Shown: positions 1-48,532 of the stretch, piece after piece | Position numbering within the stretch: the first letter of the stretch is position 1 | How the letters are laid out: every line of letters starts with the position of its first letter | NCBI GenBank assembly: GCA_016234735.1 | Contig: JACRAN010000290.1 | Coordinates: 1-48,532 of the forward strand | Source: Bacteroidota bacterium | Lineage (GTDB): Bacteria > Bacteroidota > Bacteroidia > Chitinophagales > Saprospiraceae | Direction of reading: 5' to 3' | DNA: 48,532 nucleotides | Program-made: the position numbers and the translations under genes | The notes under the pieces: generated by a model | Databases searched by the model: none | What the model was told of the DNA's origin: nothing | What the model saw: the letters and a program-made list of their open reading frames with translations, nothing else

Positions 1-25
1 CGCCTCCCACCCCTCGCTTCTGATT

Positions 26-2290
<2,265 letters not shown>

Positions 2291-2623
2291 GGGATTTTTC
2301 TTTGGCAGGGATTAACCCGAGGGAAGGATTTTCTTGAGTGCTTAAAATTAGTCAAAAATCCCGTTTAGAAAAAAAAGTTTTCAGCAAAAGATTTTTCAAG
2401 GGGTGTGCTTTAGTTTTGAAGCAGGAAATTTTTCTGACGGATTTCAATTTCCGCCAAATGTCTTTTTTCAAAAAGCTGCCAAAGATAATAAACCGTTTTT
2501 TTATTACCAAAATAAAATTTGGCAAAAATTTCAAATTTTTACTTCCACCTGACATCAACCGTGCATATTTGGCAGTATGCCTTCCATTTTCAGAACTTTG
2601 CTTTGTTCCTGCCAATTGACGAC
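2291..2623. other. Divergent intergenic region between recQ and kdsD
   Basis: About 330 bases without a gene. It is clearly more AT-rich than the flanking coding DNA and holds many T and A runs, as expected for a divergent promoter region. No exact TAnnTTTG box with a well-placed upstream TTG was found, and no hairpin or tandem word array stood out. The open reading frames crossing it are low-complexity and extend kdsD upstream without family support. Confidence 0.6.
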
Positions 2624-3601
2624 ATGATAAATATTGATTCTTCAAAAATAATAGCCAACGCCCGGCGTACCCTCGGCATCGAAATCGAGGCATTGGAAAA
2701 CCTGCGGGCAGCCATCGATGGTGTTTTTTGCGCCTTCGTGGAGGCCGTGTTCCATGCAAGAGGCCGGGTCGTCGTCACCGGGGTGGGCAAAAGTGCCATC
2801 GTCGCCCAGAAAATCGCCGCCACGCTGAACAGCACCGGCACCCCCGCCCTGTTCATGCACGCCGCCGATGCCATTCATGGCGACCTCGGCATGATCCAGC
2901 CCGGCGACGTGGTGCTCTGCCTGAGCAAAAGCGGCGACACCCCCGAAATCAAAGTGCTGCTGCCCCTGCTGCGGGGCATGGGCAACTCTGTGGCGGCCAT
3001 GACCGCCAATGCCCAGTCCTGGCTCGGCACTCAGGCTGATTTTGTGCTGCTCACCCCCATCTTGCAGGAGGCCGACCCCAACAACCTCGCCCCCACTGCC
3101 AGCACCACGGCGCAAATGGCGCTTGGGGATGCGTTGGCCATCGCCCTGCTTTCGTTGCGGGGTTTCACGCCGGGCGATTTTGCGCAGTTCCATCCCGGCG
3201 GTACGCTCGGCAAGCAACTTTACCTGCGGGTGGGCGACCTCAGTTCACTGCACGAACGCCCGGCGGTTTCACCGGCTACCAAAATACCGCAAGCCATCCT
3301 CGAAATGACGACCAAACGACTCGGCTGCACGGTGGTACTGGACGACGGTGAAATCTGTGGCATCGTCACCGACGGCGACCTGCGCCGGATGCTCGAACGC
3401 CACGCCGGGCAGGATTTCTCGCACCTCACCGCTGCCGAAGTGATGTCCGCCTCGCCCAAAACCATCGAAAAAAACGACCTCGCAGCGGAGGCCCTGGCGC
3501 TCATGCGGCAGCACAGCATCACGCAGTTGGTAGTGGTGGAAAACGGCGCGTACTGCGGCATCGTCCACTTGCACGACTTAATTCGGGAGGGACTCGTATG
3601 A
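2624..3601 (+). CDS. kdsD: Arabinose-5-phosphate isomerase (KpsF/GutQ family)
   Basis: Converts D-ribulose 5-phosphate to D-arabinose 5-phosphate, the first step towards the lipopolysaccharide sugar Kdo, in the cytoplasm. The 325-residue protein has an N-terminal SIS domain (VVTGVGKSAIVAQKIAATL near 50-68; SKSGDTPEI near 101-109; FHPGGTLGKQL) and a C-terminal pair of CBS domains from about residue 205. The start was placed at the ATG at 2624 because the protein then begins INIDSSKIIANARRTL, as the family does; the in-frame upstream stretch is low-complexity AT-rich sequence. The stop codon overlaps the ATG of the next gene (ATGA). A GATTTAC word array begins at the last stop-codon bases. Confidence 0.93.
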   Translation: MINIDSSKIIANARRTLGIEIEALENLRAAIDGVFCAFVEAVFHARGRVVVTGVGKSAIVAQKIAATLNSTGTPALFMHAADAIHGDLGMIQPGDVVLCLSKSGDTPEIKVLLPLLRGMGNSVAAMTANAQSWLGTQADFVLLTPILQEADPNNLAPTASTTAQMALGDALAIALLSLRGFTPGDFAQFHPGGTLGKQLYLRVGDLSSLHERPAVSPATKIPQAILEMTTKRLGCTVVLDDGEICGIVTDGDLRRMLERHAGQDFSHLTAAEVMSASPKTIEKNDLAAEALALMRQHSITQLVVVENGAYCGIVHLHDLIREGLV

Positions 3602-4668
3602 TTTACGATTTACGATTTACGATTTACGATTGGGGGAGGTCGTGGTTTTTTTTGGGAGGCTTTGCTTTGATGTTGTCTGCATGTAAAAATGAGCCTCGCC
3701 ACGTCACCCCTGCATTTTATCACTGGCAGACCCACCTGCAACTCACTGAAAACGAGCGGCTTTACCTCGATTCGCTGGGGGTGAAAAAACTGTACGTCAA
3801 GTTTTTCGATGTCGATTGGGACGAGGCGAGCAGACAGCCCGTACCGTTGGCCATCGTTGAAATTGACACGGCGAGGCTGGACGGCCTTGAAATCGTGCCC
3901 ACTGTTTTTATCACCAACCGTACTTTTTTGAACTTGAAACTGGAGGGAACCGAGGCGCTGGCCAGTCGCATTTTTCAAAAAATAAATGCGCTGTACCCTG
4001 CGCCCCACCGGGAAATCCAGTTCGACTGCGACTGGACGGAGCAAACGAGAGACAAATTTTTTGCCCTGTTGGAGCATTTCAAAAAACAAATGACTACCTC
4101 ACCTCTCACCTCTCACTCCTCACGTCTCTCCGCCACCATCCGCCTGCACCAACTCAAGTTTTTTGAAAAAACGGGTGTGCCGCCTGTTGACCGGGGGATG
4201 CTGATGTGCTACAACATGGGCGACCTGGAAGCCTGGGAGACGGAAAATTCCATCCTCGATTTGGAAACAGCAAAAAAATACCTGCCCGGTGGCAAATCAA
4301 ACTACCCGCTACCACTTGACGTGGCACTGCCCTGCTTCCGCTGGGGGGTGCTGTTTCGGGACAGGGAAATGATCAGACTCATCAACAACCTCAGTGGGGC
4401 GGACCTGGAGGATACCCTCCGTTTTTCAAACACAGCCGCCAATCGTTGCGAAGTAAAAAAAAGCACCTACCTGCAAGGACACTACCTCTACGCTGGCGAC
4501 CAAATTCGGTTGGAGGGTGTGTCGCCTGAGGCGCTGAAACTGGCTGCACACCTATTAAATAAGGTGTGCGCCCGACCGGAAGCCCCGGTGGCATTTTCCC
4601 ATCTGGACACAGCTCCCGTCCGGCTTTTTCCGAAGGGAAAAATGTTGGAAGTAATCGAACAGTTCTGA
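3598..4668 (+). CDS. Putative lipoprotein, possibly DUF3142-like
   Basis: A 356-residue protein of unknown function, probably anchored to a membrane by lipid. A hydrophobic stretch ending in the lipobox LSAC is seen at about residues 18-29, and the mature part looks like a TIM-barrel-type fold (VKKLYVKFFDVDWDE, then IQFDCDWTEQ, then RGMLMCYNMG). Such segments recall the uncharacterised DUF3142 family, but this is recollection and not a search. The only usable start is the ATG at 3598, which overlaps the kdsD stop. The first 10-12 residues (IYDLRFTIYD) are therefore encoded by a GATTTAC heptamer array. A second array of CTCACCT-type heptamers lies inside the gene at about residues 165-178. Confidence 0.72.
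   Translation: MIYDLRFTIYDWGRSWFFLGGFALMLSACKNEPRHVTPAFYHWQTHLQLTENERLYLDSLGVKKLYVKFFDVDWDEASRQPVPLAIVEIDTARLDGLEIVPTVFITNRTFLNLKLEGTEALASRIFQKINALYPAPHREIQFDCDWTEQTRDKFFALLEHFKKQMTTSPLTSHSSRLSATIRLHQLKFFEKTGVPPVDRGMLMCYNMGDLEAWETENSILDLETAKKYLPGGKSNYPLPLDVALPCFRWGVLFRDREMIRLINNLSGADLEDTLRFSNTAANRCEVKKSTYLQGHYLYAGDQIRLEGVSPEALKLAAHLLNKVCARPEAPVAFSHLDTAPVRLFPKGKMLEVIEQF
3600..3634 (+). repeat. Heptamer word array GATTTAC (x4) at a gene junction
   Basis: Four exact GATTTAC heptamers in register followed by a degenerate fifth (GATTGGG). It starts in the kdsD stop codon and forms the 5' end of the following lipoprotein frame. The reverse-complement word GTAAATC occurs in the arrays at 17234 and 12132. 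Confidence 0.9.
4091..4132 (+). repeat. Heptamer word array CTCACCT inside a coding sequence
   Basis: The words CTCACCT, CTCACCT, CTCACTC and CTCACGT follow one another in exact 7-nt register, with flanking words TGACTAC and CTCTCCG. Six heptamers make 42 nt, which is 14 codons, so the frame of the lipoprotein is kept. The encoded segment is Ser/Thr/Leu/His-rich and sits between the predicted fold elements. Confidence 0.75.
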
Positions 4669-4778
4669 CCCGTGAGGTCGGGCCGGTTTTTTATCGAAAC
4701 GACATTTCGTACCTTGTCGCCAAACCAATGCCGCCCTGCCCGGTGCGGCATTTTGGAGAAAACTAAATTTTCCTGAAA

Positions 4779-6176
4779 ATGAACGTAAAATTCTGTGGTG
4801 CAGCCCGCGAAGTCACCGGCAGCGCACACCTCCTCACCCTCGACGGCGGCTACAAAATCCTGCTCGACTGCGGCCTGTACCAGGGCGGCAGCGACAGTAT
4901 GAAAAATTTCAATGAAAAGTGGCTTTTCGACCCTCGAAGCATCGACTGCGTCGTGCTCTCCCACGCCCACATCGACCACTCCGGGCGGCTGCCCAAGCTC
5001 GTCAAGGATGGCTTCGAGGGCCCGATTTACAGTACCCACGCTACCCGCAGCCTCTGTGCCATCATGCTGCTCGACAGTGCGCTCATTCAGGAGCGGGATG
5101 CTGAGTTTTTCAACAAACGCCGCCGCCACAACAGGGATGAGCGGGAGCCGCTGTACAGCGAGGATGATGTGAGGCTCACCATGGAACGTTTCGTCACCTT
5201 CGGTTACAGTCGAAAGTTCGAAGTGCGGCCAGGTGTGGAGGTCGAATTCAGAGATGCCGGGCACATCCTTGGCAGCGCCAGTGTGGGGCTGACCATCCTG
5301 GAGAGCGGCAAAACCATCCGCATTGGGTTCAGCGGCGACATCGGCAGGCCCAACCGACCCATCCTGCGCGACCCGCAGCAGATGCCCGAGGTGGATTACC
5401 TGATTTGCGAATCGACCTACGGCGACAAGTTCCACGAATCGCCACCACAGGAAATCGACCACCTGCTGCATATCATCCGGCACACTTGTTTTGAAAAAAG
5501 AGGCAAACTCATCATCCCCGCTTTCGGGGTGGGGCGCACCCAGGAGATTGTGTACATCATGGACCAATTAGAGAACGCAGGGAAACTGCCGCCCATGCCG
5601 GTGTACGTGGACAGCCCGCTGGCGGTGAATGCCACGGTGATTTACGGCTCGCACCCCGAGTGCTACGATGCCGACCTGAGCACCTATATTTTGAAAGACC
5701 CGAACCCGTTCGGGTTCAGCCGTTTGACCTACATCAAGGAAGTGGAAGATTCAAAAAAACTGAACGCGTCAGACGAACCGTGCGTCATCATCAGCGCATC
5801 GGGCATGGCCAATGCGGGCCGGGTGAAGCACCACCTGTTCAACAACATCGACAACCCCCGCAACACGGTGTTGATTGTCGGCTACTGCTCGCCCGAAACG
5901 CCGGGCGGCAGGCTGCGGGATGGCGCTACGCACCTGCGACTGTTCGGGGAGGAAAAATTCGTGCGCTGCGACGTGGAAGTGATGGACTCGTTCTCCGCCC
6001 ACGCCGACCGGGGCGAGATTTCGGATTTCGTGGCCAACCAGCGCCAGGCCGTGAAAAAAATGTTCCTCGTACACGGCGAAATCGAGCGGCAGGAGAGCCT
6101 GAAATCGCTGCTGCTGGGGCAGGGGTTCCGGCACATCGAAATACCAAAGCTTGGGGAGGCGTTTGAAATATCGTGA
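4779..6176 (+). CDS. Beta-CASP metallo-beta-lactamase, putative RNA-processing nuclease
   Basis: A 465-residue cytoplasmic MBL-fold protein of the CPSF73-like/RMMBL group, expected to cleave RNA endo- or exonucleolytically. The zinc-binding motif HAHIDH is at about residues 62-67. Further metal ligands appear in DAGHILGSA and FSGDIG, a beta-CASP insertion follows with FGVGRTQE, and a C-terminal RMMBL signature is visible as DSFSAHADRGE. The N-terminus (NVKFCGAAREVTGSAHLL) matches the family start, so the ATG at 4779 is well supported. It stands alone between two lipoprotein genes. A possible three-way-junction RNA lies directly behind the stop codon. The precise substrate cannot be read from the sequence. 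Confidence 0.92.
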   Translation: MNVKFCGAAREVTGSAHLLTLDGGYKILLDCGLYQGGSDSMKNFNEKWLFDPRSIDCVVLSHAHIDHSGRLPKLVKDGFEGPIYSTHATRSLCAIMLLDSALIQERDAEFFNKRRRHNRDEREPLYSEDDVRLTMERFVTFGYSRKFEVRPGVEVEFRDAGHILGSASVGLTILESGKTIRIGFSGDIGRPNRPILRDPQQMPEVDYLICESTYGDKFHESPPQEIDHLLHIIRHTCFEKRGKLIIPAFGVGRTQEIVYIMDQLENAGKLPPMPVYVDSPLAVNATVIYGSHPECYDADLSTYILKDPNPFGFSRLTYIKEVEDSKKLNASDEPCVIISASGMANAGRVKHHLFNNIDNPRNTVLIVGYCSPETPGGRLRDGATHLRLFGEEKFVRCDVEVMDSFSAHADRGEISDFVANQRQAVKKMFLVHGEIERQESLKSLLLGQGFRHIEIPKLGEAFEIS

Positions 6177-6231
6177 CGCTGACCTTGTTTTTGTGAAAAA
6201 CGACAGCAGGGCGGCTCTTCCCGCCAGCGTC
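6175..6231 (+). other. Branched hairpin structure 3' of the beta-CASP gene
   Basis: An outer stem GACGCTG (6175-6181)/CAGCGTC (6225-6231) encloses two smaller hairpins: GTTTTT-gtg-AAAAAC (6187-6201) and GGCGG/CCGCC (6210-6225). Together they could form a three-way junction beginning in the stop codon. It may act as a transcript end or 3' stabiliser, but there is no downstream T-run. The fold is read by eye. Confidence 0.45.
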
Positions 6232-6293
6232 CCAACTTTCGCAAGCCATTTTCCGTTTTGGAAGTTAAGTGAACGATTCACGCGCTGCCCGGT

Positions 6294-6301
6294 TATTTTT
6301 G
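6294..6301 (+). promoter_or_regulatory. Putative -7 box TATTTTTG upstream of the 6354 lipoprotein gene
   Basis: Exact match to the Bacteroidota TAnnTTTG box, about 52 nt before the chosen ATG. No TTG lies at the usual 18-21 nt upstream, so this is a half-match only. Confidence 0.35.
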
Positions 6302-6353
6302 CAAAAAAAACAGCTTGAAAGGCGTAGTTGGGCCAGGCGAAAAATCTTTTTCA

Positions 6354-7886
6354 ATGAAATTATCCTCCGTCGTTTTGGTGTCGCTCCTGATTGCAGGGGC
6401 GTTTGGTTGCAAGCAAGTTGATGAATTTCAGGATGCGGATATCGTGTCCGGCGATGCTGAATTTGCCATTCCGCTGCTCAAAGCGAAAACGTCCATCCAG
6501 GATTTGCTGGAGAATTTTGACGAGTTCACTTTCATCGAAATCGACCCCGACGGGGTCATCCACCTGCGCTACAAGGGCGATGTGCTCTCGCAAAACGCCA
6601 AGGAATTTTTTGACGATACCCGGTCAAAACTGCCGCCGCTCATCCCACTCGGCACGCCGTTTTTCACCCTGCCGTTCTCTTCGCCGGGACAGTTGGAGGT
6701 CGATTTTGCCACGTACAGCACAGGCACGGTGAGCCTGGCGCTCATTTCCGACTACGTGGGCATGGTGGACCTGACCGTGCAGATTTTGCAGGCGAAAAAA
6801 AACGGCCAGCCGATGACGGTCCACACGCAGTTCCAGTCGCCGATAGGCATCCAGCCAATTGTATTTCACTACCCACCGGAGTTCGTGGAGTGCGCAGGCT
6901 ACGACCTGATTCCCGAAAATGGCGAGGTCCACATCCGCTACGATGCCGTGACCGACGCTGGCGACACCATCGAACTGCCGTTCATCGCACTCGTGAATCA
7001 AAACATCGACTTCTCGTACATCGAAGGCTATCTGGGCAACTTCGAGCAGTTGGGCAAACGCGACAGCATCACCATCGAGTTTTTTGAAAACTGGACGCAG
7101 GGCGATGTCTTTTTTGAAGATCCCGTCATCAAAATCTACATCGACAATTCTTTCGGCGTACCCACCCGCTCTTCCATCGACACCTTCGACATCCTGACCG
7201 TCAACGACGGGCGGATACCGCTCGAAAGCGATTTCATCACCGAAACGGGCATCGACTTCGTTTATCCTGCGCTGAACGAGGTGGGGCAAACGAAAAGCAT
7301 GACCTTCACTTTCGATGCCAGCAACTCCAACATCAAGGACGTGCTCGGCTCACGGCCCATCGCACTTGACTACAAGGTGGATGCCATCATGAACCCCGAC
7401 AGCATCGTGGACCAGCGCGGCTTCATCACCGACAGCAGCTTCTACCGGATACAAGTGGAGGTGGATTTGCCGCTGCACGGGCGGGCCAACGGCTTTGGCG
7501 TGGTGGACAGTTTCGACGTGGATTTCAGCGGCTACGGCAACCTGAAAGAAGTAGAGTTCAAATTGGTGGCCGACAACAACATGCCCCTCGCCATCGATGC
7601 CCAGGTTTACTTCGTGGATACTACCGGCACGGTGCTCGACTCGCTTTTCGATGCCCGCACCCGCATCGTCGAAGCGGCCCCGGTGGACAGCAACGGCGAA
7701 GTGACCGACCCCATTTCACGCACCAATTTTTCAACTTTCACCACCGAACGCTTCGATAAAATCAGGGATGCGAAAAAACTGGTACTGCATGGCTTTTTTT
7801 CCACCACCAACGACGGCCAGCAATCCGTCAAGGCATTTGCAAACCAGGATGTGGAAATCAGGATGGGGATGAAGTTGAAGCGGTAA
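6354..7886 (+). CDS. Putative lipoprotein of unknown function
   Basis: A 510-residue protein that I cannot assign to a named family. The ATG at 6354 gives a textbook lipoprotein signal (KLSSVVLVSLLIAGAFGC, lipobox AFGC at about residues 15-18); a TTG further upstream would add 13 hydrophilic residues in front and is less likely. The mature part is rich in beta-strand-like, Asp- and Thr-containing segments, consistent with stacked beta-sandwich domains on the cell surface or in the periplasm. It is followed after 65 nt by a DUF5723 outer-membrane protein on the same strand, a pairing that suggests a shared envelope role. A palindromic word array separates the two genes. Confidence 0.8.
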   Translation: MKLSSVVLVSLLIAGAFGCKQVDEFQDADIVSGDAEFAIPLLKAKTSIQDLLENFDEFTFIEIDPDGVIHLRYKGDVLSQNAKEFFDDTRSKLPPLIPLGTPFFTLPFSSPGQLEVDFATYSTGTVSLALISDYVGMVDLTVQILQAKKNGQPMTVHTQFQSPIGIQPIVFHYPPEFVECAGYDLIPENGEVHIRYDAVTDAGDTIELPFIALVNQNIDFSYIEGYLGNFEQLGKRDSITIEFFENWTQGDVFFEDPVIKIYIDNSFGVPTRSSIDTFDILTVNDGRIPLESDFITETGIDFVYPALNEVGQTKSMTFTFDASNSNIKDVLGSRPIALDYKVDAIMNPDSIVDQRGFITDSSFYRIQVEVDLPLHGRANGFGVVDSFDVDFSGYGNLKEVEFKLVADNNMPLAIDAQVYFVDTTGTVLDSLFDARTRIVEAAPVDSNGEVTDPISRTNFSTFTTERFDKIRDAKKLVLHGFFSTTNDGQQSVKAFANQDVEIRMGMKLKR

Positions 7887-7892
7887 GTCAGA

Positions 7893-7955
7893 ATGGAGAA
7901 TTGAAAATGGAGAATTGATCCATTTTCAATTCTCCATTTTTCATTTTCAAAATGG
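7893..7955 (+). repeat. Palindromic heptamer word array (ATGGAGA/ATTGAAA)
   Basis: Nine heptamers in register. The left arm (7892-7911) and right arm (7919-7938) are perfect 20-nt reverse complements separated by 7 nt. The last word contains the ATG of the next gene at 7952. As RNA it would form a long AU-rich hairpin immediately before the start codon, so it may dampen translation or act as an attenuator. Confidence 0.88.
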
Positions 7956-9274
7956 ATTTCAAAATAAAAACCACGCTTTTTGCCCTGCTGCTCGGCACTC
8001 CGATGCTGGCGCAACAGGAACTTGGGCTGCATTTCATGCGGCACGTCTGGCAGTCGAACTACACCAACCCGGCGTTCGTGCAACCCGGCAAAGTGGTCGT
8101 TGGTCTGCCGGGCATCTACAACAGCTTCGGGTTCGACGGGCCGACGTACAACGAGATTGTCACGAAGCAAGATGGCAAAACTGTCATCGACATCGACCGG
8201 CTCATTGGCCACCTGAACCCTGAAAATTCCATCCGTGACGACCTCGGCATACCCACCCTCAGCCTTGCTTTCAACCTGAAAAACCTCACGCTGAACATCG
8301 GCCACGCCGTCAAATACCACGCATTTCTGAAATTCCCGAAGGAGCTGCCCCAAGTGGTCTGGCAAGGCAACGCCCAATTCATCGGCGAGACGGTGGAGCT
8401 TGGCAACGAACTGAACCTGGCAGGCTACCACGAACTGACGACCGGGGCGGCGTACAAATTCGGACAGGTGACGCTCGGTGCCAACGTCAAATTCCTGCAC
8501 GGCATCAACGGCGCTGCGACCGACGACGACCACCACTCGGCCACGCTCTACACCGACCCCGACGTGTATCAAATCACCGTGAACGGCGACTACCTCCTGC
8601 ACTCCGCTAATTCGGTGGACTACCAAGATTTTGAAGACCTGCAAGTGGATTTCAACTTCGGGAAACTGACTTTCAAAGAGTTTGTCAACAAAAACAGCGG
8701 AGTGGCTTTCGACTTCGGCATCCGTGCCGAAATCGGCAAACTCGACCTCGCCGCCAGCATACTCGACCTCGGCAAAATCAACTGGGACGACAACGTGACC
8801 GACTACTCGGCCTTGAAGTCGTACCAGTACGATGGCCTCGATTTCTCGGAGGCACTCACCGGCGGCGATGCACAATTGGGCGATGCCCTCGACACGCTGG
8901 AACAGATTTTTCAGGTGGAAAAAACGAGCGGCAGCTACTCGACCAAACTTTCCCGGAAAATCTACCTCAGCGCCAGCTACCGATTGAACGACAGGTTGAC
9001 CTTCGGGGGCGTGTTTTTCAATGAAAATTTCCGGGGCGGGCCTTCGTCCGCTGTGGCGGTCGGGGCGAATTTTGCCCCACTGGATTTCATCAACGCCGGC
9101 CTGACCTACGGCATCAAGGAAAACAAAAGCTACAACAACCTCGGCGTGAACCTCACCGTGAACCTCGGCCCGGTGCAGGTTTTCGGTGTGACGGACAATA
9201 TTTTTTCCCTCGTCAACCCCGCCGATGCCAGCAACTTCATGGCCCGTGCCGGTGCCTCGCTCCTGCTGAAATGA
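7952..9274 (+). CDS. DUF5723-type outer-membrane beta-barrel protein
   Basis: A 440-residue protein with a cleavable signal peptide (FALLLGTPMLAQQ, cut near residue 21). Alternating hydrophobic/polar segments typical of an outer-membrane barrel follow. The early motif SNYTNPAFVQP and the later GVAFDFGIRAEIGKLDLAAS and the repeated short strand-turn pattern match the DUF5723 group found beside gliding/secretion and surface proteins in Bacteroidota. That family link is from memory of its sequence pattern. The end ASLLLK is compatible with a barrel-closing strand. It is probably co-transcribed with the lipoprotein upstream and followed by a strong terminator. Confidence 0.8.
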   Translation: MDFKIKTTLFALLLGTPMLAQQELGLHFMRHVWQSNYTNPAFVQPGKVVVGLPGIYNSFGFDGPTYNEIVTKQDGKTVIDIDRLIGHLNPENSIRDDLGIPTLSLAFNLKNLTLNIGHAVKYHAFLKFPKELPQVVWQGNAQFIGETVELGNELNLAGYHELTTGAAYKFGQVTLGANVKFLHGINGAATDDDHHSATLYTDPDVYQITVNGDYLLHSANSVDYQDFEDLQVDFNFGKLTFKEFVNKNSGVAFDFGIRAEIGKLDLAASILDLGKINWDDNVTDYSALKSYQYDGLDFSEALTGGDAQLGDALDTLEQIFQVEKTSGSYSTKLSRKIYLSASYRLNDRLTFGGVFFNENFRGGPSSAVAVGANFAPLDFINAGLTYGIKENKSYNNLGVNLTVNLGPVQVFGVTDNIFSLVNPADASNFMARAGASLLLK

Positions 9275-9290
9275 TTTCCGGTATTTCATA

Positions 9291-9334
9291 AAAACAGCCC
9301 CGGCCAGGCATCCAAAACCTGCCGGGGCTGTTTC
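9291..9334 (+). terminator. Intrinsic terminator after the DUF5723 gene
   Basis: Stem AAACAGCCCCGGC (9292-9304) pairs with GCCGGGGCTGTTT (9321-9333), a perfect 13-bp GC-rich hairpin starting 17 nt after the stop codon, with a short T-run in the right arm. Confidence 0.85.
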
Positions 9335-9347
9335 GTCTTCACAAAAG

Positions 9348-9376
9348 TTGATTGTCAAACTTTCGGCCTATTTTTG
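9348..9376 (+). promoter_or_regulatory. Bacteroidota-type promoter for the polyprenyl synthase gene
   Basis: TTG (9348-9350), 18-nt spacer, then TATTTTTG (9369-9376), which matches the TTG / TAnnTTTG consensus of Bacteroidota sigma-A promoters. It lies directly behind the preceding terminator and gives a leader of roughly 60 nt. That leader contains short CAGTTGGCAGT-like words with partial reverse-complement partners (about 9380-9440). Confidence 0.7.
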
Positions 9377-9442
9377 CCCTTCCAGTTCGCCAGTTGGCAG
9401 TAAACCCCTGCCCACTGCAAACGGACGAACTGCCACCTGAAT

Positions 9443-10414
9443 ATGTCCTCCATCGACACGATAAAGCAGCCCATTGAGAAGGAACTCGACAGGTTCGAGT
9501 TACATTTCCGGGAAGCCATGCGCAGTCATGTGCCGCTGCTGGACCGCATCATGTACTACATCGTGCAGCGGAAGGGCAAGCAGGTGCGGCCCATGTTCGT
9601 TTTCCTGAGTGCGAAGTTGTGCGGCGAAGTCACCGAGGCGAGCTACGTCGCCGCCTCGCTGGTAGAATTGATGCACACGGCCACCCTCGTGCACGACGAT
9701 GTGGTGGATGAATCACACGAGCGGCGTGGTTTTTTTTCCATCAATGCCCTCTGGAAAAACAAAGTGGCCGTGCTCGTGGGCGATTACCTGCTGGCGCAAG
9801 GCTTGCTTTTGGCGCTGAAAAACAAGGAGTTCCGGCTGCTGGAAATCCTCTCCGACGCCGTGAAAGCCATGAGCGAAGGCGAGTTGCTCCAACTCGAAAA
9901 AGCCCGCCGCCTCGACATCAAGGAAGATATTTACTTTGAAGTCATCCGCCAAAAAACGGCTTCGCTCATCGCCTCGGCATGTAGTGCCGGGGCTGCCTCC
10001 ACTACCAAAGACGAAGCCGTCATCGAGCAAATGCGCCTGTTCGGTGAAAACCTCGGCATCGCTTTCCAAATCAAAGACGACCTCTTCGACTTCGGCACTG
10101 ACGACGTGGGCAAGCCGCTCGGCATCGACATCCAGGAGAAAAAACTCACCCTGCCGCTCATCTACGCCCTCGAACGGGCTTCCCGCAGCGAAAAAAGCCA
10201 CATCATCAACCTGGTAAAACGGCATGCCGACAAGCCTGAAAAAGTAAAGGAGGTCATCCACTTCGTACAAGCCAGCGGTGGCCTCGACTACGCCAAAAGT
10301 GTGATGGAACGGTACAGCGGGCAAGCGTTTTCCATCCTTGAAAAATTCCCCGACTCGCCCGCCCGGCAGGCGCTGCGGGACCTCGTGGTGTACGTGACGC
10401 AGCGGAAAAAATGA
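9443..10414 (+). CDS. Polyprenyl diphosphate synthase (all-trans chain elongating)
   Basis: Condenses isopentenyl diphosphate with allylic diphosphates to make the side chain of menaquinone or a related polyprenyl lipid; a cytoplasmic or peripheral membrane enzyme. The 323-residue sequence has the first Asp-rich motif DDVVD at 85-89 followed by SHERRG, and the second motif DDLFDF at 212-217. KGKQVRP near 44-50 is the substrate-binding Arg region. The small residues and length resemble IspB-type long-chain synthases, but chain length cannot be decided here. It has its own promoter and is closed by a bidirectional terminator facing the coiled-coil gene. Confidence 0.93.
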   Translation: MSSIDTIKQPIEKELDRFELHFREAMRSHVPLLDRIMYYIVQRKGKQVRPMFVFLSAKLCGEVTEASYVAASLVELMHTATLVHDDVVDESHERRGFFSINALWKNKVAVLVGDYLLAQGLLLALKNKEFRLLEILSDAVKAMSEGELLQLEKARRLDIKEDIYFEVIRQKTASLIASACSAGAASTTKDEAVIEQMRLFGENLGIAFQIKDDLFDFGTDDVGKPLGIDIQEKKLTLPLIYALERASRSEKSHIINLVKRHADKPEKVKEVIHFVQASGGLDYAKSVMERYSGQAFSILEKFPDSPARQALRDLVVYVTQRKK

Positions 10415-10449
10415 GCGGGCGGCAGTTTTTGCGAAGCAGAAAAAACAAC

Positions 10450-10483
10450 AGAAAGCCCCGTGCGGTGTCGCATGGGGCTTTCA
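10450..10483. terminator. Bidirectional terminator between convergent genes
   Basis: Perfect 13-bp stem GAAAGCCCCGTGC (10451-10463)/GCATGGGGCTTTC (10470-10482) with a 6-nt loop, placed between the stop codons of the polyprenyl synthase (+) and the coiled-coil gene (-). Confidence 0.85.
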
Positions 10484-10508
10484 AGTTTGCCAGGTTCGGT
10501 GAACCCAA

Positions 10509-12107
10509 CTATTCTTTTTCGTCCGAATTTTCGGTGGCAGCTACCTCCTCCTCAACGGGGGTTTCTGTTTCTTCGGCGGCAGGCGCAGGTGCTTCCTCCT
10601 GCGGGGCGGGTGCATCAGCGACAGGTTCAGCCTCCTCAACGGGAGTTGCTGCTTCGGCAGCAGGTGCAGCTGTTTCCTCTTGCGGCACAGGTGCCGGTTC
10701 TTCGGTTGCAGATGCCGCCGCTGCCGTTTCGGTTATTTCCTTGAAATCATCTTTAAATTCCTCGATGGCATCCTCGATTTTATCGCCAATGACGGAAGCG
10801 ACGGCTTTCACGGTGTCGGTGAAATCTTCCAACGATTCGCCCAGCGCGGTACTGATGGCAGCAGCGACGGTGGAGTCGCCTTTTTTGGCTTTGGCTTTCG
10901 CTTTGGGCGCTGGTTTGGCAGCAACGATTTCTTCGGCGGCCTTTTCTAATTTTTCTGCCACATCCTCACGGGCTTCGGCAGCGGCCTTGATTTCACCGGC
11001 TATTTTTTCCTTCGCCGCTTCCTGCGCTACCCGTCGGTGTTCTTTATCTTTCAGCGAGGCCAACCGCTTTTCGAGGTCAACCTTCGTGGCATTCATTTCG
11101 TTGAGTTTTTCATCCTTGGAGCGCGCCCGTTCTTCAATCATCAACAGTTTGGCCTGGCGTATCTGGGCTTCCAATTGCCCGTCGGTGGTGTCGATTTTGT
11201 GCCGCTGATAGTCGAGGTCGTTCCTGTCCCTTCCGATGGACTGTTCCATTCTTTCTATCGCTGAAACCAGGCCGTCGTAGCGGCGCTGGAGGCGCTGCAA
11301 CATCGAACCGGAATCATCGCCCCCACCCCCGGAGGCACCGGGCTTGTTGCCAAACCGTTTTTCTTTCACGGCTTTGAAGGCACCGTTCAGTTTGTCCCAA
11401 ACCTTGTTGCGGTGCTCCCGCGTCAGGTTGGCTTCGCGGAACTTGTTCTGCAATTTTTTTAATTCATCAAACAAAACAGGTACCCGTACGCCACTTTCCA
11501 TTTTCTTTTCAACAGCCGCAAACGCCTCCAAAAATTTATCGTAGGCTTCTTTGGAAATTTTTTCAAATGCTTCGTCCATTTTGGAGCGAAGCCCCTTCAT
11601 CTGGACAAAAAGCACATTTGTATTGTCCCTCAATTTATCGGCGTGGTCGCGAAAGAGGTTACGTTCCCGCACCTGCTCCTGCACTTTCTGCCAAAACCCC
11701 TTGAGGTTGTCCCAGGTTGCCTGGTCGAACTCTTTCAGTTTCTCCACTTTTTCTTTCAGTTCGTTGACCTGGTTTTCGTAGGCATCGTGCAGTTTGGAAG
11801 AAAGTACGATGAAGTGCCACTCCGTTTGCGCCCGTTGCACCACATCGCCCCGCTCCACTTTCAGGTCGTCGGGCAGGAGGCCTTCGGTGAGGGTCAGCTC
11901 CCGCTCGGCGTGGTTATTCGGTTCGGGCAATTCCATGCCTTCGCCATCCCTCCACTCCTTCATCATTTGTTGGTAAAAATCTTCGGTGGCTACCGATTCG
12001 GGGAAAGACCAGATATCAACCTTGTTGTCAACTGCTCTCAGGGAAACGGCTATCAAGAGTTTTTCGTCCTGGGCATTGCTGCCCCAAAGTACAATTTTCG
12101 ACTTCAT
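10509..12107 (-). CDS. DUF349-like coiled-coil protein with acidic Ala/Pro/Glu tail
   Basis: A 532-residue cytoplasmic protein of unknown function. The N-terminal 90 residues form a small globular part (KIVLWGSNAQDEKLLIAVSL). Helical repeats follow with the W/F..V/L...R....LRD.. spacing that recalls DUF349 units (WQKVQEQVRERNLFRDHADK; LKKLQNKFREANLTREHRNK). There is a Gly/Asp-rich hinge near residue 255, then a long coiled coil (about 265-385), a Lys/Ala/Pro linker, and a final 110 residues made almost only of Ala, Glu, Pro, Thr and Val. No catalytic motif is visible. The tail resembles a flexible or electrostatic tether. It may bind nucleic acid or ribosomes, as suggested for other DUF349 proteins, but that is inference. 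Confidence 0.82.
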   Translation of the reverse strand: MKSKIVLWGSNAQDEKLLIAVSLRAVDNKVDIWSFPESVATEDFYQQMMKEWRDGEGMELPEPNNHAERELTLTEGLLPDDLKVERGDVVQRAQTEWHFIVLSSKLHDAYENQVNELKEKVEKLKEFDQATWDNLKGFWQKVQEQVRERNLFRDHADKLRDNTNVLFVQMKGLRSKMDEAFEKISKEAYDKFLEAFAAVEKKMESGVRVPVLFDELKKLQNKFREANLTREHRNKVWDKLNGAFKAVKEKRFGNKPGASGGGGDDSGSMLQRLQRRYDGLVSAIERMEQSIGRDRNDLDYQRHKIDTTDGQLEAQIRQAKLLMIEERARSKDEKLNEMNATKVDLEKRLASLKDKEHRRVAQEAAKEKIAGEIKAAAEAREDVAEKLEKAAEEIVAAKPAPKAKAKAKKGDSTVAAAISTALGESLEDFTDTVKAVASVIGDKIEDAIEEFKDDFKEITETAAAASATEEPAPVPQEETAAPAAEAATPVEEAEPVADAPAPQEEAPAPAAEETETPVEEEVAATENSDEKE

Positions 12108-12131
12108 GTTACGGTTTGCGTTTAGGTTTCA

Positions 12132-12162
12132 AAAAATCAGTAATCGTAAATCAGTCAAATCC
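12132..12162 (-). repeat. Short heptamer array (GTAAATC family)
   Basis: AAAAATC, AGTAATC and GTAAATC follow one another in 7-nt register, then a degenerate AGTCAAATCC. It lies 25 nt upstream of the coiled-coil gene start. GTAAATC is the reverse complement of the word at 3600. Confidence 0.6.
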
Positions 12163-12285
12163 AATGGATTAACCTGTATCGACGTAAGTCGCTCTGTATT
12201 CCAAGTTCAGGCCAAAAAGCCGAACACTTTAATTTTTTCAAAATTATAAAAATACCCGCCAAACGGACAAATTTTGTTAGAGCGG

Positions 12286-12984
12286 TCAAACCGCCAATTC
12301 CAAAGCCTGCACAAGCGATTCAAAAAGTATCCGCCCGTCTGTGTTGCCAAGTATTTCTTCTGAAGCCCGCTCCGGGTGCGGCATCATGCCGAACACGTTG
12401 CGGTTTTTGTTGCAAATGCCCGCGATGCCCCGCAGTGCCCCGTTCGGGTTCGCTTCCGGCACAATCTCGCCGGAGGGGGCGCAGTATTTAAAAAGTATCT
12501 GGTCATTTGCTTCCAGTTCGGCCAGCGTAGCATCGCCTGCGTAGTACAGGCCTTCGGCGTGGGCGATGGGGATTTTCAAAACGGCCTGCGGGTCGATGCG
12601 GGAAGTGATGGCCGAGTTGCGGGTCATCGATTTCAGCCACACATTTTTGCAGATGAATTGCTGCCGGTCGTTGCGCAGCAGTACGCCCGGCAGCAGCCCT
12701 GCCTCGCACAGCACCTGGAAGCCGTTGCAAATACCGAACACGTACCCGCCATTGTTGGCGTACTCAATCACCGAATCCATCACCGGCGAAAAACGGGCGA
12801 TGGCACCCGCACGCAGGTAGTCGCCGAAAGAAAAACCGCCGGGCAACACCACGCAATCCACATTGGGCAGGTGGTTGTCCTTGTGCCAGAGCGCTACAAC
12901 CTCCTGCTGCATGACATTGCCGAGCACGTGGAGCATGTCGTGGTCGCAATTGGATCCGGGGAAAATGACTACACCAAATTTCAT
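12286..12984 (-). CDS. purQ: Phosphoribosylformylglycinamidine synthase, glutaminase subunit PurQ
   Basis: Releases ammonia from glutamine for the fourth step of purine synthesis, together with PurL and usually PurS, in the cytoplasm. About 232 residues with the class I glutamine amidotransferase nucleophile in FGICNGFQ (Cys at about 86) and the His/Glu pair in MMPHPERA (about 202 and 204). [17 protein letters not shown] forms the expected oxyanion region. The ATG at 12984 gives the family N-terminus [13 protein letters not shown]. No purL or purS lies in the window. A TAnnTTTG box on the same strand sits 22 nt upstream. The stop codon falls in a small GCGGT/ACCGC hairpin. Confidence 0.96.
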
Positions 12985-13006
12985 GTGGCTGTTATTTTTT
13001 GAGGCG

Positions 13007-13014
13007 CAAATTTA
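13007..13014 (-). promoter_or_regulatory. Putative -7 box TAAATTTG for purQ
   Basis: Exact TAnnTTTG match on the minus strand, 22 nt upstream of the purQ ATG. No well-spaced TTG partner was found, so support is partial. Confidence 0.4.
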
Positions 13015-13104
13015 GGTAAAAACATAGCTTGCCCGGCGCACTCATTTGAGCAAAGTAAATGTAAAATCAATGATTTTTGACACTTTCGCTGTGCGGATCG
13101 TTTT

Positions 13105-13112
13105 TAAATTTG
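13105..13112 (+). promoter_or_regulatory. Putative -7 box TAAATTTG for moaC
   Basis: Exact TAnnTTTG match 26 nt before the moaC ATG. The nearest TTG (13077-13079) is 25 nt away, longer than usual. Confidence 0.4.
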
Positions 13113-13138
13113 AGCCTCAGCCAAAATTCGACCTTACA

Positions 13139-13618
13139 ATGTCAAAAAACTTCACCCACGTAGATGCAGCCGGAAACCCTTCGATGGTGGATGTCGGCGC
13201 AAAACCGGCCACCCGGCGCACGGCCACTGCCCGCTGCATCGTCGTGCTGGACGAGGAGATTTTGCAGCATTTTGAAAACGACGACATCCACACGAAAAAA
13301 GGCCCCGTGTTCCAGACGGCCATCATCGCGGGCGTGATGGCGGCCAAGCGCACCGGCGAACTCATCCCCCTCTGCCACCCGCTGGGGCTGGAAAACTGCC
13401 AGGTGCGTATTTTTTTGAACGAAAAACGGGAGGTGGTGGTGGAGTGCCACGCCAGCCTCACCGGCAAGACGGGCGTGGAGATGGAGGCGCTCACCGGGGC
13501 GAGCGTGGCGGCCCTCACCATCTACGACATGTGCAAGGCGTTCTCCCACCACATCGTCATCCGGGAGACCATGCTGGTGGAAAAAACCGGCGGCAAACAG
13601 GATTTTCATCGGGCCTGA
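13139..13618 (+). CDS. moaC: Cyclic pyranopterin monophosphate synthase MoaC
   Basis: Second step of molybdenum cofactor synthesis: rearranges 3',8-cyclo-GTP made by MoaA into cyclic pyranopterin monophosphate. The 159-residue product has the signatures LIPLCHPLGL and the C-terminal run TGKTGVEMEALTGASVAALT followed by IYDMCKA, which holds the conserved Glu, Asp and Lys of the active site. The start was set at 13139 because the protein then begins SKNFTHVDAAGNPSMVDVG, as the family does; the longer frame begins in non-coding AT-rich DNA. The mobA-like gene starts 19 nt downstream, so the two are probably co-transcribed. No moaA, moaD, moaE or moeA is in the window. Confidence 0.96.
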   Translation: MSKNFTHVDAAGNPSMVDVGAKPATRRTATARCIVVLDEEILQHFENDDIHTKKGPVFQTAIIAGVMAAKRTGELIPLCHPLGLENCQVRIFLNEKREVVVECHASLTGKTGVEMEALTGASVAALTIYDMCKAFSHHIVIRETMLVEKTGGKQDFHRA

Positions 13619-13637
13619 AACCAAAATTCTTTGAAAA

Positions 13638-14828
13638 ATGAACGCACAGAAACATAAAAAACACGAAGAAATCGCCCGGCCCGGCCTCGGCACTTTTGGC
13701 CGCAACGAGTGGGCCATCCTCGGCACCAACTGTGGCGACATCAAAAAACTGACCGCCCAACTTTGTGAGGCATTTGCCCCAAAATGGAAAATCGCCTACG
13801 TGGATGCCGACCACCAATCGGCAGTCGGCAGCCCAAAGTTGGCAGTTGGCAGTCCGAAATCCGAAATCACACCTCCGAAATCCTTCGTGGCGATGGAGTA
13901 CGCCGACAAAATCGGCTTCCATCGGCTCGATTTTTCAGGCAAATTGGACAGCTACCAGTACCGCCCGCTTTTCAGCGGCATGGATGTCGTGCTGGTGAAC
14001 GGCAACCATTTCACCGCCAAAAAACAGGTGGTGGTCATCGACCCGAAGAAGGAGGATTCGCTGCGCCGCAAACTCGACCGCCTGACGGATGTGCAATTGA
14101 TTTTGCTGACGGATGGCGTGGACGGGCCGTTTGGTTTTTTGAAGGAAAATCTGAAGGATTTTAATAAAATTCCAGTTGTCCAACTTGCTGATTTTCAGAA
14201 GATTAAACCGTTTTTTGAAAAATGGCTGGAGGCTGCGGTCCCACCACTCAACGGCCTCGTGCTGGCCGGTGGCAAGAGCCGCCGGATGGGCACCGACAAG
14301 AGTGTGCTGCAATACCACGACAAACCCCAGCGGGACGTGATGCTGGATTTGTTGGACAAGTTTTGTCAAAAAACGCACCTCTCCTGCCGACCTGATCAGG
14401 CAGGCGAATTGTTTTACACCCACGATGTGTTGCCCGACACGTTCCTTGGCCTGGGGCCGATGGGGGCCATCCTCTCGGCCTTCCGGCAGCAGCCGGACAG
14501 CGCCTGGCTGGTGGTGGCCTGCGACCTGCCGTTGCTTGATGAAGCCACGCTCCGATTTTTGGTGGAAAACCGCAACCCGTCGGCAATGGCTACCAGTTTT
14601 CGCAGCCCCGAAAACGAGTTCCCGGAGCCGCTCGTCGCCATTTGGGAGCCGAAAAGCTACCCCGTGCTCCTGCAATTTTTAGCGCAGGGCTACTCCTGCC
14701 CCCGCAAAGTGCTCATCAACTCGCCCGTCCACTTGCTGGATGCCCCCAACTCCGATGCCCTGACGAACGTGAACACGCCGGACGAGGTGGATGTGGTTTT
14801 GAAGAAACTCGGGGTGACGGATTTGTAA
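13638..14828 (+). CDS. Molybdenum cofactor guanylyltransferase-like protein with a degenerate MobB-like N-terminal domain
   Basis: A 396-residue two-part protein. The C-terminal half (from about residue 203) is a MobA-type nucleotidyltransferase: LVLAGGKSRRMGTDKSVL at 208-225, the acidic VACDLPLL near 293-300, and NVNTPDE near the end. It is expected to add a nucleotide to molybdopterin. The N-terminal half (about 20-190) resembles the GTP-binding protein MobB (WAILGTNCGDIKKL, then KIAYVDADH, and LLTDG), but the P-loop lacks the GKT/S residues, so nucleotide hydrolysis there is doubtful. A 63-nt heptamer array is inserted in frame at residues 61-82. It lies directly behind moaC, which fits a role in cofactor synthesis. 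A general NTP-transferase role is the alternative. Confidence 0.85.
   Translation: MNAQKHKKHEEIARPGLGTFGRNEWAILGTNCGDIKKLTAQLCEAFAPKWKIAYVDADHQSAVGSPKLAVGSPKSEITPPKSFVAMEYADKIGFHRLDFSGKLDSYQYRPLFSGMDVVLVNGNHFTAKKQVVVIDPKKEDSLRRKLDRLTDVQLILLTDGVDGPFGFLKENLKDFNKIPVVQLADFQKIKPFFEKWLEAAVPPLNGLVLAGGKSRRMGTDKSVLQYHDKPQRDVMLDLLDKFCQKTHLSCRPDQAGELFYTHDVLPDTFLGLGPMGAILSAFRQQPDSAWLVVACDLPLLDEATLRFLVENRNPSAMATSFRSPENEFPEPLVAIWEPKSYPVLLQFLAQGYSCPRKVLINSPVHLLDAPNSDALTNVNTPDEVDVVLKKLGVTDL
13819..13881 (+). repeat. In-frame array of nine heptamers inside the mobA-like gene
   Basis: Consecutive words CGGCAGT, CGGCAGC, CCAAAGT, TGGCAGT, TGGCAGT, CCGAAAT, CCGAAAT, CACACCT, CCGAAAT in exact 7-nt register. Nine words are 63 nt, or 21 codons, so the frame is preserved. 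Two word families share the register, and CCGAAAT is also the word of the array at 36101. Confidence 0.9.
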
Positions 14829-14844
14829 AAAATGTGGATTTAGC

Positions 14845-14899
14845 TGTTATAATCTCCGATTTTATATTAATTTGGCCGTTGTAATCTCCAAATTTATAT
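14845..14899 (+). repeat. Two 23-nt direct repeats before the DUF4143 ATPase gene
   Basis: Copies at 14845-14867 and 14877-14899 match at 19 of 23 positions, with the shared core TAATCTCC and shared 3' end TTTATAT. They start 32 bp apart, close to three helical turns, and the second ends in the ATG at 14898. The layout suggests operator half-sites bound on one face of the DNA. Confidence 0.7.
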
Positions 14900-16031
14900 G
14901 ATTCCGAGAATTTTAACCGACCTGCTTCTGTCAAGGACTAACCAGGGGAAAGCCTTGATTCTGCTCGGTGCACGGCAGATTGGCAAGACAACTTTGGTAA
15001 AAAACCTGGCGGAGAGGTTCCCGGAACACGAATCAACCTACCTGAACTGCGATGAACAGTCGACCCGAATGTTGTTGGAAGATACTTCAATTGCCACATT
15101 GTCCCGGATAGTGGGGGAGTCCAAACTGGTCGTCATTGACGAAGCGCAGCGGGTAAAAAACATTGGCCTGACACTTAAATTGATAACCGACAACATGCCT
15201 TTCGTTCAGTTGATAGTCACGGGGTCGTCGGCACTCGACATCAGCAGCGAAATCAATGAACCCCTGACAGGCCGCAAGTTCGAGTATCAAATGTTTCCCG
15301 TCTCCTACCCCGAACTCATTCGTCATGAAGGTTTCGTGAAGGCTGTCGGGCAGTTGGAAGAGCGGATGGTGTTTGGTATGTACCCTGAAATTGTGATGCG
15401 CCCCGCGCAGGCCCAACTCCTCCTGCAAAACCTTGCGGGCAGCTACCTGTACAAAGACCTGTACAACCTTGACGGGATCCGCAAACCACAATTGCTGGAG
15501 AAACTTGTACTGGCATTGGCCTGGCAGATTGGCCATGAAGTGTCGTATTCGGAGTTGGCAAATACTTTACAGATAAGCAAGGAAACGGTCAGCAATTACA
15601 TCGACTTGCTGGAAAAGGCGTTCGTGGTGTTCAGGCTTGGGCCATTCAGCAGAAATCTGCGGAACGAAATAACTACCAGTCGCAAGATTTATTTTTATGA
15701 CACGGGCATCCGCAACGCAGTCATCGACAACTTCGAGCCACTCTCCAAACGGGCGGATGTCGGCCAGCTTTGGGAAAATTTCGCTATTGCCGAACGGCTG
15801 AAAGCCAACAGTTATGCGGAGCGGTTCAGGCGGAACTATTTTTGGCGCACCCATGCCCAACAGGAAATAGACTATGTAGAAGAAACGGCCGGCAAATTGT
15901 TCGCTTACGAGTTCAAATGGAATCCTGCAAAAAAAGGAAGGTTCTCCACTGCTTTCACCTCCAGCTATGAAGTAGCAGAAACCATGACAGTTACTCCCGC
16001 CAACTTCATTGATTTTTTGGAAAAGCCTTAA
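14898..16031 (+). CDS. AAA-family ATPase with DUF4143 domain
   Basis: A 377-residue member of the AAA_14/DUF4143 group, a common solitary ATPase family of uncertain function in bacteria and archaea. Walker A GARQIGKTTL is at about 24-33 and Walker B LVVIDEAQRV at about 77-86. A sensor-type segment LIVTGSSALDI follows, then GRKFEYQMFPVSYPEL. The C-terminal DUF4143 part holds a winged-helix-like stretch (SYSELANTLQISKETVSNYI) and the VRKIYFYDTGIRNAVI-type segment, ending with an Asp/Glu..Lys pattern (EIDYVEE ... AYEFKWN) that resembles a PD-(D/E)XK nuclease core. The start is immediately preceded by a pair of direct repeats. It is closed by a bidirectional terminator shared with moxR. Confidence 0.9.
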   Translation: MIPRILTDLLLSRTNQGKALILLGARQIGKTTLVKNLAERFPEHESTYLNCDEQSTRMLLEDTSIATLSRIVGESKLVVIDEAQRVKNIGLTLKLITDNMPFVQLIVTGSSALDISSEINEPLTGRKFEYQMFPVSYPELIRHEGFVKAVGQLEERMVFGMYPEIVMRPAQAQLLLQNLAGSYLYKDLYNLDGIRKPQLLEKLVLALAWQIGHEVSYSELANTLQISKETVSNYIDLLEKAFVVFRLGPFSRNLRNEITTSRKIYFYDTGIRNAVIDNFEPLSKRADVGQLWENFAIAERLKANSYAERFRRNYFWRTHAQQEIDYVEETAGKLFAYEFKWNPAKKGRFSTAFTSSYEVAETMTVTPANFIDFLEKP

Positions 16032-16033
16032 AA

Positions 16034-16072
16034 AGAAACAGGCTGACCGCTCTCGCCGGTCAGCCCGTTTCT
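16034..16072. terminator. Bidirectional terminator between DUF4143 ATPase and moxR
   Basis: Stem AGAAACAGGCTGACCG (16034-16049) pairs with CGGTCAGCCCGTTTCT (16057-16072) with one internal mismatch and a 7-nt loop, 3 nt after the ATPase stop codon. A- and T-rich flanks on the two sides allow use in both directions. Confidence 0.8.
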
Positions 16073-16095
16073 TCACAAACAACAGCCTGCCTCGT

Positions 16096-17067
16096 TTAAA
16101 ACAAGCCCTGGATGATGTTTTCTTCGGTAATGCCCTCGGCCTCTGCCTTGTAGTTTCGCACGATGCGGTGGCGCAGCACGTAGTTGGCGATGGCCCGCAC
16201 GTCTTCGATGTCGGGCGAGTATTTTCCGCCAACGGCTGCGTGGCATTTTGCACCCAGCACCAGGTACTGCGATGCACGTGGCCCGGCTCCCCAAGTGATG
16301 TACTCGTTCACTTTGGAAGTGGCCCGCCCGGTGTTGGGGCGGGTCTTCGTGGCCAACGATACGGCGTATTCCAACACATTGTCGGAGACGGGGATTTTAC
16401 GCACAAGCTGCTGAAAACCAAGTATTTGTATATCATTCAAGATGTGCTTCAGGTTGGCTTTTTCAATGCCGGTCGTTTTTTTAACCACACTGATTTCCTC
16501 CTCGTAAGACGGATAATCGAGGGGAATGTTGAACATGAAACGGTCGAGTTGCGCCTCCGGCAGCGGGTAGGTTCCCTCCTGTTCGATGGGGTTTTGCGTG
16601 GCCAAAACAAAAAACGGCGAAGGCAAAATGTGGCGCTGACCGGCCACCGTTACCGAGCGTTCCTGCATAGCTTCCAGCAGGGCCGCCTGCGTTTTGGGCG
16701 GTGTCCGGTTGATTTCGTCGGCCAGCACGATGTTCGAGAACAGCGGGCCTTTGTTGAATTTGAAATGACGGTCTTCGTCGAGGATTTCCGAGCCGGTGAT
16801 GTCGGAGGGCATGAGGTCGGGCGTGAACTGGATGCGCTTGAAACCGAGGTCGAGCACTTCGGCGATGGTGCTCACGAGGAGTGTTTTCGCCAGGCCCGGC
16901 ACCCCCACCAGCAGACTGTGGCCGTTGCCGAAGAGCGAGATGATGACGCTTTTCACCACTTCATCCTGGCCAACGATGACCTTGGCGATTTCTTTTTTTA
17001 AATCCCTGTACGATTGCGCCAAAGCGTCCACCGCTTCGACGTCTGATTTGTAGGCAGTTTGAGACAT
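16096..17067 (-). CDS. MoxR-family AAA+ ATPase
   Basis: A 323-residue AAA+ chaperone-like ATPase of the MoxR/RavA group, which often helps activate or assemble metal-binding or von Willebrand-type partners. Walker A GVPGLAKT is at about 55-62, Walker B is in LADEINRTPPKTQAALLEAM, sensor 1 is in LATQNPIEQEGTYPLPEAQ, and the Arg-finger region is LDRFMFN. The start was set at 17067 (SQTAYKSDVEAVD). The longer frame upstream is a translation of the GATTGAC word array (RQSSIVNRQSIN) and is an artefact. The DUF58 and vWA genes that often accompany moxR are not adjacent here, so the partner is unknown. Confidence 0.92.
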   Translation of the reverse strand: MSQTAYKSDVEAVDALAQSYRDLKKEIAKVIVGQDEVVKSVIISLFGNGHSLLVGVPGLAKTLLVSTIAEVLDLGFKRIQFTPDLMPSDITGSEILDEDRHFKFNKGPLFSNIVLADEINRTPPKTQAALLEAMQERSVTVAGQRHILPSPFFVLATQNPIEQEGTYPLPEAQLDRFMFNIPLDYPSYEEEISVVKKTTGIEKANLKHILNDIQILGFQQLVRKIPVSDNVLEYAVSLATKTRPNTGRATSKVNEYITWGAGPRASQYLVLGAKCHAAVGGKYSPDIEDVRAIANYVLRHRIVRNYKAEAEGITEENIIQGLF

Positions 17068-17074
17068 GTTTATT

Positions 17075-17109
17075 GATTGACGATTGACGATTGACGATTG
17101 ACGATTTTC
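17075..17109 (-). repeat. Heptamer array GATTGAC (x4) upstream of moxR
   Basis: Four exact GATTGAC words in register followed by GATTTTC, beginning 8 nt from the moxR start codon. It faces the array at 17234-17275, whose words are of the reverse-complement type, so the pair brackets about 125 nt of unique sequence as an imperfect long-range inverted repeat. Confidence 0.88.
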
Positions 17110-17233
17110 AAACCGCTGATTTTCAGTTGTTTGTAAAAAATTCAATCATCGATGCCCATCGTATTTTGTGCGTGACGTTTTTGCAACCTGCTAAAAACGA
17201 CCTTCCAACAGGTTTTGTTTCGAGGCAGCAACC

Positions 17234-17275
17234 CACAATCGTAAATCGGAAATCCCAAATCGTAAATCCACTATC
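17234..17275 (-). repeat. Heptamer array GTAAATC/GGAAATC overlapping the cysS stop
   Basis: Words CACAATC, GTAAATC, GGAAATC, CCAAATC, GTAAATC and CACTATC in exact 7-nt register. The last word contains the cysS stop codon at 17271-17273. Confidence 0.85.
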
Positions 17276-18773
17276 CTTTCGACCAGGTTGCACCATCCTT
17301 GCCGTCCTTCACGACGATTTCCAGTTCTTTGAGCGCATCCCTGATTTTGTCGGAAGTGCCCCAGTCCTTGTTGGTGCGGGCTGTTTGGCGCATGTCGAGG
17401 ATGAGCTGCATCAGGCCGTCCACCACGCCGTTGCCGGAAGAGTCGAAATTTTCCGCCAGCAGACCGAAGATATCGAAAATGAAGTCGTTGAAGGTTTTTT
17501 TCAAACGCTCCAGCGTGTCCGGTGTGAGGTCGCTGAACGACAGTTGGCCACCCTTCAGGCTGTTGATTTTTGTGACCAACTCGAACAGGCTGGCCAACGC
17601 CTTCGGCGTGTTGAAGTCATCGCTCATGTCCTCGGAAGCCAGGTCGATGAGGCCGTTGATTTCTTTGTCCAAAGCGCCCGCACTACCGCCACCGGTGTGC
17701 GTCATTTCCTGCAAAACTTTGAGTGCCTCCATCAGTCGGCGATAGCCTTTTTCAGCGGCTTGCAGTGCCTCGTCGGTGAGGTCGAGGGTGCTGCTGTAAT
17801 GCGATTGAAGCATGAAAAAGCGCACCACCATTGGCGAGTAGGCTTTGGTCAGGTGCGAACTTTGGCCAGTGAACAGTTCGCCGGGCATGATGGAATTGCC
17901 GTCGCTTTTCGACATTTTTTTGCCGTTGAACAGCAGCATGTTGCCGTGCAGCCAGTAGTTGCAGGGGGCAGCGCCGCAGACACCGTAGTTCTGGGCGATT
18001 TCGTTTTCGTGGTGCGGGAATTTGAGGTCGCTGCCACCGCCGTGGATGTCGAATTTTTCCCCTAAATATTTGGTGCTCATCACCGAGCATTCGAGGTGCC
18101 AGCCTGGGAACCCCACCGACCAGGGCGAGTTCCAGCGCATGAGATGTTCGGGGGCGGCTTTGATCCAGATGGCAAAATCGGAGGGGTGGTTTTTCTCGTC
18201 CTGGTTTTTCAGGTTGGCACGGCTCTCGGCGATGAGGTCTTCGATTTTGCGGCCGGAGAGGGTGCCGTACACGTTTTTTTCTTTGGCAAACTTGAAGGTG
18301 TCGAAATAAACCGAGCCGTTTTTCACATACGCCAACCCATTGTCGAGAATAGTCTGCACCATCTCGATTTGCTCTGGGATGTGCCCTGTGGCCCTTGGCT
18401 CGATGGCTGGGGCCGCCACGTTGAACACCTTCATCATTTCGTGGAATCCGTTCATGTATCGCTGTACGATTTCCATCGGTTCGAGCTGTTCGAGGCGGGC
18501 TTTTTTGGCAATTTTGTCCTCCCGCCCGGTGTCCTCGTCCCCTTCGAGATGGCCCACGTCGGTGATGTTGCGCACGTAGCGCACCTTGTAGCCGAGGTAT
18601 TGCAGGTAGCGGTACACCACATCGAAGCTGACGAACGTGCGGCAGTTGCCGAGGTGAACGTCGCTGTACACGGTCGGGCCGCAGACGTACATGCCCACTT
18701 GGCCTTCATGGATGGGCTTGAAAACTTCTTTTTTCCCTGAATAACTGTTGAAAACCTGTAATTCGTTTTTCAT
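17271..18773 (-). CDS. cysS: Cysteine--tRNA ligase
   Basis: Class I aminoacyl-tRNA synthetase that charges tRNA-Cys, a monomeric cytoplasmic zinc enzyme. The 500-residue protein has the HIGH-type motif HLGN at 40-43 right after the zinc ligand C31 (VGMYVCGPTVYSDVHLGN). Further zinc-site residues appear in WHLECSVM and the GGGSDLKFPHHENE block, and the KMSKS loop is GKKMSKSDGN. The start at 18773 gives the family N-terminus KNELQVFNSYSGKKEVF. A TACCTTTG box ends only 5 nt before this ATG, which predicts a leaderless or nearly leaderless mRNA. The 3' end is embedded in a heptamer array. Confidence 0.97.
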   Translation of the reverse strand: MKNELQVFNSYSGKKEVFKPIHEGQVGMYVCGPTVYSDVHLGNCRTFVSFDVVYRYLQYLGYKVRYVRNITDVGHLEGDEDTGREDKIAKKARLEQLEPMEIVQRYMNGFHEMMKVFNVAAPAIEPRATGHIPEQIEMVQTILDNGLAYVKNGSVYFDTFKFAKEKNVYGTLSGRKIEDLIAESRANLKNQDEKNHPSDFAIWIKAAPEHLMRWNSPWSVGFPGWHLECSVMSTKYLGEKFDIHGGGSDLKFPHHENEIAQNYGVCGAAPCNYWLHGNMLLFNGKKMSKSDGNSIMPGELFTGQSSHLTKAYSPMVVRFFMLQSHYSSTLDLTDEALQAAEKGYRRLMEALKVLQEMTHTGGGSAGALDKEINGLIDLASEDMSDDFNTPKALASLFELVTKINSLKGGQLSFSDLTPDTLERLKKTFNDFIFDIFGLLAENFDSSGNGVVDGLMQLILDMRQTARTNKDWGTSDKIRDALKELEIVVKDGKDGATWSKG

Positions 18774-18778
18774 GGGCG

Positions 18779-18786
18779 CAAAGGTA
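18779..18786 (-). promoter_or_regulatory. -7 box TACCTTTG immediately before the cysS start
   Basis: Exact TAnnTTTG match on the minus strand with only 5 nt to the ATG. Since transcription starts a few bases after this box, the mRNA would begin at or next to the start codon. No clear TTG partner was seen at the standard distance. Confidence 0.5.
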
Positions 18787-18908
18787 GGAATTGGTAGTTG
18801 GTGACTTGCACCGGCGTTTCGATATTTATTGTTTTTGGAAAACAGACACGTCAACTAACGTGACGGTGTGCTGACGGATTCCAAACAGCGGTATTTTTTT
18901 CTCCGAAA

Positions 18909-19664
18909 TCAAAAATTGCAAGCCTGCCAGTTCTGTTTCAGCCACTTTTTTTTCTCCTTGTAATCGGGCATGGCATCCCCCACCAGTTTCCAAAAACGGG
19001 GCGAGTGGTTCATCTCCACCAGGTGTGCCAGTTCGTGGATGATGACGTAATCCACAACATCGTCAGGGGCGAACAGCAGACAGGTGGAGAGGTTGATGTT
19101 GCCCCTCGCAGAGCAACTGCCCCAGTTGGACGTGTTGTACTTGAGCACCACACCCTTCACGTTTTTTTGAAAAAAAAGATGGTTCAGTTCATGCACCCGC
19201 CGCTCGATGTCGGGCAAGAAATCCTGCGCCACCACCCGGCTGAGTAGCTGCCGCACAGCTTTCAGGCGGTTGGTTTCGCTGTCGGTTTGCGTCAGGCGGA
19301 GGTGGATGGTCCGATGGTTTCGGCGGGCGGCGTGGGTGCGGTTTTCAGTCCAGTCGATTTTCAAAGAGTAGGTCTTTTGGCCGACCTGAAGTTGGTCACC
19401 ATCCTGGTAGGTTTTGCCGAGGGCGTGGTCCTTTTCGGGATTGCTCTGGGCAATTCTTTCAGCGACCCAAGCTTTGAAACGCTCCGTTTCCACTTGCCTG
19501 GAAGCTGCTGCCAGCAGGGAGGGAAGGCGCAGGATCGCACCGTTTTTGCCGAGCGAAAACCGTACGCCCCGCCGCATCTCCGTGTAGATTTTTGCAGGGA
19601 TTTTCCGGTCGCCCACCTCGACGAAGGTTTGCTCGAACTGTGGTTTTCTTTTTTTGAAAAACAT
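18909..19664 (-). CDS. YgjP-like zinc metalloprotease (DUF45/WLM-type)
   Basis: A 251-residue predicted metal-dependent hydrolase of the YgjP/SprT-like group. The zinc motif HELAH is at 210-214 with a third ligand H220 in MNHSPRFW, and the family block SNWGSCSARGNINLS precedes it at about 179-193. The role is unproven in most bacteria; family members are thought to be gluzincin peptidases. The start was placed at 19664 (FFKKRKPQFEQTF), because the upstream in-frame part translates a spacer and terminator region. It is separated from rpmH by a terminator and from cysS by about 135 nt. Confidence 0.88.
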   Translation of the reverse strand: MFFKKRKPQFEQTFVEVGDRKIPAKIYTEMRRGVRFSLGKNGAILRLPSLLAAASRQVETERFKAWVAERIAQSNPEKDHALGKTYQDGDQLQVGQKTYSLKIDWTENRTHAARRNHRTIHLRLTQTDSETNRLKAVRQLLSRVVAQDFLPDIERRVHELNHLFFQKNVKGVVLKYNTSNWGSCSARGNINLSTCLLFAPDDVVDYVIIHELAHLVEMNHSPRFWKLVGDAMPDYKEKKKWLKQNWQACNF

Positions 19665-19692
19665 TGCCCAGGAAAAGTAAGAAAACGGCAAA

Positions 19693-19720
19693 GCCCGGAG
19701 CAAAATTAATCACTCCGGGC
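19693..19720 (-). terminator. Terminator of rpmH
   Basis: Stem GCCCGGAG/CTCCGGGC (19693-19700 and 19713-19720) with a 12-nt AT-rich loop. On the minus strand it is followed by a T-rich stretch, 33 nt after the rpmH stop. Confidence 0.75.
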
Positions 19721-19753
19721 CTCACGCCTGGATATATTGCAGCAATTGCTTGC

Positions 19754-19909
19754 TTATTTCACGTGTTTTTCGTCGGAAACCGACAACTTCCAGCGGCCCT
19801 GTGCGCGGCGCCGGGACAATACTTTGCGGCCATTTTTGGTGCTCATGCGCTCACGGAACCCGTGCTTGTTCGCTCTTTTTCTCCTCGAAGGTTGGAAAGT
19901 CCTTTTCAT
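19754..19909 (-). CDS. rpmH: 50S ribosomal protein bL34
   Basis: A 51-residue, very basic protein of the large ribosomal subunit. It begins [20 protein letters not shown] and continues with a [19 protein letters not shown]-type core, which is the diagnostic bL34 pattern; the C-terminus [11 protein letters not shown] is slightly extended as in other Bacteroidota. It has its own promoter (19962-19993) and terminator. In many bacteria rpmH lies beside rnpA and dnaA; here its neighbours are a metalloprotease and rplY, as is common in Bacteroidota where that cluster is split. Confidence 0.96.
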
Positions 19910-19961
19910 TGTAACGTTATTTTGCAGGGTTTTAAGGCACCCTTTTTTTTAAAATGGACGG

Positions 19962-19993
19962 CAAAGGTAAATTTATTTCGACAAAAACACCAA
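19962..19993 (-). promoter_or_regulatory. Bacteroidota-type promoter for rpmH
   Basis: On the minus strand TTG (19993-19991), a 21-nt spacer, then TACCTTTG (19969-19962). It gives a leader of about 45 nt to the rpmH ATG. Confidence 0.7.
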
Positions 19994-20085
19994 GGAAAAT
20001 CATGGGAAGAATTTTTCTTGCAAAAGAAAAAAACAGTGCCTCAGAAAAAATGAGCGCCCAAAGTACCGGGTTTTTCAAAAAAATC

Positions 20086-20093
20086 TATCTTTG
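20086..20093 (+). promoter_or_regulatory. Putative -7 box TATCTTTG for rplY
   Basis: Exact TAnnTTTG match about 112 nt before the rplY start, in the AT-rich spacer. The -33 element is unclear. Confidence 0.45.
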
Positions 20094-20205
20094 CACGCCT
20101 TTTTGAAAAAGAACAAAACGGTAACAGCGGAAATCTTTTGAGCGGCCAATGATTCATGGCTTTTTTCAAAAGGTTGCGTCCGAACAAAAGCAATAAAAAA
20201 ATATC

Positions 20206-20811
20206 ATGGATACGATAACTATCAATGGAGCGCCGCGGGCCAATGCCGGAAAAACGGCGGCCAAATCCGACCGGAATGCTGGCACTATTCCCTGCGTGAT
20301 GTACGGTGCCGGTGAAAATGTTCATTTCACTACCACCGCTGACCAACTCAGAGATTTGATTTACACGGGTGAATTCAAAACAGTGAACGTCAATGTGGAT
20401 GGCAAATCCTACAAGTGCATTTTGAAAGAGGTGCAATACCATCCTGTCACGGATGCTGTCTGGCACATAGATTTTCTTCAATTGGTGAATGGCCGCAGCA
20501 TCAAGGTTGAAGTACCCCTTCGTTTCGAGGGTGTTTCTCCGGGGGTTCGTTCTGGCGGGAAGTTCATTCAGAAAATCAGGTCGGTAAAAATCAAAACCAA
20601 GCCTGAATTTTTGGTGGACGAAATGAAAGCCGACATTTCCAAAATGAAACTTGGCCAATCCCTCAGGGTTCGCGACATCGTAGCCGTTAACGGGGTTGAA
20701 ATCATCAACCCGATTGCACTCCCAATTGCAACCGTCACCATCCCGAGGGGTTTGAAGAGTGCTCTCGTTGACGAAGAAGAAACTGTGGGAGAAAGCCCTG
20801 CCGAGGCATAG
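20206..20811 (+). CDS. rplY: 50S ribosomal protein bL25/general stress protein Ctc
   Basis: Binds 5S rRNA in the large ribosomal subunit. The 201-residue protein is the long CTC-type form with an N-terminal 5S-binding domain (NAGKTAAKSDRNAGTIPCVMYG) and a C-terminal TL5-type beta domain (VEVPLRFEGVSPGVRSGGKF, DISKMKLGQSLRVRDI). It ends in a short acidic tail. The ATG at 20206 fits the family start. A hairpin terminator follows. The 110-nt leader has no recognised riboswitch. Confidence 0.95.
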   Translation: MDTITINGAPRANAGKTAAKSDRNAGTIPCVMYGAGENVHFTTTADQLRDLIYTGEFKTVNVNVDGKSYKCILKEVQYHPVTDAVWHIDFLQLVNGRSIKVEVPLRFEGVSPGVRSGGKFIQKIRSVKIKTKPEFLVDEMKADISKMKLGQSLRVRDIVAVNGVEIINPIALPIATVTIPRGLKSALVDEEETVGESPAEA

Positions 20812-20832
20812 TTTTTAACCAAAGTAATACTC

Positions 20833-20873
20833 AAACACGAGGCATAGGGATTTCACATCTTTATGCCTCGTTT
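20833..20873 (+). terminator. Terminator after rplY
   Basis: Stem ACGAGGCATA (20837-20846)/TATGCCTCGT (20862-20871), flanked by A-run and T-run, 25 nt after the rplY stop. Its right arm ends 16 nt before the next ATG, so the next gene presumably has its own start site nearby. Confidence 0.78.
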
Positions 20874-20886
20874 CATTTGTAATAAT

Positions 20887-21669
20887 ATGTCGGACCTTCT
20901 GCGTATTTCTACCATCCAGGCTTCCCTTGAGTGGGAAAACATTGCCGCCAACCTTGCCCTATTTTCAAAAAAAATGGAAGGCCTGGTCGGCCAAACCGAC
21001 ATCGTGGTGCTGCCGGAAATGTTCACCACGGGATTCAGCATGAAACCGGAGCGGCTGGCCGAAGACATGGCCGGCCAAACGATGCGCTGGCTGGCAGCGC
21101 AAGCCAGGTTGCTCAACGCAGTGGTCACGGGCAGTTTCATTGCCGCTGAAGCTGGCCGGTACTACAACCGGCTGGTGTGGATGCGCCCGGACGGTACATT
21201 TGAGGTGTACGACAAACGTCATTTGTTCTCCCCGGCGGGCGAGCATGAGGCGTATGCGCAGGGGCAAAAAAAATTGGTGACGGAGTGGATGGGCTGGAAA
21301 ATCTGCCCGCTCATTTGTTACGACCTCCGCTTCCCCGTGTGGAGCCGCAACGTTGAAAACTACGACCTCATCATCTACGTGGCAAACTGGCCGGAACAGC
21401 GCAGCCATCATTGGCAGCAACTCCTCGTCGCCCGTGCCATCGAAAACCAGACCTATACAGTAGGTGTAAACCGTTGTGGGGGAGACGGAAACGGGCTTCA
21501 ATACAGCGGAGATACTTCGGTCATTGATTTCTCCGGCAAAACCTTGAACCAGATGACAGCGACGGAAGCTGTTTTTACCACCACCCTTTGCCTTAAAAAT
21601 TTGCAGGCTTATCGGAACGACCTACAATTTCTGGCCGACCGAGATAATTTTGAAATTTTTGTTCGTTAA
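20887..21669 (+). CDS. Nitrilase-superfamily amidohydrolase (omega-amidase/YafV-like)
   Basis: A 260-residue carbon-nitrogen hydrolase with the Glu-Lys-Cys triad: E44 in VVLPEMFTTGF, K110 in YDKRHLF and C144 in LICYDLRFP. The NQTYTVGVNRCGGDG block is typical of the omega-amidase branch, which hydrolyses alpha-ketoglutaramate or alpha-ketosuccinamate as a metabolite-repair step. The start at 20887 (SDLLRISTIQ) is preferred to an upstream frame that would overlap the rplY terminator. It stands alone. Confidence 0.88.
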   Translation: MSDLLRISTIQASLEWENIAANLALFSKKMEGLVGQTDIVVLPEMFTTGFSMKPERLAEDMAGQTMRWLAAQARLLNAVVTGSFIAAEAGRYYNRLVWMRPDGTFEVYDKRHLFSPAGEHEAYAQGQKKLVTEWMGWKICPLICYDLRFPVWSRNVENYDLIIYVANWPEQRSHHWQQLLVARAIENQTYTVGVNRCGGDGNGLQYSGDTSVIDFSGKTLNQMTATEAVFTTTLCLKNLQAYRNDLQFLADRDNFEIFVR

Positions 21670-21868
21670 TGCTATTGGATTTAAAATCAATTTTTACATC
21701 TTTGCGAACTGACCTGATCGCAGGGCGAACATTTTCCCAATTACGCACTCTTGGCGTTGATTATTTATCCCTTGCCCACTTGAACATCCCTGTTTGCGCC
21801 ACCCGGAAAATCGACCCAATAAGTACATTAACATCGTGGTTTTCAAGTCAACAAAAAACAGCAACGTT

Positions 21869-22402
21869 ATGAACAACGGAAAAAGGCTGGGTAAGGGAGT
21901 GTTTTGTATTTGTACACTCCTGTGCCTCACTTCATGGAGCGTTTTCTCGCAAACGCTTGAATCGTTTGGTCCCATTGCGGAGGCCAAAACTAAAAATGCC
22001 GAGAAAGAAATCTTGCTGCGGAGCGACATCGTGGAATCCGCCCAGGAATACCTGGGAACGCATTACCGTTCCGCTGGCAGATCCCCTTCCGGTTTCGATT
22101 GCTCCGGCTTCGTGCTGTACGTGATGCAAGAGCATGAGATTAACATGGCCTCTTCCGCCGCTTCGCAGGAAAGGCAGGGTGAAAAAATCACTAAAAAAGA
22201 AGCCCGACCCGGCGACCTTGTATTCTTCCGCAGAAGTCCCGGCGGCAGGGTTTTTCATGTGTCCATGGTGCTGGAAAACGACAACGGCAACCTGATGCTG
22301 ATACATAGCACTTCGAGGGGCGTTGTCATCGACCGGCTGAATGAATCAGCTTACTGGCGTTCAAAAACTATGACGCTCAGGAATGTGGTGAGTGGTTCGT
22401 AA
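21869..22402 (+). CDS. NlpC/P60-family cell-wall hydrolase
   Basis: A 177-residue secreted or periplasmic cysteine peptidase expected to cut peptide stems in peptidoglycan. The signal peptide (VFCICTLLCLTSWSVFSQ) is followed by the catalytic Cys in GFDCSGFV (C78), the catalytic His in VFHVSMVL (H130) and a third polar residue in LIHSTSRG (H146). PGDLVFF precedes the His as usual. The start at 21869 was chosen because it places a positively charged n-region before the signal core. A 200-nt spacer with no recognised gene lies upstream. Confidence 0.9.
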   Translation: MNNGKRLGKGVFCICTLLCLTSWSVFSQTLESFGPIAEAKTKNAEKEILLRSDIVESAQEYLGTHYRSAGRSPSGFDCSGFVLYVMQEHEINMASSAASQERQGEKITKKEARPGDLVFFRRSPGGRVFHVSMVLENDNGNLMLIHSTSRGVVIDRLNESAYWRSKTMTLRNVVSGS

Positions 22403-22429
22403 CTTCCACGTCTTCAATGTTTTGCAAAT

Positions 22430-22467
22430 AAAAAAGCCCGGACGATTTACTTCGTCCGGGCTTTTTT
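22430..22467. terminator. Bidirectional terminator between NlpC/P60 gene and rsmA
   Basis: Perfect stem AAAAAGCCCGGACGA/TCGTCCGGGCTTTTT with a small loop between two convergent genes. Its right arm reaches into the rsmA stop codon at 22466-22468. Confidence 0.9.
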
Positions 22468-23230
22468 ATGCTGACGCAATCCGGTTGGTCAGGTCCACAA
22501 AATCAGCCACGCTCAACACTTCGGGCCGCAGCCTGAAAAAATCTTCCTCGAACACGGCAGGGTTGTCGAAAAACGGCTTGAGCGTGTTGCGCAGCATCTT
22601 CCGGCGCTGACTGAAGGCCTGCTTCACCACCCTTCGGAACAGCGCCTCGTCGCAGCCCAGTTTTTCCTCGCGCCGGGTCAGGCGGATGACCCCGGAAAGC
22701 ACCTTCGGCGGCGGGTTGAAATTGCCGCTGCCCACCGAAAACAAATATTTCCCATCGTAAAATCCCTGCGTCAGTACACTGATGACCCCGTAATCCTTGC
22801 CACCGGGCTTGGCGATGATGCGTTCGGCCATGTCCTTTTGAAACATGCCCACCAACTGTGGAACAAGCGTCCGAAATTCCACCATTTTGAAGACAATCTG
22901 GGAGGAAATGTTGTAGGGGAAATTGCCAATGAGGTAAAATTGATGCCCCGGAAAAATAGTTTGGAGGTCGAGTTTCAAAAAATCCCCGGCGATGACCCTG
23001 CCATGCAGTTGCGTGAAATTTTCGTGGAGGTAGTCCACCATGTCGTTGTCGGCTTCCACCACTTTGAGTTCAAAATCTTTCTCCAGCAGGTATTTTGTGA
23101 GCATACCTTTGCCGGGGCCGACTTCCAGCACCTTCGCCTGGCTGCCCTCCACTACCAGGGCATCGGCGATGCGGCGGGCAATATCTTCGTTGGTCAAAAA
23201 GTGCTGTCCGAATGATTTTTTGGCTCGCAT
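22466..23230 (-). CDS. rsmA: 16S rRNA (adenine1518-N6/adenine1519-N6)-dimethyltransferase
   Basis: Dimethylates two adjacent adenosines in the 3' hairpin of 16S rRNA using S-adenosylmethionine, a late step of 30S assembly (KsgA). The 254-residue protein shows KKSFGQHFLTN at its start, the SAM-binding motif LEVGPGKGMLT at about 35-45, and the catalytic NFPYN at 103-107. The start at 23230 is the family start. The longer frame translates a TGAGGAA word array (PHPSFLIP) and should not be used. It converges on the NlpC/P60 gene. Confidence 0.96.
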   Translation of the reverse strand: MRAKKSFGQHFLTNEDIARRIADALVVEGSQAKVLEVGPGKGMLTKYLLEKDFELKVVEADNDMVDYLHENFTQLHGRVIAGDFLKLDLQTIFPGHQFYLIGNFPYNISSQIVFKMVEFRTLVPQLVGMFQKDMAERIIAKPGGKDYGVISVLTQGFYDGKYLFSVGSGNFNPPPKVLSGVIRLTRREEKLGCDEALFRRVVKQAFSQRRKMLRNTLKPFFDNPAVFEEDFFRLRPEVLSVADFVDLTNRIASA

Positions 23231-23279
23231 AGGTGAAATGACTAATTTTGGCGTTTTCCGGGCCGGAAAGATACGTTTT

Positions 23280-23310
23280 TCAGGGATGAGGAATGAGGGG
23301 TGAGGAACGA
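23280..23310 (+). repeat. Heptamer array TGAGGAA (x3) upstream of rsmA
   Basis: TGAGGAA, TGAGGGG, TGAGGAA in register at 23287-23307, with degenerate flanks. On the other strand it reads as the TCACCTC type seen inside the gene at 4091. Confidence 0.7.
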
Positions 23311-23450
23311 TGGATTTACAAAACACTGGTTTTCAGTGTCTTAAATTTTACTTTTGCTTTGTTTGCCTCTTGATTTTCCGGCCAATAATTTGTTGTTGAA
23401 ACTTGTTGCGATGGTTTTCAGGGGCGGGAAATCCTTTTTTTGCCAACCAT

Positions 23451-23490
23451 TTCAAACATTTTCAAACAACCTCAAACCATCTCAAATTTG
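23451..23490 (+). repeat. Decamer word array (TTCAAACATT family) before pdxA
   Basis: Four 10-nt words in register: TTCAAACATT, TTCAAACAAC, CTCAAACCAT, CTCAAATTTG. The same family recurs at 45801-45910. It supplies the sequence around the likely non-ATG start of pdxA. Confidence 0.85.
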
Positions 23491-24633
23491 GAACAAATAA
23501 CTGGATACATCGAGCAAGATAACGAAACCGAACATCTGCCGCCTTCCGTCAACAAGCACAACAAACCCGTGCTCGGCATCACCGCCGGTGACATCAACGG
23601 CATCGGGTTGGAAGTGATACTGAAGGCACTTTCCCACCGAAAAATCCTCGACATCTGCGTCCCGGTGATTTACGGTTCGTCAAAAGTGGTTTCCTACCAT
23701 AAAAATATCGTGGCGCTGGACGATGTCGCGTTCGTCGGCCAACGCAACGCCGAGCGGTTGCAGTTCGACAAAATCAACGTCATCAATATCTGGCAGGACA
23801 ACGTGAACATCACCCTCGGCAAGCCCACCGACCTCGGCGGGAAATTTGCGCAACTGAGCCTCGAAGCTGCGGTGAAGGACCTGAAACTGGGCCTCATCGA
23901 TGCCCTCGTGACAGCGCCCATCCACAAAAAATCCATGCAGTTGGCAGGCTTCGAGCATGTCGGGCACACGGAGTACCTCACGACGGAATTCAAAGCCGCC
24001 GACAGCCTGATGCTGCTGGCCAGCGACCGCCTGCGCGTGGCACTGGCATCGGCCCATGTGCCGCTGAAAGACGTGGCAAAAACCATTACTAAAGAACGGA
24101 TTATCAGCAAATTGCGCATTTTCAGCGAGACGCTCCGCATCGACTTCGGCATCGAGCGGCCCAACATCGCCGTGCTCGGCCTGAACCCCCATGCTGGCGA
24201 GGAAGGCATGCTGGGTGACGAGGAAGAAAAAATAATCCGACCCGCCGTCGTCGAGTGCAAAAAGAACGGCATGATGGCGTTCGGCCCCTTCTCTGCCGAC
24301 GGATTTTTCGGCTCCGGGCAGTTCAACAAGTTCGACGGCATACTGGCCATGTACCACGACCAGGGACTGATCCCGTTCAAGGCGCTCACTTTCGGCAGCG
24401 GGGTGAACTACACCGCCGGGCTTCCCGTCATCCGCACCTCGCCCGACCACGGCACGGCCTTCGACCTGGCCGGTAAAAACGAGGCCAACCCTTCGTCGTT
24501 CCTCCATGCCATGTTCATGGCCATCGACATCTACCGCAACCGCAAGGAGTACATGGATTTGAAAAAGAACGCCGTGCGCCGGGTGGAAGTGGAAATCGAA
24601 AAGGAAGAAGGCGGTGCCACGCACTCAGACTGA
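23488..24633 (+). CDS. pdxA: 4-hydroxythreonine-4-phosphate dehydrogenase PdxA
   Basis: NAD-dependent oxidation of 4-hydroxythreonine 4-phosphate in the DXP-dependent pyridoxal phosphate pathway. The protein has KPVLGITAGDINGIG near its N-terminus, the catalytic metal-binding His motifs (FEHVGHTEYL, LNPHAGEEG) and the C-terminal MYHDQGLIPFK and TSPDHGTAFD blocks with the third His. No in-frame ATG exists before these motifs. TTG at 23488 is the most likely start, with TTG at 23440 inside the word array or GTG at 23569 as alternatives. The last would remove the first beta strand. pdxJ is not in the window. Confidence 0.93.
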   Translation: MEQITGYIEQDNETEHLPPSVNKHNKPVLGITAGDINGIGLEVILKALSHRKILDICVPVIYGSSKVVSYHKNIVALDDVAFVGQRNAERLQFDKINVINIWQDNVNITLGKPTDLGGKFAQLSLEAAVKDLKLGLIDALVTAPIHKKSMQLAGFEHVGHTEYLTTEFKAADSLMLLASDRLRVALASAHVPLKDVAKTITKERIISKLRIFSETLRIDFGIERPNIAVLGLNPHAGEEGMLGDEEEKIIRPAVVECKKNGMMAFGPFSADGFFGSGQFNKFDGILAMYHDQGLIPFKALTFGSGVNYTAGLPVIRTSPDHGTAFDLAGKNEANPSSFLHAMFMAIDIYRNRKEYMDLKKNAVRRVEVEIEKEEGGATHSD

Positions 24634-24640
24634 CTTTTTG

Positions 24641-24720
24641 GGTTGATACAGGTTTATAAGAGTTGATAAAAGGTTGATTATCAACCCTTATAAACCTCAT
24701 CAACTCTCATCAACCCTCAC
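24641..24720 (+). repeat. Palindromic decamer array (GGTTGAT/ATCAACC) between pdxA and the ndpA-like gene
   Basis: Eight 10-nt words in register. The first four carry GTTGATA-type words and the last four their reverse complements (ATCAACC, TCAACTC), so the whole forms one long imperfect hairpin centred at about 24679. It fills the spacer between two tandem genes and begins 8 nt after the pdxA stop. Confidence 0.88.
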
Positions 24721-24722
24721 CC

Positions 24723-25772
24723 ATGATTGATTACTCCCACTGCAACATTGAACTGGTTTCCGCTCATTTCATCGGAAACAAAGCCAACGAACAGGAGTTG
24801 CAACTCTCCGAACACCCGCTCGATGTGAGCGACGGGCCACTGCGTGGCCTCCTCCAAAAGTTTTTTTTGGATGCTTTCGAGGGCAACGAGTTTTTCCACT
24901 TCGATTTCTCCAACGGCGACCTGTCGCTGAATCTGGTCTGCCGGTTTGCGAAGCAGGTTTTTGAAACGAGGGAAGGTTTCCACCAGCAATCCATCGACCT
25001 CGCTCGCCACCTGCACGAGCAGACGGACCATCCGAAAATCAAGTCTGGCGACTTGTTCGTGGCTTTCTTTTCCGGGCTGGTTCTCGACGACGAAGTGCTG
25101 GATGCCGTTGGGTTGTTCAAGTCCGAAAACAAGCAGTCTTTTTTGAAATTGCTGACGCAACAGGCTGATTTTCAGCTACTTTACGAAGATGGCACCGCCA
25201 TCGACAAGCTCGACAAGGGCTGCCTGATTTTCAATTCAAATGCTGAGAACGGTTACAAAATCTGCATCGTGGACAAGTCCAACAAGTCCATCGAGGCGCA
25301 GTATTGGCGGGATTTTTTCCTGAACGTGCAACCGCTGGCCGACGACTACTTCCACACCACGCACTACATCCGCATGGCCAAGGATTTTGTGGTGAAAAAA
25401 ATGGACGAGGATTTCGCCGTCAGCAAGGCTGAGAAAATCGACTACCTGAACAAATCGCTCAGTTATTTCAAGGAAAACGACACGCTGGTGGAGGAGGAAT
25501 TTGCCAAAACCGTTTTCGACGACGCTGAGAAGGAGGGCGCATTTCGCCAGCACCGCTCGGCCTGGCAGGAGGCACACAACCTGCCGGTGGAGGATGCCTT
25601 CCAGATTTCACCGGCCTCCGTCAAAAAACAGGAACGGGGGATGCGCAGCGTACTCAAACTCGACAAGAACTTCCATATTTACATCCACGGAGACCAAGAA
25701 CTCATTGAGCGGGGATATGATGAGGCGAAGGGGAAGAAGTTCTACAAGGTGTATTTTGAAGAGGAAAGTTGA
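24723..25772 (+). CDS. Nucleoid-associated protein (NdpA/YejK-like)
   Basis: A 349-residue protein of the 37-kDa nucleoid-associated family, expected to bind the chromosome without strong sequence preference. Recognisable blocks are the SGDLFVAFFSGLVLDDE segment at about 102-118, the central DKSNKSIEAQYWRDFFLNV stretch, and the C-terminal KLDKNFHIYIHGD block near 313-325. The start at 24723 follows directly on a palindromic word array. No operon partner is evident; pdxA upstream may be co-transcribed through the array. Confidence 0.87.
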   Translation: MIDYSHCNIELVSAHFIGNKANEQELQLSEHPLDVSDGPLRGLLQKFFLDAFEGNEFFHFDFSNGDLSLNLVCRFAKQVFETREGFHQQSIDLARHLHEQTDHPKIKSGDLFVAFFSGLVLDDEVLDAVGLFKSENKQSFLKLLTQQADFQLLYEDGTAIDKLDKGCLIFNSNAENGYKICIVDKSNKSIEAQYWRDFFLNVQPLADDYFHTTHYIRMAKDFVVKKMDEDFAVSKAEKIDYLNKSLSYFKENDTLVEEEFAKTVFDDAEKEGAFRQHRSAWQEAHNLPVEDAFQISPASVKKQERGMRSVLKLDKNFHIYIHGDQELIERGYDEAKGKKFYKVYFEEES

Positions 25773-25776
25773 ATGG

Positions 25777-26061
25777 TCAGAATGGATGAATACCACGATT
25801 ATCAAAAAAAGTGATTAGATGCAGTGTCGTGCCATCTACCCTATAAATCAAAGAAACTTGGCGATTTACAACGCATTTTCGCAATACAGGTCGAGGCTCG
25901 TAGGGCGGGCAAAAATTTTTAAATGAGCATAGTTTTTCCAGCAATTTTTCGACATCTTCATCGAAGCGAATGGCAAGGTCAAGTGAATAGTTTTCGGTTA
26001 GATAATCAACGGCATCGTTAAAGGAGAGGAAAGCCAAGTCTGACCAAATTATCGTGTTCAT
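25777..26061 (-). CDS. RelE/ParE-superfamily toxin
   Basis: A 94-residue type II toxin-like protein. The pattern IIWSDLAFLSFNDAVDYL at the start and VSLIYRVDGTTLHLITFFDNR at the end is that of the ParE/RelE fold. Such toxins either poison gyrase (ParE) or cut mRNA on the ribosome (RelE); which applies cannot be told here. Its ATG overlaps the stop of the upstream antitoxin gene by 4 nt, which is the usual coupled order of such modules. Confidence 0.82.
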   Translation of the reverse strand: MNTIIWSDLAFLSFNDAVDYLTENYSLDLAIRFDEDVEKLLEKLCSFKNFCPPYEPRPVLRKCVVNRQVSLIYRVDGTTLHLITFFDNRGIHPF

Positions 26062-26306
26062 TGTTGTTTTTTGTAAAGCCGTGCTTCAATCCTTTTTCTT
26101 GCTTCCTCATGCGACATCACTTGCCCGTTTTCGATTTGTTGCAGCCCAATTTCCACCATTGCCAGCTCTTGTGCATCAAGAGTAGCTTCTACTACAGGCT
26201 CTTTTTTCAATATTTTGAAATATCGGCGTACCTTCTCCAACAACTGCGTGTCGTCGGTCTCCACCAACAGGCGGAGGAGGTCATTTTTTAGCTCCAAAGT
26301 ATTCAT
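26058..26306 (-). CDS. Antitoxin of the ParE/RelE-type module
   Basis: An 82-residue helical protein directly upstream of and overlapping the toxin gene (ATGA). The N-terminus LELKNDLLRLLVETDDTQLL and the C-terminal GQVMSHEEARKRIEARLYKKQQ, where the last segment is a typical toxin-binding tail, fit the small antitoxins paired with ParE/RelE toxins in Bacteroidota. The start was set at 26306; the longer frame overlaps the hmgA 3' region and is hydrophobic-random. Autoregulation is likely by analogy. Confidence 0.78.
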   Translation of the reverse strand: MNTLELKNDLLRLLVETDDTQLLEKVRRYFKILKKEPVVEATLDAQELAMVEIGLQQIENGQVMSHEEARKRIEARLYKKQQ

Positions 26307-26370
26307 TGGTGATATTTTTTCAACGAAAATAAGGGGTTCTACTGCAAAATCAAAAAGTGTTGCCGGACTT

Positions 26371-27528
26371 TCACCCCGGCAGCCAACTCCGATAATACTC
26401 CCGATCCTCAATCCCCGCCGCATGTTCCGTCATCTTCAGTGGACGGAAGGTGTCCACCATCACCGCCAACTCCAACGTTTCCTTCGCTCCGATGCTTTTT
26501 TCGACCGTGCCGAGATGTGGCCCGTGCGGGATGCCGCCGGGATGCAGGGTGATTTGGCCCCGATCCACGCTCTTGCGGCTCATGAAGTCACCGTCCACGT
26601 AGTAGAGCACCTCGTCGCTGTCGATGTTGCTGTGGTTGTACGGTGCCGGGATTGCCAGTGGGTGGTAGTCGTAGAGCCTGGGGCAGAAGCTGCAAATCAC
26701 GAAACTCCTGGCTTCAAAAGTCTGGTGGATGGGCGGCGGCATGTGCAGGCGGCCCGTGATGGGTTCAAAATTGTGGATGGAAAATGCGTAGGGGTACAGG
26801 TACCCGTCCCAACCCACGAGGTCGAAGGGGTGGTTGAGGTAGTGGTAGGGGTAGATTTGGTCTTGTTTTTTGATGTAAAAAAGGAAATCGCCCTGCTCGT
26901 CGTGGGTCTCCAGATTGGCGGGTTTTCGGATGTCACGTTCGCAGAAGGGCGAGTGTTCGAGCAGTTGGCCGTAGTTGTTGCGATAGCGTTTCGGCGTGGT
27001 GATGGGGCTGGTGCTTTCGACGATAAAAAGGCGGTTGTTTTCGCCATCGAATTGCAGTTGGTAGGTGGTGCCGCGTGGCACCACGAGGTAGTCGCCGTAG
27101 CTGAAGTCGAGGTTGCCGTACATCGTGCACAGCGTACCGGTGCCCTCGTGAACGAAAATCACCTCGTCCGCATCGGCATTTTTGAAAAAATAATCCGTCA
27201 TGCTTCGGCGGGGCGCTGCCAGCACGATTTTGCAGTCGTCGTTGACCAGCACGGGCTTGCGGCTGCGCAGGTAGTCGTCCTCCGGCTCGATGCGGAAGCC
27301 CTTCAAACTCCTGTGTTTCAATTGTTTATCCGAAACCAGCTTCGGGGCCACGCTGTACGGCTCGCCCACCTGCACGATTTGCGTGGGCGGGTGGCAGTGG
27401 TACAGCAGCGAGTACATGTCGCTGAAACCTTCGGTGGAAAACAGTTCCTCGCTGTACAGCGAGCCGTCCGGCTTACGGAACTGGGTGTGGCGCTTGGGCG
27501 GTATCTGGCCGAGGTGGTGGTAATGCAT
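26371..27528 (-). CDS. hmgA: Homogentisate 1,2-dioxygenase family protein
   Basis: Ring-cleaving Fe(II) dioxygenase that opens homogentisate to maleylacetoacetate in tyrosine/phenylalanine breakdown. The 385-residue protein shows the cupin-like blocks FVHEGTGTLCTMYG near 125-138 and YGDYLVVPRGTTYQLQF. The iron-site region is YNHSNIDSDEVLYYVDGDF (His about 299, Glu about 306), with HPGGIPHGPH about 329-338. Exact ligands are inferred by analogy. No other gene of the pathway (hppD, fahA, maiA) is in the window. Confidence 0.92.
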   Translation of the reverse strand: MHYHHLGQIPPKRHTQFRKPDGSLYSEELFSTEGFSDMYSLLYHCHPPTQIVQVGEPYSVAPKLVSDKQLKHRSLKGFRIEPEDDYLRSRKPVLVNDDCKIVLAAPRRSMTDYFFKNADADEVIFVHEGTGTLCTMYGNLDFSYGDYLVVPRGTTYQLQFDGENNRLFIVESTSPITTPKRYRNNYGQLLEHSPFCERDIRKPANLETHDEQGDFLFYIKKQDQIYPYHYLNHPFDLVGWDGYLYPYAFSIHNFEPITGRLHMPPPIHQTFEARSFVICSFCPRLYDYHPLAIPAPYNHSNIDSDEVLYYVDGDFMSRKSVDRGQITLHPGGIPHGPHLGTVEKSIGAKETLELAVMVDTFRPLKMTEHAAGIEDREYYRSWLPG

Positions 27529-27586
27529 GGTCAGGAATTTTTTTCAAAAATGGTGAACGTCCGGCCAAAGCGTTTGATGATTTTCA

Positions 27587-29230
27587 TCAACCTTTCAAAA
27601 ACGCATCGTATTTTTCTTTCTCTCCAAACAATTTCACCGCCTCCTTGATTTCCGGGTCGTTGCGCAAGCCGATTTTGATGCGGCCTTTTTCGTACAAAAA
27701 GCGGCTCACGATTTCCTTCTCAATCATGTCGGTGATAAGTTCCCGGTGCTTGTCCACGTCGGCTTTTTTGGCGGAAATGATTTTGGCCTCAAATGCCTGG
27801 ATGTCGGACAGGGCAATGTAGCCGTCCTCCTTCGATTTTTCCTTCAATTCCTTGAGCAATTTTTCTGTTTCGGTATCGAAATCGAAGTTTTGCTTCGCTA
27901 AAAACTGGACGAAATCGTCCCATTGGGCAAAGTGAAAATCCTCGCCGGCCTGCACTTCCGGGTGCTGCACCATCCACTGCGTCACGTATTTAAAAACTAA
28001 GTTTGTTTCCTCCAGCGTCCGCAGGATGTCGCTTCCGGCATCGTAGTCAACCATGAGGTCGGGCTTCACGCCGCCGCCGTCGAGCACGACGCGGCCGTTG
28101 CGGGTTTTGAATTGTGTGCGTTTCGAGTCGGGGATGTCGGCTGGCTCGCCGTCATGGTACTCCACGCTCTGGATGCAGCGGCCACTGGGGATGTAGTATT
28201 TGGCAGTGGTCATTTTCACCTTGGCGTTGTAGCCGATGTCGCGGGTATTTTGCACCAGGCCCTTGCCGTAGCTGCGCTGGCCGAGCAACACGCCCCGGTC
28301 GAGGTCCTGGATGACCCCCGACACGATTTCGGAGGCCGAAGCGGAATTTTTGTTGATTAAAACGATGAGCGGCACCTGCTCGTCCACCGGCGGGTTCAGG
28401 GTGCGGAAACTCCGGTCCCAATCCTTCACCTTGCCTTTGGTCGAAACCACCATTTCATTTTTTGAAACAAACACATTGGAAACGTTCACGGCCTCGGCAA
28501 GCAGGCCGCCGCCGTTGCCCCTCAAGTCGAGGATGACCCCTTTGAGGTTGGGCTGCTCTGTTTTCAGGTCCTCGAGCGCCTTGCCGACATTGCGTCCGGC
28601 CTCACGGGTGAAGGTGGTGAGGGCAATATAGCCCACATCCGTGGACACCATGCCGGAGTAAGGTACGTTGGGTACCTCCACTTCATCACGTACCAGGTTG
28701 ATTTTCAGGTTTTTACTTTCACCAGGGCGGCGGATGGTCAGCACCACCTCCGTGCCGGGATAGCCTTTCAGGAAGGCGCTCACCTCGTCAGTAGTTTTCC
28801 CTTTGGTGTCCTTGCCGTCGATTTCGAGGATTTGGTCGCCCGCCTTCATGCCCGCCTTCTGGGCAGGGGCATCGAGGTACGGTGCCACCACCGTGGGCAG
28901 GTCGTCGATGATGCGGATGTCGGCCCCGATGCCGTTGTAGCGCCCCTCTGTGATGTAGCGGTAGCCCTCGATTTGGGTCTCGGAGATGTAATCAGTGTAG
29001 GGGTCGAGGCTCTCCATCATGGCATCGATGCCGGTGCGCATGAGCTTGGAGGGGTCCACTTCGTCCACGTAGTACGTGTTCACCTCCTTGTAGAGGTTGG
29101 TGAAAATCTCGATGTTTTTGGCTATCTCAAAGTAGTTGCCGCTCTCCGTGATGACAGTGGTGGCTACTCCTGCGAACAGCAGAGTGCCGATTGCGAGGAA
29201 TTTAAGGGTACGGGATTTTATTAGTTTCAT
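27587..29230 (-). CDS. S41-family C-terminal processing peptidase (CtpA-like)
   Basis: A 547-residue membrane-anchored or periplasmic serine peptidase. An N-terminal hydrophobic segment (TLKFLAIGTLLFAGVATTV) serves as signal or anchor, a PDZ domain lies at about 100-180, and the catalytic core holds the Ser block NKNSASASEIVSG near 293-305 with Lys323 in SYGKGLVQ. DLRGNGGGLL at 235-244 is the family oxyanion segment. The C-terminal 150 residues form a helical extension common in Bacteroidota. It likely removes C-terminal tails from envelope proteins. It is 16 nt from the PIN gene but with no functional tie evident. Confidence 0.94.
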   Translation of the reverse strand: MKLIKSRTLKFLAIGTLLFAGVATTVITESGNYFEIAKNIEIFTNLYKEVNTYYVDEVDPSKLMRTGIDAMMESLDPYTDYISETQIEGYRYITEGRYNGIGADIRIIDDLPTVVAPYLDAPAQKAGMKAGDQILEIDGKDTKGKTTDEVSAFLKGYPGTEVVLTIRRPGESKNLKINLVRDEVEVPNVPYSGMVSTDVGYIALTTFTREAGRNVGKALEDLKTEQPNLKGVILDLRGNGGGLLAEAVNVSNVFVSKNEMVVSTKGKVKDWDRSFRTLNPPVDEQVPLIVLINKNSASASEIVSGVIQDLDRGVLLGQRSYGKGLVQNTRDIGYNAKVKMTTAKYYIPSGRCIQSVEYHDGEPADIPDSKRTQFKTRNGRVVLDGGGVKPDLMVDYDAGSDILRTLEETNLVFKYVTQWMVQHPEVQAGEDFHFAQWDDFVQFLAKQNFDFDTETEKLLKELKEKSKEDGYIALSDIQAFEAKIISAKKADVDKHRELITDMIEKEIVSRFLYEKGRIKIGLRNDPEIKEAVKLFGEKEKYDAFLKG

Positions 29231-29246
29231 TGTTCTGCTAATGCTT

Positions 29247-29729
29247 TTATTTCAAATCAAGAACTCCAAATGTTTCGTCGTATGGGTTTCTGATATTGAT
29301 TATTTCAAATCTGAGTTTCGCTTTTTCTTTGAGCAAGTTGAAAATTTTGATACATTCCACATCAGATGTAGCAAACTTTTGCACTTGCTCGTCCATATCA
29401 GCTTGTGCAAACAATTTAGTGTCATTAGGGATGATGCGACGGTCTGGCAGGCTCAATATGCTTTTTTCTTCAAAAACAATTCTTGCAAATTCACCCGTTC
29501 TTACAGCATGATTGATATTGAATGGTATAATTTGCAAATCTTTCAATGGTAATTGGTCAATTCTGCCTTTAACACAGTATTCTGCAACTGAAATGGTGGA
29601 AGTTTTTAGGATGACCTGGTTTTGAAGAAAATACTTGTAGTAGCTCATTGCATTTTGATGCAACGGGTCTCGGTCGTTGAGCAGCCGAATAAAAAAACTG
29701 GTATCAATAAGGATACAATCATGCGCCAT
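29247..29729 (-). CDS. PIN-domain nuclease, putative toxin
   Basis: A 160-residue PIN-domain protein with the acidic metal-binding set D9 (ILIDTSFFIRLL), E50 (SVAEYC), and acidic residues in PNDTKLF (D103) and ATSDVE (D123). Such domains cut RNA and are usually VapC-type toxins. The start codon lies inside the end of the upstream 260-residue gene (11-nt overlap), so the two are translationally coupled. The partner is not a classic short VapB antitoxin, which makes the pair unusual. Confidence 0.85.
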   Translation of the reverse strand: MAHDCILIDTSFFIRLLNDRDPLHQNAMSYYKYFLQNQVILKTSTISVAEYCVKGRIDQLPLKDLQIIPFNINHAVRTGEFARIVFEEKSILSLPDRRIIPNDTKLFAQADMDEQVQKFATSDVECIKIFNLLKEKAKLRFEIINIRNPYDETFGVLDLK

Positions 29730-30501
29730 AGCCTCTCACATTTTTCAGCCATTCGTCGGCATCAGTCACACCTTCCCAACTTTTTTTGGCTTTTTTGATT
29801 AAATTTTGAATGTAATCCTCCTGAAAGGAAGGGTTGTAATCAATAATCTCAAGAAGACGAAGGCTTGATTTATCCAACTCTCCGGTTCTGATATTTTGCT
29901 TTCCGACCGCTCTCAATCCGTAAGGTTTGTACAGTGGATTATTTTCATAATCAGTAAGCATATCTTTCGATGCGTCAATTTTTAACAAGCCGTATTCCTT
30001 CGTATCAAGGTGAACATTGGCTTTTCCTTTTCCTCCCATGTCAACGATTGTTCCGTAGAAATAAAACTCAGCCTCTACCCAAACTTCTTCTGACCGGGTA
30101 AATTTGGTTTCCCTATTGATAATTAGATTTGAAGTATTGGGAACAGAGGTGCTGATTTGAAACTCAACATTTTGTTTTTGTGCAGTTTCCTGGAAAAATT
30201 CAAACGCTTTGGCTGATTGAAATTCCAAAAAGTCTATTGAATAGCTTTCATTTTCGACCTGTGCCAGTATCGCATTAAAGCCAATGATGGCCTGTAAGGA
30301 GGTCTTGATGATATGCCTCACAGAACCTTTTTCTATGCTGTAACCAATAGTCGGGCGCTCTTTTTTCAGACCTGGAAACAAAAGGTTTTCTGCATTTTGC
30401 AGAATATCAATGATATCCCTGATGTCGTAATTGTCAGGATTCAGGTCCATGCTACCTTTCCGGCCAGCAACCCGGATTTCTATGTGACCAGATTTTTCCA
30501 C
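29719..30501 (-). CDS. Conserved protein of unknown function coupled to a PIN nuclease
   Basis: A 260-residue soluble protein that I cannot place in a named family. It starts at a GTG and opens HIEIRVAGRKGSMDLNPDNYD; later it has a SVRHIIKTSLQAIIGFNAIL segment and a beta-rich middle (WVEAEFYFYGTIVDMGGKGK). The C-terminus is helical (TDADEWLKNVRGYGA). Its last 11 bases overlap the PIN gene, which strongly suggests the two act together, possibly as an antitoxin-like or substrate-directing partner. I recall similar proteins next to PIN domains in other Bacteroidota, but this is unverified. Confidence 0.75.
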   Translation of the reverse strand: MEKSGHIEIRVAGRKGSMDLNPDNYDIRDIIDILQNAENLLFPGLKKERPTIGYSIEKGSVRHIIKTSLQAIIGFNAILAQVENESYSIDFLEFQSAKAFEFFQETAQKQNVEFQISTSVPNTSNLIINRETKFTRSEEVWVEAEFYFYGTIVDMGGKGKANVHLDTKEYGLLKIDASKDMLTDYENNPLYKPYGLRAVGKQNIRTGELDKSSLRLLEIIDYNPSFQEDYIQNLIKKAKKSWEGVTDADEWLKNVRGYGA

Positions 30502-30571
30502 ATCAAACTATTTGTTGCAAAATAAGGGTATATTTTATCAATAACAAAACCGCTTGCAACTTGGCTGACTT

Positions 30572-31555
30572 TCAAAGCCCAAACCGCCCCCCTTCTGCCG
30601 CTACGCCAAACCCGTTTTCCAAAACGGCTCGTCTTGCTTCACTGTCCTCCAACAACACCGGGTTGGTATGGTTGAAATGAATGAAACGGATTTTTGCTTT
30701 TTCCATTGCAGGGAGTTGTTTGAACCGCGCCATACTTTCCAACACGAACGGGTGCGGAATCTCGCTCATGTCCCTGCCGGGTATTTCGCCGTTTTGGTAA
30801 AAAGTGCCGTCGAGCAAGGCATAGTCCACCTCACCGACGAGGGCGTTGATGTTCCGCTCCCAACGCTCCCACTTGTCAATGTCAGGGATGAAGAGCAGCG
30901 ACCGGGCCGGTCCACCGATTTTGAAACCCGCTGTTTCAGAAAACTCGTCCCGGTGCGGCACCTGGATGGGCGTGATCCGGAGGCGCTCGTTCAGCACCAC
31001 CGTTGAATCGGCCTGCAAGTGGCGAATCTCGATATTTTTCAGGTCAACCAACTGGTTCCAGGGGCCATTATTTTTCAAAAACGCCTCCATCCGGGGCATG
31101 GCGTACACCGGCATGTCCCTGGCACCCGACACCTCACGGCCCAAGTACATCAGGCCGGTGTAATGGCCAATGTGCGCATGGGTGAGAAAAATACCTGCCA
31201 ATTTCAACGGATTGCCGGGCAGCAGGTACTGAACCCGGTGCAGTTGCTCCGGGAAATCGGGCGTAGCATCCACTATCCAAAACTGATTAGTTGCAGGGTC
31301 AATAATTGCGATGGAAGAGACCGATCGGCGTAAGGCCGGTTGCTCCCAGGCAGGTTGGCAGCAGGTTTTATCACAGCCTGCCTGGGGGTAGCCAGCGTCC
31401 TGAGCGACTCCGAGCACCACGACGAACGGGGCTTCCCGTCGTTGCAGAGTGCCTGATTCTGCCAATGACAATAGCAGAAAAGCGAAAACGGAATGTAGTA
31501 TTTTTGAAAAAAGAAACATCACCCGAAGGAATCTTGACTTCCCAAAGAAACGCAT
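30572..31555 (-). CDS. PqqB-like MBL-fold hydrolase with N-terminal signal
   Basis: A 327-residue metallo-beta-lactamase-fold protein resembling PqqB. The characteristic block VVLGVAQDAGYPQAGC is present at about residues 46-61, the metal motif is THAHIGH, and PDIDKWERW and HFNHTNP complete the fold. No other pqq genes lie in the window, and unlike cytoplasmic PqqB it begins with a hydrophobic segment (VMFLFSKILHSVFAFLLLSL), so it is probably exported or membrane-tethered. Its role is therefore likely a separate hydrolytic function. The ATG at 31555 was preferred to the TTG three codons earlier; ATG 31519 is a third option. Confidence 0.85.
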   Translation of the reverse strand: MRFFGKSRFLRVMFLFSKILHSVFAFLLLSLAESGTLQRREAPFVVVLGVAQDAGYPQAGCDKTCCQPAWEQPALRRSVSSIAIIDPATNQFWIVDATPDFPEQLHRVQYLLPGNPLKLAGIFLTHAHIGHYTGLMYLGREVSGARDMPVYAMPRMEAFLKNNGPWNQLVDLKNIEIRHLQADSTVVLNERLRITPIQVPHRDEFSETAGFKIGGPARSLLFIPDIDKWERWERNINALVGEVDYALLDGTFYQNGEIPGRDMSEIPHPFVLESMARFKQLPAMEKAKIRFIHFNHTNPVLLEDSEARRAVLENGFGVAAEGGRFGL

Positions 31556-31604
31556 TTTCACCAACCTTTGAACTTGCCCTGCATAAAAATGAGGGCACGC
31601 TTGC

Positions 31605-31612
31605 TACCTTTG
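31605..31612 (+). promoter_or_regulatory. Putative -7 box TACCTTTG for the sphingolipid operon
   Basis: Exact TAnnTTTG match about 97 nt upstream of the first gene of the operon. No clear TTG at 18-21 nt upstream. Confidence 0.4.
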
Positions 31613-31708
31613 CTCGCTTTTAAATTCAGCCGTCCCGATCCTTCAAGAATTTCAGGTGTAAGGCAGGCGCAATGTTTCACAACTTAAACTCACCAATCGC
31701 AGCAACGA

Positions 31709-32629
31709 ATGGCCTTTGAGCGGTTTCCTAAAAAAGAGACGACAGTGGTGCTGGGCATGGCGCTGGCCTACCTGCTTTGGTCGGCTTTGGTGGTGGGGCT
31801 GCGCACCGACCACTTTGTTTTTGCTGGGCTGTGCCTGGGGCTTTTTTTTGCCAGTGGCACAACGAGGAAGGTGGTGATGGCCCTCATTTTCTTTGCGCTG
31901 TACTGGGTGATTTACGACTCGATGCGCATTTGCCCCAATTACGAGTTCAATCCCGTACACGTTCGGGAGCCTTACGAACTGGAAAAATCACTCTTCGGCT
32001 TCCAACACAACGGCGAGGTGGTGACGCCCAACGAGTTTTTTGAAACCAACACGCACCCGGTGGCCGACGTGCTGTCGGGCCTGTTTTACCTCTGTTGGGT
32101 GCCCGTGCCGATGGGCTTTGCGCTGTGGCTTTTTTTCAGGGACAAACGCACGTTGCTCGATTTTTCGCTGGCATTTTTGTTGGTGAACCTTTTCGGGTTC
32201 GTGCTCTACTATGCCTACCCGGCGGCGGCCCCCTGGTATGTGGAAATGCACGGTTTTCAGGAAAACTTCGATATTCCGGGCAATGAGGCGGGGTTGGCGA
32301 ACTTCGACCGCATCCTGGGTGTGAACTTGTTCCACAGCATGTACGCCAAGAACGCCAACGTGTTTGCGGCCATCCCGTCGCTCCACTCGGCCTACCCGCT
32401 CATCACGCTGTATTTTGGGGTAAAAATGCGGTTACGCCTTGCCAGTTGGGTGTTTTTGGTAATTTTAGCCGGAATTTGGTGGGCGGCGGTGTACTCCCGG
32501 CACCACTACATCATCGACGTGCTGCTCGGAGCAGCCTGTGCGGTAGCTACAATCCTGGTTTTTGAAAAAATTATCCTGCGCTCGAAGGTGGATGCGTGGT
32601 TGAAGAAGTACGCGGAGGTGATAAAGTAA
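31709..32629 (+). CDS. PAP2/AUR1-like phosphotransferase, candidate inositol phosphoceramide synthase
   Basis: A 306-residue polytopic inner-membrane protein. It has several hydrophobic helices and the lipid phosphatase/phosphotransferase residues H226 in IPSLHSAYPL, H266 in YSRHHYIID and D270. The H...D spacing of four matches the His-Asp pair of the AUR1 inositol phosphoceramide synthases, and YPAAAPWY is a further AUR1-like block. It is the first gene of the sphingolipid operon, 39 nt before serine palmitoyltransferase, which supports a role in adding a phosphoinositol or similar head group to ceramide. A simple lipid phosphatase is the alternative. Confidence 0.83.
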   Translation: MAFERFPKKETTVVLGMALAYLLWSALVVGLRTDHFVFAGLCLGLFFASGTTRKVVMALIFFALYWVIYDSMRICPNYEFNPVHVREPYELEKSLFGFQHNGEVVTPNEFFETNTHPVADVLSGLFYLCWVPVPMGFALWLFFRDKRTLLDFSLAFLLVNLFGFVLYYAYPAAAPWYVEMHGFQENFDIPGNEAGLANFDRILGVNLFHSMYAKNANVFAAIPSLHSAYPLITLYFGVKMRLRLASWVFLVILAGIWWAAVYSRHHYIIDVLLGAACAVATILVFEKIILRSKVDAWLKKYAEVIK

Positions 32630-32668
32630 AGGGAACATTCATTCGCAACACACAATACAGAAAAACTA

Positions 32669-33880
32669 ATGAACCTGCTTCAGCAAAAAATGAAACGGTA
32701 CACCGCCCCGCAGGAGGCAAAAGCGGCGGGCGTGTACCCCTATTTTCGGGTCATCGAAAGTGACCAGGACACCGTGGTGACGATGAACGGCAAGAGGGTG
32801 CTCATGTTTGGCTCCAACAGCTACCTCGGCATCACCAACCACCCGAAACTCAAGGAAGCCGCCAAACGGGCGGTGGACAAGTACGGTTCCGGCTGCGCCG
32901 GTTCCCGTTTCCTCAACGGCACCCTCGACCTGCACATCGAACTGGAGGAAAAACTTGCCAAATTTACCGGCAAGGAAGAAGCCATCGTGTTCAGCACGGG
33001 CATGCAGGTGAACCTCGGCGTACTGTCCTCCATCGTGGGCCGCAAGGATTTCATCCTGAGCGACGACTCCAACCATGCTTCCATCGTGGATGGCACGAGG
33101 CTCTCGTTCGCCACCACCCGCAAGTACAAGCATAACGACATGGAGTCGCTCGAAAGCCTGCTCCAGCGCATCGGCAAAGACCGGGGGGCCGAAGACATCG
33201 CCCTCATTGTCACCGACGGTGTGTTCAGCATGGAAGGCGACGTGGCCAACCTGCCGGAAATCGTAAAACTTGCGAAGCAATACAGCGCAAATATTATGGT
33301 GGACGATGCGCACGGCCTCGGTGTGATGGGAGAATTCGGCAAGGGCACTTGCAATCAATTCGGCCTGACCGACGAGGTGGACCTCATCATGGGCACGTTC
33401 TCCAAGTCGCTGGCCACCATCGGCGGCTTCATCGCCACTACCCACGAGATTGCCAACTGGCTGAAACACAACGCCCGCTCGCTGATTTTCAGCGCCAGCA
33501 TCGCACCGGCCAACGCCGCTGCCGTCATCGCGGCCCTCGAACTCATCCAGAACGAACCGGAACGGATCGAACAGCTTTGGGCCAACACCCGCTACGCCAA
33601 GCGCCGACTCGACGAATTGGGTTTTGAAACGGGGCACTCCACCACGCCCATCATCCCCATTTACGTGCGGGACGTGAACAAAACCTTCATGCTGACCAAG
33701 ATTCTGCAGGAGCAGGGCGTTTTTGTGAACCCCGTCGTTACCCCTGCGGTAGCACCGGAAGATACGCTCATCCGGTTTTCGCTCATGGCAACGCATACTT
33801 TCGCACAGATTGACGAGGCCATCGACAAAATGGCGAAGGTGGCCAAACACCTGGAGATTCTGGAGCCTCAGACGGTGTGA
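32669..33880 (+). CDS. spt: Serine palmitoyltransferase (alpha-oxoamine synthase)
   Basis: PLP enzyme that condenses L-serine with an acyl-CoA to 3-ketosphinganine, the committed step of sphingolipid synthesis. The 403-residue protein is very close in pattern to the Bacteroides Spt (BT_0870 type, from memory): EAKAAGVYPYFRVIES, LMFGSNSYLG near 45-54, SGCAGSRFLNGTLDLH, H136 in DDSNHAS, VDDAHGLG at 211-218 and the PLP lysine K246 in GTFSKSLATIGGF. 2-amino-3-ketobutyrate ligase (Kbl) is an alternative within the same family, but the neighbouring ceramide genes favour Spt. Confidence 0.92.
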   Translation: MNLLQQKMKRYTAPQEAKAAGVYPYFRVIESDQDTVVTMNGKRVLMFGSNSYLGITNHPKLKEAAKRAVDKYGSGCAGSRFLNGTLDLHIELEEKLAKFTGKEEAIVFSTGMQVNLGVLSSIVGRKDFILSDDSNHASIVDGTRLSFATTRKYKHNDMESLESLLQRIGKDRGAEDIALIVTDGVFSMEGDVANLPEIVKLAKQYSANIMVDDAHGLGVMGEFGKGTCNQFGLTDEVDLIMGTFSKSLATIGGFIATTHEIANWLKHNARSLIFSASIAPANAAAVIAALELIQNEPERIEQLWANTRYAKRRLDELGFETGHSTTPIIPIYVRDVNKTFMLTKILQEQGVFVNPVVTPAVAPEDTLIRFSLMATHTFAQIDEAIDKMAKVAKHLEILEPQTV

Positions 33881-33938
33881 CGCTGCATGGCGGCATCATT
33901 TCAAAATCCCAGCTCACACAGACGTTCAACACAAAAAA

Positions 33939-35057
33939 ATGGTAGAAGTCAGAGAGGTGGCAACATCGGGCGAATTGCGGGCTTTCATCAAATTCCCGTT
34001 CCGGCTGTACGAGGGCAACCCCAACTGGGTGCCGCCGATTATTTTTGATGAAATAACCACGCTGAAGAAAAACCCGGCGTTCGAGCATTGCACCAAAAAA
34101 TACTGGCTGGCGAAAAAAAACGGCCAAATCGTGGGCCGCATCGCAGGCATCATCAACCACGCCGAGAACAAAAAGACCGGCAAACACGCCGCAAGGCTCG
34201 GCTGGATTGATTTCACGGACGACCCGGAGGTGTCTTCGGCCCTGTTCCAAACGGTGGAAAAATGGGCCAGGGAACAATCCGCCGACCACATCCACGGCCC
34301 ACTGGGCTTCACCGACATGGACAAGGAGGGCCTGCTGGTGGAGGGTTTCGGGGAACTGGGCACCTTCGCCACCATCTACAACCATCCCTACTACCCGGTG
34401 CATTTCGAGGCCAACGGCTACGGAAAAAGCATCGACTGGGTGGAATTTGAGATTGACGTGCCGAAAGAAATGCCTCCCCGCATCGCCGGTTTTTCAAAAA
34501 AAGTGCAGGAGCGCTACGGCCTCCGGCAGTTGGAAGCCACCAAGCCCAGCCAAATCAAGCCCTACGCCGGGCAGGTTTTCAGGCTGCTCAACGAAGCGTA
34601 CAGCGACCTCTACGGCTTCGTGGAACTGACGGAAAAGCAGATCAAGTTTTACACCGACCAATATTTCACCTTCATCAACCCTGGCTTCGTGTCCGTCATC
34701 CTCAACCAACAGGACGAAGTGGTGGCGTTCGGCATCACCATGCCCTCGCTTTCCAGGGCCGTTCAAAAAGCGAAGGGGCGGCTCATCCCATTTGGTTTTT
34801 TGCATATTTTGAGGGCGATGAAAAAAAACGACCGGGCCGATTTTTACCTCATCGCCACCCGCAGCGAGTACCGCAACAAGGGCGTACACGTTTTGATTTT
34901 TGAAAAAATCCTGAGCACGTTCCTGAAGTTCGGGATAAAAAAAGTGGAGACCAACCCGGAGTTGGAAACCAACCTCCAGGTACAGGCCATCTGGAAGGAC
35001 TACCAGCCCCGCAACCACAAACGGCGGCGGTGCTACGTCAAAGTGCTTTCAACTTAA
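33939..35057 (+). CDS. GNAT-fold protein, candidate bacterial ceramide synthase
   Basis: A 372-residue protein with acyltransferase-like organisation: an N-terminal RAFIKFPFRLYEGNPNWVPP block, a central FADMDKEG-type segment, and a C-terminal GNAT-like part (ADFYLIATRSEYRNKGVHVL). The bacterial ceramide synthase bCerS described in Caulobacter is of this fold, and the position directly after spt and 1 nt before a ceramide-reductase-like SDR fits N-acylation of sphinganine. The start at 33939 (VEVREVATSGELRAF) was chosen over an upstream frame that overlaps the spt 3' end. The assignment rests on context plus fold, not on a search. Confidence 0.75.
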   Translation: MVEVREVATSGELRAFIKFPFRLYEGNPNWVPPIIFDEITTLKKNPAFEHCTKKYWLAKKNGQIVGRIAGIINHAENKKTGKHAARLGWIDFTDDPEVSSALFQTVEKWAREQSADHIHGPLGFTDMDKEGLLVEGFGELGTFATIYNHPYYPVHFEANGYGKSIDWVEFEIDVPKEMPPRIAGFSKKVQERYGLRQLEATKPSQIKPYAGQVFRLLNEAYSDLYGFVELTEKQIKFYTDQYFTFINPGFVSVILNQQDEVVAFGITMPSLSRAVQKAKGRLIPFGFLHILRAMKKNDRADFYLIATRSEYRNKGVHVLIFEKILSTFLKFGIKKVETNPELETNLQVQAIWKDYQPRNHKRRRCYVKVLST

Positions 35058-35058
35058 A

Positions 35059-36054
35059 ATGAAAAAAATACTCATCACCGGCGCATCGGGTTTTGTGGGC
35101 AGCCACCTCGTGGAGGAGGCGCTGCGGCGCGACCTCGATGTGTACGCTGGGGTGCGAAAGTCGAGCAGCCGGGAGTATTTGCAGGACGAGCGCATCAATT
35201 TCGTCGAACTGAATTTTGAGGACCCGGACCAGATGGCCCTTTTGATGAAGCGCAAGCAGTTCGACTACATCATCCACAACGCCGGGGTGGTGGCCGCCCC
35301 CAAATTGGCGGACTACTGGCGGGTGAATTTCGAGTACACGAAAAACCTTGCTGATGCCATCATCACCGCCGGGGAGGTGCCGGAAAAGTTCACCTACATC
35401 AGCAGTGCAGCCTCCTACGGGCCAGCCAGCAACAAGGATCTGTCGGATTTCCTGAAGGAAGAAGACACCCCCAAGCCCATCAACGCTTACGGTCGGGCCA
35501 AGCTGGCTTCCGAGCGTTATCTCGCACAACTGCCTGGTTTCCCGTATGTTATCGTCCGGCCCGTGGGCGTGTACGGCCCCCGTGAAAAAGACATTCTCAC
35601 TTTTTTCAAACTCATCCACCGCCACGTCGAAGGCTACATCGGGTTCAGGCGGCAACATCTGGCTTTCGTTTACGTGAAAGACCTGGTCAGGGCCGTGCTG
35701 GACGCTACCACTGCGTTGGACGTTTCACGACGAGGCTACTTCGTTTCCGACGGGCGCTACTACTCCCAACGGGATTTGGGCAGGGCGACCAAACGCATTT
35801 TGAAGAAAAAAACCTTCCGGCTGCACGTTCCTGTGACCCTCATCCGCAGCATCGCCTGGGTGCTGGAGCAGGCAGGAAAAATCAGCGGCAACTACCCCGC
35901 CCTCAACCTCGAAAAGGTGCATATCCTCGAAAGTGCCAACTGGAAATGCGACATCGAGCCGCTCAAAGAAGACTTGAATTTTCAGCCACAGTACGATTTG
36001 GAAGAGGGCCTGGAGGAGACCCTGGCCTGGTACAAGGAGCAGGGCTGGCTCTAA
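35059..36054 (+). CDS. Extended SDR (NAD-dependent epimerase/dehydratase), candidate ceramide/3-ketosphinganine reductase
   Basis: A 331-residue extended short-chain dehydrogenase. The Rossmann motif GASGFVG is at 8-14, the catalytic Ser lies in YISSAASYG (about 115), and the YxxxK pair is Y144 and K148. It starts 1 nt after the stop of the GNAT-type gene, so translation is probably coupled. In Caulobacter the ceramide reductase CerR is an SDR of this kind. Its position as the last gene of the operon supports reduction of the 3-keto group. A sugar epimerase role is the alternative. A palindromic heptamer array follows. Confidence 0.82.
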   Translation: MKKILITGASGFVGSHLVEEALRRDLDVYAGVRKSSSREYLQDERINFVELNFEDPDQMALLMKRKQFDYIIHNAGVVAAPKLADYWRVNFEYTKNLADAIITAGEVPEKFTYISSAASYGPASNKDLSDFLKEEDTPKPINAYGRAKLASERYLAQLPGFPYVIVRPVGVYGPREKDILTFFKLIHRHVEGYIGFRRQHLAFVYVKDLVRAVLDATTALDVSRRGYFVSDGRYYSQRDLGRATKRILKKKTFRLHVPVTLIRSIAWVLEQAGKISGNYPALNLEKVHILESANWKCDIEPLKEDLNFQPQYDLEEGLEETLAWYKEQGWL

Positions 36055-36055
36055 C

Positions 36056-36130
36056 GATTTCGGATATGGGATTTCGGATTTCGGAAGACCCACGGCACTT
36101 CCGAAATCCGAAATCTGAATTCCGAAATCG
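36056..36130. repeat. Palindromic heptamer array GATTTCG / CCGAAAT
   Basis: Left arm: GATTTCG, GATATGG, GATTTCG, GATTTCG (36056-36083). Right arm: CCGAAAT, CCGAAAT, CTGAATT, CCGAAAT (36101-36128). Each arm keeps the 7-nt register, and the arms are reverse complements around a GC-rich loop. It lies between convergent stop codons and may serve as a bidirectional terminator. CCGAAAT also occurs inside the mobA-like gene at 13854. Confidence 0.88.
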
Positions 36131-37534
36131 TCAAATGTACCCCAAAATGCGCAGCATATCCTCTGGTTTTTGCTCCTCCTTGTAAAGTTTGTCCACGATA
36201 TTTCCTTTGGAATCCTTGTAAATCAGGATGTGCTTCGGCGACGGGATGAGGCAATGCTTGATGCCGCCGTAGCCGCTCAACGAATCCTGGTAGGCCCCGG
36301 TGTGGAAGAAGCCGAGGTAGAGCGGCTCCTGGTCTTTCTTTTCGATGGTGGGCAAATAGACCTGGCTTTCGTGTACCTCCGAGTTGTAGTAGTCGGAGTT
36401 GTCGCAACTCAGGCCGCCGATGTTCACCCGGCGGTATTCGTTGTACCATTTGTTGATGGGCAGCAGGATGAACCGCTCCGCAATGCCCCAGCTATCGGGC
36501 ATGGTGGTAATGAGCGAGTTGTCTATCATGTACCAAACCTCGGCATCGTTCTGCTGCTTCTGGCCCAACACCGAGAAGATGATGGCCCCGCTTTCGCCCA
36601 CCGTGTACTTGCCGAACTCTGTGAAAATGTCGGGTTCGTGTATCTCTTCCTCCTGACAGGCCGCCAGGATTAGGTTGACGATTTCCCGCACCATGTACGT
36701 GTAGTCGAACTCGAAGCCCAGCGAGTTGCGGATAGGCATGCCGCCGCCAATATTCAGGGAGTCCAGCGAGGGACAAATTTTTTTCAGCTCGCAGTACATC
36801 TTCACGGCTTTTTTCAGCTCGCCCCAATAGTAAATGGAATCCTTGATGCCGGTGTCCACGAAGAAGTGGAGCATTTTCACCTCGAATTTGGAGTTTCCGG
36901 CAATGCGCTCCTTGTAGTAGTTGATAACTTCCGATGACCGGATGCCCAGTCTGGAGGTGTAAAACTCAAAGTTGGGTTCCTCGTCCGTGGCTACCCGGAT
37001 GCCGATATTGCACTTGCCCTTCACCAACTCTTCAAAATGGTCCAGCTCTATTTTGTTGTCAAGCACTGGGATGACGTTTTCGAAGCCCTCGTTGATGAGG
37101 CTGCTAATTTTCTCGGCGTACTCCCGGGTCTTAAAACCATTGTTGACAATGATGGTCTCCTTGTCGATGAACTCCTCCTCAAACAAGCGGCGCAACAGGT
37201 CGATGTCAAACGATGAGGAAGTCTCGATTTCCACGTCGTGTTTCAGCACTTCCTTCACCACGTAGCTGAAATGCGAACTTTTGGTACAGTAGCAGTAATT
37301 GTACTTGCCCCGATAGCCCGATGTTTTCATGGCCTTGGTAAAAAGGTTTTTCGCCCGTTTTATCTGGGTGCCTATCCTGGGCAGGTAGGTAAGTTTCAGC
37401 GGGGTACCGTATTTTTTTATCAAATACATGAGCGGCACACCGTTAAAAACAAGCTTGTCGTCTTCGATGTCGAAGCCCTCCTGGGGAAAATAAAAGGTCT
37501 GGTCGATAAGGTCGAAATAACGGTTCTTGATCAT
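36131..37534 (-). CDS. Biosynthetic arginine decarboxylase (PLP, fold III)
   Basis: Decarboxylates arginine to agmatine for polyamine synthesis. The 467-residue protein belongs to the ornithine/diaminopimelate/arginine decarboxylase fold III group in its Bacteroidota form. The PLP lysine is K85 in YCYCTKSSHFSYV, the Gly-rich phosphate site is LNIGGGMPIRNS, the EFGKYTVGESG block is at the dimer interface, and the catalytic Cys is in SCDNSDYYNSE. It is shorter than E. coli SpeA. speB and speE are not in the window. A TAnnTTTG box lies about 48 nt upstream. Confidence 0.9.
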   Translation of the reverse strand: MIKNRYFDLIDQTFYFPQEGFDIEDDKLVFNGVPLMYLIKKYGTPLKLTYLPRIGTQIKRAKNLFTKAMKTSGYRGKYNYCYCTKSSHFSYVVKEVLKHDVEIETSSSFDIDLLRRLFEEEFIDKETIIVNNGFKTREYAEKISSLINEGFENVIPVLDNKIELDHFEELVKGKCNIGIRVATDEEPNFEFYTSRLGIRSSEVINYYKERIAGNSKFEVKMLHFFVDTGIKDSIYYWGELKKAVKMYCELKKICPSLDSLNIGGGMPIRNSLGFEFDYTYMVREIVNLILAACQEEEIHEPDIFTEFGKYTVGESGAIIFSVLGQKQQNDAEVWYMIDNSLITTMPDSWGIAERFILLPINKWYNEYRRVNIGGLSCDNSDYYNSEVHESQVYLPTIEKKDQEPLYLGFFHTGAYQDSLSGYGGIKHCLIPSPKHILIYKDSKGNIVDKLYKEEQKPEDMLRILGYI

Positions 37535-37582
37535 CTCAACGAAATAGTTTTAAGACATGAAAAACCTTGCTCAGAAAAGCGG

Positions 37583-37590
37583 GCAAAAGT
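37583..37590 (-). promoter_or_regulatory. Putative -7 box TACTTTTG for the arginine decarboxylase gene
   Basis: Exact TAnnTTTG match on the minus strand about 48 nt before the start codon, in a divergent AT-rich spacer. Confidence 0.4.
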
Positions 37591-37668
37591 AATGGCTATT
37601 TTAATGAATTTTGGTGGTTTGACGCTCCTTTTTGAGGACGTTCGATTTCCTTGAATTCCTACTTTTTT

Positions 37669-37676
37669 TACCTTTG
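37669..37676 (+). promoter_or_regulatory. Putative -7 box TACCTTTG for the SRPBCC gene
   Basis: Exact TAnnTTTG match about 140 nt upstream of the SRPBCC gene, with a TTG 15 nt before it, which is slightly short of the usual spacing. Confidence 0.4.
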
Positions 37677-37816
37677 GCGACGACAATTCCCACCTTTTTG
37701 CCTGCCACACTACATTTCGATAAAAATCAAAACCGTTTTTGTATTTTTTGTTTTAAAAAATTGCATTTTTACGCCACTTTTTAAAACAATAATTTTCACC
37801 AACTAAATTTGTTATT

Positions 37817-38860
37817 ATGAAAACTTTAAAAACAATTGGTATCGCATTGCTGGCGCTGATAGTCATCGGTCTCGTGGCCGCCGCCCTCATGCCCAAGCAT
37901 TTTGAGTACGAGCGCACTACCGACATCAATGCTTCGAAGGATGTAGTCTTTGGCATCGTCAACGACCTGAAAACACAAGACGTTTGGGGGCCTTGGCAGA
38001 AACAAGACCCCACCATCCAAAATACCTTCAACGAGGTGGACTCTGGCGTAGGCCAGGTAAGTTCCTGGACTTCCAAAAAGTCGGGCGACGGCACACAAAC
38101 CATCACCGAATCCACGCCGCCCTCCATGGTGAAGACCCACATCGAATTTGAAGGCCAAGGTGGTAGCGAAGCGTGGTTCAAATTGGATGACGCAGAAAAT
38201 GGTGGCACCAAGACCACTTGGGCTTTTGCCTTCGACGCACCCTGGCCGTGGAACCTCATGTCGGTGATGATGGGAGGCCAAATGGACAAGATGCTCGAAC
38301 AAGGACTCGCAGGCATCAAGGAAATGGCCGAGAAAAGGGCTGCCGAAGCACCAGCCAGCACTGGCAGCTACGAAGTAAAAACAGTGGACTTCCCCAGCCA
38401 TACCTACCTCGGCATCCGGGAGAAAACAACGTTTGACGAGTTCATGAAACCGAATTATTTTGCCGACCGCGTCGGGCGGATTACAACGTTGCTGGAGAAA
38501 TCCAAAATGAAGCCCACTGGCGGTCCCACCGGGGTGTTTTACACTTGGGACGAGGCCAGCAAAACCACCGACATGGCCGTGGCCATGGCCGTGAATAATG
38601 GAACTGCCGTTGCCGGTGGCACACTCCAAACCTTCGAGGTGCCGGCATCCAAGGCACTGGTGGTTGACTATTATGGCTCATACGATGGCTTTGCCAGTGT
38701 GCACCAGGCACTTGGCGAATATGTCAAAGCGAACGGCCTGAAGGAAGTGCCACCCATCATCGAGGAGTACGTCACTGGCCCCTCCACCGAGAAGGACACG
38801 AGCAAGTGGCTCACCAAAATCTACTATTTCACGGAAGGCCCGATGGCCAAAGCAAACTAA
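37817..38860 (+). CDS. SRPBCC-domain plus GyrI-like effector-binding protein
   Basis: A 347-residue protein with an N-terminal single membrane segment (IGIALLALIVIGLVAAALM), an SRPBCC/START-like domain at about 28-165 (EYERTTDINASKDVVFGIV; VWGPWQKQDPT), and a GyrI-like domain at about 185-345 (YLGIREKTTFDEF; DYYGSYDGFASVHQAL). Both folds form small-ligand pockets, so it may sense or carry a hydrophobic molecule at the membrane. No operon partner is evident. A perfect palindromic terminator follows 17 nt after the stop. Confidence 0.85.
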   Translation: MKTLKTIGIALLALIVIGLVAAALMPKHFEYERTTDINASKDVVFGIVNDLKTQDVWGPWQKQDPTIQNTFNEVDSGVGQVSSWTSKKSGDGTQTITESTPPSMVKTHIEFEGQGGSEAWFKLDDAENGGTKTTWAFAFDAPWPWNLMSVMMGGQMDKMLEQGLAGIKEMAEKRAAEAPASTGSYEVKTVDFPSHTYLGIREKTTFDEFMKPNYFADRVGRITTLLEKSKMKPTGGPTGVFYTWDEASKTTDMAVAMAVNNGTAVAGGTLQTFEVPASKALVVDYYGSYDGFASVHQALGEYVKANGLKEVPPIIEEYVTGPSTEKDTSKWLTKIYYFTEGPMAKAN

Positions 38861-38877
38861 AAAATCTGGCTTGGCAT

Positions 38878-38930
38878 CTCAGAAATAAGAAAGCCCCGTC
38901 CGACTCGGACGGGGCTTTCTTATTTCTGAG
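38878..38930. terminator. Perfect 26-bp palindromic terminator
   Basis: Arms 38878-38903 and 38905-38930 are exact reverse complements (core AAGCCCCGTCCGA/TCGGACGGGGCTT) separated by one base. It can terminate on both strands and is unusually long for a terminator in this window. Confidence 0.88.
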
Positions 38931-39013
38931 ATTTTTCTTGCAGTTTCTTTTTGAATACCTAAATTTCGGCGTTGTGATTTATTCAGTTCAAACAGTAACC
39001 AACCAATTTTGAC

Positions 39014-39142
39014 ATGGCAACAAAAAGAAAAAAAAGGCAGGCAACATTGGACAAAAGAGACTCCCGGAAGTTTTTCACAGCACTCGCCATCGCAGTATTG
39101 ATACTGATGCTGCTTTTTTTCCTGATTTTCAGGAGCATGTAA
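39014..39142 (+). CDS. Small single-pass membrane protein
   Basis: A 42-residue frame starting at ATG 39014. The N-terminal half is very basic (ATKRKKRQATLDKRDSRKF) and the C-terminal half is one hydrophobic helix (ALAIAVLILMLLFFLIF) ending RSM. This is the composition of a small membrane protein with the charged end in the cytoplasm. I do not recognise the family and no operon is evident; a clear terminator precedes it, so it would need its own promoter. Confidence 0.6.
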   Translation: MATKRKKRQATLDKRDSRKFFTALAIAVLILMLLFFLIFRSM

Positions 39143-39183
39143 AAAGATGGAAATAGTTGGGGAGGTTTGCCGGGCAGGCCGTC

Positions 39184-39717
39184 TCAACTACCTGCATTTT
39201 GAAAACCCGAAAAAAGCGCACGGATTTCCGAAGCCTGCTCCGGCTTCATCCGCCCGCTGAGTACCAGCCGCAATTCCCGGCGGCGGGCGGCACTTTCGTA
39301 CAGTTGTTCTTCCTCGCTGGACAGGGGAATTACCTCGGGAACCGGTTTGGGCTTCCTGGTTTTATCGTCCAGCGCCACGAAGGTGAAGTAGGCATGGTTG
39401 CACTTGCGAGGGGCACCGCCTTTGATGTCGGCAGCGAAAACTTCCACATAAATTTCCACGGAAGTATTGAAAGCCCTCGTTACACGGGCCTCCAGGGTCA
39501 CGACTTCCCCCAGCGGGATGGGCTTGTGAAATGAAACATGGTCCACCGATGCCGTCACCACATGTGCTTCGCAATGCCTCCCCGCACAGATGCTTCCCGC
39601 TATGTCCATCCACCGCATCAGGTTGCCCCCCATCAGGTTGTGAAGCGGGTTGGTATCGTTGGGCATGACCATTTCCGTCATGGTGGTTACGGATTCGGTG
39701 ACTTTTTTTGGTTTCAT
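39184..39717 (-). CDS. Hotdog-fold acyl-CoA thioesterase
   Basis: A 177-residue thioesterase of the YciA/BFIT-like group that hydrolyses acyl-CoA to free acid and CoA. The signature PNDTNPLHNLMGGNLMRWMD at about 20-39 holds the catalytic Asn and Asp, and VDHVSFHKPIPLGEVVTLEA is the second family block. A C-terminal helical extension of about 45 residues follows. The start at 39717 is the family-like start (KPKKVTESVTTMTEMV); the upstream frame translates a GATTG-rich repeat. Confidence 0.9.
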   Translation of the reverse strand: MKPKKVTESVTTMTEMVMPNDTNPLHNLMGGNLMRWMDIAGSICAGRHCEAHVVTASVDHVSFHKPIPLGEVVTLEARVTRAFNTSVEIYVEVFAADIKGGAPRKCNHAYFTFVALDDKTRKPKPVPEVIPLSSEEEQLYESAARRRELRLVLSGRMKPEQASEIRALFSGFQNAGS

Positions 39718-39721
39718 GACA

Positions 39722-39775
39722 AGGATTGAAGGAGGGATTGGAAAAATTGATTGAATGGTTAGGACACAATTCAAT
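39722..39775 (-). repeat. GATTGAA-type degenerate repeat with an inverted arm
   Basis: Words GATTGAAGG, GATTGGAAAA, ATTGATTGAAT at roughly 10-11 nt spacing, followed after 12 nt by ATTCAATCATT, which pairs with ATTGATTGAAT (10 of 11). It fills the spacer between the thioesterase start and the stop of the next gene. Confidence 0.6.
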
Positions 39776-40185
39776 CATTTTATCATAACTCCCCTGCGTA
39801 GCAGCACGGGAATGGTGGTGAAATTATCTTCCGAAATGCTGCCCCGCACGAAGACGTACTTTTTGTCGTACATGTAGCCGTCGTAGGTGAAGCTCACCCA
39901 GTATTCATTGGCGATGTCGAACAACTTCGTCTGAATCGGCTCGACCAACAGGGCCTGCTTCGGACCGATTTCATTGAAAAAATGCCGGAGGATGGTCGTT
40001 TTCATTTGCTCCCCATCCACTTCTCCGTAGCCCCTTGAATTTACCAACACATTTTCAATGGCATCCCCTTTCAGGTTCAGGAGGTAAACATCCCACATCT
40101 CATGGTCTTGTACTCCATCTTCCGTTCTTGGCAAGATAGCAATGGCCAGTTCTTCCACTTTGTATTCAGGAATATCTTTTTTCAT
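39775..40185 (-). CDS. Conserved protein of unknown function
   Basis: A 136-residue soluble protein with alternating beta/alpha character: KDIPEYKVEELAIAILPRTE, then WDVYLLNLKGDAIENVLVNSRGYG, a FFNEIGPKQALLVEPI helix and the aromatic NEYWVSFTYDGYMYDKKYVF block. I recall uncharacterised Bacteroidota proteins of this pattern, but no function or named domain. It lies between lipB and the thioesterase on the same strand and may share their transcript. Confidence 0.75.
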   Translation of the reverse strand: MKKDIPEYKVEELAIAILPRTEDGVQDHEMWDVYLLNLKGDAIENVLVNSRGYGEVDGEQMKTTILRHFFNEIGPKQALLVEPIQTKLFDIANEYWVSFTYDGYMYDKKYVFVRGSISEDNFTTIPVLLRRGVMIK

Positions 40186-40272
40186 GGGCCATGATTCTCG
40201 ATTGTGCCTGTCGATATTTTGATAACCATTGCATCAAATTGATTTTCAGGCAATTGAAGAATTGGAAATACT

Positions 40273-40986
40273 TCACGCAAACTCGAAGCCAAACAACTCG
40301 GCGAAGTGGCGTTTCAGTTTCCTTTTAACCTCGTTTTCGTCAACAGTATGCCCCAGCTCTTTAGCCAAGGAAGTCACGTCTTTGTCGCTGTCGTTGATGC
40401 CGCAGGGCACGATATGGTGGAAGTAGTTGAGGTCAGTGTTCACGTTGAACGCAAACCCGTGCATTGTCACCCAGCGGCTCAGATGCACCCCGATGGCGCA
40501 GATTTTCCGCTTCGGCAGCCAACCCTGTTGCGGCAGCCACACGCCCGTGTACTCCCCAATGCGGTAGCCTTCGATGCCGTACTCCGCCAACGTGCGGATG
40601 GTGGCCTCCTCCAGGCAGCGCACGTAGCGATGCACGTCCGTAAAAAACTCGTCCAGGTCAAAAATCGGGTAGCCCACGATTTGCCCCGGCCCGTGGTAGG
40701 TGATGTCGCCGCCCCGGTTGATTTTAAAGAACTCGATGCCTTGTTCCCGCAGGCCGTTTTCGTCGAGCAGCAGGTTTCCCTCAGCGCCGCTCCTGCCGAG
40801 CGTGATGACCGGCGGGTGCTCGCAAAACAGCAGGTGATGAACGACAGGAACCGGCGCTTCGCCATGTTCTTTTCGCTCCCGGTTCTGCCGTTTCCGGCGG
40901 ATGGCTTCGTCCAGCAACTGCTGCTGAAAATCCCACGCCTCGCGGTAGGAAATCCTGCCTAAATCTTTGAAAACGACCTGTTGCAT
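40273..40986 (-). CDS. lipB: Lipoyl(octanoyl) transferase LipB
   Basis: Transfers octanoyl groups from octanoyl-ACP to lipoyl domains of pyruvate and 2-oxoglutarate dehydrogenases. The 237-residue protein has the blocks ITLGRSGAEGNLL and RGGDITYHGPGQIVGYPIFDL, catalytic Lys161 in KRKICAIGVH, and catalytic Cys195 in HIVPCGI. The long N-terminal part contains an RRKRQNRERKEHGEAP insertion. lipA is not in the window. Confidence 0.96.
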   Translation of the reverse strand: MQQVVFKDLGRISYREAWDFQQQLLDEAIRRKRQNRERKEHGEAPVPVVHHLLFCEHPPVITLGRSGAEGNLLLDENGLREQGIEFFKINRGGDITYHGPGQIVGYPIFDLDEFFTDVHRYVRCLEEATIRTLAEYGIEGYRIGEYTGVWLPQQGWLPKRKICAIGVHLSRWVTMHGFAFNVNTDLNYFHHIVPCGINDSDKDVTSLAKELGHTVDENEVKRKLKRHFAELFGFEFA

Positions 40987-41092
40987 GTTGCAGAGGGCGG
41001 GGGAAAACTGCCCCCCTCCGAAAAAAGCGGTGCGAAGTTAGGAATTCCACTGGATAATAAAAATCGACGTTTCGGTGCGCGGTGTCAGCCCG

Positions 41093-41824
41093 TTACTTTG
41101 GTGTTTTTGAGTTGTAAAGTTCCGTGACCACGGGCTTCAAAACCTGCGTCCAACGGGCATAGCCGTTGGCGTTCATGTGAAGTTTGTCCTCGGTAAAAAG
41201 CGCCGGGTCAGGTTCCCCGTTGGCGGCCAGCAGTTGCTTGCCGATGTCGATGTAGTGCAGGTTAGGGCGGTTTTGGGCAAATTGTTCCATCATCGAGTTG
41301 AACTGCTGATAGCTTTTCCAGAGGTGCCAGCGGGCAGGCGAAGGTTTCGCAGAAATGCACACCACCGTCGTGCCGACCAGATTTTTCTCCGTTTCCCCGA
41401 TGTACTTTTTGAAATTCTGGAACACCACCTGGGGCGGCGTGTCCTCTGCGATGTCGTTTTCGCCGCAGTAAAAAACAATCACCGCGGGCTGGTATTTGAA
41501 AACGATGCGCTTGGCGTAGTGCAGCACCTCCGGTATCGTCGAGCCACCGAAGCCCCGGTTGATGACGGGCAGCGGTGCAAAATCCTGCTCCACCGTGCCC
41601 CAGAGCCTGATGCTCGAACTGCCTGCGAAAAGCACCCCGCCCTTCGGGGGCATCTGCACCGAATCGGCCTGCTCGTATTTTTTTATTTCCGCCTCGAACC
41701 GGTCGATGGACTGGTCAGGCCCGCGGGCCACAATGCCCGCCTGGGCGTTTCCAGGTTCATTTTTGCAACTAAAAAACGTCAGCGGCACAAGTGCCAACAG
41801 CAGGAAAAGCAGTGATTTTTTCAT
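41093..41824 (-). CDS. SGNH/GDSL-family hydrolase lipoprotein
   Basis: A 243-residue secreted esterase or acyl hydrolase anchored by lipid. The signal KSLLFLLLALVPLTFFSC ends in the lipobox FFSC (C20). SGNH blocks are: Ser region FAGSSSIRLW near 66-75, Gly in NRGFGGST, Asn in FYCGENDI (N123) and the Asp/His pair in EDKLHMNANGY. Substrate unknown; envelope carbohydrate or lipid esters are likely. It is tandem with lipB. Confidence 0.88.
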   Translation of the reverse strand: MKKSLLFLLLALVPLTFFSCKNEPGNAQAGIVARGPDQSIDRFEAEIKKYEQADSVQMPPKGGVLFAGSSSIRLWGTVEQDFAPLPVINRGFGGSTIPEVLHYAKRIVFKYQPAVIVFYCGENDIAEDTPPQVVFQNFKKYIGETEKNLVGTTVVCISAKPSPARWHLWKSYQQFNSMMEQFAQNRPNLHYIDIGKQLLAANGEPDPALFTEDKLHMNANGYARWTQVLKPVVTELYNSKTPK

Positions 41825-41850
41825 GGTGAAATGATTTAGAAGCAGCCAAG

Positions 41851-43314
41851 TTAACGACTTTGCAGTGCATTCAACCCATTTTTAAAAATCCCCAGCAACA
41901 GGTCAACCTCCCGCAAGTGTGTGCGGAAACACAGCACCGCCAGCCGTATCCAAAACACACCGCCGATGTTGGTGGAGGAAACAAAAATACGCCCGTCGCG
42001 CTGCACGTACTCCACCAGGCGGCGGTTGAAATCGTCGGCATCGCTGCCGTCGCCTGGCAGGTAGCGGTAGGTGCAAACGGAGAGCTCCGGGTACGGCCCA
42101 ACCTCGAAACCCAGCTTTTGGATTTCTTGGTAAAAATAGCGGCAGAGCCAGATTTTCTCCTCCAGCGCCGACTTAAACGGCTGAATACCATACAGTTGCA
42201 ACGGGAGCCACATGCGCAGGCCGCGCCAGTGTTTGGTCAGTTCCGGGGAGAGGTCGCAGGGGCTGAGTTCTTCGGTGGCATCGAAAGCGTCCTGCATGTA
42301 GTTGGCCCGGTAGTAGTGCGCCTCCATCTGGGCCTTCACGTTTTTTATCAAAACGGCCCCCAAGCCGTAGGCTAAGAACAGCCCCTTGTGCGGGTCGATG
42401 GCCACCGAGTCCGATTTTTCGATGCCCCGGAGGGACTGCTTCACGGTCGTACCGTCGGGGTTTTCGACCTCGGCAAGCAGGAAAAAACCGCCGTAGGCAG
42501 CGTCCACATGGAACCAGAGTCCGTGCTGCTGGCAGATGTCGGCGATTTTGTCCAATGGGTCAATCGACCCGGTGTCGGTGGTGCCTGCGGAACCGACGAC
42601 GAGGAAGGGATTGAGGCCATCGGCAACGTCTTTCCCCACCATTTCCGCCAGCACGGTTGCGTCCATTCGGAAGCGGCTGTCCATCGGCACATTGCGGACG
42701 ATGGCCTCCGCCAGCCCCCCGATGCGGATGGCTTTGTGGACGCAATGATGCACCTGCTCCGTGAGGTAAATGACTGATTTTCTGACTTTTGTGGAAGTGA
42801 TTTTTTTAAAATCCCTTGCTGTCACGAAGGCGGTCAGGTTGGCAATGGAGCCGCCGCTGGCCAAGTTGCCAAGCGCCGTTTTGGGGTAGCCGATCAGTGC
42901 GCACATCCATCGGATGAGCATGTTTTCGATGCGCACGGCACCCGGCCCACCGAAGAAAATACCGGCGTATTCGTTCGTTACCGCAGCGAGGTAGTCGCCG
43001 AGTGCCGTCGGGTAGATGCCGCCGCCGGGGATGTAGCCGAGGTGCCCGCCGGAGGCAGGGTTGAGACCCGCGGTGGGGATGTTTTTTTTCAGAACGGCCA
43101 GGATTTCCTCCATCGGCCTGGGCTGCCCGTCCAACGGGAAGTCGAGCAGCCCCGCTGCGGGGTTTTCCACGGCATGGAAGGCTTTGCCGTTCGGCAAACT
43201 GTCGATGTAGCCATGGGCATAGCCGCGCACGGCAGTGTCCCAGGCTTGGCGCTGGTCGGGGGTGGGTTCGAGTTGCCGGGAGGCCTGTGCGAGTTGTTCG
43301 ATTTGTTGGCGCAT
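41851..43314 (-). CDS. PLP-dependent group II decarboxylase (aspartate/aromatic amino acid type)
   Basis: A 487-residue decarboxylase of the glutamate/tyrosine/aromatic-L-amino-acid family. The PLP lysine is K310 in AIDPHKGLF, with HVDAAYGGF at 269-277 for cofactor stacking and LASGGSIANLTA at 151-162. The start at 43314 (RQQIEQLAQASRQLEPT) was taken over a longer frame whose first residues have low plausibility. The substrate cannot be decided; similar enzymes act on tyrosine, tryptophan or 2,4-diaminobutyrate. Confidence 0.9.
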   Translation of the reverse strand: MRQQIEQLAQASRQLEPTPDQRQAWDTAVRGYAHGYIDSLPNGKAFHAVENPAAGLLDFPLDGQPRPMEEILAVLKKNIPTAGLNPASGGHLGYIPGGGIYPTALGDYLAAVTNEYAGIFFGGPGAVRIENMLIRWMCALIGYPKTALGNLASGGSIANLTAFVTARDFKKITSTKVRKSVIYLTEQVHHCVHKAIRIGGLAEAIVRNVPMDSRFRMDATVLAEMVGKDVADGLNPFLVVGSAGTTDTGSIDPLDKIADICQQHGLWFHVDAAYGGFFLLAEVENPDGTTVKQSLRGIEKSDSVAIDPHKGLFLAYGLGAVLIKNVKAQMEAHYYRANYMQDAFDATEELSPCDLSPELTKHWRGLRMWLPLQLYGIQPFKSALEEKIWLCRYFYQEIQKLGFEVGPYPELSVCTYRYLPGDGSDADDFNRRLVEYVQRDGRIFVSSTNIGGVFWIRLAVLCFRTHLREVDLLLGIFKNGLNALQSR

Positions 43315-43431
43315 GGACTTTCGTTTGAACTTGGGTATTTTTGAACTGAAATATTTGCCCAAAAGGCAATCGCAAAGAGAAGAAATTGGCGTGAGATGGG
43401 AAGCCGTATTTTCACAAAGATTCAGCAACGG

Positions 43432-43863
43432 CTACTGCCAATGAAGCACGAAATCACCATTCAACTTCGCTGCCACATACATGCCGTAAGGCAATTGCAG
43501 TTCGTAGGATGGGTTGGAGGTCAGCCCGTTCAGGGATTCCATGCTGCATTCGGCAGCTTTGAGGTATTTGGGATCGCTCGTTTCTTTCCACGCATTGTAC
43601 AAAACCCAAGCGTAAGCACCTGCCGCTTCCGGTTCTTTCACGCCGTTGTCGTTGGGCTGCATTTGCAGAAAACTCCAGGCACGGTGGTTCATGTCGGCCT
43701 GCTGCCAAGGCGCATCGCTACCGCCCATTGCCCGCACTGCCTCCGCAAAACGGTCGGCAATGGTAGTGAACTGGAAACCAAGGCTGGTTTTTGGTTGAGC
43801 GCAAAATTGAAGAAGGAGGTACTGGATTTCGTTGGGGAAGGTTTCTGAATTTGAAGGATGCAA
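43432..43863 (-). pseudogene. Fragment of a larger protein, probably a six-hairpin glycosidase-like gene
   Basis: A 143-residue frame with no ATG (the first codon is TTG) and no signal or domain start. The interior (QQADMNHRAWSFLQMQPNDN, then PEAAGAYAWVLYNAW, SNPSYELQLPYGMYVAAKLN) looks like the helical hairpins of large alpha/alpha-barrel carbohydrate-active proteins. Both ends stop abruptly. On its upstream side is a terminator-like hairpin (43878-43912), so it is cut off from any former 5' part. I read it as a decayed remnant beside the repeat-rich gap. Confidence 0.6.
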
Positions 43864-43877
43864 ATACAGAAAAAGAA

Positions 43878-43912
43878 AACGCCGATTCGGGGGTTCCGAA
43901 TCGGCGATTTTG
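43878..43912 (-). terminator. Terminator-like hairpin upstream of the gene fragment
   Basis: Perfect 10-bp stem GCCGATTCGG (43881-43890)/CCGAATCGGC (43896-43905). On the minus strand it is followed by a T-rich run, so it would stop transcription coming from the right before the gene fragment. Confidence 0.7.
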
Positions 43913-43945
43913 ATGTAGCCAAAATGGCCTACGCACGGCGGCCTG

Positions 43946-43963
43946 TCCCGATAGCTATCGGGA
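43946..43963. repeat. Perfect 18-nt palindrome (CCCGATAG/CTATCGGG)
   Basis: TCCCGATAG followed directly by CTATCGGGA. I recall this palindrome as a dispersed repeat in other Bacteroidota genomes, which I cannot verify here; only one copy was noticed in the window. Confidence 0.6.
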
Positions 43964-43998
43964 GCAACCCATGCCCGTTTACAAGCCGAAGCCGGTAA

Positions 43999-44159
43999 CG
44001 AGCGGCGAAATGTTTCTTTCCAAACCCATATTCCGCCCGAAAGCCGCTCGTCAACGGGCGGAATCCGCTATGCGCTTCGAACAAAATCATCTTTTGGGAA
44101 GGGGGTTGCCATTAGCCAAAAAATGCGCACGGGCGGTGTTGCCCATGCGTATTTTTTTT
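43999..44159 (+). ncRNA. Candidate structured RNA: possible pseudoknot followed by a terminator
   Basis: Stem A pairs CGAGCGGC (43999-44006) with GCCGCTCG (44043-44050). Stem B pairs ATTCCGCCCG (44030-44039) with CGGGCGGAAT (44055-44064). The halves alternate A-B-A-B, an H-type pseudoknot layout, though the 4-nt second loop may be too short for both stems at full length. About 60 nt later CGCACGGGC/GCCCATGCG (44126-44149, one mismatch) is followed by T8, a plausible intrinsic terminator on the plus strand. No coding potential was seen. The 5' end is unknown. Confidence 0.35.
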
Positions 44160-44203
44160 GTCAAAACTAAACCCAAACTGGGTCAAGCCGTACTTTGTAA
44201 GTA

Positions 44204-44262
44204 GCTCGACGGACAGGAGTCTGCCACTTTAGTCCGCATAAAACCTGGAGGTTTTAGCGAGC
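44204..44262 (+). other. Compact three-way-junction repeat-like structure
   Basis: Outer stem GCTCG (44204-44208)/CGAGC (44258-44262) encloses CGGAC (44210-44214)/GTCCG (44232-44236) and the palindrome TAAAACCT/AGGTTTTA (44239-44256). The compact nesting suggests a folded element such as a dispersed palindromic repeat unit. Confidence 0.4.
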
Positions 44263-44363
44263 GGGGATGTTGCCAGCGGGGGGTTTTTATCCCCATGCAA
44301 GGTTGGTAGGTAGGTTTTGATGCCCCCTACTTGGACAAAATTCGATTTATCGTCTCAATGGGC

Positions 44364-44371
44364 TATTTTTG
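44364..44371 (+). promoter_or_regulatory. TAnnTTTG box (TATTTTTG) before the triple hairpin
   Basis: Exact match to the -7 element about 240 nt upstream of the M20 gene and directly before the triple-hairpin repeat. No well-spaced TTG partner. Confidence 0.3.
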
Positions 44372-44393
44372 CTGTATGCAGGAGTTCTGCAAA

Positions 44394-44498
44394 AGCTCCA
44401 TCAGAGCTAAATCTTTGTAGCACTGACGAATAACGTTTCGTGAGCGTTCCATCGGAACGCTATCCTTGGCATCTAAGATACCGTTCCGATGGAACGGT
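44394..44498 (+). repeat. Triple-hairpin palindromic repeat
   Basis: Three short hairpins with similar loops: AGCTC-catca-GAGCT (44394-44408), GCGTTCC-atc-GGAACGC (44444-44460) and ACCGTTCC-gat-GGAACGGT (44480-44498). They are separated by spacers carrying ATCTTTGTAGCA and ATCCTTGGCA-type segments. The second and third hairpins are variants of one sequence in opposite orientation. Confidence 0.65.
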
Positions 44499-44609
44499 GC
44501 AAAACATCCTTTGGCAGCTCTACTCTGGGACTTTTACACCCCATGTTCGGTGACTAAAGCTCCGATTAGCCTCTAACATAAACGGATATGTCCGTTAAAT
44601 CCTGTCATT

Positions 44610-45800
44610 TTGAAAGAAAAAATCAAACAACTCGCTGCCCGCTTCCATTCGGAAACCGTTGAAATCCGGCGACACCTGCACGCTCACCCGGAGTTGTCGT
44701 TTCACGAAAAAGAGACAGGGCAGTTCATCGCCCGCAAGCTGGGCGAGCATGGCATCCGGCATGAGCATGGTTGGGGCGAGAACGGCGTGGTAGCCTACAT
44801 TGAGGGAAAAAATGCCGACCGGAAAACCATCGCCCTGCGGGCCGACATCGACGCACTGCCCATCGCCGAGGCGAACCAGGTGCCGTACAAGTCTCAAAAC
44901 CAGGGCGTTATGCATGCCTGCGGGCACGACGTACACAGTGCGTCGCTGCTCGGAGTCGCCCGGATTTTGGATGCACTCCGGGGAGAGTTCGAGGGCACTG
45001 TGAAGCTCATTTTCCAACCTGCCGAGGAAAAACTGCCCGGCGGGGCTTCCATCCTTATTTCAGAGGGGGTGCTGGAGAACCCCGCCCCGGCGGTTATTTT
45101 GGGGCAACACGTGCTGCCTGCGCTGGCGACGGGCAAGGTGGGTTTCAAGCCCGGCATGTTCATGGCCAGTGCCGACGAACTCTACGTGACCGTGCGAGGC
45201 AGGGGCGGCCATGCCGCCGTGCCGCATGAGTGCGTTGACCCGGTGCTCATCGCCTCGCATATCGTGGTAGCGCTGCAGCAAATCGTCAGCCGCAACGCCA
45301 ACCCCATCGTGCCTTCGGTGCTGACTTTTGGTAAAATCAATTCGACAGGCGGTGCCACGAACGTGATTCCGAACGAGGTGAAATTAGAAGGGACTTTCCG
45401 CACGATGGACGAACAATGGCGGGCCATTGCGCACGGGCGCATGAGAAACATGGCCGAGGGCATCGCCGCAGGCATGGGCGGCTCCTGCGATTTTCGGATT
45501 GAAAAAGGCTACCCGTTCCTGAAAAACGATGAGGTGCTGACGCTGCGCTCCCGCCAGTTTGCGGCGGAATACCTCGGAGAGGAGAACGTCATTGACCTGC
45601 CCATGCGGATGACGGCGGAGGATTTCGCTTATTATTCGCAGAAAATACCGGCCTGTTTCTACCGGCTTGGCACCGGCAACGTCGCCAGGTGCATCACCTC
45701 GCCCATCCACACCGACACGTTCGACATCGATGAGGACAGCCTGCTGACCGGCATGGGGCTGATGAGTTGGCTGGCGGTGAAGGAGTTGGAGGTTTTTTAA
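44610..45800 (+). CDS. M20-family amidohydrolase/carboxypeptidase
   Basis: A 396-residue zinc amidohydrolase of the hippurate/N-acyl-amino-acid hydrolase (M20D) group. HLHAHPELSF at 22-31, LRADIDALPI at 76-85, HACGHDVH at 102-109 (metal ligands C104 and H106) and QPAEEKLPGGA at 137-147 are the family blocks. It begins at TTG 44610 (KEKIKQLAARFHSE); no ATG lies in frame at a suitable place. A small palindrome AACGGA/TCCGTT sits 14 nt upstream. It is followed through a decamer word array by an MFS transporter, which may import its substrate or export its product. Confidence 0.92.
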   Translation: MKEKIKQLAARFHSETVEIRRHLHAHPELSFHEKETGQFIARKLGEHGIRHEHGWGENGVVAYIEGKNADRKTIALRADIDALPIAEANQVPYKSQNQGVMHACGHDVHSASLLGVARILDALRGEFEGTVKLIFQPAEEKLPGGASILISEGVLENPAPAVILGQHVLPALATGKVGFKPGMFMASADELYVTVRGRGGHAAVPHECVDPVLIASHIVVALQQIVSRNANPIVPSVLTFGKINSTGGATNVIPNEVKLEGTFRTMDEQWRAIAHGRMRNMAEGIAAGMGGSCDFRIEKGYPFLKNDEVLTLRSRQFAAEYLGEENVIDLPMRMTAEDFAYYSQKIPACFYRLGTGNVARCITSPIHTDTFDIDEDSLLTGMGLMSWLAVKELEVF

Positions 45801-45910
45801 GATTGTTTGAAATTGTTTAAGGTCGTTTGAAATTGTTTGGGGTTGTTTGGGGTTGTTTCAAATTATTGTATGTCAAAAGACTTAAACGACTTCAAACCAT
45901 TTCAAACAAG
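45801..45910 (+). repeat. Decamer word array (TTGTTTGAAA family) with inverted arm
   Basis: Seven 10-nt words in register (45801-45870): AGATTGTTTG, AAATTGTTTA, AGGTCGTTTG, AAATTGTTTG, GGGTTGTTTG, GGGTTGTTTC, AAATTATTGT. After 10 nt come three reverse-complement-type words (ACTTAAACGA, CTTCAAACCA, TTTCAAACAA; 45881-45910). It fills the spacer between the amidohydrolase stop and the MFS start. Confidence 0.92.
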
Positions 45911-45912
45911 CT

Positions 45913-47214
45913 ATGTTAGCCCGAACCTTACGAGTTTACCGTGAATCATTTTCAGGACTGTCCCGCGCTGCGTGGCTCATTTCGCTGGCTTCGTTCATCA
46001 ACCGGAGCGGCACGATGGTCATCCCTTTCCTTTCCATTTACCTGATTTCCGTGCTTGGTTTCTCATTGGAACAGGCCGGCGTGGCTATGACGATTTTCGG
46101 CGTGGGGTCGCTCTGCGGCTCCTACCTCGGCGGGTACCTGACCGATAAAATCGGCTATTACCGGGTGTTTTTCTGGTCGTTGTTTCTGGGCGGCGCACTG
46201 TTTATTTTATTGGGGTTCGTGAAAAGCGTTGAGGGGATTTATGCCGTCATCTTTGTCCTGAGCACCTTTGGCGAATCCTTCCGCCCTGCGACGATGGCAG
46301 CCCTTGCGATTCACAGCGCCCCCGAAACCCGCACACGCTCCTATTCGTTGATGCGCATGTCCATCAATCTGGGCTTCACCATCGGGCCTGCCGTTGGCGG
46401 GTTGTTGGCAGGGTTGTATGGTTACGACTTGCTGTTTTGGGTGGACGGCATCACCTGCATTTCAGCAGCGCTGTTTTTTCGTTTTGCTTTAAAACCCAAG
46501 AAAGTAGCGGCTTCCGAGGCGGTGGAGACATCCGAAACCCCAAGCCTGCGGGTGCCTTCACCCTACACCGACCGGCCCTACTTGGTTTTTTTGTTTCTGA
46601 CCGTCATTGGGGCTTTTGTTTTTCTGCAAATCATCTCCACGCTCCCGGTCTATTATGAACGGGAAATGCACCTCTCGGAAGGTCAGATTGGTGCGTTGCT
46701 GGCTTTGAACGGTTTCGTTGTTTTTTTGCTGGAAATGCCGATGGTTTTTACCCTCGAAAAACGGATGAAAGTGCTGAACTGCATCGGTGCCGGGGTACTT
46801 CTGTTCGGGGCTGCTTACCTGATACTCAACCTGTCCGTTACCAGCATGGCGGTGGCAGTGGTTTCGATGCTGGCGCTGTCTTTGGGTGAAATTTTCAACA
46901 TGCCCTTTGCCAACTCCTTCGCCCTCAGCCGCTCCGTCGAAGCCAACCGGGGCAAGTACATGGGAATGTACTCCATGAGCTACTCGGTCGCCCACATCAT
47001 TGGCCCGTACACTTCCATGCGCATTGCCGACAATTGGGGTTTTTCAACCCTGTGGTACCTGTTGGCTGGCCTGAGCGTGGTGACTTTCGTTGGTTTCATG
47101 TTGTTGAAATCCGGCAGGCAGGCAGTAATCCAGGCCGTAAAATCCGGCAGTCCACGCCTTTTTTTACAAAAAAGAAGGAATCGGCGTGAAAAGCCTGACA
47201 CAGTTGGTTTTTGA
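45913..47214 (+). CDS. Major facilitator superfamily transporter
   Basis: A 433-residue inner-membrane protein with about 12 hydrophobic helices and the MFS loop 2-3 motif GGYLTDKIGYYRV at about 75-87. The halves are joined by a hydrophilic loop at about 195-220 (KPKKVAASEAVETSET). The pattern is that of drug/metabolite exporters (DHA1-like), but substrate cannot be told. The ATG at 45913 follows a decamer word array. It may work with the M20 enzyme upstream. Confidence 0.9.
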   Translation: MLARTLRVYRESFSGLSRAAWLISLASFINRSGTMVIPFLSIYLISVLGFSLEQAGVAMTIFGVGSLCGSYLGGYLTDKIGYYRVFFWSLFLGGALFILLGFVKSVEGIYAVIFVLSTFGESFRPATMAALAIHSAPETRTRSYSLMRMSINLGFTIGPAVGGLLAGLYGYDLLFWVDGITCISAALFFRFALKPKKVAASEAVETSETPSLRVPSPYTDRPYLVFLFLTVIGAFVFLQIISTLPVYYEREMHLSEGQIGALLALNGFVVFLLEMPMVFTLEKRMKVLNCIGAGVLLFGAAYLILNLSVTSMAVAVVSMLALSLGEIFNMPFANSFALSRSVEANRGKYMGMYSMSYSVAHIIGPYTSMRIADNWGFSTLWYLLAGLSVVTFVGFMLLKSGRQAVIQAVKSGSPRLFLQKRRNRREKPDTVGF

Positions 47215-47222
47215 AAAATGCG

Positions 47223-47230
47223 TACTTTTG
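47223..47230 (+). promoter_or_regulatory. Putative -7 box TACTTTTG for gpsA
   Basis: Exact TAnnTTTG match 73 nt before the gpsA start, just after the MFS stop. A TTG lies 16 nt upstream, slightly short of the usual spacing. Confidence 0.45.
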
Positions 47231-47302
47231 CCCCGCAACATTTTCCGTTTTTACCTTCCAGTAGCAGTTTGCAACGCTAAAAGCGGCTGTTGAAAAGCAG
47301 GC

Positions 47303-48358
47303 ATGTCAAAGAACAATCAAAAAATGCAGGTGGGTGTTATTGGTTCGGGCAGTTTCGGCACTGCTGTGGCCAACCTGCTTTCCTTCAACACCAATGTTTT
47401 GCTTTTTAGTCGTAAGGAGGCACTGGTCGAAAGCATCAACCGGGAGCATCGCCATCCGGTTTTTAACCTCAAAATGTCAGAGCGGGTGAGGGCTACCGGA
47501 AACATCCGGGAAGTAGCCGAATCCTGTTCGCTGATTTTTCCGATTGTCACCTCGCAAGGCTTTCGTCCGATGATGCAAAGCCTTTCTCCTTTTCTGAAAC
47601 CTTACCACATCCTGATTCACGGCACGAAGGGCTTCGACCTGAAAAACCTGAGCGAAGAAGAGCTTCGGCAGGGCAAAATTACCCGCAACAGCGTCCGTAC
47701 CATGAGCGAAGTCATCCGGGAGGAGTCGGTGGTGGTGCGCATCGGGTGCCTCTCCGGCCCAAACCTTGCGTCGGAAATCATGGCCGGCCAACCTACTGCT
47801 ACGGTCATTGGCAGCCGGTTCGATGAGGTGGTCAGCATTGGGAAAAAAGTGCTGAGTAGCAAGCATTTTCAGGTGTTCGGCAGCTATGAAATTTTGGGAG
47901 CCGAGCTTGCGGGCGCTTTAAAAAACATCATTGCCATCGGCAGTGGCATCCTCGGTGGGATGGACATGGGCAAAAACATTCAGGCATTGCTCATCAACAG
48001 GGGCCTGATGGAAATGATTTATTTTGGCAAAGCCTTCGGGGCTTCGCCAAAACCGTTCGTCGGCACAGCAGGTATCGGTGACTTGATTTGTACCGCCACC
48101 AGCATGAGCAGCCGCAACTACACTTTCGGATACCGCCTCGGCAAAGGGGAAACCACTGCCGATATTCTTGCCTCCATGCCTGAAATTGCCGAAGGGGTGC
48201 GTACGCTGAAAATTGCGAAGCACCTCGCCGACCATCTCAAGCTGCATGTCCCCATCACCCAAATGCTCTACCGGGCCGTGCATGAAGGCTACGACATGAA
48301 ACTGGCCATTGAATACCTGATGCGTTATCCGTACTACGTGGATGTGGATTTTATTTGA
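47303..48358 (+). CDS. gpsA: Glycerol-3-phosphate dehydrogenase [NAD(P)+]
   Basis: Reduces dihydroxyacetone phosphate to sn-glycerol 3-phosphate for phospholipid synthesis in the cytoplasm. The 351-residue protein has the Rossmann motif GVIGSGSFGTAVANLL at about 11-26, HGTKGFD, the catalytic-lysine block ELAGALKNIIAIGSGI, and the GTAGIGDLICT and RNYTFG segments of the substrate site. The ATG at 47303 gives the usual start. A terminator follows. Confidence 0.96.
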   Translation: MSKNNQKMQVGVIGSGSFGTAVANLLSFNTNVLLFSRKEALVESINREHRHPVFNLKMSERVRATGNIREVAESCSLIFPIVTSQGFRPMMQSLSPFLKPYHILIHGTKGFDLKNLSEEELRQGKITRNSVRTMSEVIREESVVVRIGCLSGPNLASEIMAGQPTATVIGSRFDEVVSIGKKVLSSKHFQVFGSYEILGAELAGALKNIIAIGSGILGGMDMGKNIQALLINRGLMEMIYFGKAFGASPKPFVGTAGIGDLICTATSMSSRNYTFGYRLGKGETTADILASMPEIAEGVRTLKIAKHLADHLKLHVPITQMLYRAVHEGYDMKLAIEYLMRYPYYVDVDFI

Positions 48359-48390
48359 AATAAGGCAGGTAAATTTCACGGATGGGCAAA

Positions 48391-48422
48391 AAAAAAGTCG
48401 TGTCCTTTGACACGACTTTTGA
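48391..48422 (+). terminator. Terminator after gpsA
   Basis: Perfect 12-bp stem AAAAGTCGTGTC (48393-48404)/GACACGACTTTT (48409-48420) with a CTTT loop, 35 nt after the stop codon. Confidence 0.88.
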
Positions 48423-48481
48423 AGAATAATCCCATGAACATATCCAAAAACGAACTCTTTCAAGGAATTTTACCTAAAAAC

Positions 48482-48512
48482 TTGCTTGTGGTAAAATCCT
48501 AATTTATTTTTG
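48482..48512 (+). promoter_or_regulatory. Bacteroidota-type promoter at the window end
   Basis: TTG (48482-48484), 20-nt spacer, TATTTTTG (48505-48512). It probably serves a gene that starts beyond the window. Confidence 0.6.
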
Positions 48513-48532
48513 CATCAGCCTAAATTTTTGAA

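Follow-up and report, generated by a model that had tools for sequence, protein, structure and literature searches.

Short tandem-word arrays in a Saprospiraceae genome are mostly arms of hairpins with a G-first polarity

Strict-register arrays in the window and the genome

The window, the whole 48,532-nt stretch analysed here (contig JACRAN010000290.1, assembly GCA_016234735.1), comes from a member of the Saprospiraceae, Bacteroidota, whose genome (G000) is 99% complete. Short words repeat in it in strict register; the arrays below are given on the + strand, and the hairpins carry no strand. Tandem Repeats Finder detects 11 of the 12 array loci named in an earlier, sequence-only reading, confirming that they are real, while the remaining one, at 12132, goes unreported and consists of only a few poor copies. 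A perfect, single-armed GATTTAC array of 4.6 copies (3600..3631) begins at the stop codon of a SIS/CBS gene (2561-3601), with no second arm reported in its gap. At 7892..7938, mixed AATGGAG and AATTGAA units make a hairpin with a perfect 20-bp inverted repeat (arms 7892-7911 and 7919-7938). Two arrays that had been listed separately proved to be the first and second arm of a single inverted repeat within the gap 17068-17270: a perfect GATTGAC array, also of 4.6 copies (17075..17106), and a GTAAATC-type partner (17237..17268), 2 nt away from where the cysteinyl-tRNA synthetase gene (17271-18773) has its stop codon. The divergent gap 23198-23487 holds a weak TGAGGAA array (23282..23307, 73% matches), and a period-10 CAAAC array (23450..23486) lies 1 nt from the predicted start codon of a pdxA-type gene (23488-24633).

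Three further hairpins lie in the rest of the window. The one at 24642..24704 is built of period-10 GGTTGATAAG-type units (arms 24642-24669 and 24678-24704). By eye, similar inverted repeats stand 3' of the adjacent gene in G001, G004, G006 and G009; G008 and G010 have other words, and there the gene that follows is not orthologous to the one in this window. A GATTTCG hairpin (36055..36130, arms 36055-36087 and 36098-36130) fills an entire convergent gap from stop codon to stop codon, and a period-10 GTTTG array (45802-45864) has an inverted copy, forming a hairpin at 45803..45909 with arms 45803-45828 and 45884-45909. The sequence-only reading placed every array at a gene junction, but two, which it listed at 4091 and 13819, fall inside genes. 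A CTCACCT array (4098..4128) within the gene 3670-4668 encodes SPLTSHSS in a variable loop, where relatives have different peptides or a short loop. Weak xGGCAGT and CCGAAAT arrays (13818..13883, 66% matches) within the gene 13638-14828 encode SAVGSPKLAVGSPKSEI, and the counterpart in G008, the sole ortholog aligned, is not an array.

We counted runs scoring at least 11 at each period in the window and compared them with the mean of 10 simulations. Period 7 gave 6 runs (also 3 at 14 and 4 at 21) and period 10 gave 3 (also 1 at 20 and 2 at 30), each against a simulated 0.0; periods 6 and 12 had one run apiece, and 8, 9, 11 and 13 had none. At the same threshold, a sample of the same genome picked blind to arrays (45 stretches, 467 kb) contained 66 runs at period 7, compared with 0.7 simulated, and 26 at period 8, compared with 1.3. 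Period 10 gave 4 runs (simulated 0.0), as did periods 6 and 9 (0.7 each). A later sample (20 stretches, 184 kb, threshold 13) yielded 21, 6 and 1 runs at periods 7, 8 and 10, 4 at period 3, and none at periods 5, 6, 9 or 11-13, while 150 kb of E. coli K-12 at threshold 13 had no run at all across periods 2-24. The proposed enrichment of fixed periods 7 and 10 is therefore strong for 7 and weak for 10; the latter is a local minority, and the second period of the genome is 8. A large excess of 7-nt units over other periods is a feature that these arrays have in common with known bacterial heptameric tandem repeats.

Paired arms, G-first polarity and placement

The arrays are mostly arms of hairpins with a fixed polarity, an arrangement missed by the sequence-only reading. 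Defining an inverted partner as a pairing score of at least 12 within 200 nt, we found one for 72 of 119 arrays (53/84 in gaps or at gene edges, 19/35 inside genes) and for 0/119 when the same arrays were set at random places; the other 47 lack a partner. All 37 paired arrays, including 12 within genes, have their G-rich arm on the 5' side. These pairs span 17 word classes, 20 of them have no GGG in either arm, and only 6 contain a G-quadruplex motif (G3-loop1-7). Detecting periodic hairpins by pairing alone gave the same picture, with 28 of 29 G-first and, in the later sample, 9 G-first, 0 C-first and 1 tie. The exceptions amount to that single C-first hairpin among 29, and to 1/16 plus one tie in an array-selected set.

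The polarity also points outward from genes. Within 30 nt of an edge, arrays are G-rich rather than C-rich outward by 22 to 2 at stops and 17 to 1 at starts (later sample: 8 to 2 with 1 tie, and 3 to 0). Beyond 30 nt the counts are 3 to 0 with 1 tie at stops and 2 to 1 at starts (later sample: 0 to 1 and 4 to 1). Stop edges without arrays show no outward G bias (108 vs 121). At start edges an outward G bias exists even where there is no array (215 vs 49 gaps), so the rule is informative mainly at stops. Two genomes of other Bacteroidota families, G293 and G328, have periods 7 and 8 and one periodic hairpin in all, a weakly C-first one in the distant G293. A cyanobacterial Trichormus plasmid has few arrays and one G-first pair; its two outward-oriented AATTCGC arrays are C-rich, not G-rich, outward.

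The order of variant units is mirrored strongly only in hairpins selected for pairing (1172.5 vs 993.7, sd 21.4). It was not significant in pairs not selected in this way (p = 0.07) or in a per-hairpin test with arms trimmed by pairing (combined p = 0.25), and the two arms of a hairpin were not significantly more alike than arms of different hairpins with that word (p = 0.11). Mixed-unit arms are identical in 6 of 55 periodic hairpins and, by eye, nearly identical in G006 and G008 at the junction orthologous to 36055.

The hairpins occupy gene edges and variable segments of proteins. The claim that tandem, convergent and divergent junctions are used alike does not hold, as arrays are sparse between divergent genes: the 184-kb sample has 0.22 arrays per kb of divergent gap, compared with 0.92 for tandem and 1.21 for convergent gaps (6/83 divergent gaps with an array vs 48/317 others, Fisher p = 0.07). 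By midpoint, 36 of 86 arrays are coding (some do no more than overlap the end of a gene), compared with 84% of the sequence. Many arrays lie in frame within genes and others abut gene edges; 12 whole hairpins sit inside predicted genes. Among three genes with in-gene arrays that we compared with orthologs, one gave a clean absence, a 16-residue in-frame stretch missing from all 8 orthologs found.

Word turnover and recurrence among genomes

Comparison with relatives shows that sites can persist while their words are replaced. Eleven orthologous array sites of G001 and G013, with alignments classified by hand, comprise 4 with the same word, 3 with an array in only one genome, 3 with another word and 1 that is unclear. 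The convergent junction at 36055 carries hairpins of different words in different species, and in G002, G003 and G005 it is a gap of a few nucleotides without an array. Most of the arrays compared are not conserved base by base, so that the refuting condition attached to the earlier reading did not arise for period 7. The period stays constant while the word differs both between loci and between orthologous sites, which to this extent upholds the suggestion that one process with a fixed step generates the arrays. Length changes by whole units, and a loop can invert: at one locus pair, G001:C7 and G013:C619, arm length has changed by 7 nt on one side and, as judged by eye, 14 nt on the other, and the loop sequences align in inverted orientation with a score of 13 (2 when direct; 1 of 5000 shuffles reaches 13).

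The words form a limited set. We grouped 84 seven-nt arrays into 34 word classes, compared with 81.0 at random, the largest with 12 members. One composite 21-mer occurs in 16, 15, 7, 7, 5 and 2 copies in six of the 14 genomes of the genus and in 0 copies in the other eight, and its reversed control occurs in 0 copies. In a phylum sample, three tandem copies of GATTTCG are missing from the five other family members, and four genomes from different families have them. Array load in 13 same-genus genomes, sampled at only about 20-44 kb each, ranges from 2.7 to 35.4 per 100 kb, and these genomes did not split cleanly into array-rich and array-poor subclades for gene correlation.

Origin of the arrays and related repeats

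We lean modestly toward reading most arrays as intact or relic arms of small DNA elements that fold back on themselves. In each element, two arrays of one word (7 or 8 nt, rarely 10) would face each other across a unique loop, with the G-rich, C-poor strand nearly always first, 5' to 3', and so outward from the gene edge on both strands. It also seems somewhat likely that the arrays arise by a DNA-level process, which combines 7-8-nt slippage, template switching by fold-back and a degree of copying from locus to locus, and that they are tolerated instead of each word being selected for. The hairpins would be made during replication: the polymerase would stall in copying the G-rich template of the second arm, and the nascent strand would then either fold back onto the freshly made first arm and use it as template, or re-anneal with a shift of one 7-8-nt unit. 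Repeated, these events could add whole units to arrays, carry variants from one arm to the other and invert loops. In C-first hairpins the stall would precede any nascent arm to fold onto, so that they would not grow and a G-first polarity would result. The recurrence of composite arms at many loci implies that other loci sometimes serve as template, and the recurrence and swapping of words require a copying step beyond slippage. Selection would mainly purge arrays that break genes or promoters.

A less likely account makes the hairpins functional structures, such as terminators, mRNA-end stabilisers or BIME-like elements, in which selection maintains pairing while words drift. Their position at gene ends and near absence between divergent genes (periodic hairpins in 1/57 divergent gaps vs 38/272 others) would fit, as would the hairpins that different species form from different words at junction 36055. 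Against this, 12 entire hairpins lie within predicted genes, three relatives leave no space for a hairpin at 36055, and Rfam has no match within the window at gathering scores. Intrinsic terminators pair a hairpin with a U-tract, and at least 5 T of 8 were found in only 2/49 tails, compared with 14/231 control octamers. Mismatches on the coding strand of periodic hairpins in tandem gaps show no G.U excess (11 G.U vs 19 A.C; non-periodic hairpins have 16 vs 9). The earlier view that terminator function is insufficient is borne out by the missing U-tracts and in-gene hairpins, not by equal use of junctions.

Also doubtful, and slightly more so, is a mobile palindromic element in several word families that depends on an enzyme acting in trans, such as a REP-type (RAYT) Y1/HUH transposase. 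The copies are dispersed, composite arms recur at many loci and in six genomes of the genus, one in-frame stretch is missing from orthologs, and 12 of the 14 genomes have Y1_Tnp matches. In REP/BIME systems with RAYT, copies share a conserved palindrome that also flanks the transposase gene. Here, the loops of 31 pairs compared appear unrelated by eye, and the sole strong Y1_Tnp gene of the study genome is flanked by different palindromes, with no array 0.5 kb before or 2.6 kb after it. Additionally, G002 (89% complete) and G013 (78%) have arrays and no Y1_Tnp match. Templated addition by a reverse transcriptase, whether of DGR or telomerase-like type, was rejected as the word writer of the study genome, which has no RVT_1 match; 7 of the 14 genomes do, with no evident relation to array load.

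Simple-sequence slippage alone, with heptamers and octamers as the natural slip length and hairpins as coincidence, is improbable. Whole-unit length changes, the 47 partnerless arrays and a known general heptamer excess, for which a polymerase footprint has been hypothesized (PMC4692102), speak for it. Slippage gives no opposed arms, however, and leaves fixed polarity, matching mixed-unit arms, loop inversion and word replacement unaccounted for. G-quadruplex elements, as proposed for GGGAATC repeats, are a very improbable explanation despite the G-first polarity, because the four-G-tract motif is confined to 6/37 pairs and those without GGG are all G-first as well.

Repeats of this kind are known from Xanthomonas, Nostoc, Beggiatoaceae and Geobacter, yet unexplained; what is new here is the G-first rule without G-quadruplexes and the swapping of words at fixed sites, neither described among the matches listed, which comprise titles and abstract openings and leave most subscription journals outside the search. 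The GGGAATC and GGGGA(C/T)T heptamers of Xanthomonas and Nostoc are described as mostly intergenic, rare between divergent genes and of unknown function (PMC4692102), and enrichment between genes with rarity between divergent ones is common to our arrays and such SSR/STRR-like repeats. Two Xanthomonas genomes have 70 and 75 convergently oriented pairs, Nostoc few, and we read the former as G-first, like the present hairpins (PMC4692102). That study treats G-quadruplex-forming words, with 83% of the repeats in the same gene context in a second Xanthomonas, whereas G000 has many mostly non-G-quadruplex words, periods 7, 8 and 10, word replacement at orthologous sites and in-frame hairpins.

Arrays of the 7-nt word TAACTGA border genes in Beggiatoaceae, cyanobacteria and some Bacteroidetes and were interpreted as possible translational control (PMC4679880). 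In BOGUAY and Flexibacter they are mostly forward before starts, the lone post-stop Flexibacter set is reversed, and indels between two close Cyanothece strains are mostly in 7-nt increments. That study concerns one word; its orientation rule is missing from the Microcystis sample, and the sections covered give no hairpin rule (PMC4679880). Geobacter metallireducens has a GGGACCG-type heptamer in four copies at 49 places, between and within genes, and, like G000, octamer and heptamer arrays paired on opposite strands; unlike in our reading, they were taken as regulatory RNA or sites for IHF/HU-type regulators (PMC2700814). Quasi-palindrome template-switch mutations were studied in yeast reversion assays, in an abstract without tandem arrays or a genome-wide family (PMC3820800). 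Switching of this type would be expected to push arms toward perfect complementarity and to invert loops; among the hairpins here, exactly matching mixed-unit arms occur in 6 of 55 and an inverted loop at one locus pair.

Rather unlikely, in our judgment, is that a single replication-linked process in Bacteroidota, Xanthomonas, Geobacter and cyanobacteria writes words of 7 or 8 nt as G-first fold-back cassettes, placed at gene edges and in protein loops that tolerate them, and swaps words at fixed sites. Such a process would amount to a DNA family that spreads itself and is united by period and polarity rather than by sequence, and a hitherto unrecognised enzyme might set its step. The hairpin arms, the polarity in non-G-quadruplex words, the kept sites with changed words and the one loop inversion lead to testable predictions about DNA replication, and they caution against annotating every such word as a regulator site. 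Rickettsia palindromic elements resemble the hairpins in being intergenic as well as in frame within genes, and in-frame palindromic stretches missing from orthologs occur here too. The Rickettsia elements form families of 105-146 bp (PMC2229807), whereas G000 has tandem-word arms around seemingly unrelated loops and lacks any one conserved family sequence of 100-150 bp. In-frame repeat peptides such as ISDFGFRIS, IRNPKSEI and SPLTPHPS were seen in variable protein segments, and the arrays provide a possible origin for them.

Period and anatomy of the repeats

The sequence-only reading placed word arrays with fixed periods of 7 or 10 nt at a dozen loci of the window, and TRF detected 11 of the 12. 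The window corresponds to a single contig, C215 (48,532 bases), from an assembled genome of 4.88 Mb; our sampling covered about one-fifth of that genome. In the window, a run-length test over periods 2-30 found six runs at period 7 and three at period 10, each against 0.0 simulated, with echoes at multiples of both. Across 467 kb of this genome, in 45 stretches picked regardless of arrays, period 7 gave 66 runs versus 0.7 simulated and period 8 gave 26 versus 1.3; period 10 gave four versus 0.0, similar to periods 6 and 9. A later set of 20 stretches, scored at a higher threshold, showed the same ranking (21, 6 and 1 runs for periods 7, 8 and 10). Based on the run counts in the window and both samples, we conclude that the 7-nt step is real, as had been claimed, but that the second step is 8 nt and the 10-nt period is a local minority.

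Arrays frequently face an inverted copy of themselves. In 699 kb comprising the window and 65 stretches selected independently of arrays, an inverted partner lay within 200 nt of 72 out of 119 arrays, compared to 0 of 119 when the same arrays were put at random places. The proportion was 53 of 84 for arrays located between genes or at a gene edge, and 19 of 35 for in-gene arrays. Of the array-bearing gaps of 40-400 nt in this set, 30 of 47 contain an inverted repeat scoring at least 14. In the window, the arms of the inverted repeat at 17075 and 17237 make up one element, and the element at 36055 occupies the entire space separating two stop codons.

Using genes called by our own small codon-usage gene finder, we found an inverted repeat scoring at least 14 in 55 of 242 gaps of 40-400 nt, and in none after one shuffle per gap. 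They occurred in 40/166 tandem, 14/37 convergent and 1/39 divergent junctions. The arms were periodic in 29 of the 55 (period 7 in 21, period 8 in six, period 10 in two), and 19 of these 29 hairpins extend to within 20 nt of the gene on either side. Some arrays lie within predicted genes, many of them distant from the gene ends; their peptides are in frame, and codon scores on either side are mostly normal. A 980-kb set, which includes 15 stretches fetched for array hits on their contigs, contains 37 paired arrays, those from the array-selected stretches included, with 12 entirely within genes. One predicted open frame of ~3230 codons, cut at the contig end (stretch L009:3-9698), holds four array hairpins.

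Other repeats share this DNA. Non-periodic gap hairpins with the common core CTCTAACAG(A/G)G (L034:754-827, L034:13585-13710 and L049:5756-5836) suggest a separate intergenic palindrome family of the same genome. A long, MITE-like inverted repeat with ~119-nt arms lies at L050:7310-7633, and a related one at L042:1657-1870. In the window, a 32-nt unit is repeated 1.9 times at 14838-14899, directly ahead of an AAA_14/DUF4143 gene (14898-16031).

Strand polarity of arms and gene edges

The 5' arm was the G-rich strand (G-first) in all 37 paired arrays, which represent 17 word classes and include 20 without GGG in either arm. Periodic hairpins detected by pairing alone were G-first in 28 of 29 cases, and those of the array-selected set in 14 of 16, with one C-first and one tie. 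The same polarity was seen in 4/4 periodic hairpins from same-genus genomes and 1/1 from family or order genomes; the single case in a distant genome of another family (G293) was weakly C-first. Derived from the first sets, the rule was then checked on a later set, where it held (nine G-first, none C-first and one tie, n = 10; pairs 6/6). It cannot depend on transcription direction, because the reverse complement of a G-first hairpin is also G-first.

Gap arrays within 30 nt of a gene edge tend to read G-rich outward: 22 versus 2 at stops and 17 versus 1 at starts; in-gene arrays, those at contig ends and those in gaps shorter than 30 nt were excluded. In the later set, with 13 of 33 arrays excluded (8 in genes, 5 at contig ends), the counts were 8 versus 2 plus one tie at stops and 3 versus 0 at starts. 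Beyond 30 nt, they were 3 versus 0 plus one tie (stops) and 2 versus 1 (starts) in the first set, and 0 versus 1 and 4 versus 1 in the later one. Because array-free start edges are already biased outward (215 versus 49) whereas array-free stop edges are not (108 versus 121), the stop edges carry the weight of this rule. On the sense strand, unpaired in-gene arrays were C-rich in 23 cases, G-rich in 12 and tied in two.

This kind of repeat is already known. In our reading of Rehm et al. (PMC4692102), the heptamer repeats described there follow the same polarity and placement rules, which the authors discuss through G-quadruplexes; in the genome studied here, the rules apply to words unable to form them. 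Two other papers describe heptamer and octamer arrays in pairs in Geobacter metallireducens, with heptamer elements both between and within genes (PMC2700814), and TAACTGA repeats whose gene-edge orientation occurs in some species and is absent from a Microcystis sample (PMC4679880).

Word sharing between loci and turnover between species

The word repertoire is narrow: the 84 arrays with a 7-nt unit use 34 of the 1172 classes that are possible, the biggest holding 12, while a random-word control gave 81.0 classes and a biggest class of 4 in 2000 draws. A composite 21-mer, one of whose units is a variant, was counted 16 times in this genome (13 contigs) and 15, 7, 7, 5 and 2 times in the same-genus genomes G001, G012, G006, G013 and G007, with none in eight other genomes and no reversed control in any. 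Among composite 25-mers in arrays, 73 of 3381 are common to at least two places. The loops of array pairs appear unrelated by eye, and we therefore conclude that loci share arm sequence without movement of the element as a fixed unit. Three tandem copies of GATTTCG were present in five of 296 Bacteroidota genomes, 100 times in this one and 16, 9, 2 and 1 times in four of other families; they were missing from the five other members of this family in that sample, and the reversed control matched once.

The genomes compared are draft assemblies of species representatives, and the changes are thus between species. By eye, the convergent junction at 36055 has GATTTCG hairpins here and in G006, where a variant unit is mirrored in both arms; in G008, an unrelated word forms a hairpin that is near-perfect. 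Hairpins are partial or interrupted in G001, G004, G007 and G013; the gap is a few nucleotides in G002, G003 and G005; the neighboring gene differs in G009 and G012; no hairpin is clear in G010, and no match was obtained for G011. In G007 (stretch L182), a second inverted repeat with ~23-nt arms, GTTCCCTACGGGAATGACAAATG, is nested within the GATTTCG arms. Downstream of a pdxA-type gene (24634), GGTTGATAAG-type inverted repeats with differing unit orders occur in this genome, G001, G004, G006 and G009, the same downstream gene being located only in the first three. Other words stand there in G008 and G010, an AT-rich array in G011 and an ordinary hairpin in G007.

Proteins show comparable changes. 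One segment holds different-word peptides in different species in the gene at 3670-4668 (8 relatives aligned) and in a gene of stretch L065 (12 aligned), which from its motif is presumably an ABC transporter. In a third gene (L055), 16 residues are absent from the 8 orthologs found; those of G001, G009 and G012 have a shorter array peptide at the site, and the gene found no counterpart in 5 of the 13 relatives.

Between G001 and G013, 11 array sites were comparable (surrounding HSPs 83-92% identical), and by our assignment from the alignments four keep the same word, three have an array in one genome and none in the other, three have different words and one is unclear. The period also differs at one different-word site and, by eye, at a second. 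At one of the four kept sites, picked because both genomes carry the composite arm, the two genomes differ by 7 nt in the left arm and, judged by eye, by 14 nt in the right arm, and their loops align inverted (score 13 versus 2, reached by 1/5000 shuffles). Among the results listed in our literature searches, we saw neither the replacement of a word at a fixed site nor an inverted loop described. In G003, successive AGGGAGT/AGGGATG arrays alternate in orientation (L144:17227-17791), as if a whole hairpin had multiplied.

Possible origins of the arrays

Slippage combined with fold-back template switching, both at the DNA level, could generate the arrays and hairpins; such a process explains changes by whole units, arms in opposed orientation, variants that match between arms and the inversion of the loop. 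The polarity might reflect stalling while the G-rich template for the second arm is copied, with the nascent first arm at hand for fold-back, and word replacement would require an additional copying or re-insertion step. Mirroring of units between arms is strong in hairpins selected for pairing; tests otherwise gave p = 0.07 and p = 0.11.

RNA-level explanations of the hairpins fit poorly. U-tracts are absent (2/49 tails versus 14/231 controls), G.U mismatches are not in excess over A.C (11 versus 19), some hairpins lie within genes, and some orthologous junctions are too short for any hairpin. Templated addition by a reverse transcriptase, raised in the sequence-only reading, lost ground, as this genome gave no reverse transcriptase match.

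The palindromes on either side of the genome's single strong Y1 transposase gene do not resemble the arrays. Copies of a GCAACGGGTNTAAAACCCGTTGC-type palindrome flank this RAYT-like gene (532-876 of L014:380-1080, on contig C218), and together they resemble a REP-transposase accompanied by REPs of its own, separate from the word arrays.
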